A stretch of 64,000 bases of DNA, taken from positions 23,265,231 through 23,329,230 of the forward strand of contig OX031060.1 in assembly GCA_943736015.1 (NCBI GenBank). Direction: 5' to 3'. The position numbers were made by a program, and so were the translations under genes. The notes beneath the pieces were generated by a model. It saw nothing but the letters and a program-made list of their open reading frames with translations, searched no databases and was not told the DNA's origin. The DNA comes from Tridacna crocea (lineage: Eukaryota > Mollusca > Bivalvia > Cardiida > Cardiidae). Below are positions 1 to 64,000 of the stretch, one piece after another (within the stretch, counting starts at the first letter, position 1; each line of letters starts with the position of its first letter).

Positions 1-362
1 AAGAATCAGAATTTCACGAACAGGTTTTGAAAAGGGTCACCCAAGGAACATATCTGTGAAATTATTTCAAAATCCCACCAGCGGTTTCAGAGGAGAAGAT
101 TTTTAAAGAATTTGCTAAATAATTCCATTTGGTTGCCATGGCAACCAGAGTTTTTTGATGGAATCAAATTCTGTGAACAATTTTTAAAGAGGACCTCCCA
201 AGGAACATTCCTGCCAAGTTTGGTCTAAATCCACCCAGCAGTTTAGGAGGAGTTGATGTTTAAAGAATTGTTGACGAAGCACGACGGATGACGCACTACG
301 GACGACGGACACCGGGTGATCCTAAAAGCTCCCCTTGAGCACGTTGTACTCAGGTGAGCTAA
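1..362 (+). mobile_element. Helitron-like element, alternative core, 3' part
   Basis: It contains TTGGTTGCCATGGCAACCAG, an inverted repeat, then TTAAAGAGGACCTCCCAAGG, and ends GAGCACGTTGTACTCAGG then TGAGCTAA. The left part is outside the window. It shares its 3' terminus with the tandem-unit form but not its core. Confidence 0.55.
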
Positions 363-461
363 AAACAAAGGAAGATGAATGTTTAAGGATTAAATGCTTA
401 TAGATCTGATGGCAAAGTTCTTTATTTCACTAAATAGCAAGCTAGAAAAAAGAATATTTAC

Positions 462-583
462 CTGAGCTACAGTCTCATAAGCCAGGTACGAGATCACTTC
501 CAGAGCATGTATATTTGGCTTTAATTCCAGACTGATTCCATTCAGCAGCCAGTCTTTGAAACGCTGTGATTTATACCTTCTAC
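462..583 (-). CDS. SUPT3H: SUPT3H exon 8 (second histone fold begins)
   Basis: The acceptor is TTGATTATAG and the donor GCTCAG/GTAAAT. The 122 bases complete Gly202 and give residues 203-242, including FKDWL, LELKPN and EVISYLAYETVAQ. That last motif is a hallmark of the C-terminal histone fold of SPT3. The exon ends in phase 0 and the next exon must lie left of the window. Confidence 0.95.
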
Positions 584-3500
584 CTATAATCAAAGACATG
601 AAATGTTAATTCTGACTTGCTGATTTTCTGCACTGAGAGGTTCAAACTTTATTTACTCATTACCAAAGACAACATTTTAGGTTTGTCGAAATTGATGAAT
701 TTGCAGATGACTAAATAAAAGTGACTGAAAATTTGAAATTAGTTTTGTGAAGCGTAGAAAACATTGTGGGCAAAGGAGAAAATGCTGATTACCAGCATTT
801 TCTCCTTTTCCCACAATGTTTTCTATAGACATCTTTCTCAGGGGCGTCAAAAGTAGGAATTGTGTGGTAAAGGGTTAAGTAATATCGAAGAACTATCAAA
901 GAAATGAATTTTTCATTCGGACAGGCTGATTTTCTCCAAAGAGAGGGTCATACTTTTATAAAGTACAAGCAGGAGCACCACATCCAGCTGTCAGTGCTGG
1001 GCTGCAGATGCTTGATTTTAAACTTTATCAAGCCACAAAATGTTAATCTTGTCTAAACTGAAAGCATTTGCAGACAACAATTTCATTGTGGTTCAAATGG
1101 TGCAATCTTGCTTTGACAGGGTAGAAAACATTATGGAAAAAGGAGAAAATGCTGGTAACCAGCATTTTCTCCTTTTCCCACAATGTTTTCTAAAGGCTCT
1201 TTTCTCAGGGTCATTAAAAGTCAGGAATGTTTGGTAAAAGAGTTAACAACTTGTCCAAGTTTAAAGAAAATATATTTAGTAATAGCAGATATATTACACT
1301 GTATCAAAGTTGTAGCATGACAACAACACAGATGACAACAGCAATGTCACCGGGGCTATCACAACAAGAGCTATCACTCAACGTGATTATACCCCACACC
1401 AGCTCCTTGTCACAAAAACAGGTCTTTGTTACAGAATAGGTTTGTAATAAAGTAAGAGCTGAAAAAAGTTCAAGGGGAGATAATTCTGTAACAAATCCCA
1501 ACAGGGTCATGCAAATTGCACATGTTCAACTTCATATGTAAAGGAACCCTGTGTGTAAATTTGAATTCAGTACGTGAAAAACTGTGGGAGTGTTGCTCCA
1601 AACAAATTTGTGTCTAAGGACAGACAGGTAGACAGCCATGGGGGGTATAATAATTTGTTGTGTTCTTTGAAATCCTCAGAGCTAAATATCTCAAGAAAAG
1701 ACAGGACAGTTGAGGGAGAGACAACCAGACAGATAACAGTTAAAACTACATCCATTACACATATGAAGCCTTATTCTATTTTATGACTTTCAAACTGTCA
1801 AATCTGAAAGTATTCCAGTTTTCATATATTATCACTAAATCTTGTCGTAACTTTTGTTACAAGTCTTTACTAGATGACATCATTTCAGACCTGACAAATT
1901 TAAAAGCATTTGCAGACAACAAATTAAATTTGGCTCTAACAATAACTGCTTATCACTGAAAGGAAAGCAAACATTGTGGAAAAGGAACGCTTGCTAGAAA
2001 AAAATAAGGTAAGCTCGAGTCTTTTTAACTCTTCACCAAAGGACAAAACCTATGACTGGTCCAAACTGAAAGCATTTGCAGACAACAAAATAAATGGAAC
2101 TAAAAAACTGAAACTTGATGCTGGAAGAGTAGAAAACATTGTGGGATAAGGAGATGATGCTGGTTACCAGCATTGTCTCCTTTTCCCACAGTATTTTCAG
2201 AAGGCTTCTTCTTCTAGGTCGTAAAAGTAAGGGATTGCCTGGTAAAGGGTTAAAATTCATAATTTTAAATCAGCTTAAATTGAAAGAAGTTGCAGCTGAC
2301 AATAAATACCTGAACCAAGTTATTGACCATTCTGTAAACGCGAGTTTGGCATGCTCCCTCCCTCTCCCCCTTTGTAACACCATATTTCGGTTGTCAAGCC
2401 TGACAAGCTAACCAGAAATGTGTCAGACTTTTTTGTTTACGTAACGCCCAATGCTGCATTTTCATTGGCTGATAAAACATTGGTAGACATGTCAATCAAA
2501 ATCGGCAGACAGGTCAATTCCAGATTTAATGACCCAGAAGCTTTCATACAACACAGTGGTGAATAAAAGAAAATGCTGATATCCAGCCCATCAGTTTTTC
2601 CTTTTCCTACAATGTTATCTACGCTTTTAAAGACAAATCCCTCTTTTTGAGGCACACATGTATACAGCAATAAGTCAATGGCAATATTTGCTTTCAATTT
2701 TGATTGGTCCAAATTTTTTTTGTGTGGTAAAGACTTAATCCTTTACCCCGACTTTTTATGACCCTGCAAAAGAAGCCCTCTGAAAACATTGTAGAAAAAG
2801 GAGAAAATGCTTGTAATCAGCATTTTCTTCTTTTCCCTCAATGTTTTCTTCCCTCCCCAAAACAAGTTTCAGATTTTCAGTCACTTTTATTTTGTTGTCT
2901 GCAACTGCTTTCAGTTTAGGCCAGTCTAAAATTTTGTCGTTTGGTTAACTCTTTACCAAACGATCCCTGGGTTTTACGACCCTGAAATATAAGCCACTTC
3001 ACTTTTAACGACCCTGGGAAAAAAGCTTTTGGAAAACATTGTCAGAAAAGGAGAAAATGCTGGTAACCAGCATTTTCTCCTTTTCCCACAATGTTTTCTA
3101 TCCTCCTGCAAACAAATTTAAATTTTTGAGTTACGCTTATTTTTTCGTCTGCAAGTGCTTTCAATTTGGACAATTCTAAAATTTTGTTGTTTGGTAAAGA
3201 GTTAAATAAAGTTAAAATGATTGGATTTGTCCCTTGAAGGATAGAAAATATTTGGAAAAACAGAGAAAATGCTTTAACCCTTTACCACACAACAAAATTT
3301 TAGACCAGTCCGAATCCAAAACATTTGCAGATGACAGTTTCAATGTGGCTCATTTCAAATGGTTTTTCTTTGATAGGGTAGAAAACATTGTGGGAAAAGG
3401 AGAAAATGCTGTTTACTAGCATTTTCTCCTTTTCTGACAATGTTTTCCAAAAGCTTTTTTCCCAGGGTCGTTAAAAGCTGGCATTGCATGGTAAAGAGTA

Positions 3501-6500
3501 CAGACTTCTTTGTCAGGGCAACTAAAACATGAAATTGTTTGGAAAGGGTTTAAGTTTTGCTTACCAAAGTTTGCCTGTCTAGCTTCACAATATTCTAGAT
3601 ACTGTTGCGGATCTAAACATCTGGACCTCAACTCTGCTCTCTGTAAACACATGAAGTTTCCACTGATCAATCCCCTGTTTTAATTTCCCTGAGCAAATAA
3701 CCTTGTGGGAAAAGGAGAAAATGCTAGCAACCAGCCTCTCTCTTTTTCCAATGAAGTTTTTCTACATTTTCAGAGACAATAACAATCATTATAGCTCTAT
3801 TTATAACATTGTCTGTAAATGCTTTAAATCTAGACAAGCTTAAAATTTGTTTTGATAAAGAAACAAGAGAGCCATGATGGCCCTGAAGTTGCTCACCTGA
3901 CCACACAGGATTCATTATAAACCTCTTTCGAGATATTATAACAAACATTCATACATGCTTTCATAATTATTTGATTGAAAATTAGGCCTCTAGCTACTAT
4001 GCAAGTCTTTTTTAGACTAATCCATGTCAACAAGTTAAACATTTTGACAAGTTTATTCAATATTGATCTTAAATTGTGGCCTCTAGCGTATACACAAAGT
4101 TTTTCTAAAATTTCACCTAGTGACTTACATCTTCATCTAACCTGACCCATTTTCAAACTGATGCAAGATGTCATCAAGACAACCACCCTGACTACATTTC
4201 ATGAGTATTGGACAAAAACTGTGTGGCCTCTAGAGCATACACAAAGTTTTTTAAAGATTTAATCAACTGACCTAGTTATTGACCTGACATTATCAATTTT
4301 CACAATCCTCAACAATAACATCAAGACAAACATTCTGACTAATTGTACAGAGTAATACACTGAAAATGTGACCTCTAGAGTGTACACAAAGTTTTTCAAA
4401 GATTTGACCTAGTCTCCTAGTTTTTGATCCAGCATGACCCATTTTCAAACTCATCTGAGATATTATTAAGGTAAACATTCTGACCAAGTTTCAAGAGTAT
4501 TGGACTGAAAATGTGGCCTCTAGAGCATATACAAGGCTTTTCTAAGATCTGACCTACTTATTGACTCAACATGACCCATTTTCTACCTTGTACAAGATAC
4601 CATCAAGACAAATATTCTGACTAACTTTACAGAGTATTTCAAAGAAAATGTGGCCTCTAGAATGTACACAAGGTTTTTCACAGATCTGACCCTGTGACCT
4701 AGTTTTTGACCCAACATTGACCCATTTTCACACTTACCTGAAATACTATCAATTTAAACATTCTGACTAACTTTAAAGTATATTGGACTCAAAATGTGGC
4801 CTCTAGATGATACACAAGGTTTTTCTAACATTTGACCTAGTGACCTAGTTATTGACCATCCATAATCAATTCCAGAACTCATGCAAGATACCATCAAGAC
4901 AAACATTCTGACCAACTTTCAAGAATATTGGACTGGAAATGTGGCTTCTGCAGCATACTCAAGGCTTTTCTAAGATATGACCTGGTGACCTAGTTTTTGA
5001 CCAGCCATAACCCATTACAGAACTCATCCCATATACCATCAAGAAAAACATTCAGGCCAAGTTTCAAGACCAGCCATAATCAATTCCAGAACTCATCCAA
5101 TATACCACGAAGACAAACATTCTGACCAACTTTCAAGAATATTGGACTGAAAATGTGGCCTCTAAAGAATACACAAGGTTTTTTCCTAAGATTTGACCTA
5201 GTGACCTAGTTTTTGACCAGACACGACTTATTTTCAAAGACATCTGAGATATTGTCAAGGCAAACACTCTGACCAACTTTCAAGAATATTGTACTCAAAA
5301 TGTGGCCTCTTAAGAGTATACAAGGTTTTTCCAAGGTACACAATGTTTTTCTGATATTTGTCTGGTGACCTAGTCACTGACCTGACATGACCCATATTTT
5401 CGAACTCATCCAAGATATCATCAAGACAAACATGTGACTAAATTTCAAAAGCATTGGACTGAAAATGTGGCCTCTTAGAGTTTGCACATGGTTTTTCTAA
5501 GATTTGACCTAGTTACCTAGTTTTTGACCCATCCTGACCCATTTTCAAACTTGTCCGAGGTATTATCAAGACAAACGTTTTGACCAAGTTTCAAGAGTGT
5601 TGGAATGAAAATGTCCTCTAGAACATACACAAGGTAAAAGTTAATGCCGGATGATGCATGACAGAACCCGGACACAGCACGATCACAAAAGCTCATAAGC
5701 TCATCATGAGCACTCTGGGCTCAGGTGAGCTAAAAAAGATACATACACACTCTACAAGAACTTGTTCATGAACTCAACTGTTTAAAGTGCTTTTTTCTTT
5801 TAGCATTTCTTTGCCAATGCTCTTTTCAAGTGTCAGCTGCTATTCTCCCCCCCCCCCAATCAACAGAACATTATTCAGTTGTAAAAGAGGCATGGATTCT
5901 GCAGCAATGACTATCATCATCCCTAAAAAGAGATTGGTTATGCAGGTTGACAAACATAATCATTAACTTGCAAAGAACAAGTCACTGACCTTTTGTGGCC
6001 AGTGTAGATCAAGATCAGACTACACAAGACATGCAGGCTGATCTTGGATCTACACAGCCCCATAAGGAGATATTTTTCTCCAAAAATTAATTTTGAAATG
6101 ACATTATCTCGGTCTTTACCATTGGCTTGAAAGTTTTATTTGATTTATCAATTCTTTACCAAACGACAAATTTATAGACTATACCAAAATAAAAGCATTT
6201 GCAGATGACAAAATAAATGTGACTGAGGAATCGAAATTTGATATGGGAAGGGTATAAAACATTGTGGGAAAAGGAGAAAATGCTGGTTACCAGCATTTTC
6301 TCCTTTTCCCACAATGTTTTCCAAAGGCTTCTACCTGAAGGTCGGCAAAAGTTGTCATTGTGTAGGAAAGGGTTAAGCATGTGAAGGGCTAAGATCTGTG
6401 GAGTAAAGGTCAGGTGTTCCAGCACTTGGCCGTACAGCCCTTGGAACTTACCAGTAATCGTTCATATTTCACTTCATCCTCAGAATCGGATTCCTCTTCA

Positions 6501-9500
6501 AACAATTCCAATAATTCACCTGAAATGGCAGATTTGTATGTTATAAATGTCTTCTCCAAGGTATATTGGAAATAGTGAGAAATTGCTTGAAGCAAGAGAT
6601 CACATCTTTAATCCTTTCAACGCCATTAACAGAAACATGGCTTTTGCTGGCAGAACAGATAAAGATCAGACTGTATTCAGTACAACCAATACGATGAAAT
6701 ATCAGAGTTTCAGCTGATTTTATTTTCAGTTATCAAAGAGTTAGCTCTTTACCAAACAACAAAATCTTAGACTGGTCCATATTGAAAGCATTTGCAGACA
6801 ACAAATTATTGAATTCAGCCCAACAGATGATATCAATCTTTTATCTCTAAACCAAACAACAAAATTTTAGGTTTGTCCAAATTGAAAGTATTTGCAGACA
6901 ACAAAATAAAAGTGACTGAAAATTGGAAATTTGCTTTGTGAATGGTAGAAAAAATTGTGGGAAAAGGAGAAAATGCTGGTTACCAGCATTTTCTCCTTTT
7001 CTCACTATGTTTTCTAAAGGCTTCTTTCTCAGGGGCGTCAAAAGTAGGGATTGTGTGGTAATGGGTTAACTCTATATGAAACAACAAAATTACAGACTGG
7101 TCAAAATTGAAAGCATTTGCAGACAACAACATAAATATAACTGAAAAATTGAAATTTGTTTCTTTAGGAAGGTAAAAAACATGTGGTAATAGGAGAAAAT
7201 GCCCGTTACCAGTATTTACTCCTTTTCCCACTATGTTGTCAAAAAAAATTTTTCCTTTGGGTTCTTCCTTGTAAGTTGGGACTGTGTGGTAAAAAGTGGA
7301 CCCTTTACCACACAATGACGACTTTTGACAACCCTGAGGTAGAAGACTTTTGAAAAAATTGAGGGTAGAGGACTTTTGAAAAAATTAAGAGAAAAGGAGA
7401 AAATGCTGGTTACCAGCATTTTCTCCTTTTCCCACAATGTTTTCTACCCTTCGAAAATCAAAATTCAATTTTTGAGTCACAATTATTTTGACGTCTGCGA
7501 TTGCTTTGAATTTGGTCTAGTCCAAAATTTCGCCATAGGGTAATGAGTTAACATATTAGTGCCTGAAAGAATCAACCATGATGTATTCATCTGCTGTCTA
7601 ATTGTTTGTTTAATGCCATTTTTAACATTATTTTAGTCATATCCCAGCAGTCGTCGACAAGCTCTGCTCTTTGAGTATCCGTATTTACAACCTATACAAG
7701 CCACTGGCTGCATTTCCACATAAATTATGATAAACTCTTTACCACACAATCCAAACTTTTAAAGACCCTGAGAGAGATGGCTTTTGAAAACATGGAAAAA
7801 AGAACAAATGCTGTTAACCTGCATTTTCTCCTTTTCTTGCTAATTTTTCCACTCAAGTTTCAGCATTTAACTCTTTACCAAATGGTAAAATTCTGGACGC
7901 AGACAAACTGAAAGCATTTGCAGATATCAAAATAGATGTAGTTCAAATGATGATTTTTGCATTTGATAGGTTTGAAAGCATTGTGGGAAAAGGAGAAAAT
8001 GCTGATTACCACCATTTTCTCCTTTTTCCACAACGTTTTCAAAAGGCGTCTTCCTAAGGATCATTAAAACTTGGGATTGTCTGGCAAAGAGTTAAGCCAC
8101 ACTGAAATTGTCGTCTGCTAATGCTTTGAATTTGGATGGGTCTAAAATTTTGTTGTGTGGTAAAGAGTTAACAGGGTCCTGCATGGCTCAGTGGTAAAGT
8201 GTAGGACTCGTGATCTGGAGCAGCCTGGTTCGGTCTGCACTGGATCCGCTGGATTTTTCATGGGAGTGTTGCTCAGTGAGAAACCTCAGAACCCCAGCTC
8301 TGTACTGGTGAAATACATGAATGTGTGAGCTGTCGCTGTGATATGACTGAAAGAATGTTGTAAGTGGTGTAAAACAATATTCCTTTGATCAATACTGCAT
8401 AGATATTTTCATAACAATGTTAAGGAGTACGGAATTAATAAAATCTTGTCCCATTTACTATCATCTGCCCAATAAAAGAGCTTAGCCAGTCTAGGATACA
8501 GACTCACAATTTGTAGGTTTGAAGCCATGCATAACTGTCATTATAATTATCTTGTTGACTTTGAAAAGACTGTAGGAAAAGGAGAAAATACTGGTTACCA
8601 GCATCTTCTCCTTTTTCCACAAAGATTTCAAAAACCTTTTTTTCTTTCTTACATTCAAAATCGATTTTCTCAAAGGACTCTGGAAGCCTTTGTAGATGAA
8701 GGAGAAAATACTGGTTACCAGCATTTTTCCCACAATGGTTTCAAACCTTTTTTTTCCAAGTTGCTTACCAACAATCACTCCTTTATCCCAATAGGTTCCA
8801 AAAGTCCTTTGCCTAAGAGTTCTAAAACCACAGGACTGTTTTGTAAAAGCTTAACTCTTTACCAAACAACAAAATTTTAGACTAGTCCAAATTGGAAGCA
8901 CAGTGTTGCTTCTAGGATTTTCCAAAATGGGGCACTGGGGCCCCCTCACTTCCAAAAAAGGGGCTCCTTACTCATGAAAGGGGGCCTCAAATTTACATGG
9001 TTCTTTTTGTGTCTTAAACTCAGACTGCACTGCATACCCCTTTCCGTATTTTCAAGCCACGGCCATTTGGTCAGCCAGGAATCTTGAAACAGTTTTGTCT
9101 TTTTCTGTTGGCTTGGTCAATCATTATTTTGACCTTGTGTCGAATTTTCCATTTCATTGTCAGATTCATTAATCACACCAACACTACCATTATTTCCTTC
9201 AGAAACTGTCGGTGGTTCCTCGGCACTACAGTCAGTTGCCTTACCGAAGTTAAAATCAAATAATGTCCACTTCATTTTATTTTTTGAAATTTAGAAATTC
9301 AGCAATCTTGAACACGATCAATGACGCATGCGGTCAAGGTTATCGAATCATGATATGAAGACGGTGATTGGCTAAAAATGAAGCTAAATTAACTTTCAAC
9401 CAACAGCTGTCCTCGATACACAATAATGGCGGATAGCTTCATAGTATGGTGGCACATCGATCTTTTTTTTAGACTGGCGCACCCAACAGCGAAAATTGCG

Positions 9501-12500
9501 GGAAGTTATGTAATCGTGCGGCATGAGGGGCGCACACCAGTGATTTCTTTTGCGCCAATCCTTTAATTTTCGCGGGATTCCCGCAATCCCTCGCCCTAGA
9601 AGCAACACTGGAGCATTTGCGGACAACAAAATAGATGTGACCCAAAAATTGAAATTTGATTTGGGAAAGGTAGAAAACATTATGGGAAAAGGAGAAAATG
9701 CTGGTTACCAGCATTTTTTCCATTTCCCACAACGTTTTCAACCATTTTCTTTATCAGTGTCGTTAAACGTTGGGATTGTGTGGTAAAGAGTTAAAATGTT
9801 TCTTTACCGGTTTGATCAATTGATGAAAGGAATTCATAGCACATCTTCTTTCTTTTCTTCATTGGCTGAGCTTTCACCACTTCCACAGCTATTCAAAATA
9901 GAAGAGATTATCCTGTAATTTTCTTTTTTATGGTAAGCCATAATTTGACAAAATTGCTTTATTAGTAGTACTTCTATGAGTGCTCATCTTCTTCAACCCT
10001 TTACCAAACAATCCCGGGTTTTTATGACCCTAAGATAGAAGCCCTTGAAAACATTGTGGGGAAAGGACAAATTACTGGAAACCAACATTTTCTTCATTTC
10101 TCATAATGTTTTCTACTCTACTGAAAACAAACAAGTTTTGATTTATGTTTATTTTGTCGTCTGCAAATACATTCAGTTTGGACCAGTTTAAAATTTTGTT
10201 GTTTTGTTAAGAGTTAACCCTTTGCTTGTCTAGGCCCAGTTTCATCACAGAATCCCTTAACCCTTTACCATACAATCCCAAACACCCCTGTGAAAGAAGC
10301 CTTTTGAAAACATTGTGGGAAAAGGAGAAAATGCTGGTTACCATTATTTTCTCCTTTTCCCACAATGTTTTCTCCCCTTCCTAAAACAAATTTCAATTCT
10401 TTGGTCACATTCATTTTGTCATCTGCAAATGCTTTCAATTTGGACCAGTCTAAAATTTCGTTGTTAGGTAGTTAAATGACTCATCTACCAACTTAGGTCG
10501 AGTTTGCTGTTTGAGTCTTATTTCACTGAAATGAAAAGACTTAACCCATTACCACACAATCCCTACTTTTGACGCCCCTGAGAAAGAATCCTTTTGAAAA
10601 CACTGTGGGAAAAGGAGAAAATGCTGGTAACCAGCATTTTCTCCTTTTCCCACAGTGTTTTCTACCCTTCCCAGAACAAGTTTTATTTTTCAGTCACTTT
10701 TATTTTGTCGTCTGCAAATGTTTTCAATTTGGACCAGTCCAAAATTTTCTCGTGTGGTAATGAGTTAAGCAACATTCTAAAAACATAAGGTGACACTTTT
10801 CAGACCCAAATCAGGACTTAAGTCTGATCATTTTGCTCAGTTAAGTCAGAAACTTTGTGTCAACTCACGATTTGAGAATGCTTTTTAACTCTTTACCAAA
10901 GGACAAATTTTCAGACTGGACCAAATTCAAAGCATCTGCAGACAACAAATTATATCCTGTTCATATGATGATTTCTGACTTTTATAAGGTAGAAAATATT
11001 GTGGGAAAAGGAGAAAATGCAGCCGGTTACCAGCATTTTCTCCTTTTCCCACCATGTTTTCGATAATCTTCTCTCTCAGGGTCTTTAAAAGTCGGGATTG
11101 TGTCATAAAGAACTATGTCAATTTATGTTAGTGAAAATGGTTACTAGCATTTTCTCCTTTTCCCACTATGTTTTCTGTAACCTTCTCTCTCAGGGTCTTT
11201 AAAAGTCAGGATTGTGTCATAAAGAACTATGTCAGTTTATGTTAGTGAAATGCGCCTCAAATAATGATTTTTGCAAAATTCACGACATAAGTTTTTTTTT
11301 GCAAAACTAGGCCCTTGGTTTTCAACACTGCTTTTAAAGTCATTTAACCCATTACCAAATAATCCCTACTTTTGACGCCCCTAAGAAAGAAGCCTTTTGA
11401 AAACACTATGGGAAAAGGAGAAAACGCTGGTACCAGCATTTTCTCCTTTTCCCACGGTGTTTTCTACCCTTCCCAGAACAAATTTCTGTTTTTTAGTCAC
11501 CTTTATTTTGTCGTCTGCAAATGCTTTCAATTTGCACCAGTCTAAAATTTTCTCGTGTGGTAGAGAGCTAAGTAACAGTGTTATGGCTTGTACACCTATT
11601 TATGCTTTCCTTTACTTAGCATTACGTTTTTCTTTGGTCAACATCCTCTTTGTTTGATGTTGAATTCTGTTTTCATCATCTTTCCTTAATTCATAAGCAG
11701 CTAAGCCTTTATTAACTGGCATTTTCTCTTTTTCCAACAATGTTTTCAGAAGGCTTCTTTCTCAGGGCCATGAAAACCAGGGATTGCTTGGTAAAGGGTT
11801 AAATCCAATGTCTACGTACCATGGTCTAGGTCCTCTTCTTCTGTGTTCGTGCGAGCAACAGCTGCCTTCAGATCTTTTAGTTCTAGAAACTTCAGAAGTC
11901 TCTTTAACTTCACCTGTGAAAGTAAAATGTCTAAGAAATATTTTGTATAAGTCTTTGCTAAACAAAATAATTTCACAGTCATTCAAATTGAAAGCATTTG
12001 TAAACTGTAAAGTAAACATCGCAAAAAGAAAAGGATTTTTCTTTAACCCATTACCACACAGTCGCGACTTTTAACGACCCAGAGAAAGAAGCCTTTTGAA
12101 AACATTGTGGGAAAAGGAGAAAATGCTGGTAACCAGCATTTTCTCCTTTTTCCACAATGTTTTCTAGCCTTCTGAAATCAAATTTCAATTTTCTATTCAC
12201 ATTTATTTTGTCGTCTGCAAATTCTTTCGATTTGGACAAGACCAAAATTTTGTCGTTTGGTAAAGAGTTAAAAGGGTAGAACACATTGTGGGAAAAGCAG
12301 AAAATGCTGGTTTCTCTTCTCTTTCCACAATGTTTCAAAGTTTACATTCCCAGAACAGTTACACATGAAAATGTTCCGTAATTTTTTTCTTTTTGATAAC
12401 ATCACGAAAATAAAATACAAACAGGTAAAATGTGCCTTAGCTCTTTACCACACATTTTTTAACGACCCCTGAGGAAGAAGCCTTTCGAAAGCATTAAGGT

Positions 12501-15500
12501 AAAAGGAGAAAATGCTGGCATCCAGCATTTTCTCCTTTTCCCTTAATGTTTCCTTACCAATCAAAGACAAGTAGCATTATTCGGGACACATTTGAATTGT
12601 CGTCTGCAAATGCTTTCAATTTGGACAAGTTAACATTTTTATCATGTTATAAAGAGTTAAAACAACAGATCAACCTCTGAGGGGGTGGGGGGAACAATGC
12701 TTTTCCTCATCCTAAAATGTTTTTGGGTGTTCCCTAACTTCCCTATGTTTTCGGAATATTTTCACAAGTCCTCTTACTTGTAGTCATAAAAGCAAAGATC
12801 ATTTTACTATAAGACTTTAATAAATGAATCAGGCCATGTGAAAAGGAGGCTTCATGTTTCTGCAAAATGTCAGCCTGCAAAGTCAACACATAGACTGAAA
12901 CTTTCTGGGTTTTGTAAATTTTCTGTCTGTCAAAGGACCAGTTTCCTCATGATAAGGAGGGTTTTAGGACTATATGGATTTCATGGATCTTTATTTATGA
13001 GTTGACTTTCATAATATGAAGTATCACAGAGATGCATTAACCCTTTACCAAACAATCCCTACTTTTGATGACCCTGAGAAAGAAGCCTTTAGAAAACACT
13101 GTGGGAAAAGGAGAAAATGCTGGTAACCAGCATTTTCTCCTTTTCCCACAATGTATTCAACCCTATCAAGGGATACATTGTGGGAAAAGCAGAAAATGCT
13201 GGTTTCCACCATTGTCTCCTTTTCCAACAATGTTTTCTATAGGCTCCTTGCCCAAGATCGTTAAGAAGTCAGCAATGTAGGCTAAAGGGTTTAACATCAC
13301 CCAAGTGAGACAGGGGTCCAGATAAGAGTAAGAGATACTATTCTAAATCCATTACTTCTCTTCCAAACATTATGTTGTTGGTACTCATTAGAATCATCTC
13401 GATGAGACGATTCTTATGAGTACCCACAACATAGGGTCTAATGAAGAATAATGAAAATTTTTAATTTCGAAATAAAAATCACTCCCTAAATCTGGAGCAT
13501 TGATGTGATATGAAAATTTGCAATGGGAAGAAAAAGGGTGGTTGTGTGATAAATACCTTGTCTTTCCTCATCAGAAACAATATGTCCTCTGCCCCAATCA
13601 GTTTAGCTCCTCTCATTGAAGCAATATCTGATGCTTTATATAACTGTAAGTTTAGACAAAAAGAATGAAGATATAGAAGGTATTTGTTTTTTTCGGTGAA
13701 AGATCGAAATTTATTTCATCTCGTGGATGCCATCGGTAATATTTTCACTCGTGGCTGAGCCACTCATGAAAATATTACCGATGGTATCCAGTCAATGAAA
13801 TAACTTTCAATCTTTCACTGAAAAAAACACAACTATTCCATTTATTTGATGCTTTTAACCTTTTCTGGGAGGAGCTTATCAAAATCCAGTACAATTCTTT
13901 TCCGTTATTTCCTGTGGCTTACCCCTTCCACACAGCAAAGCATGACAATATTATGTCAAGCGCGAGAAATGAAAGGTAAATGACGTCATATTTCCATCTG
14001 GTTGTGAAGCACACACAATTAACCTAGGCAACAAGAACACGAAAATTTTCACTGGTGGTACCAGTGTAAGATCGAAAAATATTTTCAGAGCTATTTCTCG
14101 ATATCCTACCGGAAAGCATGAAATAAATAATAATACTACTGATATACTTTCTCTCATCATTCATCAAACACAGAAAGAGGGAATTTCTTATCCTTGTCAG
14201 AGTTCCAGATAAGAGGGAGTGATGGTATTCTAAAGTCATTATTTCTCAATGAAACCCTATGTTGTGGGTATTCATTAAAATCATCTCAATGAGATGATTC
14301 TAATGTCATTAAGATGATTCTAATGAGTACCCATAACATAGGGTTAAGTGAAGAATAATTAATACCGGTATTTACAATTTTGAAATCGCTCCCTCTATCT
14401 TAAGCTCTGCATGTACATAAAAAATTACACCAAAAATCAGAAAAAGATCAATTGACCCATCACCACACAATCCCAACTTTCAACGACCTTGAGAAAGAAG
14501 CCTTTTGGGAAAACTTGTGGGGTGGCTCGTTACGAGCAATTTCTCCTTTTCCCACAGTGTTTTTAAAGACTTTAACTGCAGTCACGTAAAAACCAGGGCT
14601 TGTTTGGGAAAGGGCTAACTATTATAATTATCTTTACTAGAAAAAAACGAAATTTCAGGCTGGTGCAAATTGAAAGTATTAGTTTTGAAAGCATTTACAG
14701 ATCATGAAAAATTAAATGCTGCACAAGTCATGGAATTTGGCTTTGATAGGGCAGAAAACCTCTTGGGAAAAGGAGAAGATGTTGGTAACCAGCATTTTCT
14801 CCTGTTCCCCCAATGCTTTAAAAGCCATTTCCATAAGGGTTATTAAAACTCTGATTTTTTTTTTTTTTTTTTGGGGGGGGGGGGGGGGGGAGATAAAGGG
14901 TTGATTTGCAATTAGAGATTTCAAGAAGCAATTCCCTATTTTGTACTTTTTGGTGGATGAGAGGAACTTTCACCATATATTTTAATTAACAATTTCCTTA
15001 CAAAGCCCTCGAATTAACGAAATTCAGAAAGCAAAAAAAGAAAGTAAATGCTGCACAGAGGACGGGATTTTTCTTTGAAAAGCTAGAACACAGTAGGCTA
15101 CCAGAATTTGTTTTTACTTTTACCCACTTGTTTTTCTTATCTGAATTTGCACTATTAGCTTTGCCGAGACATTCTGTCTTAACTCATTACCAATCGACAA
15201 ATTTTTAGGTTTGTACGAATCGAAAGCATTTGCAGGCGACAAAATAAGTGACTGAAAATTTCCAAAATGAAAGCACTTGCAGACGACAAAATGAATGTTC
15301 TGTAACTCAAAATTAGAAATTCGTTTTGTGAAGGATAGAAAACATTGTTGGAAAAGTAGAATATGCTGGTTACCAGCATTTTCTCCTTTTCCCACAATGT
15401 TTTCTAAAGGCCTCTTTCTCAGGGTCGTCAAAAGTAGGGATTGAGTGGTATTGGGTTAACCCATTACCACACAATCCCTACTTTCGACGCCCCTGAGAAA

Positions 15501-18500
15501 GAAGACTTTTGAAAACACTGTGGGAAAAGGAGAAAATGCTGGTAACCAGCATTTTCTCCTTTTCACATAGTGTTTTCTACCCTTCCCATAACAAATTTCT
15601 ATTTTTCAGTCGCTTTTATTTTGTCGTCTGCAAATGCTTTCAATTTGGACCAGTCTAAAATTTTCTCGTGTGGTAAAGAGTTAAGTCAACCTCAAAAACT
15701 ATCTTTTGGGTGATTTTCATGTCTAAATTTATCACCATTTTGTACACTAGAATGTTTTAACTCTACCAACGACAAAATTTTAGACTGGTCCAAAATAAAA
15801 GCACTTGCGGACGACAAAATAAATGTACCATAACTCAAAATTTGAAATTTGTTTCCAGCAGAGTAGAAGGCACTGTGGGAAAAGGAGAAAATGCTGGTTA
15901 TCTTAATTTTCTCCTTTTCCCACAATGTTTTCAAAAGACTTTTTTCTCAGTGTCGTCAAAAGTAGGGATTGAGTGGTAATTGGTTAATGGCTTACATCCT
16001 CCTTACCAATGTGATCATCTGATGTTGTGTAATCTCTTCCACTAGAACTGCAGACTCTTGTAAAGGTCGTCTACAATCACCCAGACCATGCCTAGAATAG
16101 AATTATGAGCTTTATGACAAATTATACATTCCACCTGAAAGGTATTGGTTTTCTTTCCTCATTATCCCCTGAGGAGATCTTCTAATAAGAACAGTTGAAT
16201 GTGCTAGGTTTGACCTATTTTTAGGTACTACTAATAAAAAAAGAATAAATAGATATTAATTTTGTGATAGATGAAAATGCAGACATGTTTATTCTAAGAG
16301 GCCCTGCCTACTTCCTGGTGTGATGGAGAGGGCTTAGATATATAAGCACTTGAAACCTGCCTTGCTGTTGAGCTAGCTTTAACAGCAATGCAGTTTGGTG
16401 TATTTCTCTCTGTGATAGTTAAACAATATGCATTAGGTCAGTGCCTGGATGGGTAACCAAGTCGTTGCACATTACATTTGGTGGCAGCGGTGGGATAATG
16501 ACAACTGCCGGACTGGAGTTGCCTGTCGAGACTTCTCAAAGGGGTGTGTGTGTGTGTGTGTGGGGGGGGGTGTTAATGTCACAGAGAGGAGTTAGATATA
16601 TAAGCACTTGAAACCTGCCTTGCTGGGGGGGGGGGGGGGGGGGGGAAGGGGTTAATGTTACAGAGAGGAGTTAGATATATGGGGGGTGGGGGGGGGGGTA
16701 ATGTCACAGAGAGGAGTTAGATACATGATGATGTATATAAGCACTTGAAACCTGCCTTGCTGTTGAGCTAGCTTTTCCACCGATGCAGTTTTGTGTATTT
16801 CACTCTGTGATAGTTAAGCAATGTGCATTAGGTAGTGCCTGGATAGGTGACCAGGTCGTTGCATGTTTCACTGGCAAATTTACCCTGTCCATCTTTTTTT
16901 TTCAAAGATATTTCTTGTTTTATCTTTTAGGGGGATTATGACTTCTGAAAATATTGAGGAAAAACACTACTTCAAACTAGCAATTAATTCATTATCTTTA
17001 GACTACATGGTAAAATTTTCGACTTAAGTCACGTCCAATTTGAATTAACACTTGTAGGCAATAAGCAAAATGGGTCTCATATCACATGACTTGTCATTAA
17101 TGGAATGTGAGAAAACACTGTGGGAAATAGAAAAAAGGATTGTGTTTAATACATCATTAACTTTTGGTTTTGTGAAGATCTAAAAATATTTGAGCAGTGA
17201 TATGATTATCTGAGAATGCTGTGATCAGGGCCCGTATTCACCAACCATTCAGGAGAATATTCTTCTTATTCTCCAAGGTTTTCTAAATTTGTAAGTAACA
17301 CAACTTCTGATTGGCTAAACCTGTTGGTTTAGCCAATCAGAAGTTGTGTTACTAACGAATGTAGAAAATACGGGAGAATAAGACAAAGAACATTCTTAAG
17401 AATGGTTGGTGAATATGAGCCCTGGTATGAATCAGTGTTTCTCTGTTAGAATGCCTGAATTTCTTTCGGTTTTTTTTTGCTCCTTCCATAATTTTTCTGC
17501 TAAATCAGAGGAACGACTCAGAACTTACCTTACGACTGGACGGACCAGTATGAGAAAAGGACTTGGCCTATCCTTGCCTAAGGGCATTAATCCTTGCAAC
17601 CAGCTCCTCAAATGGGCCTCTTTTTTTCAGACATGAAGTCTCATCCTCGGATACCCCGTAGTCTCCCTATTTGCTATGCTACATCGACCCCTGGGGCAAT
17701 TAATTGAATTTCCCTCGCTTTACCGCTGGCCGAATGCTGGCTTTTCATTGGTTCCATCATCATTTTGTGATGGGCGAGTGGACTGTACGCTATGACGTTT
17801 CGTATCGATTTTCGGCAGCTGATTCAAAGTTTTATTAGTCAATTGTCCCAGGGGTCGATGTAGCGTAGCAAATAGGGAGACCCTGGGGTATCCGAGGATG
17901 TGAAGTCTACTGGCAAGTCAAACTTCAACTTTACACAGATCGAGCCAAACGTTTTAAAACAGAAATGATGGACCCAGATAGTTATTACATTCAAACAGCC
18001 CTTTTGGTCAGATTATTTAACTCATTACCAAATGAGAAAATTTTAGACAAGTCCAAATTGAAAACATTTGCACATAACAAAATAAAGGTGACTGAAAAAT
18101 AGAAAATTGGTTTGGGAAGGGTATAAAACATTGTGGGAAAAGGAGAAAATGCTGGTTACCAGCATTTTCTCCTTTCCTCAAAATGTTCAAAAGGCTTCAT
18201 TCTGAGGGTCGTTCAAATTCCAAATTGTGTGGTAAAGAGTTTCCACAATGTTTCTACCCTTCACAAAACAAAATTCAAATTTTCCGTCACTTTTATTCTG
18301 TTGCCTGCAATTATGCTTTCGATTTGGACAAGTCTAAAATACTGTTGTTTGGTAATAAGTTAAGACAGTGTTGGTCAAAGATCATGCAGATAGGATGTAC
18401 TTCATCTCAATCCTAATCAACAATTTAAACCATAACAACTTGACCTTCTCCCAATCAACAAATTTTAGACATCTAAATTCAAAACATTGCAAATAATGAT

Positions 18501-21500
18501 TCAAAATTGGATTCAAGATTGAAACAAATGAGTGTGATTTCTATGGGGTAGAAAACAAAGGAATGAAGGATTCCAGCATTTTCTTTTCTTTTTCCAAAAG
18601 TCTTCCTGCTCAGGGTCTTCAAAACTCTGAATTGTATCATAAAGGGTTAAAACCCTAGAATTACTTTACAAAAAAAAACATCACTGGAAGAAAAAAGATT
18701 TGGACAAATGCAAGCTCTGCTGCTAATTGCTCTGAGTGACAGCATTTAGCTCTCAATATGCAATGACCTCTGACATGTCATGACACTGAATGACCTTTCT
18801 TTCAGAATAAAGGTCAAGGGGAATGTGAGGACCAATAATTAACTTTCTTCAAAATCTGCTCTGGCTCATTTTTCAACATAACTCCTTCACTGCTTGACTG
18901 CTGCCTTTGTTCATTCATTTTATTTTCAACCCTTAATTTTACTACTTAGTGAACAAACTGCATTTTCTCAAAGGCAAAAAATGCATTTTCGTCTGCAAGA
19001 TCAAGTGACAGTTCAGTCATTGTCTAATAATGTAGCAGTGTAGATCAGAGATCAGACTGCCATAAAAGCTTCTAGTTTCGTCTTTGGTATGGAAAGAGTT
19101 ATAACACCCGTTTAACCCTCTAGCAGACAAGAGAATGTTAGACTGATCCAAATTGAAAGCTTTTGCAGACAACAAAATAAGTCTGGCTCAAAAATTGAAA
19201 TCTGTTCTGGGATGGGTATAAGACATTGTGGGAAAACGAGAAATGCTGGTTTACCAGCATTTTCTCCTTTTCCCACAATGTTTACAAAAGGCTTCTTTTA
19301 TATGGTCGTTAATAGTCGGGATTGTGTGGTAAAGAGTTAACTCATTACCAAACGTTTAACTCATTACCAAACAAAACTATTTTAGGTTTGTCCAAATGGA
19401 AAGCATTTTGCAGATGACTAAATAAAAGTGACTGAAAATTTGAAATCTGTTTTGTGAAGGGTAGAAACATTGTGGGAAAAGGAGAAAATGCTGGTTACAA
19501 GCATTTTCTCCTTTCCCCACGTTTTCTACAGGCTTCTTTCTCAGGGTTGTCGAAAGTAGGGATTGTGTGGTAATGGGTTAAATAGATTTCAACTGAAAAT
19601 GGAAGCTGAACTAAGTTCATACGTTAGCACTAGGCAATAAAGGACTGTGTGGATCTATGATTAGAAAGCACATTCTGTGCAGTCTGATCTCAGAACACAA
19701 AATCTTTCTTTCAAAGGGTTGAAAACATTGTCAAAGAGATAAGGCAGAATTGCTGATTATCAGCATCTCCTCCTTTTCTCACAACATTTTCAATCATACT
19801 TCTTGAGACTGTTTAACTCTTTACCAAACGACAAATTTTTGGACAGGTCCAAATTTAAAGCATTTGCAGACATTACATGATAAAAGGGACCGAAAATTTG
19901 AAATTTCTATTAGGAAGGATAGAAAACATTTTGGGAAAAGGAGAAAATGCTGGTTTCTTTCTTGGGGTTGTGAAAAGTTGGGATTGTGTGGTAAAGAGTT
20001 AAACACCTGACTGTTTCACATTCTGTTCTGTTTCATAGATTACAAATGGAAAATAGTCTGATATGTCCAAGGCTGTCTGTCTACTAAAGACCAAAATTAC
20101 AAGAACACAGACAGAGAAAATATGCCTCTGCTTGTTTACAGGAAATGATTGTATTTTTTTTTCCGCAACCTTGTCAAAGGGTCATCATCATCTGAAAAAC
20201 ATCTTGTAATGGAAAGCATTTCAAACATCTGCATGACTACATGAACGGCACACTTCCTGCGTCATGGCAACCAATTTACCATCATCATTATTTTAACAAG
20301 ACATTGTGTTTTATGAAAAAAGAAGTTTTACAAATTAGATGCAAACCAATAAATTTTCACGAGTGCTTTTGTACATGATGATGGGGTGTTCTGAAGTATT
20401 TTGAACATCCTTTCCTTCCTAACTCATTACCAAACAACAGTTTATTTAGACTTGTCCAAATCAAAAGCATAAATTTTCCAGATGACAAAATAAAAGTGAC
20501 TGAAAATTTGATATTTGTTTTGTGAAGGGCAGAAAACATTGCGGGAAAAGGAGAAAATGCTGGTAACCAGCATTTTCTTCTTCTCCCACAATGCTTTCTA
20601 AAGGCTTCATTCTCAGGGTCGTTAAAAGTAGGGTTAAGTTGCCATGTGAACATACTGTAACCCCAAATCCCTTTCCTTTCATTGTATCAACTGCTCATTA
20701 GAACTTTAACCCTTTTTAGGGAGTTAAGTGTTGTAAAGGTAGAAGTGATAAAAGTCTCTTGGAAACATTGTGGAAAAGGGAGAAAATGCTGTTTCCAGCA
20801 TTTTCTCCTTTTTCCCAAATGTTTTCTACCCTATTAAAGTCAAAAATCATATTACCAAGATTTAATCTGTTGTCTGCAGATGCTTTGAATTTGGTCCAGT
20901 CCAAAATTTGTCATTTGTAAGAGATTATGCTTTCAATGTGGATGGGTTGACATATTTTGTTCTCCAGTTTGAATCCATTAGAAACCCAGACTTTCAAAGA
21001 CACTGCTGAAGAAGGCTTTTAAAAACATTGATGGAAAAAAAAGGAGAAAATGCTGGTATGTTTTCTCCTTTTCTCAAAAACTGTTTTTCAGTTTTTATTA
21101 ATTCTATTGTTTGAGACATATTTGTTGTCTACAAAATAAATACTTTCAATTTAGATCAGTCTACAAACTTTGTTAATTCTAAGAGAGAGTGAATAAAAAC
21201 TACATAATATATTAAACCTTTACCAAACAATCCCTGGTTTTTACGACCCTGAGATAGAAGCCTTTTAAAAACATTGTGGAAAAGGAGAAAATGCTGGTAA
21301 CCAGCATTTTCTCCTTTCCCACAATATTTTCTACCCTGCTGGAAGCCAATTTCAACTTTTTTAGTTACATTTATTCTGTTGTCTGCATGTGCTTTCAATT
21401 TGGACCAGTCTAAAATTTTGTTGTCTGGTAATGAGTTAACACCTAATGAGAAAATTTGAAAATCTTGCCAAGTAAAATTGAATTTTGATGAAATAATCTA

Positions 21501-24189
21501 TCACTAATGCAACAGCAATTTTGTCCTTCAAAACATTATTAAATTGTAATTGAATAAACACCCCCTTGGTTTCATTTAATTCTTTAACTCATTACCAATT
21601 AAACGGCAAAATTATAGGTTTATCCAAATGGAAAGCATTTGCAGACGACAAAATAAAAGTGGCTGAAAATTTGAAATTTGTTTTGTGATGGATAGAAAAC
21701 ACTGTGGGAAAAGGAGAAAATGCTGGTTACGAGCATTTTCTCATTTTCCCACTCTGCTTTCTATAGGCTTCTGTCTTTCTCAGGGTCGTCAAAAGTAGGG
21801 ATTGTGTGGTATTGAGTTAACAAACAATCCCTAGTTTTAACGACCCTGAGACAGAAGCCTTTTGGAAATATAGTCGGAAAAGGAGAAATTGCTGGTAACA
21901 AGCATTTTCTCCTTTTCTCACAATGTTTTCTACCCTCCTAGGAACAAATTTCAATTTTTAAGTTGCTTAGATTTTGTCATCTGCGTGTGCTTGCAATTTG
22001 GATCAGTCTAAAATTTTGTTGTTTGGTAAAGTGTTAAGTCTTTCATGCATAGGGGTATGTTACAACAAGCAAAGGCCAGTGGTAGCTTAGTCATTTAGGT
22101 GACCAGGGTCAATATTCACCTGAACCATTCTTAAGAACATTCTTAGTCTTAAACTTCAGAATTTCGTCACTGTGAAAGTAACAGAACTTCTGATTGGCTA
22201 AACCACAATGGTTTAGCCAATCAGAAGTTCTATTACTTTCACTGTCAGAAAATCTTGAAGAAAAAGACAAAGGACATGTTTACGAACGGGCCCAGGACTT
22301 GAGAACAGGAGGTTAGTTACTGGTTCAAATCCCAGCTTGGTCAATACCTATCCAAGGACTGACGATGGTCATTGTGACAGGATTCATTCCTCTCTCACTG
22401 CTGACCATTGTTTTGATTAAGCTTATGTCAGAAAGCAGCCAGTGGCTTGGAAAGAATATTGTACAGAGTACTAGTATAAGAAACTCCCATGGAGCAAGGT
22501 TACCTGCAGTGGCCACTGCGACATAAGTAAAATAGTGTGGATACAACCATGTTACAAAGATTCTGTCAAAACATTTATGAGAAATGAAGGTTACCATACA
22601 GTTCCCGAGTTTAAATGATCCTTAAAAAGAAGCTTTTATATCCGGTAAAAAGGCAAATAAATTTTGTGAACAATTTTTTAAAAGGATCAACAAAGGAATA
22701 TCTCTGTGAAATTATTTCAAAATCTGACCAGCAGTTTCTTTTAAAGCATTTCTTAGAAAACTTTTAAAGTATTTCTTAGAAAATTCCATTTTGGTTGCCA
22801 TGGCAACCAGATATTGTTATGGAATCAAATTCTGTGAATAATTTTTAAAGAGGACCTCCCAAGTTTGGTCAAAATTGGCCCAGCGGTATAGGAGGAGATG
22901 ATGTTTAAAGAATTGTTGACAACGCACAACAGACAACACACAAATGGACAACGGGTGGTCCTAAAAGCTCTGCTTAAGCATGTTGTGCTCAGGTGAGCTA
23001 AAGAAGATGAAACAGAATACATGTACATGCAAGTGATACAAGTTTTCCTTGAAGGAGTAAAAAAACATTGGAGGAAAAGGAGAAAATCCTGCTTACCAGC
23101 ATTCTCCTTTAACTATTATGTTTCCAAAAGATTTCTTCTTCAGGGTAATTAAACTCTAGACTGTATAGTAGAAGGGCCCCCTTTTCCAAAAGCATTGAGC
23201 AAAAGCTTTCAAAATGGATAGATATCATGAGAGACAATGATGTAGGGGTTAAGATGGCAAGAAAATTCTAGTGACCGGCATTTTCTCCTAGGGTTTTCAA
23301 CCCTATCATAAACAAATTCCATTTTTTATGCATTGACTTTTAAATTGATGTCTTGAAATACTTTGAATTTTGACTGGTCCAAAATTTTGTCATGTGGTAA
23401 AAAGAACTTATCAACCCTTTACAAAACAATCCCTGGTTTTCACGACCCTGGGAAAGAAGACTTTTGAAAACATTTTGAAAACAATGTTTTCTATCCTGAC
23501 CAAAACAGATTTCAAATTTTGCTTCAAATTCAATTTGTTGTCTACAAATGCTTTCAATTGGAACGAGTTAATAACTTTGTAGCTTGTTAAAGACTTAACT
23601 TCTTGTTAAACAAAAGTTTTCTGACTACCTATAGTTTATATTAAAATCAAGACTAAAAATGGACAAAGCTCAAGTGATGGAATTAATTTTGAAAGAGCAA
23701 CAACATTAGCTGGTTAGCTGCAAAAAAATATTTTCAAATTAAGCCATCTGATTAAGATTCCTTGAAACATGGGTTTAGGTCATCCTCGGATACCCCGGGG
23801 TCTCCCTATTTGCTACGCTACATCGACCCTGGGACAATTGACTAATAAAACTTTGAATCAGGCGCCGAAAATCGATATGAAACGTAATAGCGTACAGTTC
23901 ACTCGCCCATCACAAAATGATGATGGAACCAATGAAAAGCCAGCATTCGGCCAGCGGTAAAGCGAGGGAAATTCAATTAATTGTCCCAGGGGTCGATGTA
24001 GCGTAGCAAATAGGGAGACCCCAGGGTATCCGAGGATGGGTTTAGGTATGAAAATAAAAACATCTCCATAACTTACATCATCTGCTGTATTTCAGAGATA
24101 AACCATTGTTGAGGGGAGGATGTAGACAGGGTAGGATTCTTGTTAGCTCCACCCACTGTTGGTGAAGCCTGTGCATCTTTGACACTCAT
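462..24189 (-). CDS. SUPT3H: SUPT3H (SPT3-like SAGA subunit), 8 coding exons, 3' end outside window
   Basis: This is a spliced gene on the minus strand encoding a homologue of SPT3, a histone-fold subunit of the nuclear SAGA coactivator that helps deliver TBP to promoters. Eight exons with GT..AG borders join in phase into 242 residues. Recognisable stretches in order are FISEIQQM, RRPLQESAVLVEE, RGAKLIGAEDILFLMRKDK, LLKFLELKDL, FLSSIDQTGELLELFEEE, DPQQYLEYCEARQ and LELKPNIHALEVISYLAYETVAQ. They match, from memory and in the same order, human SUPT3H. Residues about 30-110 form the first histone fold, and the last exon here begins the second. Human SUPT3H is a little over 300 residues, so one or more exons lie left of base 1. 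Introns run from 1.6 to 8 kb and are packed with MITEs. No frameshift or stop was seen. Confidence 0.93.
652..878 (+). mobile_element. TTAA-foldback MITE, full length
   Basis: L end first. The left TTAA has decayed to TTTA, the right TTAA is intact. The palindrome is complete with a GATTACC centre. Confidence 0.85.
1023..1246 (+). mobile_element. TTAA-foldback MITE, left end eroded
   Basis: The palindrome and R end with TTAA are intact. The L terminus is recognisable only from CCACAAAATGTTA on. Confidence 0.8.
1300..1655 (-). repeat. Shortened inverse relative of the 55853-57240 element
   Basis: The left part matches the inverse of the 3' end (AGAGCTATCACTCAACGTGA..CTTGTCACAAAAACAGGTC). The right part (GACAGACAGGTAGACAGCCA then TGGGGGGTATAAT) matches the inverse of its head. 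The tandem units are missing. Confidence 0.5.
1886..1995 (+). mobile_element. TTAA-foldback MITE, L-half fragment
   Basis: GCATTTGCAGACAACAAA and a GCAAACATTGTGGAAAAGG arm; the R half is missing. Confidence 0.55.
2025..2253 (+). mobile_element. TTAA-foldback MITE, full length
   Basis: TTAA at both ends, L end first. The palindrome has a few arm mismatches (GATGATGCTGG against CAGCATTGTCTCC). Confidence 0.9.
2525..2738 (-). mobile_element. TTAA-foldback MITE, degraded
   Basis: R end first. The left palindrome arm is eroded. The L end TTTGTGTGGTAAAGACTTAA remains and shares its TTAA with the next copy. Confidence 0.7.
2735..2948 (-). mobile_element. TTAA-foldback MITE, truncated by its neighbour
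   Basis: R end first. Its L end stops at GTCGTTTGG where the next copy begins at TTAA 2945. Confidence 0.85.
2945..3205 (-). mobile_element. TTAA-foldback MITE with duplicated R-end segment
   Basis: The ACGACCCTG..AAGCC block occurs twice before the palindrome, which adds about 30 bp. TTAA at both ends. Confidence 0.88.
3210..3276 (+). mobile_element. TTAA-foldback MITE, L-side core fragment
   Basis: TAGAAAATATTTGGAAAAAC then GAGAAAATGC, ending where the next copy begins at TTAA. Confidence 0.5.
3274..3502 (+). mobile_element. TTAA-foldback MITE, full length
   Basis: L end first. The right TTAA has decayed to TACA. Centre GTTTACTAGC. Confidence 0.85.
3505..3554 (+). mobile_element. TTAA-foldback MITE, R-end fragment
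   Basis: CTTCTTTGTCAGGGCAACTA to TTGTTTGGAAAGGGTTTAAG. It stops about 10 bp from the SUPT3H exon 7 donor. Confidence 0.55.
3565..3640 (-). CDS. SUPT3H: SUPT3H exon 7
   Basis: The acceptor is TGTTTACAG and the donor AACTTTG/GTAAGC. The 76 bases give residues 177-201: RAELRSRCLDPQQYLEYCEA then RQANF. This corresponds to the ..RAERQTR.MD..QYAEFCESRQ.SF block of the human protein. A MITE R-end fragment stops about 10 bp beyond the donor. Confidence 0.93.
3686..3856 (-). mobile_element. TTAA-foldback MITE, degraded
   Basis: TTGTGGGAAAAGGAGAAAAT with a shortened second arm, then GTCTGTAAATGCTTTAAATC. The termini are eroded. Confidence 0.6.
3863..5733 (+). mobile_element. Helitron-like tandem-cored element, complete copy
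   Basis: It starts CAAGAGAGCCATGATGGCCC with a GGCCAT..ATGGCC hairpin, followed by GCTCACCTGA. The body is about twelve degenerate units of about 145 bp (GGCCTCTAGAG..ACACAAGGTTTTTC..GACCTAGTGACCTAG..GACAAACATTCTGACCAAC). It ends with a GAGCACTCTGGGCTC stem then AGGTGAGCTAA. A 3' hairpin followed by CTAA fits a non-autonomous Helitron/Helentron; this is inference. A poly-C run follows at about 5848-5857. Confidence 0.6.
5734..6147. other. SUPT3H intron 6, no feature recognised
   Basis: Apart from a C10 run near 5848, I see no repeat match or exon here. Confidence 0.4.
6148..6376 (+). mobile_element. TTAA-foldback MITE, full length
   Basis: L end first. The palindrome is perfect over ACATTGTGGGAAAAGGAGAA and its complement. 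Right TTAA intact; lies 75 bp inside SUPT3H intron 6. Confidence 0.88.
6452..6519 (-). CDS. SUPT3H: SUPT3H exon 6
   Basis: The acceptor is GCCATTTCAG and the donor TTACTG/GTAAGT. The 68 bases complete Gly154 and give residues 155-176: ELLELFEEESDSEDEVKYER then LL. It is an acidic linker following the SIDQTGELL motif split between exons 5 and 6. A MITE ends 75 bp into the intron. Confidence 0.91.
6738..6833 (+). mobile_element. TTAA-foldback MITE, L-half fragment
   Basis: CTCTTTACCAAACAACAAAA to AGACAACAAATTATT, then lost. First of four copies in a row. Confidence 0.65.
6840..7069 (+). mobile_element. TTAA-foldback MITE, full length
   Basis: L end first. Its right TTAA (7066-7069) is also the left TTAA of the next copy. 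Confidence 0.85.
7066..7300 (+). mobile_element. TTAA-foldback MITE, palindrome eroded
   Basis: L end first. The arms have diverged (GTGGTAATAGG against CCTTTTCCCAC). The right end GTGTGGTAAAAAGTGG has lost TTAA. Confidence 0.8.
7298..7551 (-). mobile_element. TTAA-foldback MITE with short duplication
   Basis: R end first. GTAGAAGACTTTTGAAAAAA occurs twice in tandem before the palindrome. Right TTAA intact. Confidence 0.82.
7600..7718 (-). mobile_element. SINE 3' part
   Basis: In reverse it reads AGCCAGTGGCTTG..., then GGGATATGACTAAAATAATG, matching the SINE body and tail at 22430-22545. Confidence 0.5.
7731..8171 (-). mobile_element. TTAA-foldback MITE, host split by a nested copy
   Basis: R end and palindrome at 7731-7870, L end at 8092-8171. 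Removing 7871-8095 restores CAGCATTTAAGCCACAC, matching CACCATTTGAGCCAC in other copies. Confidence 0.88.
7867..8095 (+). mobile_element. TTAA-foldback MITE, nested insertion
   Basis: L end first, TTAA at both ends, inside the host copy at 7731-8171 and in the opposite orientation. Confidence 0.9.
8172..8395 (+). mobile_element. tRNA-derived SINE
   Basis: TGGCTCAGTGG (box A) at about 8184 and GGTTCGGTC (box B-like) 45 bp on mark a tRNA-like head. The tail GCTGTGATATGACTGAAAGA resembles the tail domain of bivalve SINEs. It abuts the TTAA end of the MITE at 7731-8171. Confidence 0.65.
8550..8854 (+). mobile_element. TTAA-foldback MITE, rearranged core
   Basis: Two palindrome cores (GAGAAAATACTGGTTACCAG at 8583 and 8702) precede one R end. 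The right TTAA is shared with the next copy. Confidence 0.65.
8851..9794 (+). mobile_element. TTAA-foldback MITE split by the hAT-like element
   Basis: L end 8851-8900, remainder 9611-9794, TTAA at both ends. Its right end lies 13 bp beyond the SUPT3H exon 5 donor. Confidence 0.88.
8901..9610 (-). mobile_element. hAT-like element (ZNF862-like remnant) inserted in a MITE
   Basis: Termini are CAGTGTTGCTTCTAGG and its inverse CCTAGAAGCAACACTG. The element splits the L end of the MITE at 8851-9794, whose halves rejoin at GAAAGCATTTGC. On the minus strand ATG at 9275 opens MKWTLFDFNFGKATDCSAEE, reaches a stop at 9117-9119, and the same frame continues QKKTKLFQDSWLTKWPWLEN, then ..GMQC. The FQ.SWL..WPWL....GM.C pattern resembles the zinc-finger N terminus of ZNF862-like hAT proteins. 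The rest of the transposase is missing, so this is a non-autonomous derivative. Flanks carry GGAAGCA and GAGCA rather than a clean 8-bp duplication. Confidence 0.65.
9808..9888 (-). CDS. SUPT3H: SUPT3H exon 5
   Basis: The acceptor is TTTTGAATAG and the donor CAAACCG/GTAAAG. The 81 bases complete an Ala codon (127) and give residues 128-153, with a basic PMKKRKK stretch and then CYEFLSSIDQT. This parallels the KRQKIAQDFLNSIDQTG region I recall in human SUPT3H. The basic run could act as a nuclear localisation signal (inference). A MITE ends 13 bp beyond the donor. Confidence 0.9.
9993..10217 (-). mobile_element. TTAA-foldback MITE, full length
   Basis: R end first. Left TTAA decayed to TCAA, right intact. 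Arms moderately diverged. Confidence 0.85.
10258..10475 (-). mobile_element. TTAA-foldback MITE, full length
   Basis: R end first with a short deletion (CAAACACCCC). TTAA at both ends. Confidence 0.88.
10541..10768 (-). mobile_element. TTAA-foldback MITE, full length, little diverged
   Basis: R end first. It belongs to a subgroup with ACTTTTGACGCCCCTGAG and TTTTCTCGTGTGGTAATGAG whose palindrome has CACTGTGGG arms. TTAA at both ends. Confidence 0.92.
10885..11114 (+). mobile_element. TTAA-foldback MITE, full length
   Basis: L end first. Three extra bases at the palindrome centre (GCAGCCGGTTACC). Right TTAA lost; its R half is tandemly duplicated. Confidence 0.83.
11025..11252 (+). repeat. 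114-bp tandem duplication of a MITE end and flank
   Basis: GGTTACCAGC..AAGAACTATGTCAATTTATG at 11025-11138 is repeated at 11139-11252 with few changes. It includes the MITE's R half and about 25 bp of flank. Confidence 0.8.
11344..11571 (-). mobile_element. TTAA-foldback MITE, full length
   Basis: R end first, CGCCCC/CTCGTG subgroup. Centre GGTACC lacks one base. Right TTAA decayed to CTAA. Confidence 0.88.
11718..11802 (+). mobile_element. TTAA-foldback MITE, R-half fragment
   Basis: GGCATTTTCTCTTTTTCCAA through GGTAAAGGGTTAA. It ends 17 bp inside the intron from the SUPT3H exon 4 donor. Confidence 0.75.
11820..11913 (-). CDS. SUPT3H: SUPT3H exon 4
   Basis: The acceptor is TACTTTCACAG and the donor GACCATG/GTACGT. 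The 94 bases give residues 96-126, starting VKLKRLLKFLELKDLKAAVA and ending in the acidic NTEEEDLDH. The first part completes the histone-fold helix that follows LMRKDK in the previous exon. The end of a MITE half-copy lies 17 bp inside the intron. Confidence 0.92.
11977..12040 (+). mobile_element. TTAA-foldback MITE, L-side fragment
   Basis: CAAATTGAAAGCATTTGTAA with flanking match, stopping at the next copy's TTAA. Confidence 0.45.
12043..12271 (-). mobile_element. TTAA-foldback MITE, full length
   Basis: R end first, TTAA at both ends, one arm mismatch in the palindrome. Confidence 0.92.
12272..12340 (+). mobile_element. TTAA-foldback MITE, core fragment
   Basis: GGTAGAACACATTGTGGGAA with a shortened second arm, directly after the previous copy. 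Confidence 0.5.
12437..12660 (-). mobile_element. TTAA-foldback MITE, diverged palindrome
   Basis: R end first. Both arms carry the matching change GCATTAAGGTAAAAGGAG / CCTTTTCCCTTAATG. Left TTAG, right TTAA. Confidence 0.85.
12661..13036. other. SUPT3H intron 3, unique sequence
   Basis: Starts after a MITE; a GGGGGTGGGGGGAAC run near 12680 is the only notable point. Confidence 0.4.
13037..13294. mobile_element. TTAA-foldback MITE, symmetric R-R form
   Basis: Both termini are R type. Two palindrome cores lie between them, joined at CCCTATCAAGGGATACATTG. TTAA at both ends. Confidence 0.78.
13318..13495. mobile_element. Foldback MITE with CCAGATAAGAG ends, copy 1
   Basis: CCAGATAAGAGTAAG and the inverse CTCCCTAAATCTGG bound a hairpin whose core holds GTACTCATTAGAATCATCTC and its complement. 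The copy at 14205-14402 matches. Confidence 0.6.
13557..13643 (-). CDS. SUPT3H: SUPT3H exon 3 (histone fold)
   Basis: The acceptor is CTTACAG and the donor AAGACAAG/GTATTT. The exon is 87 bases, 29 whole codons, residues 67-95. It reads LYKASDIASMRGAKLIGAED then ILFLMRKDK, the RGA..I..ED.LFLMRKDK signature of the SPT3/TAF13 histone fold. Entry and exit phases are both 0. Confidence 0.95.
13690..13846. repeat. Hairpin repeat
   Basis: TTTTTTTCGGTGAAAGATCG and its inverse, then GATGCCATCGGTAATATTTT with its complement, make an about 155-bp stem-loop with loop CTCGTGGCTGAGCCAC. Confidence 0.55.
13852..14140 (-). repeat. Dispersed repeat with CRE, copy 1
   Basis: It is the inverse of 63327-63608. 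It shares CCTACCGGAAAGCATGAAAT, GCCTAGG..AACAAGAAC, ATGACGTCAT and GGGAGGAGCTTATCAAAATC. No coding frame is conserved between the two copies. Confidence 0.65.
14205..14402. mobile_element. Foldback MITE with CCAGATAAGAG ends, copy 2
   Basis: CCAGATAAGAGGGAGTGAT and, inverted, the CTCCCTCTATCT end. The core is CCCTATGTTGTGGGTA with its complement, and has a short extra repeat of AGATGATTCTAATG. Confidence 0.6.
14452..14618. mobile_element. TTAA-foldback MITE, short symmetric R-R variant
   Basis: Both ends are R-like. The core reads GTGGCTCGTTACGAGCAATT instead of the usual centre and ends CGTAAAAACCAGGGCTTGTT then TGGGAAAGGGCTAA. It shares this variant tail with 29523-29750. Confidence 0.65.
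14630..14904 (+). mobile_element. TTAA-foldback MITE with T18-G18 tract
   Basis: L end first, with a repeated GAAAGTATTAG/GAAAGCATTTAC segment. The R end is invaded by the homopolymer pair. Both TTAA have decayed. Confidence 0.72.
14855..14890 (+). repeat. T18-G18 tract
   Basis: Eighteen T are followed by eighteen G within the R end of the MITE at 14630-14904, where other copies read GGGATTGTGTGG. Confidence 0.9.
15179..15459 (+). mobile_element. TTAA-foldback MITE with internal duplication
   Basis: The segment GAAAGCATTTGCAGGCGACA and AAATAAGTG is repeated about 55 bp on. TTAA at both ends; the right one is shared. Confidence 0.86.
15456..15684 (-). mobile_element. TTAA-foldback MITE, full length, little diverged
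   Basis: R end first, CGCCCC/CTCGTG subgroup, sharing TTAA 15456-15459 with the previous copy, so the two R ends meet. Confidence 0.92.
15757..15987 (+). mobile_element. TTAA-foldback MITE, full length
   Basis: L end first, TTAA at both ends. The centre is lost on one arm (GGTTATCTTAATTTTC). It ends 19 bp from the SUPT3H exon 2 donor. Confidence 0.88.
16007..16091 (-). CDS. SUPT3H: SUPT3H exon 2
   Basis: The acceptor is ATTCTAG and the donor CACATTG/GTAAGG. The 85 bases complete the split Met codon and give residues 39-66, starting HGLGDCRRPLQESAVLVEE. This is the start of the first histone fold and among the best conserved parts of SPT3 proteins. A MITE ends 19 bp beyond the donor. Confidence 0.93.
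16319..16870 (+). mobile_element. Miniature LTR retrotransposon (TRIM-like)
   Basis: The left LTR is about 16319-16476 (TGTGATGG to ATTACA). It contains ATATATAAGC as TATA box. TGGTGGCAGCGGTGGGAT at 16479-16496 looks like a primer site for a tRNA-Leu-type 3' end. The internal part is only about 100 bp. The right LTR is about 16706-16870, ending TTTCA. CTGG precedes the left LTR (16315-16318) and follows the right (16871-16874), a 4-bp target duplication. Between the two, the LTR start TAATGTCACAGAGAGGAG with G-runs is repeated (16577, about 16654, about 16706). There is no coding region, so it depends on other elements. Confidence 0.65.
16517..16705 (+). repeat. GT/G-run minisatellite in the TRIM-like element
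   Basis: (GT)n runs into a G-run near 16562-16570. Two further G-runs (about 21 G at 16625-16645, and 16681-16699) each precede a copy of the LTR start. This looks like slippage at the polypurine tract/LTR junction. Confidence 0.55.
16984..17135 (+). mobile_element. TTAA-foldback MITE, degraded L half
   Basis: TTAATTCATTATCTTTAGAC to GAGAAAACACTGTGGGAAAT; the right half is gone. Confidence 0.5.
17226..17424. mobile_element. Foldback MITE with CAGGGCCC ends, copy 1
   Basis: CAGGGCCCGTATTCACCAAC and its inverse bound a 199-bp element that is one long hairpin. The stem around the centre holds CTGATTGGCTAAACC and its complement, i.e. CCAAT boxes in both directions. A related copy is at 22104-22295. 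Confidence 0.7.
17642..17900 (-). mobile_element. hAT-type MITE, 259 bp, copy 1
   Basis: The terminal inverted repeats start CATCCTCGGATACCCC and run on for about 50 bp. It is flanked by the 8-bp duplication TGAAGTCT (17634-17641 and 17901-17908), the hAT signature. The interior is inverted relative to the copy at 23781-24038. No coding capacity. Confidence 0.8.
18017..18363 (+). mobile_element. TTAA-foldback MITE, L-R-L composite
   Basis: A full copy to about 18243 runs into a half copy (TCCACAATGTTTCTACCC to GTTTGGTAATAAGTTAA) in the other direction. Confidence 0.78.
18448..18650 (+). mobile_element. TTAA-foldback MITE, degraded
   Basis: AATCAACAAATTTTAGACAT at the left and ATTGTATCATAAAGGGTTAA at the right; the palindrome is largely eroded. 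Confidence 0.6.
18651..19111. other. SUPT3H intron 1, unique sequence
   Basis: No repeat or exon signal found. GACATGTCATGACA near 18771 is a short palindrome. Confidence 0.4.
19112..19340 (+). mobile_element. TTAA-foldback MITE, full length
   Basis: L end first, TTAA at both ends. A 16-bp L-end stub (CTCATTACCAAACG) follows before the next copy. Confidence 0.88.
19356..19581 (+). mobile_element. TTAA-foldback MITE, full length
   Basis: L end first, TTAA at both ends, small deletion in the second arm (TTCCCCACGTTTTC). Confidence 0.88.
19713..19800. mobile_element. TTAA-foldback MITE, core fragment
   Basis: GTTGAAAACATTGTCAAAGA to CTCACAACATTTTCAAT; no termini. Confidence 0.45.
19813..20002 (+). 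mobile_element. TTAA-foldback MITE, second palindrome arm deleted
   Basis: L end and first arm run to GAGAAAATGCTGGT, then straight into TTCTTTCTTGGGG and the R end. TTAA at both ends. Confidence 0.85.
20003..20418. other. SUPT3H intron 1, unique sequence
   Basis: No supported feature. Confidence 0.4.
20419..20637 (+). mobile_element. TTAA-foldback MITE, short R end
   Basis: L end first. The R end jumps from AAAAGTAGGG to TTAA, losing about 15 bp. Left TTAA decayed to CTAA. Confidence 0.82.
20706..20927 (-). mobile_element. TTAA-foldback MITE, R end rearranged
   Basis: The R terminus is replaced by unlike sequence to about 20735. The palindrome and L interior are clear. Confidence 0.75.
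20985..21190 (-). mobile_element. TTAA-foldback MITE, degraded
   Basis: CCCAGACTTTCAAAGACACT at the left, a shortened hairpin, and TACTTTCAATTTAGATCAGT at the right. Confidence 0.6.
21212..21439 (-). mobile_element. TTAA-foldback MITE, full length
   Basis: R end first, TTAA at both ends, nearly perfect hairpin. Confidence 0.92.
21584..21820 (+). mobile_element. TTAA-foldback MITE, full length
   Basis: L end first with a small insertion (ATTAAACGG). Its right TTAA is shared with the next copy. Confidence 0.88.
21817..22037 (-). mobile_element. TTAA-foldback MITE, R tip shortened
   Basis: It starts TTAACAAACAATCCC, lacking about 9 bp of the usual R tip. Right TTAA intact. Confidence 0.86.
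22078..22520 (+). mobile_element. SINE interrupted by a foldback MITE
   Basis: GGTAGCTTAGTCATTTAGG (box A-like) at 22081 and GGTTCAAATCC (perfect box B) at 22322 are separated by the MITE 22104-22295. The body carries AGCCAGTGGCTTGGAAAGAA and the tail GCACTGCGACATAA-like sequence seen in the other copies. Confidence 0.65.
22104..22295. mobile_element. Foldback MITE with CAGGGCCC ends, copy 2, inside a SINE
   Basis: It has the same hairpin as 17226-17424, again with TTCTGATTGGCTAAACCA in both arms. It lies between the box A-like and box B-like parts of the SINE at 22078-22520, so it is the younger insertion. Confidence 0.65.
22648..23001 (+). mobile_element. Helitron-like element, alternative core
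   Basis: It matches 1-362 through GTTGCCATGGCAACCAG and AAGAGGACCTCCCAAG to CAGGTGAGCTAA. The 5' terminus is missing. Confidence 0.55.
23049..23178 (+). mobile_element. TTAA-foldback MITE, degraded core and R half
   Basis: AAAACATTGGAGGAAAAGGA to TTCTTCTTCAGGGTAATTAA; the L half is missing. Confidence 0.5.
23230..23408 (-). mobile_element. TTAA-foldback MITE, degraded, L half clear
   Basis: GGCATTTTCTCCTAGGGTTT to CCAAAATTTTGTCATGTGGT. Confidence 0.55.
23411..23598 (-). mobile_element. TTAA-foldback MITE without its palindrome
   Basis: Both ends are present but the hairpin is reduced to GAAAACATTTTGAAAACAAT and GTTTTC. Right TTAA intact. Confidence 0.8.
23781..24038 (+). mobile_element. 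hAT-type MITE, 258 bp, copy 2
   Basis: It has the same inverted ends as copy 1 and the opposite orientation. The flanking duplication reads GGTTTAGGT, 9 bp as I align it (23772-23780 and 24039-24047). It lies 38 bp inside the first SUPT3H intron from the donor at 24076. Confidence 0.8.
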
Positions 24190-24243
24190 AGATCAGTTTT
24201 TGTCACTGGCCAGTTAAAAAACCTCATCAGTTTCATACATCAA
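24077..24243 (-). CDS. SUPT3H: SUPT3H exon with start codon (coding 24189-24077)
   Basis: The acceptor is CTTTCTTCTTTCAG ending at 24244, followed by about 54 bases of 5' UTR and then ATG at 24189. The 37 codons plus two bases begin MSVKDAQASP and end FISEIQQM. The donor GTAAGT follows at 24076. The leader is Ser/Thr/Pro-rich and poorly conserved, as in vertebrate SUPT3H, before the conserved block starts. An acceptor upstream of the ATG means at least one non-coding 5' exon lies at a higher coordinate; I could not find it. A hAT-type MITE ends 38 bp inside the intron. Confidence 0.9.
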
Positions 24244-24736
24244 CTGAAAGAAGAAAGGAACCAGTATGGTCAGCTGCTTTTGTAACATTTTCAATCAGAG
24301 ATATAAACAAGATCATGGCATGCAGGAGCCAAGGTTTGACTGTAGTAACTTTTTCACTAAAAATTCTCTGTTTGAAAAGGGGCTATACTGTGTCAAAAAT
24401 GTTTCGAGATTGACCTGCACTTGATGTAGCTTTCCCTTTTTGTTTGTTGATGATTATGTTAAGTGTGGGAAAAAAACTGTAACAACAAATATGAGAGGTT
24501 ATCAGAATTTATGCAAGTTGACACAGACAACAAAGAGGCATGACAATATCCTGATGACTTTTCCTAGAAAACAGTGAAGTTAAAATTTACACAGCATGCA
24601 AAAATCTACCAATATTACAAAATCTTCAACAAAAGACTTCTGTTTATTTCTATTAATCCATTTGTTCTAGAAATAAACACAATGTTGTCTGACAGTCGTT
24701 ATCATAAAAAGCAACATGCACAGACCAAACCTGTCT
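24244..24736. other. 5' side of SUPT3H coding region, unique sequence
   Basis: This must be intron between a non-coding first exon and the ATG exon; the first exon was not identified. Confidence 0.35.
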
Positions 24737-24945
24737 TTAACTCTTTGCCACACAATCCCGACTTTTAACGACCTTGAGAAAGAACCATTTGAAAATATTG
24801 TGGTATCCAGCATTTTCTCTTTTTACCACAATGTTTTGTACCCTTCCGAAACCAAATTTCAATTTTTGGGTTATGTTTATTTTGTTGTCTGCAACTGCTT
24901 TCAATTTGGACATGTCTAAAATTTTCTCATCTGGTAAAGTGTTAA
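24737..24945 (-). mobile_element. TTAA-foldback MITE, first arm shortened
   Basis: ATATTGTGGTATCCAGCATT shows loss of the GAAAAGGAGAAAATG part of one arm. TTAA at both ends; the right one is shared. Confidence 0.86.
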
Positions 24946-25188
24946 TTCTTTACCAAGCTATCTAATGTTTCAATGAGGCTGAAGAAATGGGTGTCTGAAA
25001 AAAAACAGGTAATGAAAGAAATGCTCAAGTAACCAAGAATGTCTCCTTTCCAACAATGTTTTCAACCTGTTCAGAATTTCCATGAATAAAGTTTAGTCAC
25101 ATTAAAAAAATTCAATTTGTTGTTTGCATAATGCTTTCATTATTGGACTATCAGTACTCAAAAATTCTGCAGCCTGGTAAAGAGTTAA
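24942..25188 (-). mobile_element. TTAA-foldback MITE, old copy
   Basis: TTAA at both ends but the interior is strongly diverged; CAACAATGTTTTCAACCTGT and TTGTTGTTTGCATAATGC are recognisable. Confidence 0.7.
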
Positions 25189-25277
25189 TCATTTTTAATT
25201 GTTTCACTTTTATAAAACAAGGGTACTCCAAGGACCCACAAACCAACAATTCACCTTCCTTCCCTGTCTCATAGTTC

Positions 25278-25505
25278 CTCATAACCCTTTTCTAAAATTT
25301 TTTTAGATATTTAAAACTCCAGAAAGCCGTCTTCTGAAAACAGTTTGTGGAAATAAGAGAAAATGGTTGTTATCAGCATTTTGTCCTTTTCAAATTATCT
25401 TTGCCATCATTTGAAGAATAAATCCCATAGGCACACAATCTTTTAGCATCTACAAATTCTTTCTATACTGATAGATCTGAAATATTGTCATGAGTGGTAA
25501 ATGGA
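25278..25505 (-). mobile_element. TTAA-foldback MITE, degraded
   Basis: AGAAAGCCGTCTTCTGAAAA at the left and GAAATATTGTCATGAGTGGT at the right. Confidence 0.55.
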
Positions 25506-25539
25506 CAAAGAATGATAGGAGTGCTCTACTGTGTTGTAA

Positions 25540-25757
25540 ATAAGAGTCCTGACATCAGCGTGGTGGTCTGACAGCCTTGCTTCTGCTATAAAACTGCTTT
25601 CAGCAATTCATAAAGTCTAAATGCTTATGCCTGTGTGGCGTTTAACACTGTTTTCAACGTAATATCAGTTATATTCCTTCTGCAAGTGCTGCTACCCAAG
25701 CTTCTGGAGATTTTTTACCAGTATTCCATACAATTTTCTTTCCAAGCAGTGGCTGCT
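25540..25757 (-). mobile_element. SINE 3' part
   Basis: In reverse it has AGCCACTGCTTGGAAAGAA, then the GATATTACGTTGAAAACAGT tail and GTTAAACGCC. It abuts the TTAA of the MITE at 25758. Confidence 0.5.
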
Positions 25758-25966
25758 TTAACCCTATACCACACAATCATGAGTGTAAACAACCCTGTAG
25801 GAGAAAGCTTTTGAAAACATTGTGGGAAAAGGAGAAAATGCTGGTATCCAGCATTTTCTCCTTTTCCCACAATGTTTTCTTCACCCATCCAAAACAAAAA
25901 TCATCATTTCAGTTTAATTTTACAATTTGGACCAGCCCAAATTTCTGTCATTTGGTAAAGAGTTAA
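25758..25966 (-). mobile_element. TTAA-foldback MITE, full hairpin
   Basis: R end first, TTAA at both ends, about 20 bp lost on the L side. It sits between a SINE and the 5' flank of the degenerate gene. Confidence 0.9.
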
Positions 25967-26290
25967 AGAGGCAATAACACTCATTTTCAGCCATTTTTAA
26001 CTCGTTTTGTCTTTATTTTATCAAAATATAATCATTTTTATATCTTCATGCCAAATATTGCGCCTGACGGTTGTAAGGTTGCTTAGATTACGGTCGATAG
26101 AAAATGCATTTCGAAGGGATGCTGCCAGTAATGTAAACAGACTCGTCGTTACCGGGTTTTGAATCGAAGATATTCCGAAGATCCGTTATACACTCGGGTA
26201 GATTCGTATCATAAATATGCATACTGTCACGTGACTCTATTTGACCTTCGCCCTGCGTCTAATGAGGTAAACAAAGGAAGATGGAGGCTA
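25966..26290 (+). promoter_or_regulatory. Probable promoter / 5' flank of the degenerate gene; second copy at 62200-62520 (minus)
   Basis: This AT-rich segment ends at the gene's ATG. It contains a TCACGTGAC E-box palindrome near 26226 and is closely matched, inverted, at 62520-62200, including the GTTATACACTCGGGTAGATTCG block. Either a mobile copy of the gene start was left at 62 kb, or both are ends of one dispersed repeat. Promoter function is inferred from position only. Confidence 0.4.
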
Positions 26291-26478
26291 GGAAACGTGC
26301 ACGACTTGTCCGAGTCGGAAAAAAAAAGAGACGAAAATTGGAACACGGAAGGAAAACTAGCAGAGCGAAAAATAGGATCAGCCATCGATCGCTGGAACGA
26401 ACTGAAAGCGCTAAAAGGCTTTGAAGGCAATACGGAGGTAGCACACTATCTTCTGGACTTGGCCCAGCGTGAAATAAA
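26281..26478 (+). pseudogene. Exon 1 of degenerate gene, frame break at A9 run
   Basis: ATG sits in a good context (GGAAGATGG). The first frame reads MEARKRARLVRVGKKK up to the A9 run at 26319-26327. The frame that looks conserved afterwards (RDENWN, ERKIGSAIDRWNELKALKGF, EVAHYLLDLAQREIK) is shifted by one base, so one A too many would explain the break. The donor AAA/GTAGGT at 26479 joins exon 2 in phase. Confidence 0.55.
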
Positions 26479-27104
26479 GTAGGTCACTTGTTTCTTTACG
26501 AAAACAAATTTCTCTCAGCTCGTTTCATTTTAGTAAACCTTTTAGTCTTCCTATATTATTTGCGACTGATCTGTGCTGTAGTGTTTCAACGTGCATCCAG
26601 GTAAATACATGAAATATTTTAAATCTACTGTACGATAAACCTACTGTACAGTAACTATATTATCTATTCTACGAGCTGCTTGTCTGGTAAATTTCCTGTA
26701 TCTCGTTTGTCTCTCCGTAATTCCCTCGGTCTTCCTGTAGCTGTAAATTTTAAAATTGTCCCTGTGCCTCTGTCATGTGTGCTCTATCTCTCGAAGGAGA
26801 CCGAGTCCTGAGTCCGTCAGGACTCCCTTTGGACTCTTCCAAACTGATTAGGAGTTTAGGACCAATGTGGCAGCAATTCAGTCTTGTTATGCCATAACCT
26901 TATTTTCCTTATTGATTTATACTGAAGGCATTTGCAGAAAACAAATCAAATAATTTAAATGAAATATTTGAAAAACAAATGGTTTTAAGGACAGTTTCTT
27001 TTCATTGCATATTTTGCATTTAATTTAAAGACAGATTTATGAATTAATCAGGAAATACTGTGGATATATTTGATCTTTTTCTATATCATGTACACGTATT
27101 CCAG

Positions 27105-27239
27105 GGCAGAATATGAGAAAAGAACAGATGAACCGTCAACATCTACCTCCACGCCATATAGAAGGATGACAAAGTTTACCTCGACATTGAGTGGTATTAG
27201 TGAAGGTGAAACAACCAGTACTGCCACAGAGCAGGAAAT
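27105..27239 (+). pseudogene. Exon 2 of degenerate gene
   Basis: The acceptor is CGTATTCCAG and the donor GAAAT/GTGAGT. Joined to exon 1 it reads on in frame as AEYEKRTDEPSTSTSTPYRR, then a Ser/Thr-rich stretch ending EGETTSTATEQE. It leaves two bases of a codon, which exon 3 cannot complete in its own open frame. Confidence 0.55.
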
Positions 27240-27267
27240 GTGAGTCATAAACCATTGTTTAAAGCCT

Positions 27268-27375
27268 TTTCTACACAATACAAAATTTTAACAGCCCTGA
27301 GAAAGGAGCTTTTTGAAAACATTAATGGTATAAGAAAAAATCCCTGTTACTAGCATTTTCCATATTACGATGATG
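27268..27375 (-). mobile_element. TTAA-foldback MITE, R-side fragment
   Basis: AACAGCCCTGAGAAAGGAGC to TACTAGCATTTTCCAT, in intron 2 of the degenerate gene. Confidence 0.55.
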
Positions 27376-27413
27376 TTAATTACCTTGTAAATGATCACTA
27401 TCTCTGAGCTGCA

Positions 27414-27640
27414 TTAACTCTTTACCAAACAACAAAATTTGGATTAGTCCAAACTGAAAGTATTTGCAAAGGACAAAATAAATATGAATCAGAAATAGAA
27501 ATTTGATCTGGAAAGGGTAGAAATCATTATAGGAAAAGGAGAAAATGCTGGTTGCCAGCATTTTCTTCCTTTTCCACAATGTTTTCAAAGGTTTTCTGTC
27601 TCAGGGTCGTTAAATAAAAGTCGGGATTTTGTGGAACTGT
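27414..27640 (+). mobile_element. TTAA-foldback MITE, full length
   Basis: L end first. Right tip eroded (TTTTGTGGAACTG). It ends about 40 bp before exon 3 of the degenerate gene. Confidence 0.83.
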
Positions 27641-27678
27641 TGAAATTTTTTCATAAAGGTCACTACTCTGATTTTCAG

Positions 27679-27783
27679 GTAGCAATGAAAAAAGGAATTG
27701 GTGTTTTGATGCCTTGGACAAAAGACATTGTCAATCACTTCTGGTTTGTGTGTAAAATGGCAGAGACTGAAAAACAATTTGTG
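27679..27783 (+). pseudogene. Exon 3 of degenerate gene
   Basis: The acceptor is CTGATTTTCAG and the donor TTTGTG/GTAAGT, enclosing 35 whole codons. It reads VAMKKGIGVLMPWTKDIVNH then FWFVCKMAETEKQFV. The W, NH, FW and C positions are the recognisable family pattern and could bind metal (inference). A MITE ends about 40 bp before the acceptor. Confidence 0.6.
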
Positions 27784-27891
27784 GTAAGTATATTCATGTA
27801 TAGTTAAAAAAGACTGCACCCATATGCATACACTTAAATAGGAATAAGTTGATTGACTTATGCTGCAGGAATCAAACTTATTTTTATCATG

Positions 27892-28118
27892 TTAACCCAT
27901 TACCACACAATCCCTACTTTGACGCCCCTGAGAAAGAAGTTTTTAGAAAACATTGTGGGTAAAGGAGAAAATGCTGGTAACCAGCATTTTCTCCTTTTCC
28001 CTCAATGTTTTCTACCTTCACAAAACAAATTTCTAATTTTCAGTCACTTTTATTTTATTGTCTGCAAATGCTTTGAATTTGGACAAGTCTAAAATTTTGT
28101 CGTCTGGTAATGAGTTAA
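27892..28118 (-). mobile_element. TTAA-foldback MITE, full length
   Basis: R end first, TTAA at both ends, little diverged; in intron 3 of the degenerate gene. Confidence 0.92.
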
Positions 28119-28333
28119 ATGCTGCAGAGACACATAGACAACTGAGTATGTTAAATTAAAACATTTGTCTTGATACCTTGGACAAGTTTGAAACTAGGTC
28201 ATGTTGGGTCAAAAAGGGTCTTTTATGTCACCAAAACCAAGTTTTTTTTCTTGCATGTGAAAAAGTAAACAACTTAAAGTCAGTGCTTCAATTTCGAGTA
28301 CTTTCATATTTCTTCTAGTGGAGCCAAATAGGC

Positions 28334-28784
28334 TTAACTCTTTGCCAGACGACAAAATTGTAGACTGGCCCATATTCAGAATATTGGCAGACGACAAAAT
28401 AAATCACCAAAAAATTGAAATTTGGTTCTAGGAAGGGAAGAAAACATTACGGGAAAAGGAGTAAATGCTGGTTAAGAGCATTTTCTCCTTTTCCCTCAAT
28501 GGTTTTAACCCATTACCAAACCACAATATTTTTAGACTGGTTCAAATCAAAAGCATTTGCAGACAACAAAATAAAAGTGACTGAAAATTCAAAATTTGTT
28601 TTGTGAAGGGTAGAAAACATTGTGGGAAAAGGAGAAAATGCTGGTTACCACCATTTTCTCCTTTTCTCATAATGTTTTCTAAAGGCTACTTTCTCAGGGG
28701 CATCAAAAGTAGGGATTGTGTGGTCATGGGTTAAAAGGCTTCTTTCACAGGGCCATTTAAAGTAATGATTGTGTAATAAAGCAT
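28334..28784 (+). mobile_element. TTAA-foldback MITE, host split by a nested copy
   Basis: L end and palindrome 28334-28508, R end 28731-28784. Rejoined at TTAA it reads CAATGGTTTTAAAAGGCTTC, as expected. Confidence 0.88.
28505..28734 (+). mobile_element. TTAA-foldback MITE, nested insertion
   Basis: L end first, TTAA at both ends, same orientation as its host. Confidence 0.9.
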
Positions 28785-28838
28785 AAAAAAATGAACTACC
28801 CATAAAGTTGAATTATTTTCAACTCATTATATTTGCAG

Positions 28839-29055
28839 GCTATTGGGACAGGTATAATGCACCACATAGTCAACAAGCATGAATGGGTTTTAGGCCACGG
28901 GGATTACACCAAGAACCACTGTCTTCATGGACCCCTTCAAGATCAGGAGAGAATTGGCTCCATCCAGTAAAACATGCATCCACCCTAAAAGACCTCGCCA
29001 AAATTGTATTTTACGAGAGACTTCTTAATCAGAAACCCAAGTATCTGAATTTCAG
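28839..29055 (+). pseudogene. Exon 4 of degenerate gene, with stop and frame break
   Basis: The acceptor is ATATTTGCAG. The frame from exon 3 continues AIGTGIMHHIVNKHEWVLGH and on to NHCLHGPLQDQ, then hits TAA at 28968-28970. A second frame takes over from about 28946 with NWLHPVKHASTLKDLAKIVF, then YERLLNQKPKYLNF, up to a CAG/GTAAAA donor. A single lost base would explain it. The family usually continues well beyond this point. Confidence 0.55.
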
Positions 29056-29251
29056 GTAAAATACATAAAGACAAAGCTATCAAAATTTGTATTGGTTAGT
29101 CAGTGTTCCACATCATCTCTTCATTTTTTTCATTTGCTTTTTTTGGCTCGTGCACTAATCAATGCCTTGGGTTTTCCTTTTATAAGTATTTTGTACAACA
29201 TTCTACAAAAGCCACTGGTTGCTTTCCCTCTCAAACATCTTCAAAGTGATG

Positions 29252-29479
29252 TTAACCCATTACCACACAATCCCTACTTTTGACACCCTGAGAAAGAAGC
29301 CTTTAGAAAACATTGTGGGAAAATGAGAAAATGCTGGTAACCAGCATTTTCTCCTTTTCCCACAGTGTTTTCTACTCTTCTCAGAATAAATTTCTATTTT
29401 TTAGTCATCTTTATTTTGTCGTCTGCGAATGCTTTCAATTTGGACCAGTCTAAAATTTTCTCGTGTGGTAAAGAGTTAG
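29252..29479 (-). mobile_element. TTAA-foldback MITE, full length, little diverged
   Basis: R end first, CTCGTG subgroup. Right tip TTAG. Confidence 0.9.
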
Positions 29480-29522
29480 TAGGAGTGGGATGAAATGTAT
29501 TGCAGTTACCTCTATCAGACCT

Positions 29523-29750
29523 TTAACCCTTTCCCAAACGACAAATTTTGGACTCTTCCAAACTGAAAGAGTTTGCAGACGACAATTTTAGATTTTGAGA
29601 AAATGGCAGAAAGTTCTCAAAAAGGGTAGAAAACACTGTGGGAAAAGTAGAAATGGCTCTTTACGAGCAATTTTTCCTTTTCCCACAGTGGTTTCAAAAG
29701 ACTTTTACTGCAGACACGTAAAAACCAGCGCTTGTTTGGGAAAGGGTTAA
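29523..29750 (+). mobile_element. TTAA-foldback MITE, variant subfamily
   Basis: L end normal. Core GGCTCTTTACGAGCAATTTT, and R end CTGCAGACACGTAAAAACCA then GCGCTTGTTTGGG. TTAA at both ends. It is the full form of the variant at 14452-14618. Confidence 0.85.
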
Positions 29751-29879
29751 AAAAATGCTGAGGTCAGAATTAATGTATTCAGACTTTATTATTCTTTGCA
29801 TAGAGGTAAATTTCTTGTCAACTTGTTCCAGGAATACATAGTTCTGTATCCGACAGTCTCTGTTAACAACTTTGACAGA

Positions 29880-30035
29880 GATACCTTTAGAGAAAGTTAT
29901 GTTGGAAAAAAAGGAGAAAATTCTGGTTATCAGTATTTTCTTCCTTTTTCACAACAATTTTGTACCATTTTCCAGTTTGAGCCACAGGAAAACTGTACTG
30001 CAGATATTCTCAATCTGGTTAAGTCTATAACAAGA
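29880..30035 (-). mobile_element. TTAA-foldback MITE, degraded
   Basis: TATGTTGGAAAAAAAGGAGA with a diverged second arm, then TTTGAGCCACAGGAAAACTG and the L interior. Confidence 0.55.
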
Positions 30036-30169
30036 TTCATCTGGAAGGTTTAATGATGAAAAAGGGGCCATAGCCACAGTAATGAACTTGAAATCTTCAT
30101 TAAATAAACTTTATTCTTTTATTTTCAAGACAATTATTTTTGTAACAACAACACAATTATACATGTATT

Positions 30170-30300
30170 TACAAAAGGGGCCCATGGCCCTGAAGTGCTC
30201 ACCAAAGTAAAATGTAATGGATTCTGTTAGGGCCAAAAATGTGACTTTTAGATTGAACATGGTTTTCACAGATTTTTCAATTGACATACATGTACTCTGT
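30170..30300 (+). repeat. Helitron-like 5' terminal fragment
   Basis: GGGGCCCATGGCCCTGAAG then TGCTCACC matches the 5' hairpin of the element at 3863, followed by a degraded first unit. Confidence 0.4.
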
Positions 30301-30329
30301 AGCTCATTTAAAACTTCTGAAAAATATCA

Positions 30330-30564
30330 TTAACTCGTTACTAATAGCAAACAACAAAATCTTAGATTTGTCCAAATTGAAAGCATTTGCAGATGACAAA
30401 ATAAAAGTGACTGAAAATTTGAAACCTGTTTTGTGAAGGATAGAAAATGTTGTGGGAAAAGGAAAAAATGCTGGTTAAGTACATTTTCTCCTTTTCTTAC
30501 AATGTTTTTTAAAGGCTTCTTTCTCATGGGCATCAAAAGAAGGGATTGTGTGGTAATGGGCTAA
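30330..30564 (+). mobile_element. TTAA-foldback MITE, full length
   Basis: L end first with a small insertion (AATAGC). Left TTAA, right CTAA. Confidence 0.86.
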
Positions 30565-30599
30565 GAACAAAATAATTAATTCCACAATTATCGGACTGA

Positions 30600-30690
30600 A
30601 TAGGGTGCATATAGAGTGGACTCGAGGTTTTTCTAATATTTGTTCCAGTAAGGTTCTTTGTGACATGACATAAAACTTGGAAGATCATTT
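30600..30690 (+). repeat. Degraded single unit of the Helitron-like repeat
   Basis: ACTCGAGGTTTTTCTAATAT then TTG..CCAGTAAGG resembles the core of the about 145-bp unit. Confidence 0.3.
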
Positions 30691-30781
30691 GCTATGGGCT
30701 ATTTTTCCAAAGCTTTTTCCTAAGTTCGTCTTGTTTTAAATGCCTAATACAAGCCCACCATGTGACTGTGATAAAAACTGA

Positions 30782-31239
30782 AATTCAAGTCTTTACCATA
30801 CACCAACAGTTTAGGCTCATCCAAATTTTAAGCATTTGCAGACAAGAAAATAATTGTCACTGAACATTTAACCCATTACCACACAATACCTACTTTTGAC
30901 ACCCCTGAGAAAGAAGCCTTTTGAAAACACTGTGGGAAAAGGAGAAAATGCTGGTAACCAGCATTTTCTCCTTTTCCCACAGTGTTTTCTATCCTTTTCA
31001 GAACAAATTTCAATTTTTCAGTCACCTTTATTTTGTCGTCTGCAAATGCTTTCAGTTTGAACCAGTCTAAATTTTTCTCGTGTGGTAATGGGTTAAGATT
31101 TATTTTAGGAATTGTTAAATACATTGTGGGAAAAGGACAAAAAATGCTAATAACCAGCATTTTCTCCTTTTCCACAATGTTTTAAAAAGGCTTTTTTCAC
31201 AGACTGATGAAAATCAGGGATGGTATGGTAAAGGCTTAA
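30782..31239 (+). mobile_element. TTAA-foldback MITE, host split by a nested copy
   Basis: L end 30782-30871, remainder 31093-31239. Rejoined: CACTGAACATTTAAGATTTA, matching the L interior ACTGAAAATTTGAAATTT. Confidence 0.86.
30868..31096 (-). mobile_element. TTAA-foldback MITE, nested insertion
   Basis: R end first, CGTGTG subgroup, TTAA at both ends, opposite to its host. Confidence 0.91.
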
Positions 31240-31899
31240 TTTACTGTACAGAAGTAAGTTATACCCATACTTCATATACATTTTGATTATATATATACAT
31301 TTATAGCATTTTTTGTTTGTTTGTTAGGGATGCATTTTTATGAAAAACAATTAAGTGTGTGGTTAGCAGAAGCAGACTTACTGAATTGTATGAACAACAA
31401 TATACATGCAAATAAGTGCCTCTAGGCATCACTGTACAGGAACATTCCACCCTATCCTTGCTTGTGTTGCAGGATGATTCTGATGTGAGGTAGAATAGAA
31501 AGATAAACTTTTCAAAGCATATCACTTTGACAAAAGTCTGCCTTTCAGTTTTACACAAACTCATTTGTCTCAATATTTTAAGTTGCCTTGGGGCTCACTT
31601 CTGCATGCTGCTGGTTATAATTCTATCAAAGCCCATCAATTTACTGTACATATTGTAAACAAATAAAAGAAACATTTTCACCTAGTCCCATACATGTATA
31701 CGGCATTTTTATGGCATTAACACAGTCCAATATTTGATTGGCTGGTACTGATCTGCATAGTCTCAGAAAACATAATTTTAGTTCAGCATTTCTTTAGATA
31801 CAAAATGAATTTTAAAAAAGGGCAGCCACTGAAGACCAAAGTAAAAATTATTGCATAAATGGATTTCTCATATCAAATACTTCCTTTTATCTGTACCTT
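31240..31899. other. Unique AT-rich sequence
   Basis: No MITE, splice-bounded exon or repeat match found. Confidence 0.4.
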
Positions 31900-32132
31900 T
31901 TAACCCTTTACCCAACAATCCCTGGTTTTTACGACACCAAGATACATGTAGAAACCTTTTGAAAACATTGCCGGAAAAGAAGAAAAAGCTCGTAACCAGC
32001 ATTTTCTCTTTTTTCTGTAATGTTTACTACCCTGCTGTCAACAAATTCAATTATTGGGTTATGCTTATCTGGCATCTGCAAGTGCTTTCACTTTGGACCA
32101 GTCTAAAATTTTGTTGTGTGGTCAAGAGTTAA
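31900..32132 (-). mobile_element. TTAA-foldback MITE, full length
   Basis: R end first, TTAA at both ends, arms moderately diverged. Confidence 0.88.
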
Positions 32133-32266
32133 CTTGTATGATTGTTTTATTTCACAATTACAGACAAAAATTGAAAAAGGAAATCACATGATCATTATAC
32201 GTTTTGTTTTGTTGAACCTGCTTGACTTGCATGAAATTTATGTACATATAAAAATTTCTTAAATGT

Positions 32267-32347
32267 CAGTATTTTCTCATTTTTTTCGACAGCATTTCAA
32301 TTAGTATTTTTCCTTAGAGTATGAAAGGCTTACTTGTAAACGCTTAA
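32267..32347 (+). mobile_element. TTAA-foldback MITE, R-half fragment
   Basis: CAGTATTTTCTCATTTTTTT to GTAAACGCTTAA; shares TTAA with the next copy. Confidence 0.5.
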
Positions 32348-32562
32348 CTCTTTACCAAACGACAAAATGTTGGACTAGTCCAAACTGAAAGCATTTGCAA
32401 ACGACAATAAATGTGAATAAAAAACTGATTTCTGATTATGGAAGGGTAGAAAATATTGTGGGAAAATGAAAAAATGCTGGTTACTAGCATTTTCTCCTTT
32501 TCCCACAATGTTTACAAAGGCTTCTTTCTTTCAAAAGTCGGAATTGTGTGGTAATGGGTTAA
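32344..32562 (+). mobile_element. TTAA-foldback MITE, full length
   Basis: L end first, TTAA at both ends, about 8 bp missing from the R interior. Confidence 0.88.
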
Positions 32563-33204
32563 ACCCTTGCAGGTATGAACCCAATATATTGTCCATAGGA
32601 TTTTGTCCCTTTTCTGCCACACTCAACATGATGGAATCGGGACATGATTTGAAGTTCCAAGAGGCCCATGCATCCAAAGAGTGAACTGGGTATATGCATA
32701 AAATCAGTTGGCTTTATTTCAGTCATCTCCATCCTCCCCCAGGTCCTCGTCTAGGAAAACCAGAATGTCGCGCCTGAAAAGCCTGCCCATGGCCAGAACT
32801 CCCTAGTCTAATATAAGTGTTTCGAATCACTGGAAAAAGAAAAATGCATAAACATCAACCATGCTCTGGCAAAATGTGGCTAAATGCACCTCTGTGATGC
32901 ATTGTACCAAGCAAGTAACCACATAATATGAGACCCATAAAATTGACTTTGCCTTACAAGTAACCAACTAATTTGTTTACATGGTCCTTTCATATGCATA
33001 AATTGACAGATGGTATAAAACTTCTATGTCAAAAAGTTACCTTGTAATTTTGACTAGTTTGGCATGCTTTCTCATTTCCTTTTACAGAAAAGTTATACAC
33101 AGCAATATTTCTTTGCAACAATGGAAAATATTTTATGGTGAAAATGAATAATAATTACAGGAGATAGGGTTAGGAAACAGTAGTCACCAACATATGTAAT
33201 TATA
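32563..33204. other. Unique sequence with possible minus-strand exons
   Basis: Contains the exon-like pieces at 32719-32806 and 33041-33078 described with the candidate exon at 34056. Confidence 0.3.
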
Positions 33205-33280
33205 AGCTTTTTCCAATTGTTTTCAAAAGCTTTTTTTTTCTTCAAAGTTACTTAAACACAGGACTATATAGTAAGAGGGC
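33205..33280 (+). mobile_element. TTAA-foldback MITE, degraded R half
   Basis: CTTTTTCCAATTGTTTTCAA to ACACAGGACTATATAGTAAG. Confidence 0.4.
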
Positions 33281-33365
33281 CAATGGGTTTTGAAGCTAGA
33301 CATGGAAAGAAAGTTGAACCATATCCTCTTCTTATAACATGTAACTTGTAGCCTCAACACATTGT

Positions 33366-33594
33366 TTAACACTTTCCCAAACAATCCATGGGTTTCACAT
33401 CCCTGAGAAAGTGGCCTTTTGAAGAAAAAACAATATGGGTAAAGAAGAAAATGCAGGTAACTAGAATTTTCTCCTTTTCCCACAATGTTTTCTTGCATCC
33501 TAAAATAGTTATCAGTTTTTGAGTCACATTAGTCGTCTGAAAATCCTTCCCATTTGGACAAGTGTAAAATTATGCAGTTTGGTAAAGACTTTAA
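33366..33594 (-). mobile_element. TTAA-foldback MITE, full length
   Basis: R end first, TTAA at both ends. The first arm is eroded (CAATATGGGTAAAGAAG). Confidence 0.85.
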
Positions 33595-34055
33595 ACGATG
33601 GGGTCGCCTCCGGTTCATATTAAATGTCTAAATAATAGTAAATATTGAAAGCAGCTCGGCGCAAACGTCCCATTGTTGACAAGTTTGGCTTAGTGATAGT
33701 TCTGCATCGGTAACGGGGTAAGTCACAAATAACCCGGTTCTATTCGACATATGACTGACGTGTCATGCAACGGATTTTTCAATCAACGTTTTCAGTCTGG
33801 TTAGAATACAGAAATATAGCTCAAAGTACGTTACAATGAAGGCCTCAAATGTAAAATTAATAATCCAAACAGTCAAAGTAGGTCACGCTCACCAGAACTC
33901 GCTCGACATTCATGATTTTGCAAATATTAATCAACTTTTCAGTTGAATAGTTTAAAAATCAGTAAAAACTTATTCGAAGACGTGTATCTTACATAAGAAT
34001 TTATCATAATCGCGAAAAAACTGTAAAATGACAAAGCTACATGTATGATACTTAC

Positions 34056-34073
34056 CGTAGACGAAGACGCCAT
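34056..34073 (-). CDS. Candidate first coding exon (MASSST), minus strand
   Basis: ATG in a strong context (GAGAAAATGG) codes MASSST and meets the perfect donor GTAAGT at 34055. Possible downstream exons are 33078-33041 (EMRKHAKLVKIT) and about 32806-32719, ending in a stop beside AATAAA at 32718-32713. Several phase choices fit, so no product is proposed. Confidence 0.3.
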
Positions 34074-34111
34074 TTTCTCTGTCGAATTTCTTCAGGTGGT
34101 AGGGGCGTATG

Positions 34112-34182
34112 TAAATTACATCGTATCCGACTCTAGGCGGAAACCAACGACGATTTTCCGTTACGCATCGCTATAGTTTACC
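34112..34182 (-). promoter_or_regulatory. Promoter-proximal repeat upstream of the 34-kb candidate exon
   Basis: GGTTTCCGCCTAGAGTCGG lies just upstream of the candidate ATG and recurs in the other direction at 61791-61809, in both cases in front of an ATGGCG-type start. Regulatory role is inferred. Confidence 0.25.
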
Positions 34183-35019
34183 CCTGCTATCGTCAGCCAG
34201 TTTTCTTTTGACCAATTTTCGGTTTCTAATATGATTCTACGTGTTTCTTTTTTTCAATTACCTGACATATGTCAGTAATTTATCCATGTTTACTCATAGG
34301 ACCGATTTATTTACCATTTTTAAATAAGTGAAATTTTAACAGCATTTTTGCTTAGCGGCTGTAGCCATGCATCTTTAATTTTACCGTAATCATTTTAAAC
34401 TGATTGAGCAACAAGTTCTTGCATTACTAGGAAATTGGTGTACCATGCAGTACACACACTAAATGTGTGGACAAATGAACAAATGAATGCTTATTTTGTC
34501 AAACAACACCAATGAAGGTAAATGCCAAGTTATTTTTTTTAAGGAGAAAAATAGGATGAAAGCTCAGCAGTCACAGTCGGAAAAAGGACAAACTGCTGAA
34601 TTGAATTGATTTCTCCTTTTCCAACAATAATTTCCAAAGTGGAAATGGTAACAGTTCCACGGCCTTAAATTTCATGCTTTTGTTTGCTTGTTTGGTATGT
34701 AAAAGTTTTCTCATTGGAGTCACTTTCGGTGACTGTGCGAGTCAAAATTCAATGTTATGTTTAACTGCTGAGCAAAAATTTCACAGTGACAGTTCACAGA
34801 TCCCTTGACTTTTTTTCCTCCTAAGTACTACCCTAGGAAAGTGCTACTTGTTTAAGTTAGTAGACCTCTGAATGATTATTTTAGGAAGGACAAAAAGGAA
34901 AAAGTGGCTCGGTGAAAGGTGTACAATAATACCCATTTTAAATGTTAGCAAATTTTGTAGGATAATTTTAGAGTGGAAATAGCCGTTTTCGATTATGGGT
35001 CCACTACGTGAAGTGCACC
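34183..35019. other. Unique AT-rich sequence
   Basis: A weak hairpin at 34541-34640 (GTCGGAAAAAGGACAAACTG) might be a very old MITE. Otherwise empty. Confidence 0.35.
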
Positions 35020-35515
35020 ATTAGTATCATTGTCTCCTGCCAGATGGCATACTACAAAATACAAATCTGTCTAATTTGAGCATTCTCGGTACAGAACCGG
35101 ACTACTTTTCTACGTGACAACTGTTACTTTGAATTTCAAACTAAAATAAACATTTACTCAATAAGACACTACAGGTGCAACTCATTCAGCTATGGTCAGC
35201 TAGCATGTAACCTGTGCACAGGCCATATTATAAAAACAGCCCCTACAGGCTTGGATAATAGCTTCGGTGTAAGCCCTTCTTTTCCCTAGCATAATGGGAT
35301 CGATGATGTGTCAGGTTGAATCTTCAAAGAATTATGCCATGGGCAGACAATGCCAATAAAATTAAAATTTACCAAGACTTGTGTACAAAAATATATAGAT
35401 GCACTTGATTCACAATCCATGACAAAAAAAAATGCATGGTAGGATGCGTGCAAACTTTGCGATATACGTAATTAAAACTTCATGTATGGGCAAGTTTCAC
35501 AATTTGTCACGTATT
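35020..35515 (+). repeat. Dispersed repeat A
   Basis: It is shared in the same direction with 53350-53845: GTTACTTTGAATTTCAAACT, AATAGCTTCGGTGTAAGCC and GAATCTTCAAAGAAT. The first 150 bp are also found inverted at 62060-62205. Confidence 0.65.
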
Positions 35516-35657
35516 TATAGAGATCATATAGTAGTGCTTTATATGTGTAGTTGAAAATGTTTGCTGTGGCATTTTTGAACAACACCTTATTCATTCACAA
35601 TGAAAGCTCTAAGGACCTATCAGTCCTATCTTGCTGAGATTTCAAAATCAAAACCAT

Positions 35658-35888
35658 TTAACTTATTACCAAATGATACTATGCTAGGCTTGTCCAAATC
35701 GAAAGCATTTGCAGACAACAAACTAAGTGACGGAAATTTTGAAATTTGTTTTGCAAAGGGTAGAAAGCATTGTGGGAAAAAGAGAAAATGCTGGTTACCA
35801 GCATTTTCTCCTTTTCCCACAATGCTTTCTAAAGGCGCCTCAGACTCTCAGAGTTGTCAAAAGTAGGGATTGAGTGGTAATGGGTTAA
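35658..35888 (+). mobile_element. TTAA-foldback MITE, full length
   Basis: L end first, TTAA at both ends, strong hairpin (AAGCATTGTGGG..CCCACAATGCTT). Confidence 0.9.
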
Positions 35889-35921
35889 ACCATATTACTA
35901 TTGTAAAGTTTCATTGTTGAC

Positions 35922-36158
35922 CTGTATCCTTTACCACTTGATCCCAAGTTTTAACAACCTCAAAAGATAAAGCTAAAGTTGAAACTATTGTGGGAGAGAA
36001 TGCTAGAACCAACATTACATGTATCTCCATTTCTCACAATGTTTTCTATTCCATAAAAGACAGAAATTATCATTTGACTTACATTAAATTCATTTATCAG
36101 TGACAAAAATACTTCCATTTGGTACAGTCATAAATTCTATCATTTGGTAGAACGTTAA
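35922..36158 (-). mobile_element. TTAA-foldback MITE, old copy
   Basis: R end first, diverged; TTTCTCACAATGTTTTCTAT and ATCATTTGGTAGAACGTTAA are clear. Confidence 0.7.
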
Positions 36159-36357
36159 AGGGTCCATTCTTTGACTCACTAGCTCTAATCTTGCAATCCT
36201 TTGATCTAGAATAATTTATTTGTATTTTATGCAAATTGATACTTTTATAGGTGAGAAAGGGAAACACAATATCTGGGTAATACCCTGCTTTTGATCTGTG
36301 GGGTTCGGAAGTTGTTTTTTTGTATAGTATATCAACAAGCTGGGTGGTTAGTCATGA

Positions 36358-36590
36358 TCTCTTTCACTCTTATCAAAAGGATGAAATTTTAGAGTTGTCC
36401 AAATTCAAAACATTTGCAGACAACATATAAAGTGAAGCTTGAATAATGGCAGTTCTGTGTGAAAGTGTAGGAACTTTATGGGAAAAGGAGAAAATGCTGG
36501 AAACCAGCAATATCTCCTTTTCCAATAAGGTTTTCAAATTTAGGCTTTTTCCTCAAGTCAATAATGTTGTGGGTAAATAGTTTCATAAAA
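36358..36590 (+). mobile_element. TTAA-foldback MITE, degraded
   Basis: L interior GTTGTCCAAATTCAAAACAT and core GGAGAAAATGCTGGAAACCA; termini lost. Confidence 0.65.
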
Positions 36591-36646
36591 GGCAAGTCTT
36601 AAACTTAATGATGTGGAAAAAATCACACTGGAGGATAAAATTCAAG

Positions 36647-36779
36647 ACTAAGTGTCCAAATTGAAAGCATTTAATATTGCGTAAGGCAAATTCCTGGTGT
36701 CTGAAATTTTCCTTTAATATTTTCATAAGCCATCCTTCTCAGAATTTTTAGGAAATAAGTTTATTTGGTAAGAGATTAA
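36647..36779 (+). mobile_element. TTAA-foldback MITE, core deleted
   Basis: GTGTCCAAATTGAAAGCATT at the left; CATCCTTCTCAG and TTTGGTAAGAGATTAA at the right. Confidence 0.55.
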
Positions 36780-37200
36780 ATTCATTTCTATGCATGAAAA
36801 AGAATATTTGTGAAGAAAGAGATGAAAAATAGTTGAGAGCTTGGATGGGGGAAAAATAACCCTGATCATAAATTATGGGAAGGAGGAGGAGGAGTGGCCT
36901 ACATTGGCCAGACCCACTGTCCTATGCATATGTGATCTTGAATCTAAAATGTTTTCTCCGAGACATACTGACTACAAAATCTACAAGAAACTGAAATGAA
37001 TGTGTAATTTCCACTGACAGATAAACAAGAGCTTCGTAAAGAGCCGCGTAACGCCCAGAAGGGCTTGCCAGTGAAATGGTTTAAAATCTACAAATCCTGC
37101 GCACAGAAGATATCCAAATCTTAAAAGTCACATGCACAACAGTTATCAAAGAGATTCATTGTGGTAAGTTTGAACTAAATATTCCAATGAAAACTGTAGA
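36780..37200. other. Unique sequence before the Helitron-like element
   Basis: GGAGGAGGAGGAGTGGCC near 36884 is the only simple repeat; no exon seen. Confidence 0.35.
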
Positions 37201-38599
37201 CAAGAGGGCCATGATGGCCCTGAAATCGCTCACCGGAGTCTAATGACCAAACATGAATCATTTTCAATCTAGTTTCCCAGTGACCTGGTTTTTTTTTTTT
37301 ATCAGACATTACCCATTATCAAACACTTTTGAGATACCAATAAGACCAACATTCTGACTAAGTTTCATGAGTATTGGACTGAAAATAGTTTTTGACTCCA
37401 CATGACCCATTTTTAAACTCATTCAAGGTATCACCAAGACAAATATTATGAACAAGTTTCAAGAGTATTAGACCGAAAATGTGTCCTCCAGAGCATACAC
37501 AAGGTTTTTATAACATTTGACCTATTGATCTAGTTTTTGACCCAACATGACCCATTTTCAAACTCATCCAAGACATTATCAAGGCAGACATTCTGACCAA
37601 TTTTCAAGAGTGTTGGACTGGAAATGTGGTATCCAGAGCATATACAAGTCTTTTCTAAGATTAGACCTGGTAACCTAGTTTTTGACCCAACATGACCCAT
37701 TTTCAAACTCGTCCAAGTATCATCAAGACAAAAATTCTGACCAACTTACAAGAGTTTTGGACTGAAAATGTGGCCTCTAGAGCGTACAAAAGGTTTTTTT
37801 TTTGCGTACAAAAGGTTTTTCTAACATTTGACCTGGTGACTTAGTTTTTGACCTGAATGACCCATTTTCAAACTCATCCAAGATATCATCAAGACAAAGA
37901 TTCTGACTAACTTTCAAGAGGTTTGGACTGAAAATGTGGGCTCTAGAGCGTATACAAGGTTTTTGTAAGATTTGACCTAGTGACCTAGTTTTTGACCTGA
38001 CATGACCCATTTTCGAACCTGTGCGAGATATCATTGAGGCAAATATTCTGACCAATTTTCATGAGTACCAGACTGAAAATGTGGCCTCTGGAGTGTACAT
38101 AAGGTTTTTCTAACATTTGACCTAGTGACCTAGTTTTTGACCCGACATGACCCATTTTCAAACTTGTCCAAGATATCATGGAGGTAAACATTCTGACCAA
38201 CTTTCAAGAGTTTTAGACTGAAAAGGTGGCCTCTAGAGTGTACACATCGAGGGCTCAACGCAAAACTATTCTAACTATGTTTTGACAAATTTTTCAGGAG
38301 AGGGAAAAAACTGATTCATTTTTCTTGTAATGGCTTTTTTAAACCATTTTATCCACCAACATATCTGAAAGCATTTAGGAAACAACAAGTAGTTGAAAGT
38401 TTTAATAAAAGATAATGTATTTTGATTTTATGCAACATTTTTCAACTTAGAATAGTTTTGCGCTTGAAATCATGAAAATAGTATTGGATTTGTTTTGCAA
38501 GACTATTCTATCTTAAGTTGGAATAGTTTTGCAATACAAAATCAAACAAAACACCAAATTAGGTGATGGCAAAACTATTCCAACTTAAATTTTCAGTAG

Positions 38600-41500
38600 T
38601 TCTGGGCTTCTTTTCTGATGATTCATAGGTCTATACTTTGATGTTTGAGGTGATATGACAATACTGCATGTATGACCAGTCTGTCTTAACTGTAAAATTA
38701 TAAAACATACTATTTCCACAAATGGAACACATACATGCTTTGTTTGAAACTTTAGCAAATATAGATTTTCAAAGCACTCTTAATCACGACAGTTTCAAAA
38801 AAAAAATATCTATAAAAATATTTTGTCATATAGTAGTTTTCTTAAAATATTATGTAGTTGATATTTTCCACTCAGCCAGTCAGATTTTGGGAATTGTGAT
38901 CACCCCCCCCCCCCCCATGATTGTTACCAAACATGATAAACAGATGCCAAAAGGATGAAATTCGTTGTTTTATAGTTATAGTTGGTAAATCTTATGTGTA
39001 TAATTGTGAGCAGTAAAAGTTGTTCCACCTGTATTGTCAAATTGTCCCATAGTCATCCTGCTGGTATGACAGAAAATGAAATACCAGTTGGACTCTTTGA
39101 AAGACCATATTTGCGGATGGATATTAAATCATTATATTTCCCACTAATGATAGGTGGTTGATCATCAGAGAGCTGTTTTAAATTGCTTTTTTGGACTCAC
39201 AACAGACTGAATCATTCTAAGACACTACACCAAGTGAATGTTTTAGGTGGGGCTATACTGTAAAACAATATTACCAGATATTCAAATCTTTATGATTTAT
39301 ACAGAGTGTTCTGAGCTCTTCCTAGAAAAGCTTTTGCTTTTCTGTATCAACATTGTAAGAATTTAACATGATGGCTTTTTATTATTCCTTTCTTTTAAAG
39401 ATTTCAGAAATCTGAAACATCTATCATAACAAGATGGTTATGGTCTCATGTGTAACATAGCATAAACTGCTCAAACTGAGCTATTATGATCACCCAAAGT
39501 TAGTTGCTTGTCATCATTTTCAAAGAACAGGGATCAAATTCCATTATCTCCCCTCTATTTGGGAGCAATAGGTTTCTGGAAGGTCTGGGCAGTGCCACCT
39601 GAATGTGATCAATATTACCAAAAATTACAAGCTAACTCAAGAAATCACCCAAAAGCAGAGGCATAAACAGCACCACTTATAGTATAAAGATTGTTCAAAT
39701 GATCAAAATCAAAATTAAATTCACCTATTATTTTAAAGTGAGGGAGGCAATAAATTGTAGATACACAAAGAGAAATGTAAAGATGCCCTTGTCTTGAACC
39801 AGAAAGCCTAGATGTACAATGTTTTGTACATGGCAAATTTTAATGCTTGTGGTAAACTACACAGTTCAAAGTGAGTCTTTAGAGGTAGACATGGTACTGC
39901 CCTATGGTCAAATGTTTTAGAAAGAGTCTATGAATTATCTTTTCTGAAACCATAAAAAACTGTTGAGCTGATATTTGAGTTAATAATTTTTATTAGCAGT
40001 ATTGTCAAATAGTATTATTTGAGTGTTGTCCAAAGTCTGTGCATGGGGAGAGCTACACATTTTGAATTAGTGTTCCTTTTGAGGAAAGTTACTCTAACAC
40101 TTTGCTGAAACCAAGAAGCCTAGTTAGTTCATATAAGTCCTGTAATATCATCTTACTATCCTCAAATTATATTATCCAAAATAATTCCAAGGATGACCTG
40201 GTCCTGGATTCAGTTGTTTAAGATAGAGTTCAGTATTCAAAAACTTAGGTACCTTGTCCCTAACCACCAGACCTACAGCTTTGATACATGTATGTAGCAG
40301 TATGTAGCATGTCTTTGGTGGCCCTCTACCAAACATTGTCATAATGTAGAACCCTTGATGCAGAATGCAGTAGAAAACAATCATCTACTTTTCCAATTAC
40401 AGTTTTCTATCCTTTCACAGACATTATCCCATCAAGAGAACCACATTTAATAAGTCATCTGTAAATGCTCTCAGTCAGAGGTATGTTGTATGGTAATTCA
40501 AAAACAGTCCTAACATAAGAGTCCTGTCTTCTAGATTTGTTGTAGCCTGTTTCTTGTCATGGAATCATAAAGTCCATACTTAAAGTGTAATATGTGTATG
40601 ACTTGTATCATTGTCAAATGTCAGATGATCAAAATTGCTCAAGTTGTGTCCGATTAGGTCAAATACGAGCACCTTCCAGTCCCAGCCTTTTGGTGATCAC
40701 ATGTTTAATTATTCATAATGGGTCCACCTTCAGCAGTTGACTATATTCAAGTCAAGCTTTTGAAACCTATACATACCATCATCATGAAACAATAGATTTG
40801 AATGCTGCCCATGAAAATGTTGCAATTTTCAAATTAGCTCCTATAAACTCAGCTAATTGATGCATTACCATCCAGGTTTTCTTGTTTAGGTCTACTTAAC
40901 TGAATTTTGCTTTATCAATATCTAAAAAGAATGCCAGTGCTAATTTAGCCGAAAACTGTGCTAGTCAGTGTGCCAAGTTTCTTTTAAACAAATTTACATC
41001 ATTTTAGATACAAGCATCACCTCAAGTAATTTTTTGGTTATCCAATTTTTTTTTAACATAATCTGAAGGAAAGAACTGAAAAGTACCTAACCTTATTGAA
41101 TACTTTAACATTTTTTGTAAAATTATATTTTGTAATAAAAGAGAATACAGGAAGCTTAAACAATGTTAAGTTTTGTTCCTCATAGACCTTTTGAGTTGTC
41201 CCGCACTATTAGAGATTCAAATTCAGCTACAAAGGTCATGTATATATTATTTGAAATATATGTGATTGGCATCAAATTTAAGCAATTAAGGATAAAAAAT
41301 AATTTTGGCTATAACATTCTTACGAGTTGATGTATATTTGTAAAATATACTAGAAAGTGGATATTAGTATTTATTTGATGATTTTCTTCAGAAAATTTTT
41401 GTGTGTTAATATTCATATAATTATAAGCCAATTGTGTCAATCTATAGTGACCATCAAATCAAATGTTTCAAAGATTTTAAATAAACATTTCAGGTGGGAA

Positions 41501-42290
41501 TAAATTTATACAGGGATTTCAGTTGCATTGGTCTAATGGATTCAACTAATTAAATTTATAAAACATCATTAAAAATACCAGCTGCAGAGCAGAATCAATG
41601 ACTGCTCACATAGTTAATTATGAAATTACAGCATGGTGTGAAAATGCAAAGACTAAGAATAGTCTGCGCATGCAGAAAGTTTGATCTGAGACATCTGAGC
41701 TCACAAACTGGTTCCTTTCTAACCAGACAAGAGTGTGGCCCACTTACCGGTATATTCATCTTGTCATTGCTTTTGCCACATTTTGACAACGAAAGATTTA
41801 GTAGTTTTCCAAACTTTTAAGTGATGTTCAAGGGCCATATTAATAAATGTAGCTTCAAATAAACACAATAATGAAGGGGAGCATAGAGGTGACTGCAATG
41901 ATCTTTGAAACAAGATGTATCAGGATTATGGAAAACAATACCAAACAGCAAAGATACTTGTTCAAGGCCCGAGTTTATGTTGAAATAACTGGTGTAACAT
42001 TTAACATTGATTGTATGGTGAATTGATTAGCAAGATGAATAAAAAGGAGTCAAACACATCTAGTAGAGGATCTTTACCTAATGTCGATCATAAAATTAAT
42101 CTTATAGTAATGCAAAATGGCCACTTAAGTTTAAGTCAAAGCAAAGAGTATCAAAGTGTACAACTTTTCTCCATTATTTGTTAAATCTTTCTCACCAAAG
42201 GCTTAGATAAAGGTCAGGTAGAATAGCTACACAGTTTAAGGAAAGTATTATGAAATCAGAAGCAAGATTTCAGATGTAATCAAAACCTAA
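38600..42290. other. Interior of the 4.3-kb element: AT-rich, no recognisable gene
   Basis: I found only short frames, a C-run near 38904-38916, and a degraded MITE L half at 40370-40497. Nothing resembles a transposase or host exon. Confidence 0.5.
40370..40497 (-). mobile_element. TTAA-foldback MITE, degraded L half
   Basis: CAGTTTTCTATCCTTTCACA to GTATGTTGTATGGTAATTC, inside the 4.3-kb element. Confidence 0.4.
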
Positions 42291-43299
42291 AAATGAAGAT
42301 AGAATAGTTTTGCACTTTGAATTTGAACGTTTCATGCTGGATTTTAGAGCAAAACTATGCTAACTTGAGTTAGAATAGTTTTGCATGAAGAATATCCCAA
42401 TTTGGAGATGGAATATCTTTTAAAAAATTAAATATCTCCAAAACTACTTGGAGTATCACTGCCATATTTTAACATAACGTGTATAGTACCATTTTAATCC
42501 AATAAATGCAAAAAAACAATTTTTGACAAAAAGTGAGTTAGAATAGTTTTGCGTTGAGCCCTCGACATGGTGTTTCTAAGATTTGACCTAGTAACCTAGT
42601 TTTTGACCCAACATGACCCATTTTCAAACTCGTCTGAGATATCATCAAGGCAATCATTATGACCAACTTTCATGAGTTGGACTGAAAATGTGGCCTCTAG
42701 AGCGTATAAAGGTTTTTCTAAGATTTGACGTAGTGACCTAGTTTTTGACCCGACATGACCCATTTTCAAACTTGTCTGAGATATCATCGAAGCAAACATT
42801 CTAACCAACTTTTATGAGTAATGGACTGAAATTGTGGCCTTAGAGCATACATAAGGTTTTTCTAGGATTTGACCTTGTGACCTAGTGTTTGACCCAACAT
42901 GACCCAATTTCGAAATTCTCTGAGATTTCATCGAGGCAAACATTCTGACCAAGTTTCATGAGTATCAGACTGAAAATGTGGCCTCTAGAGCGTATACAAA
43001 GTAAAAGTTGACGACAGACGACACAAACCGGACACAGCACTATCACAATAGCTCACTCTGAGCACTTTGTGCTCAGATAAGCTAAAAAAAAAATGCATAC
43101 ATAAGAAATTGCAAACTGACCAATGGAGCCTTAACACTTAGATACAAACCTTTGGCCGTATTAAAGTCGATTTCACTTATTAATGGCACTGAAATCATTT
43201 ATAATGGATTGGTCAGAGAAACAGAGCTTACCAGTTAATGAACATACAGATATAGATCTCAAATGATAAAATGCAATATACTAGTTCCATTTTTTCAGA

Positions 43300-43522
43300 C
43301 TCCTAATCCCTCTATGATACCATCATGATACCAAGGAAGAAGGCTTATAAAAACATTGTAGGAAAAGGAGAAAATGCTGGTTGCCAGCATTTTCTCCTTT
43401 TCCCGCAAAGTTTTCTACCCAATCAAAGCCAAATTGCACCATTTGAGCCACTTTCAAATTGTCGTCTGCAAATGCTTTCAATTTGGATAGGTCTAAAATT
43501 TTGCTGTGTGGTAACCGGTTAA
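43300..43522 (-). mobile_element. TTAA-foldback MITE, R tip eroded
   Basis: Hairpin and L end with TTAA intact. The L interior is of the CACCATTTGAGCCACTTTCA type. Confidence 0.85.
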
Positions 43523-43861
43523 GGCTTTTTGCCCTAAATATGAAACAAACATATCTTTCCGTATATTTTGATCTCCATTCTAAGAAAAAGCAACAACACA
43601 TGTCCCAAATTTTTTAAAAATTTAAATCACAATGAGGAGTCTGCTGGGAGAAGAGTCAGACTTATATGCGACAAGGGAGTGGTGAAGTATTGAATTTTAT
43701 TAAGCATAGCAGTGCTACGTATATAAGGTCTGAAAGTCTACTGGATCCTGTTGCAAGCATCAGGATGAACAGATCTGGAGGTAATTTAGTCATATCTTTT
43801 ACTATTTCTTCCTTATTTGGGGGGGTACAGATAACTGGAGAATTTGGGCATAAAAAGTTGG

Positions 43862-44315
43862 TTAACTCTTTTACCACACAATTTAGTGGGCTTTTAACTC
43901 ATTACCAAATGACAATATTTTAAGCTTGTCCAATTCAAAAAAATTTGCAGATGACAAAATAAAAGTGACTCAAAATTTGTGAAGGGTAGAAAACATTGTG
44001 GGAAAAGGAGAAAATGCTGGTTACCAGCATTTTCTCCTTTTCTCACAATGTTTTCTAAAGGCTTCTTTCTCAGGGTCGTCAAAAGAAGGAATTAAGTGGG
44101 AATGAGTTAACGACCCTGAAAGAGAAAGCTTTTGCAAATATTATGCGAAAAGAAGATAATGCTTGACGAAGTTATAAGCATTTTCTTCTTTTCCCATTAA
44201 AGTTATCTACCCTTTTTTAAAACTAATTTCATTTTTTGAATCACAATTGATTTGTTGTCTGCAATTGCTTTAAAATTGTACCATTCTAAAATTTTGTTGT
44301 TTGGTAAAGAGCTAT
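43862..44315 (-). mobile_element. TTAA-foldback MITE, host split by a nested copy
   Basis: R tip 43862-43897, remainder 44107-44315. Rejoined: GGGCTTTTAACGACCCTGAA, as expected for an R end. Confidence 0.86.
43894..44110 (+). mobile_element. TTAA-foldback MITE, nested insertion
   Basis: L end first, TTAA at both ends, opposite to its host; about 14 bp missing from the L interior. Confidence 0.9.
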
Positions 44316-44346
44316 GAAAAAATTACCTATGCATCTTTGTTCTGCA

Positions 44347-44559
44347 TCAACTCTGTATCAAAATCGTAAACTTGTCCAACTTTAGAGTATGTGCAGACGA
44401 CATTATAAATGTGAGTCAAAAATTGAAAATTGTCTTGGGTGGGATAGAAAACATTGCGAGAAAATGCTGGTTACCAGCACTTTCTTCATTTCCACCATTG
44501 CTGTCAAAGGCCTTTTTCTTCAGCATCGTTAAAACTTGGGACTGAGTGGGAAAATTTAA
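44347..44559 (+). mobile_element. TTAA-foldback MITE, shortened first arm
   Basis: The first arm reads ACATTGCGAGAAAATGCTGG, lacking GGGAAAAG. Right TTAA present. Confidence 0.75.
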
Positions 44560-44569
44560 AACCTATAAT

Positions 44570-44715
44570 CTGACAACCAGCAATTTCTCCCTTTACCACA
44601 ATGTTTTCTACCGTTCACAAAACAAATTTCAAATGTTTAGTCACATTTATTTTGTTGTCGGCAAAGGCTTTCAATTTGGAGGAGTCTAAAATTTTGTAGT
44701 TTGGTAAAGAGTTAA
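44570..44715 (-). mobile_element. TTAA-foldback MITE, L half
   Basis: AACCAGCAATTTCTCCCTTT to GTAGTTTGGTAAAGAGTTAA; the R half is missing. Confidence 0.75.
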
Positions 44716-44788
44716 CCAATTTATTCTAGTGATTGCAATAATGAGTGTAAAGTATGTGATTATGAGCCATGCTCTGGTATAAGGTGGC

Positions 44789-45017
44789 TTAACCCATTAC
44801 CACACAATCCCTACTTTTGACGCCCCTGAGAAAGAAGCCTTTTGAAAACACTGTTGGAAAAGGAGAAAATGCTGGTAACCAGCATTTTCTCCTTTTCCAA
44901 CAGTGTTTTCTACCCTTCCCAGAAAAAAATTCTATTTTTCAGTCACCTTTATTTTGTCGTCTGCAATTGCTTTCAATTTGGACCAGTCCAAAATTTTCTC
45001 ATGTGGTAATGAGTTAA
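44789..45017 (-). mobile_element. TTAA-foldback MITE, full length, little diverged
   Basis: R end first, CGCCCC/CTCATG subgroup. The paired change CTGTTGGAAAAGG / CCTTTTCCAACAG keeps the hairpin perfect. Confidence 0.92.
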
Positions 45018-45075
45018 TGCATTTCCTATTAGGTAAGTCATCACATGATCGTAGATCCATCACATCAATTTGGAC

Positions 45076-45285
45076 TTAAGTCTTTAGCAAACGACAAAAT
45101 TTTAGACTGGTCAAAGGTGAAAGCATTTGCAGACAACAAATTAAAGCAACTTAAAAATTGAAATTTGTTATGGGGAGCATGGAAAACATTGTGGAAAAAG
45201 GAGAAAATGCTGGTTACCAGCATTTTCTCCTTTTTCCACAAGGTTTTCAAAAGGCTTAATGCGGGATTGTTCGGTAAAGAATTAA
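45076..45285 (+). mobile_element. TTAA-foldback MITE, short R end
   Basis: L end first, TTAA at both ends. The R interior lacks TCTCAGGGTCGTTAAAAG-like sequence. Confidence 0.87.
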
Positions 45286-45581
45286 CAACAGACAAAATCA
45301 CAAGGTAGACTGAAACTTGGACATACAGAAAATTGCATGACCAATGGAGATTTTTTGCCCAGGTCAGGGTCGATACTTTTTGTAGATGCATAAAGCCCCC
45401 TTTTCACAAAGCATGTGCAATACTAGTTTATGCACAGGCTTGTCTTTTTTTGCAGTTTGCTTTTTTGCTTTAATTTGGATAAGTTACCGATTCTCTATAA
45501 GTTTTTATATATTTTAACTTTTTCTATGTAGCTGAATGCGATGGTTTTTGACAAATGAACAGAATGGAAATTTATGATTGT

Positions 45582-45810
45582 TTAACTCATTACCAAACGA
45601 CAAAATTTTAGACTGGTCCAAATTGAAAGCATTTGCAGATGACAAAATAAATGTGGGTCAAAAATTGAGATTTGATTTGGAAAAGGTAGAAAATATTGTG
45701 GGAAAAGGAGAAAATGCTGGTTATCAGCATTTTCTCCTTTTCCCACAGTATTTTCAAAAGTTTTCTTTCTCAGGGTCATCTAAAGCAGGTATTGTGTGGA
45801 AATGGGTTAC
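45582..45810 (+). mobile_element. TTAA-foldback MITE, full length
   Basis: L end first. Right TTAA decayed to TTAC. A Helitron-like element starts at this point. Confidence 0.88.
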
Positions 45811-46901
45811 AGAGAAGGGCCATTATGGTTCTAAAGTTGCTCACTCCAGTCTTTTGACTAAACATGACCTATTTTTAAATCTCTTTCAAGATATTATAAT
45901 AAACATTCTACCATTAGATTTTTATGAATATTTTGATGAAAACTGTGGCATCTGAAGCTACACAAGGTTTGACTCAGTGACCAAGACCATAGGTGTAACC
46001 AGGAGAAAGTTAATTATGCACATGCTGAAGTTGGCCATTTTTGAGGCAGGTGACAAGAGCAATTCGGAATCAGTCGAATGGAATCAGAGCCGTAAAAATC
46101 AAGATATTTCTGATCTTGGCTTTTTTAGAAAACATCCAAACTGAAAAATACGCGAAAAGAGGCAACTACAATCTATTCTCGATTTCTTTACATTACGCAT
46201 GTACGTGGTGTGCGTAACAGAAGTCGCCTATGTAGACACCCAAGTTATTGATCCGACATGATCCATTTGCAAACTGGTCCAAGAAATCAAGACAAACATT
46301 CTGAATATTCATGGATATTGCACTAAAAATGTGGCTTCTAGAAAGTAGGTTTTTCTACGATTTGATCTAGTGACCTTATTTTTGACCTGACATGACCCAC
46401 TTTTGAACTTGTCCAAGATATTGTCAATACAAACATTCTGACCAACTTTCAAGACAGGAAATTTTGTTTCTAATTTTTCATTTATAAGGGGTAATCAAGG
46501 AGGAGTTTAAGAGAAGAAGAGTTTGAAAGAATTTCTTCAAGTCCAAATAGTGCACACAGCCATGTTTTTCGACAGATTAAAATTTTGTGAACAATTTTTG
46601 AAAAGGGTTACCAAGGAACATTGTCTGTGAAATTATTTCAAAATCTGGGGCATCGGAGAAAATTTTTAAAGAATTTCATAGAAAATCTGTTTGGTTGCCA
46701 TCCCAACCTGAGTTATTAATGGAATCAAATTCTGAGATAAAATTTTAAAGAGGACCTCCCAAGGAACATTCCAGCCAAGTTTGCTCCAAATTGGCCCTAT
46801 GGTTTAGGAGATGTTTAAAGAATTGTTGACACCACATAATGCTAACACAACGTGATGATCCTAAGAGCTACCCTTGAGCATGTTGTGCTCAGGTGAGCTA
46901 A
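45810..46901 (+). mobile_element. Helitron-like element, hybrid core
   Basis: The head GGGCCATTATGG..GTTGCTCACTCC at 45818 is followed by tandem units to about 46450 and then by the alternative 3' part seen at 1-362 (TTAAAGAGGACCTCCCAAGG). It ends GAGCATGTTGTGCTCAGG then TGAGCTAA. About 46003-46235 is an unrelated stretch with no match elsewhere in the window. Confidence 0.5.
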
Positions 46902-47190
46902 AAGGGGTACAAATGTGTCAAATATATTTTGAGAGTTACCTGCCCATTGTATGTTTTCCCCTTTTCTTAGTTAACAACTATAGGTAGTGTGGGTTTGAGG
47001 TACACTTTAGTTGTGACACAGATATTATAAAATGTAAAGGTTTATGCATTATTATGCCACGGTTATGATAAATTAACTTTTTGTTCAAAAGCAGCCAAGC
47101 TAAAATGCAGCTGCATGTACATGTATTTGGAAATACTGTTCTGTCCATTGGAAGGTAAAAGGCATTTAAGTTTACAGGAAAGCTCATGTA
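46902..47190. other. Unique AT-rich sequence
   Basis: Nothing supported between the Helitron-like end and the TA-flanked MITE. Confidence 0.35.
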
Positions 47191-47470
47191 CCGTATTTCT
47201 TCTAATAAAAAAGCCATCCAAAATAGTAGCTCCCTCCCAGAAAAACTCTTGAATCATGATAATGTAACAAACATTAGTTGATTAAAATGACAATAGTTAA
47301 GGAATTTGACAAATATTTTCTCTAATTTGATATTACCTCTTAATAATAACTAAAACACAAAGAAATACAAATTGGACAGACTTTTCGCTTTGCAAATTGG
47401 GTACAAAATAAAGGCCTGTCCATGTTATAAATGCATAGCTCCCGGGAGCCTTTATTAGGAGATTATATGG
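47191..47470. mobile_element. TA-flanked MITE
   Basis: The ends CCGTATTTCTTCTAATAAA and, inverted, CCATATAATCTCCTAATAAA are flanked by TA on both sides, as in Tc1/mariner-type MITEs. Further inverted matches occur at GCTCCCTCCC / CTCCCGGGAGC. Confidence 0.5.
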
Positions 47471-47519
47471 TATATAAAAAGACATCAATTCTGATTCCGC
47501 AATCCAAATCCGTCCTTCA

Positions 47520-47606
47520 AATAAAAGGAAATTTTATGTGAAAAGGAGAAAACATTATACACCATCATTACATCTTTTTTCCACAATCTATTTAAAAGTT
47601 TCTTAA
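47520..47606 (+). mobile_element. TTAA-foldback MITE, degraded
   Basis: TTTTATGTGAAAAGGAGAAA and TTTTCCACAATCTATTTAAA, ending at a TTAA. Confidence 0.45.
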
Positions 47607-47845
47607 CCCTTAAGGGTTTCCCACACAATCCTGACTTTTAACGACCCTATGAAAAGAAGGCTTTTGAAAACTGTGGGAAAAGGAGAAAATACTGGTAACC
47701 AGCATTTTCTCCTTTCTGAGACAGTTCTAATCATTCCATTGCCATGAAATAAGCCGCTGAAAATACTTTTTATTTGGGAAAGTCTAAAATTTTGCTATGT
47801 TGTAAAGTGGTCATTAAAACAAAGGGTTATATGGTAAAGGGTTAT
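47603..47845 (-). mobile_element. TTAA-foldback MITE, diverged, with an extra end fragment
   Basis: R end first with a small insertion (TTAAGGGTT). The L side is eroded to 47812, followed by GGGTTATATGGTAAAGGG, a piece of an R tip. Confidence 0.7.
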
Positions 47846-47884
47846 TCAATGATGAATCCTGTACTTATAAATCTTAAATCGACT

Positions 47885-47982
47885 TAATCAAGTTCTTAGA
47901 CTTGTCTGTACTCAGAAAGAGTTTGATGCCAGTAGGATAACTGCATTTCAAATGGCAGGATTTAACTTTGAAAGGGTAGGAC
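47885..47982 (+). mobile_element. TTAA-foldback MITE, degraded L half
   Basis: AGTTCTTAGACTTGTCTGTA to TAACTTTGAAAGGGTAGGAC, stopping at the next copy. Confidence 0.5.
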
Positions 47983-47988
47983 TTTTTT

Positions 47989-48218
47989 TTAACTCTTTAC
48001 CACACGATGAAAATGAAACCTTGTCCAAATTGAAAGCATTTGCATATGACAATTCAAACGTGTGTCCGGTAACGGTACATGTCTTTGATAGGTAAGAAAA
48101 CATTGAGGGAAAAGGGGAAAATGCTGGTTACCAGCATTTTCTCCTTTTCCCTTAATGTTTTCAAAAGGCCTCTTTCGCAGGGGTCGTTAAAAATCGGGAT
48201 TGTGTGGTAAAGAGTTAA
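47989..48218 (+). mobile_element. TTAA-foldback MITE, full length
   Basis: L end first, TTAA at both ends; paired arm changes CATTGAGGGAAAAGG / CCTTTTCCCTTAATG. Confidence 0.9.
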
Positions 48219-48299
48219 AGGAAAGAATGATTGCTGTCCTCTCCAAAACAACTCATCTAATATTCTTCTGACCCTAACCATTAAATACACAAGTCCAAG

Positions 48300-48470
48300 T
48301 TAAAAAGATCCCGACAAAGAAGCCTCTTGAAAACAGCATTTTCTTTTTTTCCCATAATGTTCTATACCCTTTCAGAGACAAATATCACTATCTGAGCTAA
48401 ATCAAATTTATCATCTGCAAACACTTTGAGTTTTGACAGGTCTAAAATTTCATTGTCTGGTATAGAGGTA
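48300..48470 (-). mobile_element. TTAA-foldback MITE, first arm lost
   Basis: AAGAAGCCTCTTGAAAACAG joins directly to CATTTTCTTTTTTTCCCATA; L end eroded. Confidence 0.68.
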
Positions 48471-48502
48471 ATTTGGTGTCTGCAAACCCTATGATAGTAT
48501 CA

Positions 48503-48544
48503 ATATGGGCAATTCCACAATTTTGTTGCCTGGAAAAGAGTTAA
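48503..48544 (-). mobile_element. TTAA-foldback MITE, L-tip fragment
   Basis: CCACAATTTTGTTGCCTGGA then AAAGAGTTAA. Confidence 0.5.
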
Positions 48545-48736
48545 GATGGCTGGCGACAGAAAGACTGAACAAGACCAAATTAGGAGTTCTTCCAATATAA
48601 AAAGAGGGTTCATTAGCAAGAGAGGATCTAACAGACAGGCTATCTTACCATAGATCTCTAAAATCAAAAATGTCTCCAGTTTCTTGTAATAACGCTTACT
48701 GTCTAAAATAATTTTATCATATAAGCTGCTATTAGT

Positions 48737-49130
48737 CCTTGACCCTTTACCAAACAATCTGTTGATTTAATGACCCTATCGAAGAAGCCCTTTCAAAACA
48801 TTGTGGGAAAAGGAGAAAATGCTGATAATCAGCATTTTCTCCTTTTTCCACAATGTTTTCTTCCTTATCAAAAGACAAATCCAAACATTTGAGTAAAATT
48901 TAATTTGTCCTCTCTAAATGCTTTTAATTTCGTTGAATCAGTAAATTTGTTTAGTAAGGTTCAGACTGATTGAATGTTTGGTGTTTAATACCATTTTCAA
49001 CATCATTTCAATTATACCGTGGTAGCCAGTGTAACTAGCCATGATTACCTGGAGTCTATTTTTCAAGTACTCTGCACAATTTTCTTTCCAAGCCACTGGC
49101 TGCTTTCCTGTCGTTTGGTAAGGAGTAAGG
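48737..49130 (-). mobile_element. TTAA-foldback MITE split by a SINE
   Basis: R end, hairpin and L interior to about 48956; the L tip TCGTTTGGTAAGGAG resumes at 49114 after the SINE. Confidence 0.78.
48957..49113 (-). mobile_element. SINE 3' part inside a MITE
   Basis: In reverse it reads AGCCAGTGGCTTGGAAAGAA, ending GAAAATGGTATTAAACACC. The MITE L terminus CGTTTGGTAAGGAGTAAG resumes at its right edge, so it was inserted into the MITE at 48737-49130. Confidence 0.55.
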
Positions 49131-49166
49131 AGTTCACCACACATTTCTGAGTTTTACCAACCTTGA

Positions 49167-49395
49167 TTAACTCTTTACCAAACGACAAAATTTTGGACTA
49201 CTCCAAATCAATAGCATTTGCAGACAACAATATAAATGTGAATCAAAAATTGATTTTTGATTTTGTGAGTGTAGAAAATATTGTGGGAAAAGGAGAAAAT
49301 GCTGGTAAACAGCATTTTCTCCTTTTCCCACAATGTTTTCAAAAGGCTTCTATCTCAGGGTTGTTACAAGTCGGGATTGTGTGGTAAAGAGTTAA
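49167..49395 (+). mobile_element. TTAA-foldback MITE, nested, first of a tandem pair
   Basis: L end first, TTAA at both ends, perfect long hairpin. Confidence 0.92.
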
Positions 49396-49620
49396 CCCTT
49401 TACCAAACGACAAAATTTAGACTGGTCCAAATTGAAAGCATTTGCAGACGACAAAATAAACGTGACTTAAAAAAATTAAACATGGGTTAGGAAGGGTAGA
49501 AAACGTTGTGGGAAAAGGAGAAAATGCTGGTTACCAGCATTTTCTCCTTTTCCCACAATGTTTTCAAAAGGCTTCTTTTACAGGGTCGTTAAAAGTCGGG
49601 ATTGTGTGGTAATGGGTTAA
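49392..49620 (+). mobile_element. TTAA-foldback MITE, nested, second of a tandem pair
   Basis: L end first (here TTAACCCTTTACC), sharing TTAA 49392-49395 with the first. Close to the family consensus. Confidence 0.93.
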
Positions 49621-49981
49621 ACAACCAGACTTTTGAAAACATTGTAAGAAAAGGAAAAAAGGCTTAAAAATTTCTCTTTTTCCTTTGATGTTTTGTACCC
49701 TCTATGGCAGATGTCCATTCACTTATTTTACATCTAAGCTGTAGTCTGCAAATGGATTTAATGCTGACCCGCCAGTGACCTTTTTGAAATAATTTTGTCT
49801 GTAAAATAGTAAATACAGTACTGTTGCAAACTATGGAAAAAAAAAGGATAGATAGAAAATATAGACTAGTGAATCATTTTCTCCCCACAGATCACTTTTT
49901 AGTCTTTCTCTGTGTAGCAGTAGATACTGGAAGTTGTATGTATCGAAAGTATTCCTTCTTTAGATTTCTTGGTAAAATGTT

Positions 49982-50174
49982 TTAACCCGTACAATGTCAA
50001 CTTTAAACAACCCTGTGAAAGATGCCTTTTCAAAACAATGTGGAAAAGGGAGAAAATGCTGGTATCCAGCATTTTCTCCTTTTCCCACAATGTTTTCTAC
50101 CCTACAAAGCAAGGTTGCACCATTTGAGCCACAGTGAAACTGTTGTCTGTAAACACTTTGGATTTTGTCAAGGC
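49982..50174 (-). mobile_element. TTAA-foldback MITE, L tip lost
   Basis: R end first. It runs to GATTTTGTCAAGG and is cut by the next copy. Confidence 0.82.
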
Positions 50175-50402
50175 TTACCCTTTCTCAAACAATCCCTGGT
50201 TTTCACGACGCTGAAAAAAAAGCTTTTTGAAAACATAGCGGGAAATGGAGAAAATGCAGGTTACCAGCATTTTCTCCTTTTCCCATGATGTTTTCTACCC
50301 TGCTGGAAACAAATTTCAATTTTTGAGTTACTTTTATTTTGTCGTCTGCAAATGCTTCCAACTTGGACCAGTCTAAAATTTTGTCATATGGTAAAGAGTT
50401 AA
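50175..50402 (-). mobile_element. TTAA-foldback MITE, full length
   Basis: R end first. Left TTAC, right TTAA. Confidence 0.9.
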
Positions 50403-50439
50403 ATGTTCATGTTTGATTACGGTTTAAAGCTATTTATCA

Positions 50440-50535
50440 GGCAATACTGCGGAAGAAGGCTTTTGGCAACATTGTTGGAAATGGAGAAAATACTATAATA
50501 CCACAATTTTCTCCTTTAGCAAAAAAATTCAGTAC
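50440..50535 (-). mobile_element. TTAA-foldback MITE, core fragment
   Basis: GAAGAAGGCTTTTGGCAACA to ATTTTCTCCTTTAGCAAAAA. Confidence 0.5.
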
Positions 50536-50641
50536 CACTCATTAGAGCTCTGATGAGTACTCGAGTACCCGAGTATCGGGTAGGGTAACGACGGTACCTG
50601 GGTAGTAAATCAATACCTGTGATTAAATAGTAACTTATTAA

Positions 50642-50869
50642 TTAACCCTTTACCAAAGGATAAATTTATAGACTGGTCCAAATTGAAAGCGTTTGCAGAC
50701 GATAAAATAAATGTGACTGAAAAGTCAATTTGATTTGAGAAGGGTAGAAAACATAGTGGAAAAAAGTAGAAAATGCTGCTTACCAGCACTTTCTCCTTTT
50801 CCCACAATGTTTTCAAAAGGCTTCGAACACAGGGTCTTTAAAAGTTGTTATTGTGTGGTAAAGGGTTAA
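50642..50869 (+). mobile_element. TTAA-foldback MITE, full length
   Basis: L end first, TTAA at both ends, one arm slightly eroded. Confidence 0.9.
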
Positions 50870-52249
50870 GCTATACTTGTGAAGTTCCAAAGAAATAATT
50901 TGATCTTAATTTTAATTAAAACAAAAAATATGTTACCCACTCCAGTACATAAACCAGAAGTAGATAATCAAAATAACTTGAACTAAGGAATGGATGTACC
51001 TCTAATCTCCCCTAAAACCCATAATTTGTCAGTATTAAATGGAAAATCAACGGTAATTTAAAACTTGTATTTTGTTATTTATTTACAATGACCAGTATAG
51101 CTTAACATGAAATAGCGAATGGCTTCCTTGACCGATTGAAATTGTCAAAAAAATTGGAAAACACGACGGATATCTCCAGTTAAAAGGTGCCTACTGAGGT
51201 ATCATCGAATGTTGCAGGTACATTTTTGTGTTTTCTATCGCTAGGCTAAAGGAAATTATGATCAATGTTTGTTTCGTGGGTGATTTTGGGTGGGAAAGGC
51301 GGTCTATTATACAGGGCAGATTTTTTTTCATATTTTATCATTTATTTTGGTTATAGAATGTCAAATTCCTTTGATATTATTACTATTTATGTCAATTCTA
51401 ATTAGAGCTATTTAGAAAATTGACGATTGTAATAAGTATCCCTAATTTTATGAAGACTGCAGAATATTTAAGATGTTGTTTAAAAATATTAGCTCTTATA
51501 TTGATCTCTGATAAATGAATTTCCATCAATATTCCAGAGAGTCTGATAGTGATATGCCTGCAGTTCAATTATGATGGGATTGTAATCACTGTGCAAATAC
51601 AACTTCTAATATTCTATGCCCCTGCAGTCAAAACATTGAGAAACCTTGAACGAAAAGCATGTGCATGGATCTTGTTTGAATCATGATTGAGAAAAGATAC
51701 ATACCTCCATCTATGAACCATTTTTTATATAGGTTTATTTGGTTAATATGGTTCATCCGGTTATTAAGTCTAATCCGCTTTTTTCCGGTCACTATACCTT
51801 CATCAAAACTCATTATGATATTCTGTTACATCCCCATTACTTTACCAAATCAATGTTCGAGAAGTCAAAAAATTAACATTTAGTCACAGCGCTTACTCAG
51901 TTAATGTTCTTACCCATAAAATGTGCACTTGAAGTCAAAAAAGCAAAGTAAAACGTTCACCAAGGATTGATTTCTCTCATCGCTACCCGCGTTCCGCTTT
52001 TGGGTTTTCCCCACCGTTTCATCGCAGTGATCTCCCTTCGTTAGCTGTCGAAGAAAAGGCAGTTGTATGGGGGCCTCTGCGGGACCCCATTTTCTTTATT
52101 TATAGGGGAAAAAAAGTGTTTTCCTGTAATTGTCTGGACTTTTTTAATCGAAAGTACAGGAAATAAAGAGAACACGTCTTTTGCAAATATTTTAACGCTC
52201 ATAATCCATTTCACCAGACATAGACGTAGATAGATCTATAGAAGTGAAT
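50870..52249. other. Mostly unique sequence around the partial arm at 51113
   Basis: 51376-52249 holds no repeat match or splice-bounded exon that I can support. Confidence 0.35.
51113..51375 (+). repeat. Third, partial arm copy
   Basis: It shares GGATATCTCCAGTTAAAAGG, CGCTAGGCTAAAGGAAAT and TTTGTTTCGTGGGTGATTTT with the arms, in the direction of the right arm. The CRE part is missing. Confidence 0.6.
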
Positions 52250-52606
52250 TTTATCACAGGAATTTGACATTCTATAACCAAAATAAATGATTAAAATATG
52301 AAAAAAAAAAAAATCTCCCCTATATGATATAAACACAAGGAATGCAACGTCTCGATTGCTGGCGCTAGCACCTGACAGCCTTTCCCACCCAAAATCACCC
52401 ACGAAACAAACACTGATCGTAATTTCCTTTAGCCTAGCGATTGACAACACACTAATGTACCTGCGACATCCGGCGATACCTCAGTAGACACTTTTTAACC
52501 GGAGATATCCGTCATGTTTTACAGCTTTATCAGATATTTTGATTTGTCTGGGTGGCCATTCGCTGACGTCACAGAAAGTGGCAGGAAGCGTATTTATAAT
52601 CGTATT
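52250..52606 (-). repeat. Left arm of a large inverted repeat
   Basis: The arm is about 357 bp and pairs with 52750-53107 across a 143-bp AT-rich spacer. It contains TGACGTCA (CRE) at 52564 and CAACGTCTCGATTGCTGGCG. A half-arm relative lies at 51113-51375. Confidence 0.75.
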
Positions 52607-52749
52607 AATTATTACTATTATTTTTTCAAATATCTTCTCTTTAAAAAGGAATGCGCTCAAATACTTTTGTTAGTTACTTATAGAAACAATCTTAAGTATG
52701 GTGTGATGTCCATAAATATATTAAAAACGAAAAAAATAATAGTAATAAG

Positions 52750-53107
52750 TAATACGAAAATACGCTTCCTGCCACTTTCTGTGACGTCAGCGAATGGCCA
52801 CCCAGACAAATCAAAATTTTCTGATAAAGCTTTAAAACATGACAGATATCTCCGGTTGAAAGGTGTCTACTGAGGTATCGCCGGATGTCGCAGGTACATT
52901 AGTGTGTTGTCTACCGCTAGGCTAAAGGAGATCATGACCAATGTTTGTTTCGTGGGTGGTTTTTGTTGGGAAAGGCTGTCGGGTGCTAGCGCCAGCAATC
53001 GAGACGTTGCATTCCTTACAAGTGTTTATATTATATAGGGGATTTTTTTTTTTCATATTTTTATGATTTATTTTGATTATAGAATGTCAAATTCCTGTGA
53101 TTTTATG
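52750..53107 (+). repeat. Right arm of a large inverted repeat
   Basis: It is the inverse of 52250-52606, for example GCCACTTTCTGTGACGTCAG and GGTGCTAGCGCCAGCAATCG. Some substitutions and small indels distinguish the arms. Confidence 0.75.
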
Positions 53108-53349
53108 TAGGCTCTCGAGATCTGATTTCACATCCTGGCACGTAAACGCAGAGATCATAAATATACCAGGGACTTCATAATGTTAAAATGGTCACAAATT
53201 CGCTAATGTCCAATGTGCTGGAGAGGAGTATAATCCCATTCTTGTCAAAATTTTAATGTGTATTCTTTTCAGATTGAGGAATATCAGGGATCTTATATAT
53301 GCATGTACAATCCCTGTGAACATTTATGAGTTTTATGATACAGTCATGA

Positions 53350-53845
53350 TCACTATCTCCCGCTAGATGTCATTCTATATAATTATATACATCTATCTAA
53401 CATTCTAGGTTCAGAACCAGACAATTTTATTACACGACAACCGTTACTTTGAATTTCAAACTAAAATAAACGTTTACTCAATAAAACGCTATCTGGTGCG
53501 AATCCTTCAGCTATGATCAGCGAGCATGTAACCTATGCATCGGTCATTCATTAAAACAGCCCTACCGATTTTGGTAATAGCTTCGGTGTGAGCCGTACTT
53601 TTCCTTAGCATATGGAATCGATGATGCGCTATAACAGACAGGTCGAATCTTCAAAGAATATGAAATGCGCAGACAATGCATGCCAATTGAAATATTACCA
53701 AGACTTTTGCTAAAAAATATTTAGGTGCACTTTTGATTCACAATCATGACAGTACAAACACAAACACGTTGCGTGAAAACTTTGTGATGTACGTAGTTAA
53801 AGCATCGATCATTTATTAGCAAATTTCATAAATTGTCAAATTGTA
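53350..53845 (+). repeat. Dispersed repeat B
   Basis: It parallels 35020-35515 over most of its length with small indels. It opens CACTATCTCCCGCTAGATGT, which also occurs inverted at about 62170-62189. Confidence 0.65.
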
Positions 53846-53869
53846 CGAGCTAAGGTCGTGTAACGGAGG

Positions 53870-54090
53870 TCAGTGCACCTACGCATGTGTCCCCGGCTTT
53901 CTCTGACAATAGTAGGCGTAATGACACATATCTTTTTCCAAGTTACTGACTACTTTCTTCACATACATCAGAGGTGAGGGGCAAAAAATCGCCGGAAAGA
54001 AAGTTTGTCACAACCTGGTATCGAACTCCAAACTATCAGGTCACGAATCGGATACGCTACTCACTGAGCTACCTTGTAGGGCATGTAGGA
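53870..54090 (-). mobile_element. Second type of tRNA-derived SINE
   Basis: In reverse, GGTAGCTCAGTGAGTAGCG (box A) and GAGTTCGATACC (box B) are spaced as in a tRNA. They are followed by a body with GGCGATTTTTTGCCCC and CCGGGGACACATGCG. The tRNA part carries an unlike loop, so I do not call a functional tRNA. Confidence 0.6.
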
Positions 54091-54232
54091 AATGTAGGAC
54101 TACTCCCGAATCCAGGCTATATACACTCAGTCCATTTCATATGAAGGTACTCTTTGGTCCATATACAACGTAACTTATGAGCTGGTGGGTACAAATTCGT
54201 AATTAAGATACACCAGCAATGATTATGATAAA

Positions 54233-54470
54233 TTAACCTTTTACCGCATAATATCGACTTTTACCGACCCTGAGAAAGAAGCCTTTTAAAAACAATGTGG
54301 GAAAATGAGAAAATGCTGGTAACCAGCATTTTCTCCTTTCCTTACAACTGCACAATGTTTTCTACCTTTCCCGACAACAAAATGCACCATTTGAGCCACT
54401 ATGAAATAATTTCCTGCTTGAAAGCTTTCAATTTGGTCAGTGCTAAAATTTCGTCTCCTGATAAATGGCT
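54233..54470 (-). mobile_element. TTAA-foldback MITE with a small arm insertion
   Basis: R end first; CTTACAACTG is inserted in the second arm. Right tip eroded. Confidence 0.82.
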
Positions 54471-54827
54471 ACCCTGGCGATCTCAGAAATATAAGGATTA
54501 AAGTATGTATCAAGTCCAAATGTAAACAAAGCGGATGTTTAAATGCATTTGTATTCACAAATGTACATGTAGGCCTATATTAGACCATTTAAAACCATGG
54601 GAGTTATTGTGAAGATAGTAATCTGTCATTTTACGGTTGGTCGAGGAGTTAGCTGCTGACAGAGCATTTAATTTCAAAACTAGCTAGGTAATAACCAATG
54701 TATAAGGTAGCTCTGTCTTTTGTATACTTTTGCCTGATTTTATAGTCCTTTTTTCTGCCAATCACAAACATAATTATAGCCCGGCCACTCGATAACAGAC
54801 GGTCGATCTCCATTATATCGTCACAAT

Positions 54828-55730
54828 TCAAGCGTAACGAGAAAGAAAATCAGCGACTAGGCTTTAACAATTAACAGTATTTATTAATGAACAAAGACAA
54901 AACAGTACAATAAGAGTTAAGATTGAATGACACTTAACAATTTTTATCTTACAACAAAAAATATAGAATAAGTCCCTCAAAATTAAGTATTATGTTTAGA
55001 GTACAGAGAGAATGCAATTTCTGGTTCCTAAAATCTAAATAACAATAGTTTAACTTACAAGTAGATATGAGCAACCTGTTTGAGAATAAAAGATAATTCC
55101 AACTTACGAATGTATAATCCCAAATTAGATCCAACACTTTTCACTAATTCTATATCCATAATGCCACAAGTCTGTCACGAAGTAAGTCCCTCCTATTTAT
55201 ATCAGCTTGGAAAATTCTGGATTAGTCTAGTCTTTGCTAGAAAGATGACTTCATAGATTAGTAAAGGGCTTGTCTACTGACAGATTCTGGGACAATTGCC
55301 CCCCCCGGACAATTGCCCCTGAGGACATTTCCCCCTGACCATTGCCCCTGAGAACAATCCCCCCCGGACCATTGCCCCCCGATGAAAGTCCCCCCCGGAC
55401 TATTGCCCCACCCCCTGAGGACAATTCCCCCTGTATCATTTTCCCCGAGGACAAAGAATTGTCATCGGGGCAATTGTGCGGGGGGCATTGTCCTCGGGGG
55501 GGGGGGCAGTAGTCCGGGGGGGGAATTGTCCTCGGGGGCAATGGCCCGGGGGGATTGTCCTGAGGGGGCAATTGTCCGGGGGGCAATTGTCTCGATACGC
55601 TACCAACAACCTAGCTCTTTCTGAAAATAACCACAATGGAAAAACCAATAAATGTTCCTCATGTTTCTTGAATATTCTGAAAAAAGGTCACTGTATATCC
55701 TACTTACAAAACAATATACAGTATTCCATT
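54828..55730 (+). repeat. Dispersed repeat, possible solo LTR, carrying a GC foldback
   Basis: It shares CAAGCGTAACGAGAAAG, ACAATTAACAGTATTTATTA, ATGAACAAAGACAAAA and AAAATAACCACAATGGAAAA with 58228-58570. The second copy lacks the 55290-55592 foldback, so that was inserted here. Confidence 0.5.
55290..55592. mobile_element. C-rich/G-rich foldback, copy 1
   Basis: The left arm is a degenerate tandem of GGACAATTGCCCCC(C)GA-like 15-17-mers and the right arm its complement, meeting near 55455. Runs of four or more G on the right arm could form G-quadruplexes. There are no real genes, although long frames rich in Pro/Gly exist by chance of composition. Confidence 0.65.
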
Positions 55731-55852
55731 CTTTTAAATGGTATGACTTAAATTTAAATGTTTTATGACACTTGCTTTGATACTTTGGCCTTTACTGGAC
55801 TTTTAACTCAGCACTGTAGAAAAGAAACTTTACCACAACCCCAATAAAGTTA

Positions 55853-57240
55853 ATGTTTTATCATACCTCCCGCAACGAAGTGGAGGGGGGTATACTGGAA
55901 TCACCATGGCTGTCCGTCCGTCCGTCTGTCCGTCCGTCCTTACGAGCCCGACATTGTGAGGTGAGGGGTAAGTGTACATTTAGTCTCTATGGGTTTCATT
56001 CCGTCCATCTGGTAGGTATGGGGTTAGGGTTAGAGCTAGTAAGGTTAAAAAAAATGCTCTTGTGGGGTTGCTCCGTCCGTCCGTCTGTCTGTAGACACAA
56101 TTTTATCCGGAGCGTTTCTCCTACAGTTTTTCAAGTACTGCACTGAAATTTACAGATAATGTTTTGGTACATATGAAATTGTGCATGTCACTTTTTGCCC
56201 TTTGCAAATTTTAACTTTGGCTTTTTGTCCAGAGCATAACTTCCAAAGTATTGAAGCAGGTACTTCAATCTTCACACACAGATCACACTAAAGAGAAGTG
56301 CAGTGTACAAGAACCATAACTCTATTCCAACTAATGTATGGGTTATTGCCCTTTGAAAATTTTAACTCTTGATTTTTTGTCCGGAGCATAACTTCCAAAG
56401 TATAAAAGGTAGTAACTTCAAATTTCACACACAACTAGATCACATTAAGGAAAAGTGCGCTATACAAGAATCATTACCCTATACCAACTATTTCTTGAGT
56501 TGTTGCCTTTTGTAAATTTCAACTTTGGATTTTTGTGCAGGTCATAACTTCAAATGTATTGAAGTTACTTACTTCACACTTCACACACAGTTAGATTACA
56601 GTAAGGCAAAGTACAGTGTACAAGAACCGTAACTCTATTCCAACTTTTTTTATTATTGCACTTTGTAAATTTGAACGTTTTATTTTTGTCCATGGCATAA
56701 TTTCTAAAGTAAAAAAAAACTAGTAACTTCAAAATTCATGCACACTTTATAGGCCACATTAATAAGACGTGCATGGTACAAGGACCATTAATCTATTTCC
56801 ACTATTTTAAGTCTTATCTCCCTTTATAAATTTTAACTTTGGATTTTATCTGGGGTGTAACTTGCAAAGTACAAAAGCTAGTAACTTCAAACCTCATGTA
56901 CAATTAGAATACTTAAAGCAAAGTGCACTTTAGAAGAACCATAACTCTATTCCCATTATTTTGAGAGTTATTTACCTTTGTATATTATATTTATTTTGTT
57001 TTTGTCGGAAGCATAACTTTCAAAGCATAAAAGATAGTGACTACAAACTTCATAATATTATTATACAGATAGACAACATTAACGTGAAGTGCATGCAGAG
57101 TACAAGAACCACAAGTCTGTCCCACTTGTTTGTATTCTTTGAACTCTTTCTTTTGTACTTAACCATTCTGCATTCTGTTACAAAGACCAGTTTTGTGACA
57201 AGAAGCTGGTAGGGGGTATGATCACGTTTAGTGATAGCTC
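55853..57240 (+). mobile_element. Tandem-cored element with TCCGTCCGTC head
   Basis: It starts TACCTCCCGCAACGAAGTGG, then has (GTCC)n-rich sequence and about six degenerate units of about 150 bp (GCATAACTTCCAAAGTA..GTAACTTCAAA..ACAAGAACCATAACTCTATT). It ends TTACAAAGACCAGTTTTGTG..GGGGGTATGATCACG. This is a style common in bivalve genomes; the class is unknown. Confidence 0.5.
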
Positions 57241-57403
57241 TGGTATTCGCGTTCTTTTTTTCTGAATGCAGAAATGTATGTAGATGTACATTATTAATTT
57301 TGTTCAACCGGGCCATTATTTTCAAGTTAATGTTTAACTATTCGGTCAATAGCACTTTTAAAACACTTTCAATCATCCATCCATCTACACAACTACACAT
57401 GAA

Positions 57404-57466
57404 TGAATGAATGAATGAATGAATGAATGAATGAATGAATGAACTCATTCATTCATTCATTCATCT
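57404..57466. repeat. GAAT/ATTC tetranucleotide microsatellite hairpin
   Basis: About eleven GAAT units are followed by CTC and five ATTC units, so the two parts are complementary. Confidence 0.85.
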
Positions 57467-57479
57467 AACAAATTGAGAA

Positions 57480-57575
57480 TTGTGATACTAAAGATAGAAA
57501 AAATTATGAGAAAATGCTGGTTTTTAGTATTCTCTCGTTTTTCCTCAGTATTTTCAAAGAGCTCTCTCGCACAAA
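57480..57575 (+). mobile_element. TTAA-foldback MITE, degraded core
   Basis: AAATTATGAGAAAATGCTGG and TTTTCCTCAGTATTTTCAAA. Confidence 0.4.
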
Positions 57576-57774
57576 AGATATCTTCTTTTTTTTTCGAAAT
57601 ATTTACAAGAGTTCTCCCGCATGGTCATTAACTCATTATTGTTTGGAAGGACTGTACCGAAAATCTTTTTACCGTGCTAAATTGTTGACCAAGGATGCTT
57701 GAAACAGTGACAGACACATTAGACTGTGAGAAATATAGGGAAAAAAGTTGATCCGGCAAACATTCTTACACTAT

Positions 57775-58210
57775 ATCATCACTAGTGACGATGGCGTATC
57801 ATTACTTGATCTAGTGATATTATTCTCAGTGAAAAACTGAAAAAAAGAAATACGCTGAGGAATCCCAGTAATTTACACCGAAAGGAATGTAATAAAATAC
57901 TTCTGTACATTTTTAACTAACAAGAAATTCCTTTGATGTCTGTTTTGAAATTATTTGTTGATAGTTAGATCCTTGAAAAGGGAGGTAATTACTATCTCCC
58001 TTTGTAATGAGAATGTACATAGTAGTTTTAGATTTATAAATGATAGATCTAATTCTAAAACAGAAAAAAAAAAAGAAATAAAGTGGCTCGGTTAAAGTAG
58101 TACAATAATACTCATTTTTATTAGATTCCTTTCAGCGAATTTCTGGGATTACTCAGTTTTTTTTCCAGTTTTTCACACTGATTAACATCACTATTGATGA
58201 TATGGTATCA
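57775..58210. repeat. Inverted-repeat element
   Basis: ATCATCACTAGTGACGATGG..GTGAAAAACTG at the left is repeated inverted at 58130-58210. The ends are about 105 bp long and imperfect. A further end-like fragment (ATCACTGGTGATGATATAG) is at about 59010. Confidence 0.45.
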
Positions 58211-58227
58211 TCACTAGAGACGATTTT

Positions 58228-58570
58228 GTTACGATCCAAGCGTAACAAGAAAGAAAACAAGCAACATGCCTTTAACAATTAACAATATTTATTAATGAAC
58301 AAAGACAAAATAGTACAATAAGAGTTAAGTCTGAATGAAATTTTCTTCAAAGCCTCAAGTCTAACTTCAAAATCTCCAAGTAAATCGATCCTATTTATAT
58401 CAGCTTAGAAAATGCTAGATTAGTCTTTTCTAGAAGGATGACATCATTGATTAGTAAACAGCCTGTTTCTAAAAATAACCACAATGGAAAAAACAATACA
58501 TGTCCTACATGTTTCAAGAACACTCTGAAAACAGTCACTGTAAATCCTATGTAGGCCTACCTAACAATAT
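58228..58570 (+). repeat. Dispersed repeat, possible solo LTR, without the foldback
   Basis: It starts TGTTACGATCCAAGCGTAAC. It keeps GATTAGTAAACAGCCTG next to TTTCTAAAAATAACC, where the other copy carries about 300 extra bases. Confidence 0.5.
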
Positions 58571-58706
58571 AGTATACTACTAAAAATTTGCCAGGGATCA
58601 CACTAAAAGATTCACTCTAAATATATATGTGCCATGTATCATGTATGATTTAACAAAAAGTTACATTGCCACACTGAGCAATAAAATTACCGGTGGAAAT
58701 GGATCT

Positions 58707-58933
58707 TTAAGCCTTTACCTCACAATGCCGACTGTTAAAGACACTGCCGGAGAAAGAAGTTGGAAAACATTGTTGGAAAAGGAGAAGATGCTGGTATCCA
58801 GCATTTTCTCCTTTTCCAACGATGTTTTCTACCGCATGACAAATAGCGTAGTCCGCGTTGCATATAGTTTTTGGTCAGCAAATTCTTTCAACTTGCACAA
58901 ATTAAGAATTTTACAGTATGGTAAAGACTTTAA
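58707..58933 (-). mobile_element. TTAA-foldback MITE, L side diverged
   Basis: R end first, TTAA at both ends, hairpin with paired TTGTTGGAAAAGG / CCTTTTCCAACGA. Confidence 0.82.
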
Positions 58934-60052
58934 GCAAAACTTTTGTAACATATAAACCCATACAGAAATATACATGTAAGTGATCCCCATCAAAGTTTGA
59001 GTAGTATATAATCACTGGTGATGATATAGTTTTAGAATGTTATCCGGGACTTCTTTTGTCCATATATTTTCACAATCTAATGTCCTGTCTCTGCTTCAAA
59101 TATCTTTAGTAAATTAAAGTACAGTGAAAAAAATTAAATCATGTGTTTGGAAAGAATGTCCTATAAATGTTTGCCTTCCGTTCTTGATAATTACCAGCAA
59201 ACAAAGGGGATTCAGCCTGAATAGAATAAATAGAATTACCAATTGGTGATGTTCGATATTAAAAATCCGTCGCTCGAATGGGGTTCGGCACGGTTAAAAA
59301 ACTAGTGCTTGGGACTCGATTTTCTGAAGACCGCTTATCATATATTTTACCACTCTCTTGCACTCCGGATCATTCACATTCACCTCTGTAGTGGGCTCAG
59401 AAAGTAGTGCGTCATTACGTGATACTTTCGTCACATGACCAGAACTCACAATTGCGACACAAACGCCGGTGGAAGAAAGACCAATATTGATTACTTTGTG
59501 TTTTGTTCAAACAGCATGCGGCCAATCAGACTAATTAGTAGGAAATGTTAAAAAGAGGGATTTTCTGAAAAGCATAAATGTCTTTTAAAGGACCATAACT
59601 TGTTTTTTAATTTTTTAAACTAAGATCCATCGGTGTGTCGGAACTGCTGTCATCATTCATGGGCGCAGCCATTTTTGTTAAAATTGGCGTAAGAGTCTTA
59701 TCAGTGAAGAAGCTCGAAGAAAAATAGTTCCATTCTATACAGGTAAATTCATCAGTTTGAATGCACCTATAATGTATGCAGAATCACATTTCTTTTGTCT
59801 ACTATATAATGTTACACATGCAACAGTTAAACAGTAATAAAACATCTTTTCCTCGGTTTGACAAGATTCTTATCATTTAGCCCATTGCAAAGATGTATGG
59901 TGAGAGTAACGAACGACAACTCTGCTCGAAGATTGATATTTTACGCCAGGACAGTCGTATTTGTCAACATTACTGTTAGTTGTAGGTAGGACATAATCGT
60001 TGAAACGCTTTAGGACATCGGAGTTAGCTAGCAGACATTATTATTGATAGCC
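58934..60052. other. Largely unique sequence, possible promoter region
   Basis: ATTACGTGATACTTTCGTCA then CATGACC at about 59414 holds E-box-like sites. The short ORF at 59607-59672 lies here. Confidence 0.3.
59607..59672 (-). CDS. Short ORF with strong start context and PMDLS motif
   Basis: AAAAATGG begins MAAPMNDDSSSDTPMDLSLK then N and a stop, 21 codons. The Asp/Ser-rich start and PMDLS, a CtBP-binding type motif, look like an authentic N terminus, but no splice donor or second exon is evident before the stop. Confidence 0.22.
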   Translation of the reverse strand: MAAPMNDDSSSDTPMDLSLKN

Positions 60053-60270
60053 GCTTGAATTTACCACACAATCCCGACTTTTAACGACCTTGAGAAAAAA
60101 ATCCTTTCGAAAACATTGTGGGAAAAGGAGAAAGTGCTGGTAACCAGTATTTTCTCCATTTCCCACAGCATTTCTACCTTATCAAAGCAAAATTGTACCA
60201 TATGAGCCATTTGAAATTGTCCTCTAAACATGCTTTCAATTTAAATAGGTCTAAGATTTTGCTGGGGTTT
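60053..60270 (-). mobile_element. TTAA-foldback MITE, both tips eroded
   Basis: R end GAATTTACCACACAATCCCG; L interior of the ACCATATGAGCCATTTGAAA type. Confidence 0.8.
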
Positions 60271-60392
60271 ACAACAAGGGATTATAATATACAAACATTA
60301 TTTCATACTTTTGAAAATGGAAAAATTTAAAATAAATAGGGGGTGAGGGTTGCAATCAGGCTTGAACCTGCCATTGTAAGAGGGCATGGGCA

Positions 60393-60625
60393 TTAACTCT
60401 TTAAATACCAAATAACAAAAGTTTAGACAGGTCCAAATTGAAAGCACTTGCAGACGACAAAATAAACGTAACTCAGAAATTATGACGTGTTTCCAGTTGG
60501 GTATAAAACATTGTTGGGAAAGGAGAAAATGCTGGTTACCAGAATTTTCTCCTTTTCCCACAATGTTTTCAATAGCTTTCAATCTCAGGATAATTATAAT
60601 TTGGGATTGTGCAGTATTTAGTTAC
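60393..60625 (+). mobile_element. TTAA-foldback MITE, full length
   Basis: L end first with a small insertion (AAATACC). Right tip TTAC. Confidence 0.86.
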
Positions 60626-60699
60626 GCAAATTATAGAGAAATTATTAAGTGAAATTTTTAAAAACCAGTGGTTTGAAATCCAGCCATATTTGATAGACC

Positions 60700-61500
60700 C
60701 TCAGTACTTCATGTATTTAACAATTTTTGCAAGTTTCATAGAAATGTGACCAATGATAATAACTGCAATAGGCAAACAAGACTAAATCATCAGATAGCTG
60801 CTGTTCCTAAACTGTTTGCTCTACTTTGTGCATTTTCCATAATACAAGTAGTCTGTGCAAGTCCCAAAAGAACTGGATAAAATATTTAAGATGTGGACTC
60901 TATCCGGTAAACAAAAAATGCAAATTTCCAATTTCGAATGGCTACATTTCCCTTAATGAATGTCAGACTGGTTTCAAAACTGATTTAGTACAAATATTTT
61001 TATGGTGTTGATTAAAGCAAGTGTTCAAGTCTCTTGTAAATTGAATACACAAGCATTTTAATCTTTCAACTTAAAAATGGCTACTTTTCCGTTATCAATA
61101 TACAGATTATTCTCTAAATCAATAGTGTTCAAGCCATTAATAATATAAAGAAACATAGTAAGTTTTATAAAAATCTGACCATAGATGCAGATTTTATTGG
61201 GTAAACTAAAAATGTCATTCTTCAAATTGCCACTTTCAAATGGCTACTTTCCCCTCACTGGTTCAGATTTTTTTTTTCAAAATGAAAAAAATTCAAGCTA
61301 CTGGGGTATTGATAGTATAAACACACTGTTCAAATTTCACAAAAATCCAACCACAAATTCAGATTTTATTGTGCAAATAAAAATTGTAAACCTTAACTGT
61401 AAATAGCTACTTTTCCCTCATTGATTGTTGGATTGTTTTCCAAATCACTAGGGTTCATGCTATTGATGATATAAGCAAACTGGGCAAGTTTCACTACCCT
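60700..61500 (+). repeat. Degenerate tandem repeat, about 150-bp period
   Basis: Repeated pieces include AATGGCTAC(A/T)TTTCCC, AGTTT(C/T)ATAAAAATC and GCAGATTTTATTGGGTAAAC. It lies directly left of the foldback at 61539. Confidence 0.4.
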
Positions 61501-61538
61501 GACGATAAATGAAGGCTTCATCATCACCGTATCAGGAC

Positions 61539-61757
61539 AACTGCCCCCTGAGGACAATCCCCCTCCCCGGACCATTGCCCCCGAGGACAATTATCCCCGG
61601 ACTATTGCCTCCCGAGGACGGATTGTCCTCCGGAGGCAATAGTCCGGGGGGGGGGGGGCGAATTGTCCTCGGGGGGCAATAGTCCAATAGTCCGGTTGGG
61701 CAATTGTCCACGGGGGGGGGGAATGGTCCGGAGGAGGGAATGGTCCTCAGGGGGCTG
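61539..61757. mobile_element. C-rich/G-rich foldback, copy 2
   Basis: It has the same GGACAAT(T/C)GCCCCC unit, C-rich on the left and G-rich on the right, meeting near 61618. The edge sequence CCGTATCAGGAC resembles the inverse of GTCTCGATACG at the right edge of copy 1. Confidence 0.6.
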
Positions 61758-62205
61758 TAAACAATGGCGGTGACTCACGGAAATTTATCGTTGGTTTCCG
61801 CCTAGAGTCGGGTATAGTGTAACTTACATATCGTTGTCTGCGCATGTCATATTCTTCGAAGTCTTATATGACGCATCACTACTAGCCCCGAAAGCGGACT
61901 GACTGTAATATTACGCTCTATAAAGTAGCAATATTGAAAATAGCTTTTACGTATCAATAAGTTTGAGGAGAAATAAGACCTGCTTTAGCAACAGATTTCT
62001 CTAAACTGGTGATCATAGTTGAGTGAATTGCACGATATGGCGTTTTATTGAGTAAACCTTTTTTTTTTGTTTTGTTTTAAATTCAAAGTAACGGTTGTCG
62101 CTTAGGAAAGTGGATCAGTTCTGTACCCAGGATGCCCATATCAGATAGATGAGTATTTACAGAATGCCATCTAGCGGGAGATAATGACTTACATATAGGC
62201 CTCGA
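61757..62205 (-). repeat. Dispersed repeat C, shares both ends with the 34-35 kb region
   Basis: In reverse it begins like repeat B (TCTCCCGCTAGATGGCATTC..GTTACTTTGAATTT). It ends with CCGACTCTAGGCGGAAACCA, which lies at 34128-34147 in the 34-kb region. It is therefore a shortened version of a unit spanning 34.1-35.5 kb in a different order. Confidence 0.5.
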
Positions 62206-62520
62206 TCTCCGTCTAAAAATAGAGGCTGCAACAGAGAAGCATCCATTTTCCTTTATTTACCGCATCAAGGCCAAGGTCAAATATAGTCACGTTATAGTAT
62301 GCATGATCATCATACGAATCTACCCGAGTGTATAACGGGTATCGAAAAATCGGAAACGACCAGTCTGTTTACATTGAAGGCCGCAAGTCCGCAAAATGCA
62401 TTTTCTACCAGGCGTAATCTAAGTAACCTTGCAACCGCCAGGCGCAATATTATGCATAGATATATAAGAATGACTATATTTTGATAAAATAAAAACAAAA
62501 TGAATTAAAACTGGCTTAAA
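62205..62520 (-). repeat. Second copy of the 5' flank of the degenerate gene
   Basis: In reverse it matches 25966-26290: AAAGAGGCAATAAT, TATTGCGCCTGGCGGTTGCA, GTTATACACTCGGGTAGATTCG split into TTATACACTCGGGTAG and ATTCG, and GTGACTATATTTGACCTTGG. The match ends close to the ATG, and none of the exons follows. Confidence 0.6.
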
Positions 62521-63326
62521 ATGAGTATTATTGCCTCTTTAAGTTCTAGGTTCGATCTCGTCGTCTACTAAGGATATTTCTATGTCAGGATGCTCAGCTT
62601 TACTATGTTATGCTACGCTCTTGCTTAGAACTATGTCAAGACATGACATAGTGAGCGAGCATGCCAACACATGACTGTCCGTGACTGTACTACGAGAAAC
62701 CAGTATAGAGATAATGTTATTCTACGAAGTACACCTCAATTTACCTTGGAAGTCTTTCAACAACCTTCAATCGCACCCTGCCACAGGAACTTACAGCTGC
62801 ACTCCACCAGGAGTATGGCTTGAAAGTAGAAGTATGCATGTAACTTATGTAGGTCCATGGGCCAATAGCTTGCTACTGTGGATATAGATAGAAGTGGTCA
62901 TATGTACCATGCGATGATTGTCTCTCTGTTTTTTAATGCTGTGATCATAATTTCACACATTATAGTGGTAGGTAGCTTGGATGGTGGAGCAAAGAGTTGT
63001 ACATCGTGATGTTGGCGATGCACTCAAGCCGTAGCAGTCAGTGATTCCAAGAAATGGGAATGAGCGTAATTTACATATAGTCTTGTTGACTGAAGAACAG
63101 TTTCATGCAACCTCGTGCACATGTTTGACCGTGAATGTTTTCTGAAGGTTGCAAACAGTTTCTGCGAGCCTAGATTAAAAAATAAAAGAAGTGGCAGTTG
63201 TTACATTTTCTCTGCCGCCTGACTGTTAAAACCTCACCCAGACACTCTCGCCAACATCACGACGTATTTAACTCCTTGCTTCATCATCAAAGCTGCCTAC
63301 CACGCTGCTCTTTCAGATAATTTGTA
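62521..63326. other. Unique sequence
   Basis: A palindromic stretch CTATGTCAAGACATGACATAG is at about 62631. No supported exon. Confidence 0.35.
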
Positions 63327-63608
63327 TGCTTTTATTTCATGCTTTCCGGTAGGATATCGAGAAATAGCAGTGAAAATATGTTTCAGTCTAACACTGGTAC
63401 CACCTATTTTCACGTTCTTGTTGCCTAGGTAAATTGCGCGTGCCTCGCAATCAGCTAGGAAATATGACGTCATATACCTTATATTATATCTCTCGCGCTT
63501 GACGTAATGTTGTAATGCGTGGTTATGAGGGAGGGGTACGCCGGGGTAATAACTGAAAAGAACTCGATTGAATTTTGATAAAGCTCCTCCCAAAAAGAGT
63601 TAAAGCCT
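63327..63608 (+). repeat. Dispersed repeat with CRE, copy 2
   Basis: It matches 13852-14140 in reverse, including ATGACGTCAT and TCTCGCGCTTGACGTAATG. The right end AAGCTCCTCCCAAAAAGAG corresponds to the left end of copy 1. Confidence 0.65.
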
Positions 63609-63673
63609 TAAACACACTGATCAACGTGAGCCGCGGACACCATGTGTTCTCGGTACACCAGATCGAATTTTCC

Positions 63674-63693
63674 ATGGAAGAACCGGAGGTGGT
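63674..63693 (+). CDS. Candidate first exon at right edge
   Basis: ATGGAAGAACCGGAGGTGGT (MEEPEV) ends at a perfect donor GTAAGTATT. An upstream ATG at 63642 opens another frame through the same donor (MCSRYTRSNFPWKNRRW). The continuation would be outside the window. Confidence 0.3.
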
Positions 63694-64000
63694 GTAAGTA
63701 TTTTCATTTTTATGGACCTGATTAACCAAGATAGAAATGTTGATTTACAGCAATGTCAAGACGAATAATTGATCCGTTTACACACATACTAGGGAATAAT
63801 AATACCATCATATAAGCGAGCTGTGGCTTTATGAGCAATTGGGGTCTAATTGTTTTAGAGTTTGTTGCCGATTTTCGGACAAAATCCCCTAACCATTGTT
63901 CATTTTATAAGTTCGTATGATATGATAAATGTATTCCCTAAAGGAACACAAAATTTCACCTAGAAATGTCCATCCAAAGCGAAGATATACGTTTTTGAAT

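What the first reader, a model, noticed from the sequence alone, without database searches (positions are those of the whole stretch)
652..60625. About 100 copies of one TTAA-flanked foldback MITE in 64 kb
The same about 228-bp design recurs end to end: different L and R tips, TTAA at both ends, and a long central palindrome. The tips (TTAACCCTTT..) fit piggyBac-type transposons. Density is roughly a quarter of the window, and many copies keep near-perfect hairpins, some with matching changes in both arms, which points to fairly recent activity or to repair between arms.
Basis: partly seen in the sequence, partly recalled or inferred. Interest (0 to 1): 0.85.

Follow-up and report, generated by a model that had tools for sequence, protein, structure and literature searches.

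The report
Extremely abundant hairpin-bearing piggyBac-like MITE
A 229-base non-coding jumping-DNA family with a built-in hairpin fills about a third of this window and, by estimate, about a fifth of the whole one-billion-base genome (roughly a million copies), and the two halves of its hairpin tend to change together, which suggests that the hairpin matters to the element.

Summary
In detail: 112 non-redundant matches to one 229-bp element cover 31.7% of the window. It has 14-bp inverted tips beside TTAA and a central palindrome with ~33-bp arms. Six copies sit inside older copies; joining their flanks restores the older copy with one TTAA, so TTAA-targeted transposition is shown directly. 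Tips start CY, as in piggyBac, not RR, as in Kolobok.

The genome is 1.05 Gb; the perfect 31-nt hairpin core occurs at 191,599 places. With a 200-kb sample this gives an estimated 1.24 million copies and 21% of the genome.

The arms co-vary: 59 matched double changes against 18.6 expected (0/200 nulls; no excess at the four wrong registers tried), and change less than other parts. "Recent activity" is not supported: the closest sampled pair differs by 3.5%. Of 17 transposase loci examined, none shows this element's tips as its own.

Verdict: a piggyBac-type MITE of unusual scale whose internal hairpin is probably under selection, helped by arm-to-arm templating. The host ('bivalve') was not tested.

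The parts
652..878 (+). MITE copy, both ends (left TTAA decayed to TTTA)
2025..2253 (+). MITE copy, both TTAA
3274..3502 (+). MITE copy, both ends (right TTAA decayed); possibly nested, junction not clean
6148..6376 (+). MITE copy, both ends
6841..7069 (+). MITE copy; shares its right TTAA with the next copy
7066..7300 (+). MITE copy abutting 6841-7069 through one TTAA
7867..8095 (+). MITE copy nested inside an older minus-strand copy (7733-7866 and 8096-8171); empty site restored with one TTAA
9993..10217 (-). MITE copy, both ends
10541..10768 (-). MITE copy of the least diverged subfamily in the window; hairpin without mismatch
10885..11116 (+). MITE copy, both ends
11344..11571 (-). MITE copy, both ends
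12043..12271 (-). MITE copy nested inside an older plus-strand copy (11948-12042 and 12272-12374)
12437..12660 (-). MITE copy, both ends
15456..15684 (-). MITE copy sharing TTAA with inverted neighbour 15261-15459
15757..15987 (+). MITE copy, both ends
18017..18243 (+). MITE copy, both ends
18440..18650 (+). MITE copy, both ends, strongly decayed
19112..19340 (+). MITE copy, both ends
19356..19581 (+). MITE copy, both TTAA; a 19-bp tip remnant lies just before it
19813..20002 (+). MITE copy with both TTAA; right hairpin arm deleted
21212..21439 (-). MITE copy, both TTAA
21584..21820 (+). MITE copy, both TTAA; an inverted copy ends at 22037
23411..23598 (-). MITE copy, both ends, decayed
24737..24945 (-). 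MITE copy sharing TTAA with the next
24942..25188 (-). MITE copy abutting 24737-24945 through one TTAA
25758..25966 (-). MITE copy, both TTAA
27892..28118 (-). MITE copy, both TTAA
28334..28504 (+). left piece of an older MITE copy interrupted by 28505-28734
28505..28734 (+). MITE copy nested inside 28334-28781 at a TTAA that the consensus lacks
28735..28781 (+). right piece of the interrupted older copy
29252..29479 (-). MITE copy, both ends
29523..29750 (+). MITE copy with matched changes k3, k8 and k26 in both arms (subfamily markers)
30330..30564 (+). MITE copy, both ends
30868..31096 (-). MITE copy nested inside an older plus-strand copy (30787-30867 and 31097-31239)
31900..32132 (-). MITE copy, both TTAA
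32344..32562 (+). MITE copy, both TTAA
33366..33593 (-). MITE copy, both ends, left TTAA decayed
35658..35888 (+). MITE copy with a private matched change in both arms (k29 A-T to G-C)
35923..36158 (-). MITE copy, both ends, decayed
43894..44110 (+). MITE copy nested inside an older minus-strand copy (about 43863-43893 and 44111-44314)
44789..45017 (-). MITE copy, hairpin without mismatch, private matched change (k22 G-C to T-A)
45076..45285 (+). MITE copy, both ends, matched change k20
45582..45810 (+). MITE copy with a private matched change (k28 C-G to T-A)
47610..47813 (-). MITE copy, decayed ends; possibly nested, junction not clean
47989..48218 (+). MITE copy, both TTAA
48274..48471 (-). 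MITE copy, decayed ends; possibly nested, junction not clean
49167..49395 (+). MITE copy sharing TTAA head-to-tail with the next
49392..49620 (+). MITE copy abutting 49167-49395 through one TTAA
50174..50402 (-). MITE copy (one TTAA intact, the other decayed) nested inside an older minus-strand copy (49987-50173 and 50403 to about 50426)
50642..50869 (+). MITE copy, both TTAA
54233..54472 (-). MITE copy, left TTAA decayed
58707..58932 (-). MITE copy with a private matched change (k22)
60393..60625 (+). MITE copy, right end decayed

Best explanation
This is a non-autonomous, non-coding DNA transposon (MITE) of the piggyBac type. A piggyBac-like transposase made elsewhere recognises its two ends (a shared 14-bp inverted tip and different subterminal stretches), cuts it out and inserts it at TTAA, which is duplicated. 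Repeated rounds from successive source copies have built, by estimate, about 1.2 million copies and a fifth of a 1.05-Gb genome. The central 33-bp-arm hairpin is not a passive relic: its arms change less than most other parts and often change together, so the source copies that amplified mostly kept a pairing hairpin. I think two things act: selection on source copies for an intact palindrome that helps amplification, and arm-to-arm template switching that copies a mutation from one arm to the other. Shown: TTAA duplication, tips, arm co-variation. Estimated from a sample: copy number and genome share. Inferred: the transposase partner, the advantage of the hairpin, and template switching as the mutational source.
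For: TTAA duplication: six nested copies whose joined flanks restore an older copy with one TTAA; six of ten abutting pairs listed share one intact TTAA. Tips: 13/14-bp inverted repeat, CY start against Kolobok RR (PMC9587614 passages). Transposase source: 118 PF13843 matches in the same genome, 26 of them over at least 340 of 349 positions without stops. Scale: 191,599 perfect 31-nt cores; 20 systematic 10-kb samples of contigs C1-C4 with 220 copies and 19.8% coverage; estimates with intervals. Arm co-variation: in 132 indel-free hairpins, 59 matched doubles against 18.6 +- 3.8 in a null that keeps per-copy and per-site numbers (0/200); 47 against 16.7 without the commonest pair k26 (0/200); no excess at offsets -3, -1, 1, 3, nor at ten offsets and in four pseudo-pair sets of the window data. 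On a tree built from non-arm columns, 11 of 13 same-branch double changes on internal branches are complementary; at eight offsets 0-1. Slower arms: about 12 terminal changes per site against 20-22 in held-out non-arm columns; internal-to-terminal ratio 0.12-0.16 against 0.27-0.32. CpG sites were left out and arms were still slower, except against G/C sites of the tips.
Against: No transposase with the same tips as its own was found in 17 loci; one piggyBac (L029) is flanked by MITE tips, but only because it sits inside a MITE copy. The majority left tip is CTC (39 of 51), not the canonical CC[C/T]T. In the window alone, without pair k26, matched doubles are 12 against 6.8 (13 of 500) and all doubles 18 against 13.8 (44 of 500). 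A neutral simulation at the arms' own low rate already gives an internal-to-terminal ratio of about 0.21, so only part of the drop to 0.13 needs source-level selection. Many matched changes are inherited together: 31 of 47 are seen, at least on one side, in a near relative. The tree is poorly supported (53 of 178 nodes >= 0.8). The planned genome-wide count of single against double changes at one arm pair did not complete.
Confidence: 0.72

Rival explanations
1. The hairpin has no function. It arose once in a founder, and its matched changes come only from DNA-polymerase template switching between the two arms, before or after insertion.
For: Template switching homogenises inverted-repeat arms and flips spacers (PMC8604942 passages; PMC8794818 abstract and passages). 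16 matched double changes are absent on both sides from the five nearest relatives, against about 5 expected with uniform sites. The centre base turns T to A in 12 of 132 indel-free hairpins against a 2.2% baseline, as a 1-nt spacer inversion would.
Against: About 24 excess matched events on terminal branches cannot account for arms with roughly 40% fewer changes than held-out columns. T to C (8 of 132) and T to G (3 of 132) at the centre are raised too, so the centre is partly just more variable. Matched changes are a larger share of changes on internal (source) branches.
Confidence: 0.3
2. The matched changes are only inherited markers of subfamilies, plus chance; nothing couples the arms.
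For: Pair k26 (6 window copies; 11 copies in the combined set) and probably k3 and k8 (5 and 6 copies) are subfamily markers; 31 of 47 matched doubles have at least one side seen in a near relative.
Against: Even as markers, 11 of 13 same-branch doubles on internal branches are complementary; private ones exceed expectation about threefold; offsets and pseudo-pairs show nothing.
Confidence: 0.1
3. It is a Kolobok-type MITE, the other TTAA-duplicating superfamily considered.
For: Kolobok also duplicates TTAA and is frequent in bivalves (PMC9587614 and PMC10294476 passages).
Against: Kolobok elements start RR and end YY (Xenopus ends start AG); this element starts CY and ends RG.
Confidence: 0.04
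4. The hairpin is kept because its RNA is processed to small RNAs, as with the human MITE Made1 and mir-548.
For: Made1 precedent (PMC1784062 abstract). The 71-nt palindrome folds almost perfectly (as DNA).
Against: No Rfam family matched the window at gathering score. Host use of one locus would not preserve pairing across source lineages of so large a family (inference). No expression data.
Confidence: 0.07
5. Copies spread by segmental or tandem duplication rather than transposition.
For: Abutting copies; one 114-bp tandem duplication inside a copy at 11025-11250.
Against: Homology stops at TTAA and the flanks differ; among direct repeats of >=260 nt only a different, 145-bp-period family was found; nested insertions with restored empty sites.
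Confidence: 0.02

Closest known systems
CMITE families of Acropora corals (piggyBac-type MITEs; PMC2872659, parts 1-3 of 4 read)
   Same: TTAA duplication, tips mostly CCCTTT.., non-coding, internal region better conserved than the tips, tandem copies, autonomous piggyBac elements in the same genome.
   Different: CMITEs are about 100 bp and estimated at about 1,600 copies in A. millepora; no hairpin or arm co-variation is reported in the parts read. The internal sequences were not aligned here. Here 229 bp, a 33-bp-arm hairpin, an estimated million copies.
piggyBac families with intact ORFs in the same genome (tips CCCTTTATATAC, CCCTAGTCATGC, CCCATTTATGCC, CCCTTTCAGTGC)
   Same: TTAA, CCC-starting short inverted tips; the first shares CCCTTTA with the MITE right tip.
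   Different: The remaining tip bases differ, and a short-word comparison of the terminal 300 bp with the MITE gave only 9-11-nt matches.
T2-MITE / Kolobok MITEs of Xenopus (PMC6004289 passages)
   Same: TTAA target, short non-coding, long-lived.
   Different: Terminal AGGRR / RR instead of CY.
Made1 (human MITE that gave mir-548; PMC1784062 abstract)
   Same: Short palindromic MITE that folds into a stable hairpin.
   Different: In Made1 the palindrome is made of the terminal repeats (two 37-bp repeats around 6 bp); here it is internal and distinct from the tips.

Membership tests
piggyBac-type MITE | TTAA target-site duplication | tested here: met
   TTAA at 40/51 and 38/51 ends; six nested insertions restore one TTAA
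piggyBac-type MITE | 12-19 bp inverted tips with CC[C/T]T motif (definition as given in PMC2872659) | tested here: inconclusive
   14-bp inverted tips met (13/14); right tip has C at the second base in 33 of 51, left tip has T there in 39 of 51; fourth base T or A
piggyBac-type MITE | Short and without transposase coding | tested here: met
   229-bp consensus; tblastn of 12 piggyBac transposases against the window gave nothing at E<=0.1
piggyBac-type MITE | piggyBac transposases in the same genome | tested here: met
   118 PF13843 matches (some are pieces of one gene; lower bound), 26 nearly full-domain without stops
piggyBac-type MITE | An autonomous element with the same tips | tested here: inconclusive
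   17 loci examined out of 118 matches; 11 of 17 with at least one end read (one doubtful, L040), with other tips; 6 without readable ends
Kolobok-type MITE | Termini 5'-RR ... YY-3' inside TTAA | tested here: not met
   Tips CY..RG; Kolobok definition
Kolobok-type MITE | Kolobok transposase with the same tips | not tested
   No Kolobok transposase search was made
Foldback (FB-like) element | Long terminal inverted repeats forming the foldback (definition recalled) | tested here: not met
   Tips are 14 bp; the palindrome is internal, columns 108-174
Known RNA family / microRNA precursor | Match to a curated RNA family | tested here: not met
   Rfam gathering search of the window: 0 matches
Known RNA family / microRNA precursor | Processed small RNAs | not testable with these tools
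   No expression data

The most novel reading that the evidence does not exclude
The internal palindrome is a cis-acting amplification module: source copies need a base-paired hairpin, either as a dyad bound by a transposase dimer (piggyBac and piggyBat dimers bind palindromic sites with their two cysteine-rich domains, PMC11707139 passages) or as a cruciform or hairpin extruded in replication. With it a DNA transposon reached a copy number like that of Alu (about a million copies and a tenth of the human genome, recalled) and about a fifth of this genome.
Probability: 0.3. Interest if true: 0.8.

Novelty: new variant of a known kind. Interest (0 to 1): 0.58.

Why it matters
A single MITE family that makes up an estimated fifth of a 1-Gb genome is an extreme (judged from recall; no survey of MITE family sizes was made), and the number of copies makes questions testable that small families cannot answer. 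If the internal hairpin is selected in source copies, MITE success depends on more than the ends that a transposase cuts, which the coral CMITE authors had only speculated. The same copies form a natural experiment with hundreds of thousands of palindromes for measuring template switching between arms. One survey of bivalve transposons left its MITEs unclassified (PMC10294476 passages), so a family like this may sit unnamed in existing repeat libraries.

Tried and rejected
Kolobok origin: rejected on terminal bases. Segmental duplication: rejected. Recent burst: closest pairs 5.3% (window, 64 copies) and 3.5% (window plus sample, 181 copies). The first arm test, dealing right arms among copies, did not control for copies of different age; replaced by a null that keeps per-copy and per-site numbers. 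Swapping arms with nearest relatives raised pairing to 0.875 from 0.846; this went against the reading, but the nearest relative tends to be a less decayed copy, so I set it aside as biased. In the window alone the arm signal is modest without pair k26; it became strong only with the 200-kb sample. Copies with insertions or deletions in the hairpin were dropped before the counts: 49 of 112 window copies and 132 of 332 copies in all were used. The low internal-to-terminal ratio of arms was checked against a simulation, which explains part of it. A 10-bp direct repeat in the left half of the consensus (starting at columns 16 and 58) looked like a transposase site, but 78 of 2000 shuffles hold some 10-mer repeat; left as weak. 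Exact-pattern scans of the viral and prokaryote collections gave nothing. The 492-aa transposase family lies in a repeated unit of at least 4 kb that carries MITEs; no tips were found in 8.2 kb.

Full report
Observation. I built a profile from clear copies and searched the window with it. After removing overlaps there are 112 matches covering 20,279 bp, 31.7% of the window; 77 of 112 span at least 180 of the 229 model columns and 51 of 112 have both ends. The parts list holds these 51 and two pieces of one interrupted copy; the other matches are. The consensus is 229 bp: a 14-bp tip, a left stretch of about 90 bp, a palindrome with 33-bp arms around one base (columns 108-174), a right stretch of about 40 bp and the other tip. 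The two 14-bp tips are inverted repeats with 13 of 14 bases the same; beyond them the ends differ. The tip pattern has 80 matches with at most one mismatch, against 0.15 expected in shuffled sequence. The palindrome as single-stranded DNA folds at -39.1 kcal/mol against -5.9 +- 1.9 for shuffles.

How it moves. TTAA is intact at 40 of 51 left ends and 38 of 51 right ends, and the 12 bases outside are not conserved. The best proof is nesting. For six copies (7867-8095, 12043-12271, 28505-28734, 30868-31096, 43894-44110, 50174-50402), taking out the copy and one TTAA rejoins an older copy that reads on through the junction. In five of these six the TTAA is not in the consensus at that place and must have arisen by mutation in the older copy before the insertion; in the sixth (43894-44110) it is a TTAA of the consensus. 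One of the six (50174-50402) has a decayed TTAA at one end. Four further candidates are less good: at 3274-3502, 47610-47813 and 48274-48471 the junction has no intact TTAA, and 47989-48218 has only a weak match. Six of ten abutting pairs listed share a single intact TTAA; 95 of the 531 TTAA sites of the window lie at element ends, so this needs no special preference.

Which superfamily. Both piggyBac and Kolobok duplicate TTAA. Kolobok termini are RR and YY (PMC9587614, passages; Xenopus tips, PMC6004289 passages). This element starts CY. Its right tip is CCC in the majority (second base C in 33 of 51), canonical for piggyBac; its left tip is mostly CTC (39 of 51), which is not. The genome holds 118 matches to the piggyBac transposase domain PF13843, 26 of them nearly full-domain without stops (some matches are pieces of one gene). 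I fetched 17 loci. At least one end could be read in 11 of 17: CCCTTTATATAC (L029, L035, L036), CCCTAGTCATGC and a near variant (L031, L038, L039, L044), CCCATTTATGCC (L033), CCCTTTCAGTGC (L037, L041) and a doubtful CCCTCTAGA (L040). None of these is the MITE's tip; in six (L030, L032, L034, L042, L043, L045) no pair of tips was found. MITE tips do lie near some transposases, but as ends of MITE copies: in L029 the piggyBac element, which another locus repeats end to end at 99.9% identity, sits inside a MITE, so MITE tips flank it. The best shared stretch with an own end is TTAACCCTTTA. So the partner is unexamined, dead, or one of these families acting across a weak match. A tblastn with 12 transposases found no relic in the window (E<=0.1) or in the 200-kb sample (E<=0.001). 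Kolobok transposases were not searched.

Scale. The genome record is 1,048,827,098 bp. The perfect 31-nt hairpin core occurs at 191,599 places, with zero for the reversed control. I fetched 20 systematic 10-kb stretches of contigs C1-C4: 220 non-redundant copies, 140 of at least 180 columns, 19.8% coverage, from 1.4% to 47% per stretch. These stretches hold 34 perfect cores, or 0.17 per kb, against 0.183 per kb genome-wide, so the sample looks representative. The ratio estimate is 1.24 million copies (bootstrap 95% 1.00-1.63 million), 0.79 million of at least 180 columns, and 21% of the genome (17-28%); the plain extrapolation is 1.15 million (0.79-1.53 million). These are estimates from 200 kb.

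Age. Window copies lie 6.6-32% from the consensus, median 13.4%, and the closest pair differs by 5.3% (64 copies). With the sample, 181 copies of at least 195 columns have a closest pair at 3.5% and a median nearest distance of 14%. This speaks for a long history rather than a recent burst, though with about a million copies the youngest have probably not been sampled.

The hairpin co-evolves. I took copies whose 67-nt hairpin has no insertion or deletion: 49 of 112 in the window, 132 of 332 with the sample. I counted pairs where both bases differ from consensus and still match each other, against a null that shuffles changes while keeping the number per copy and per site. Window alone: 17 against 8.1 (0 of 500), but without the subfamily pair k26 12 against 6.8 (13 of 500). 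Combined: 59 against 18.6 +- 3.8 (0 of 200), without k26 47 against 16.7 +- 3.8 (0 of 200), and in copies with few changes 16 against 3.8 (0 of 200). At offsets of -3, -1, 1 and 3 there is no excess; ten offsets and four sets of pseudo-pairs in the window data show none either. On a tree made only from columns outside the arms, 13 double changes fall on internal branches and 11 are complementary; at eight wrong registers 0 or 1 are. On terminal branches it is 29 of 54 against 0-9 of 25-34. Of 47 matched doubles in 116 copies, 16 are absent on both sides from the five nearest relatives, against about 5 expected with uniform sites; 31 have at least one side seen in a relative.

The hairpin is also slow. 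With trees from half of the non-arm columns, arms show about 12 terminal and 1.4-1.8 internal changes per site; held-out non-arm columns show 20-22 and 5.3-6.6; the ratio is 0.12-0.16 against 0.27-0.32. CpG sites do not explain this: with them left out (window copies), A/T sites of the arms are slower than elsewhere, and G/C sites slower than elsewhere except the tips. A simulation at the arms' terminal rate gives a ratio near 0.21, so extra restraint in source lineages is present but modest, and tree support is weak.

Mechanism. Template switching between the arms of a palindrome can copy a mutation from one arm to the other and flip the spacer (PMC8604942 passages; PMC8794818 abstract and passages). 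The centre base fits in part: T to A in 12 of 132 against 2.2% in the arms, but T to C (8) and T to G (3) are raised too. Templating alone cannot explain the overall slowness, since about 24 excess matched events on terminal branches stand against several hundred missing changes (my arithmetic). I therefore favour selection on source copies for a working palindrome, with templating as one source of matched changes. What the palindrome does is inferred: piggyBac and piggyBat transposase dimers bind palindromic sites through their cysteine-rich domains (PMC11707139 passages), which is one candidate.

Known relatives. The nearest published case seen is the coral CMITE group, also piggyBac-type with an internal region better conserved than its tips, about 100 bp and some 1,600 copies in one species (PMC2872659, parts 1-3 of 4). 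Literature searches for piggyBac MITEs of bivalves, for hairpin MITEs and for the arm and tip sequences listed no paper that I recognised as describing this family; I judged by listings and did not open most papers. In one search (20 of 88 papers listed) none of those listed held either 23-nt arm string; a paper printing the arm on one strand would rank first, but one printing it on the other strand could be among the 68 not listed, and only open-licence papers are held.

Limits. The genome-wide arm-pair count was requested many times and not answered.

Noticed in passing
window 13482-13715 (-): ORF with a stretch matching a solved SPT3 homologue at E 8e-6 and Pfam TFIID-18kDa below its cut-off: perhaps an exon of the host gene, so many copies may be intronic.
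   Followed up: partly
window 4071-5501, 37306-38246, 42569-43001: A second repeat family with tandem units mostly of 144-166 bp. Possibly a tandem-repeat-bearing Helitron-like element (recalled resemblance only); a paper search for its words gave one unrelated paper.
   Followed up: partly
window 56195-57052: Another tandem array, period 156 bp, 5.5 units.
   Followed up: no
window 63300-63599 (-) and 13973-14209 (+): Two ORFs share a peptide like GGTSVR.K.IF.AISRYPTGKHEI; the first matches Pfam Transposase_29 weakly (E 0.022, below cut-off): perhaps a further decayed transposon family.
   Followed up: no
L029 829-3816: A 2,766-bp piggyBac element (tips CCCTTTATATAC, 624-aa ORF) sits inside a copy of the MITE; a second copy (L036) is 99.9% identical, so this piggyBac family looks recently active while the MITE looks older.
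   Followed up: partly
L030 and L042: A 492-aa and a 462-aa piggyBac transposase ORF lie in a unit of at least 4 kb, 97.8% identical between contigs C5 and C18 and carrying MITEs inside, with no tips found: perhaps a large composite or duplicated unit.
   Followed up: partly
window 15305-15610 and 21601-22024: Large palindromes (153-nt and 176-nt arms) at places where two inverted MITE copies lie side by side.
   Followed up: yes
window 55251-55751: Low-complexity stretch with 15-30-bp repeats, proline- and glycine-rich in translation.
   Followed up: no
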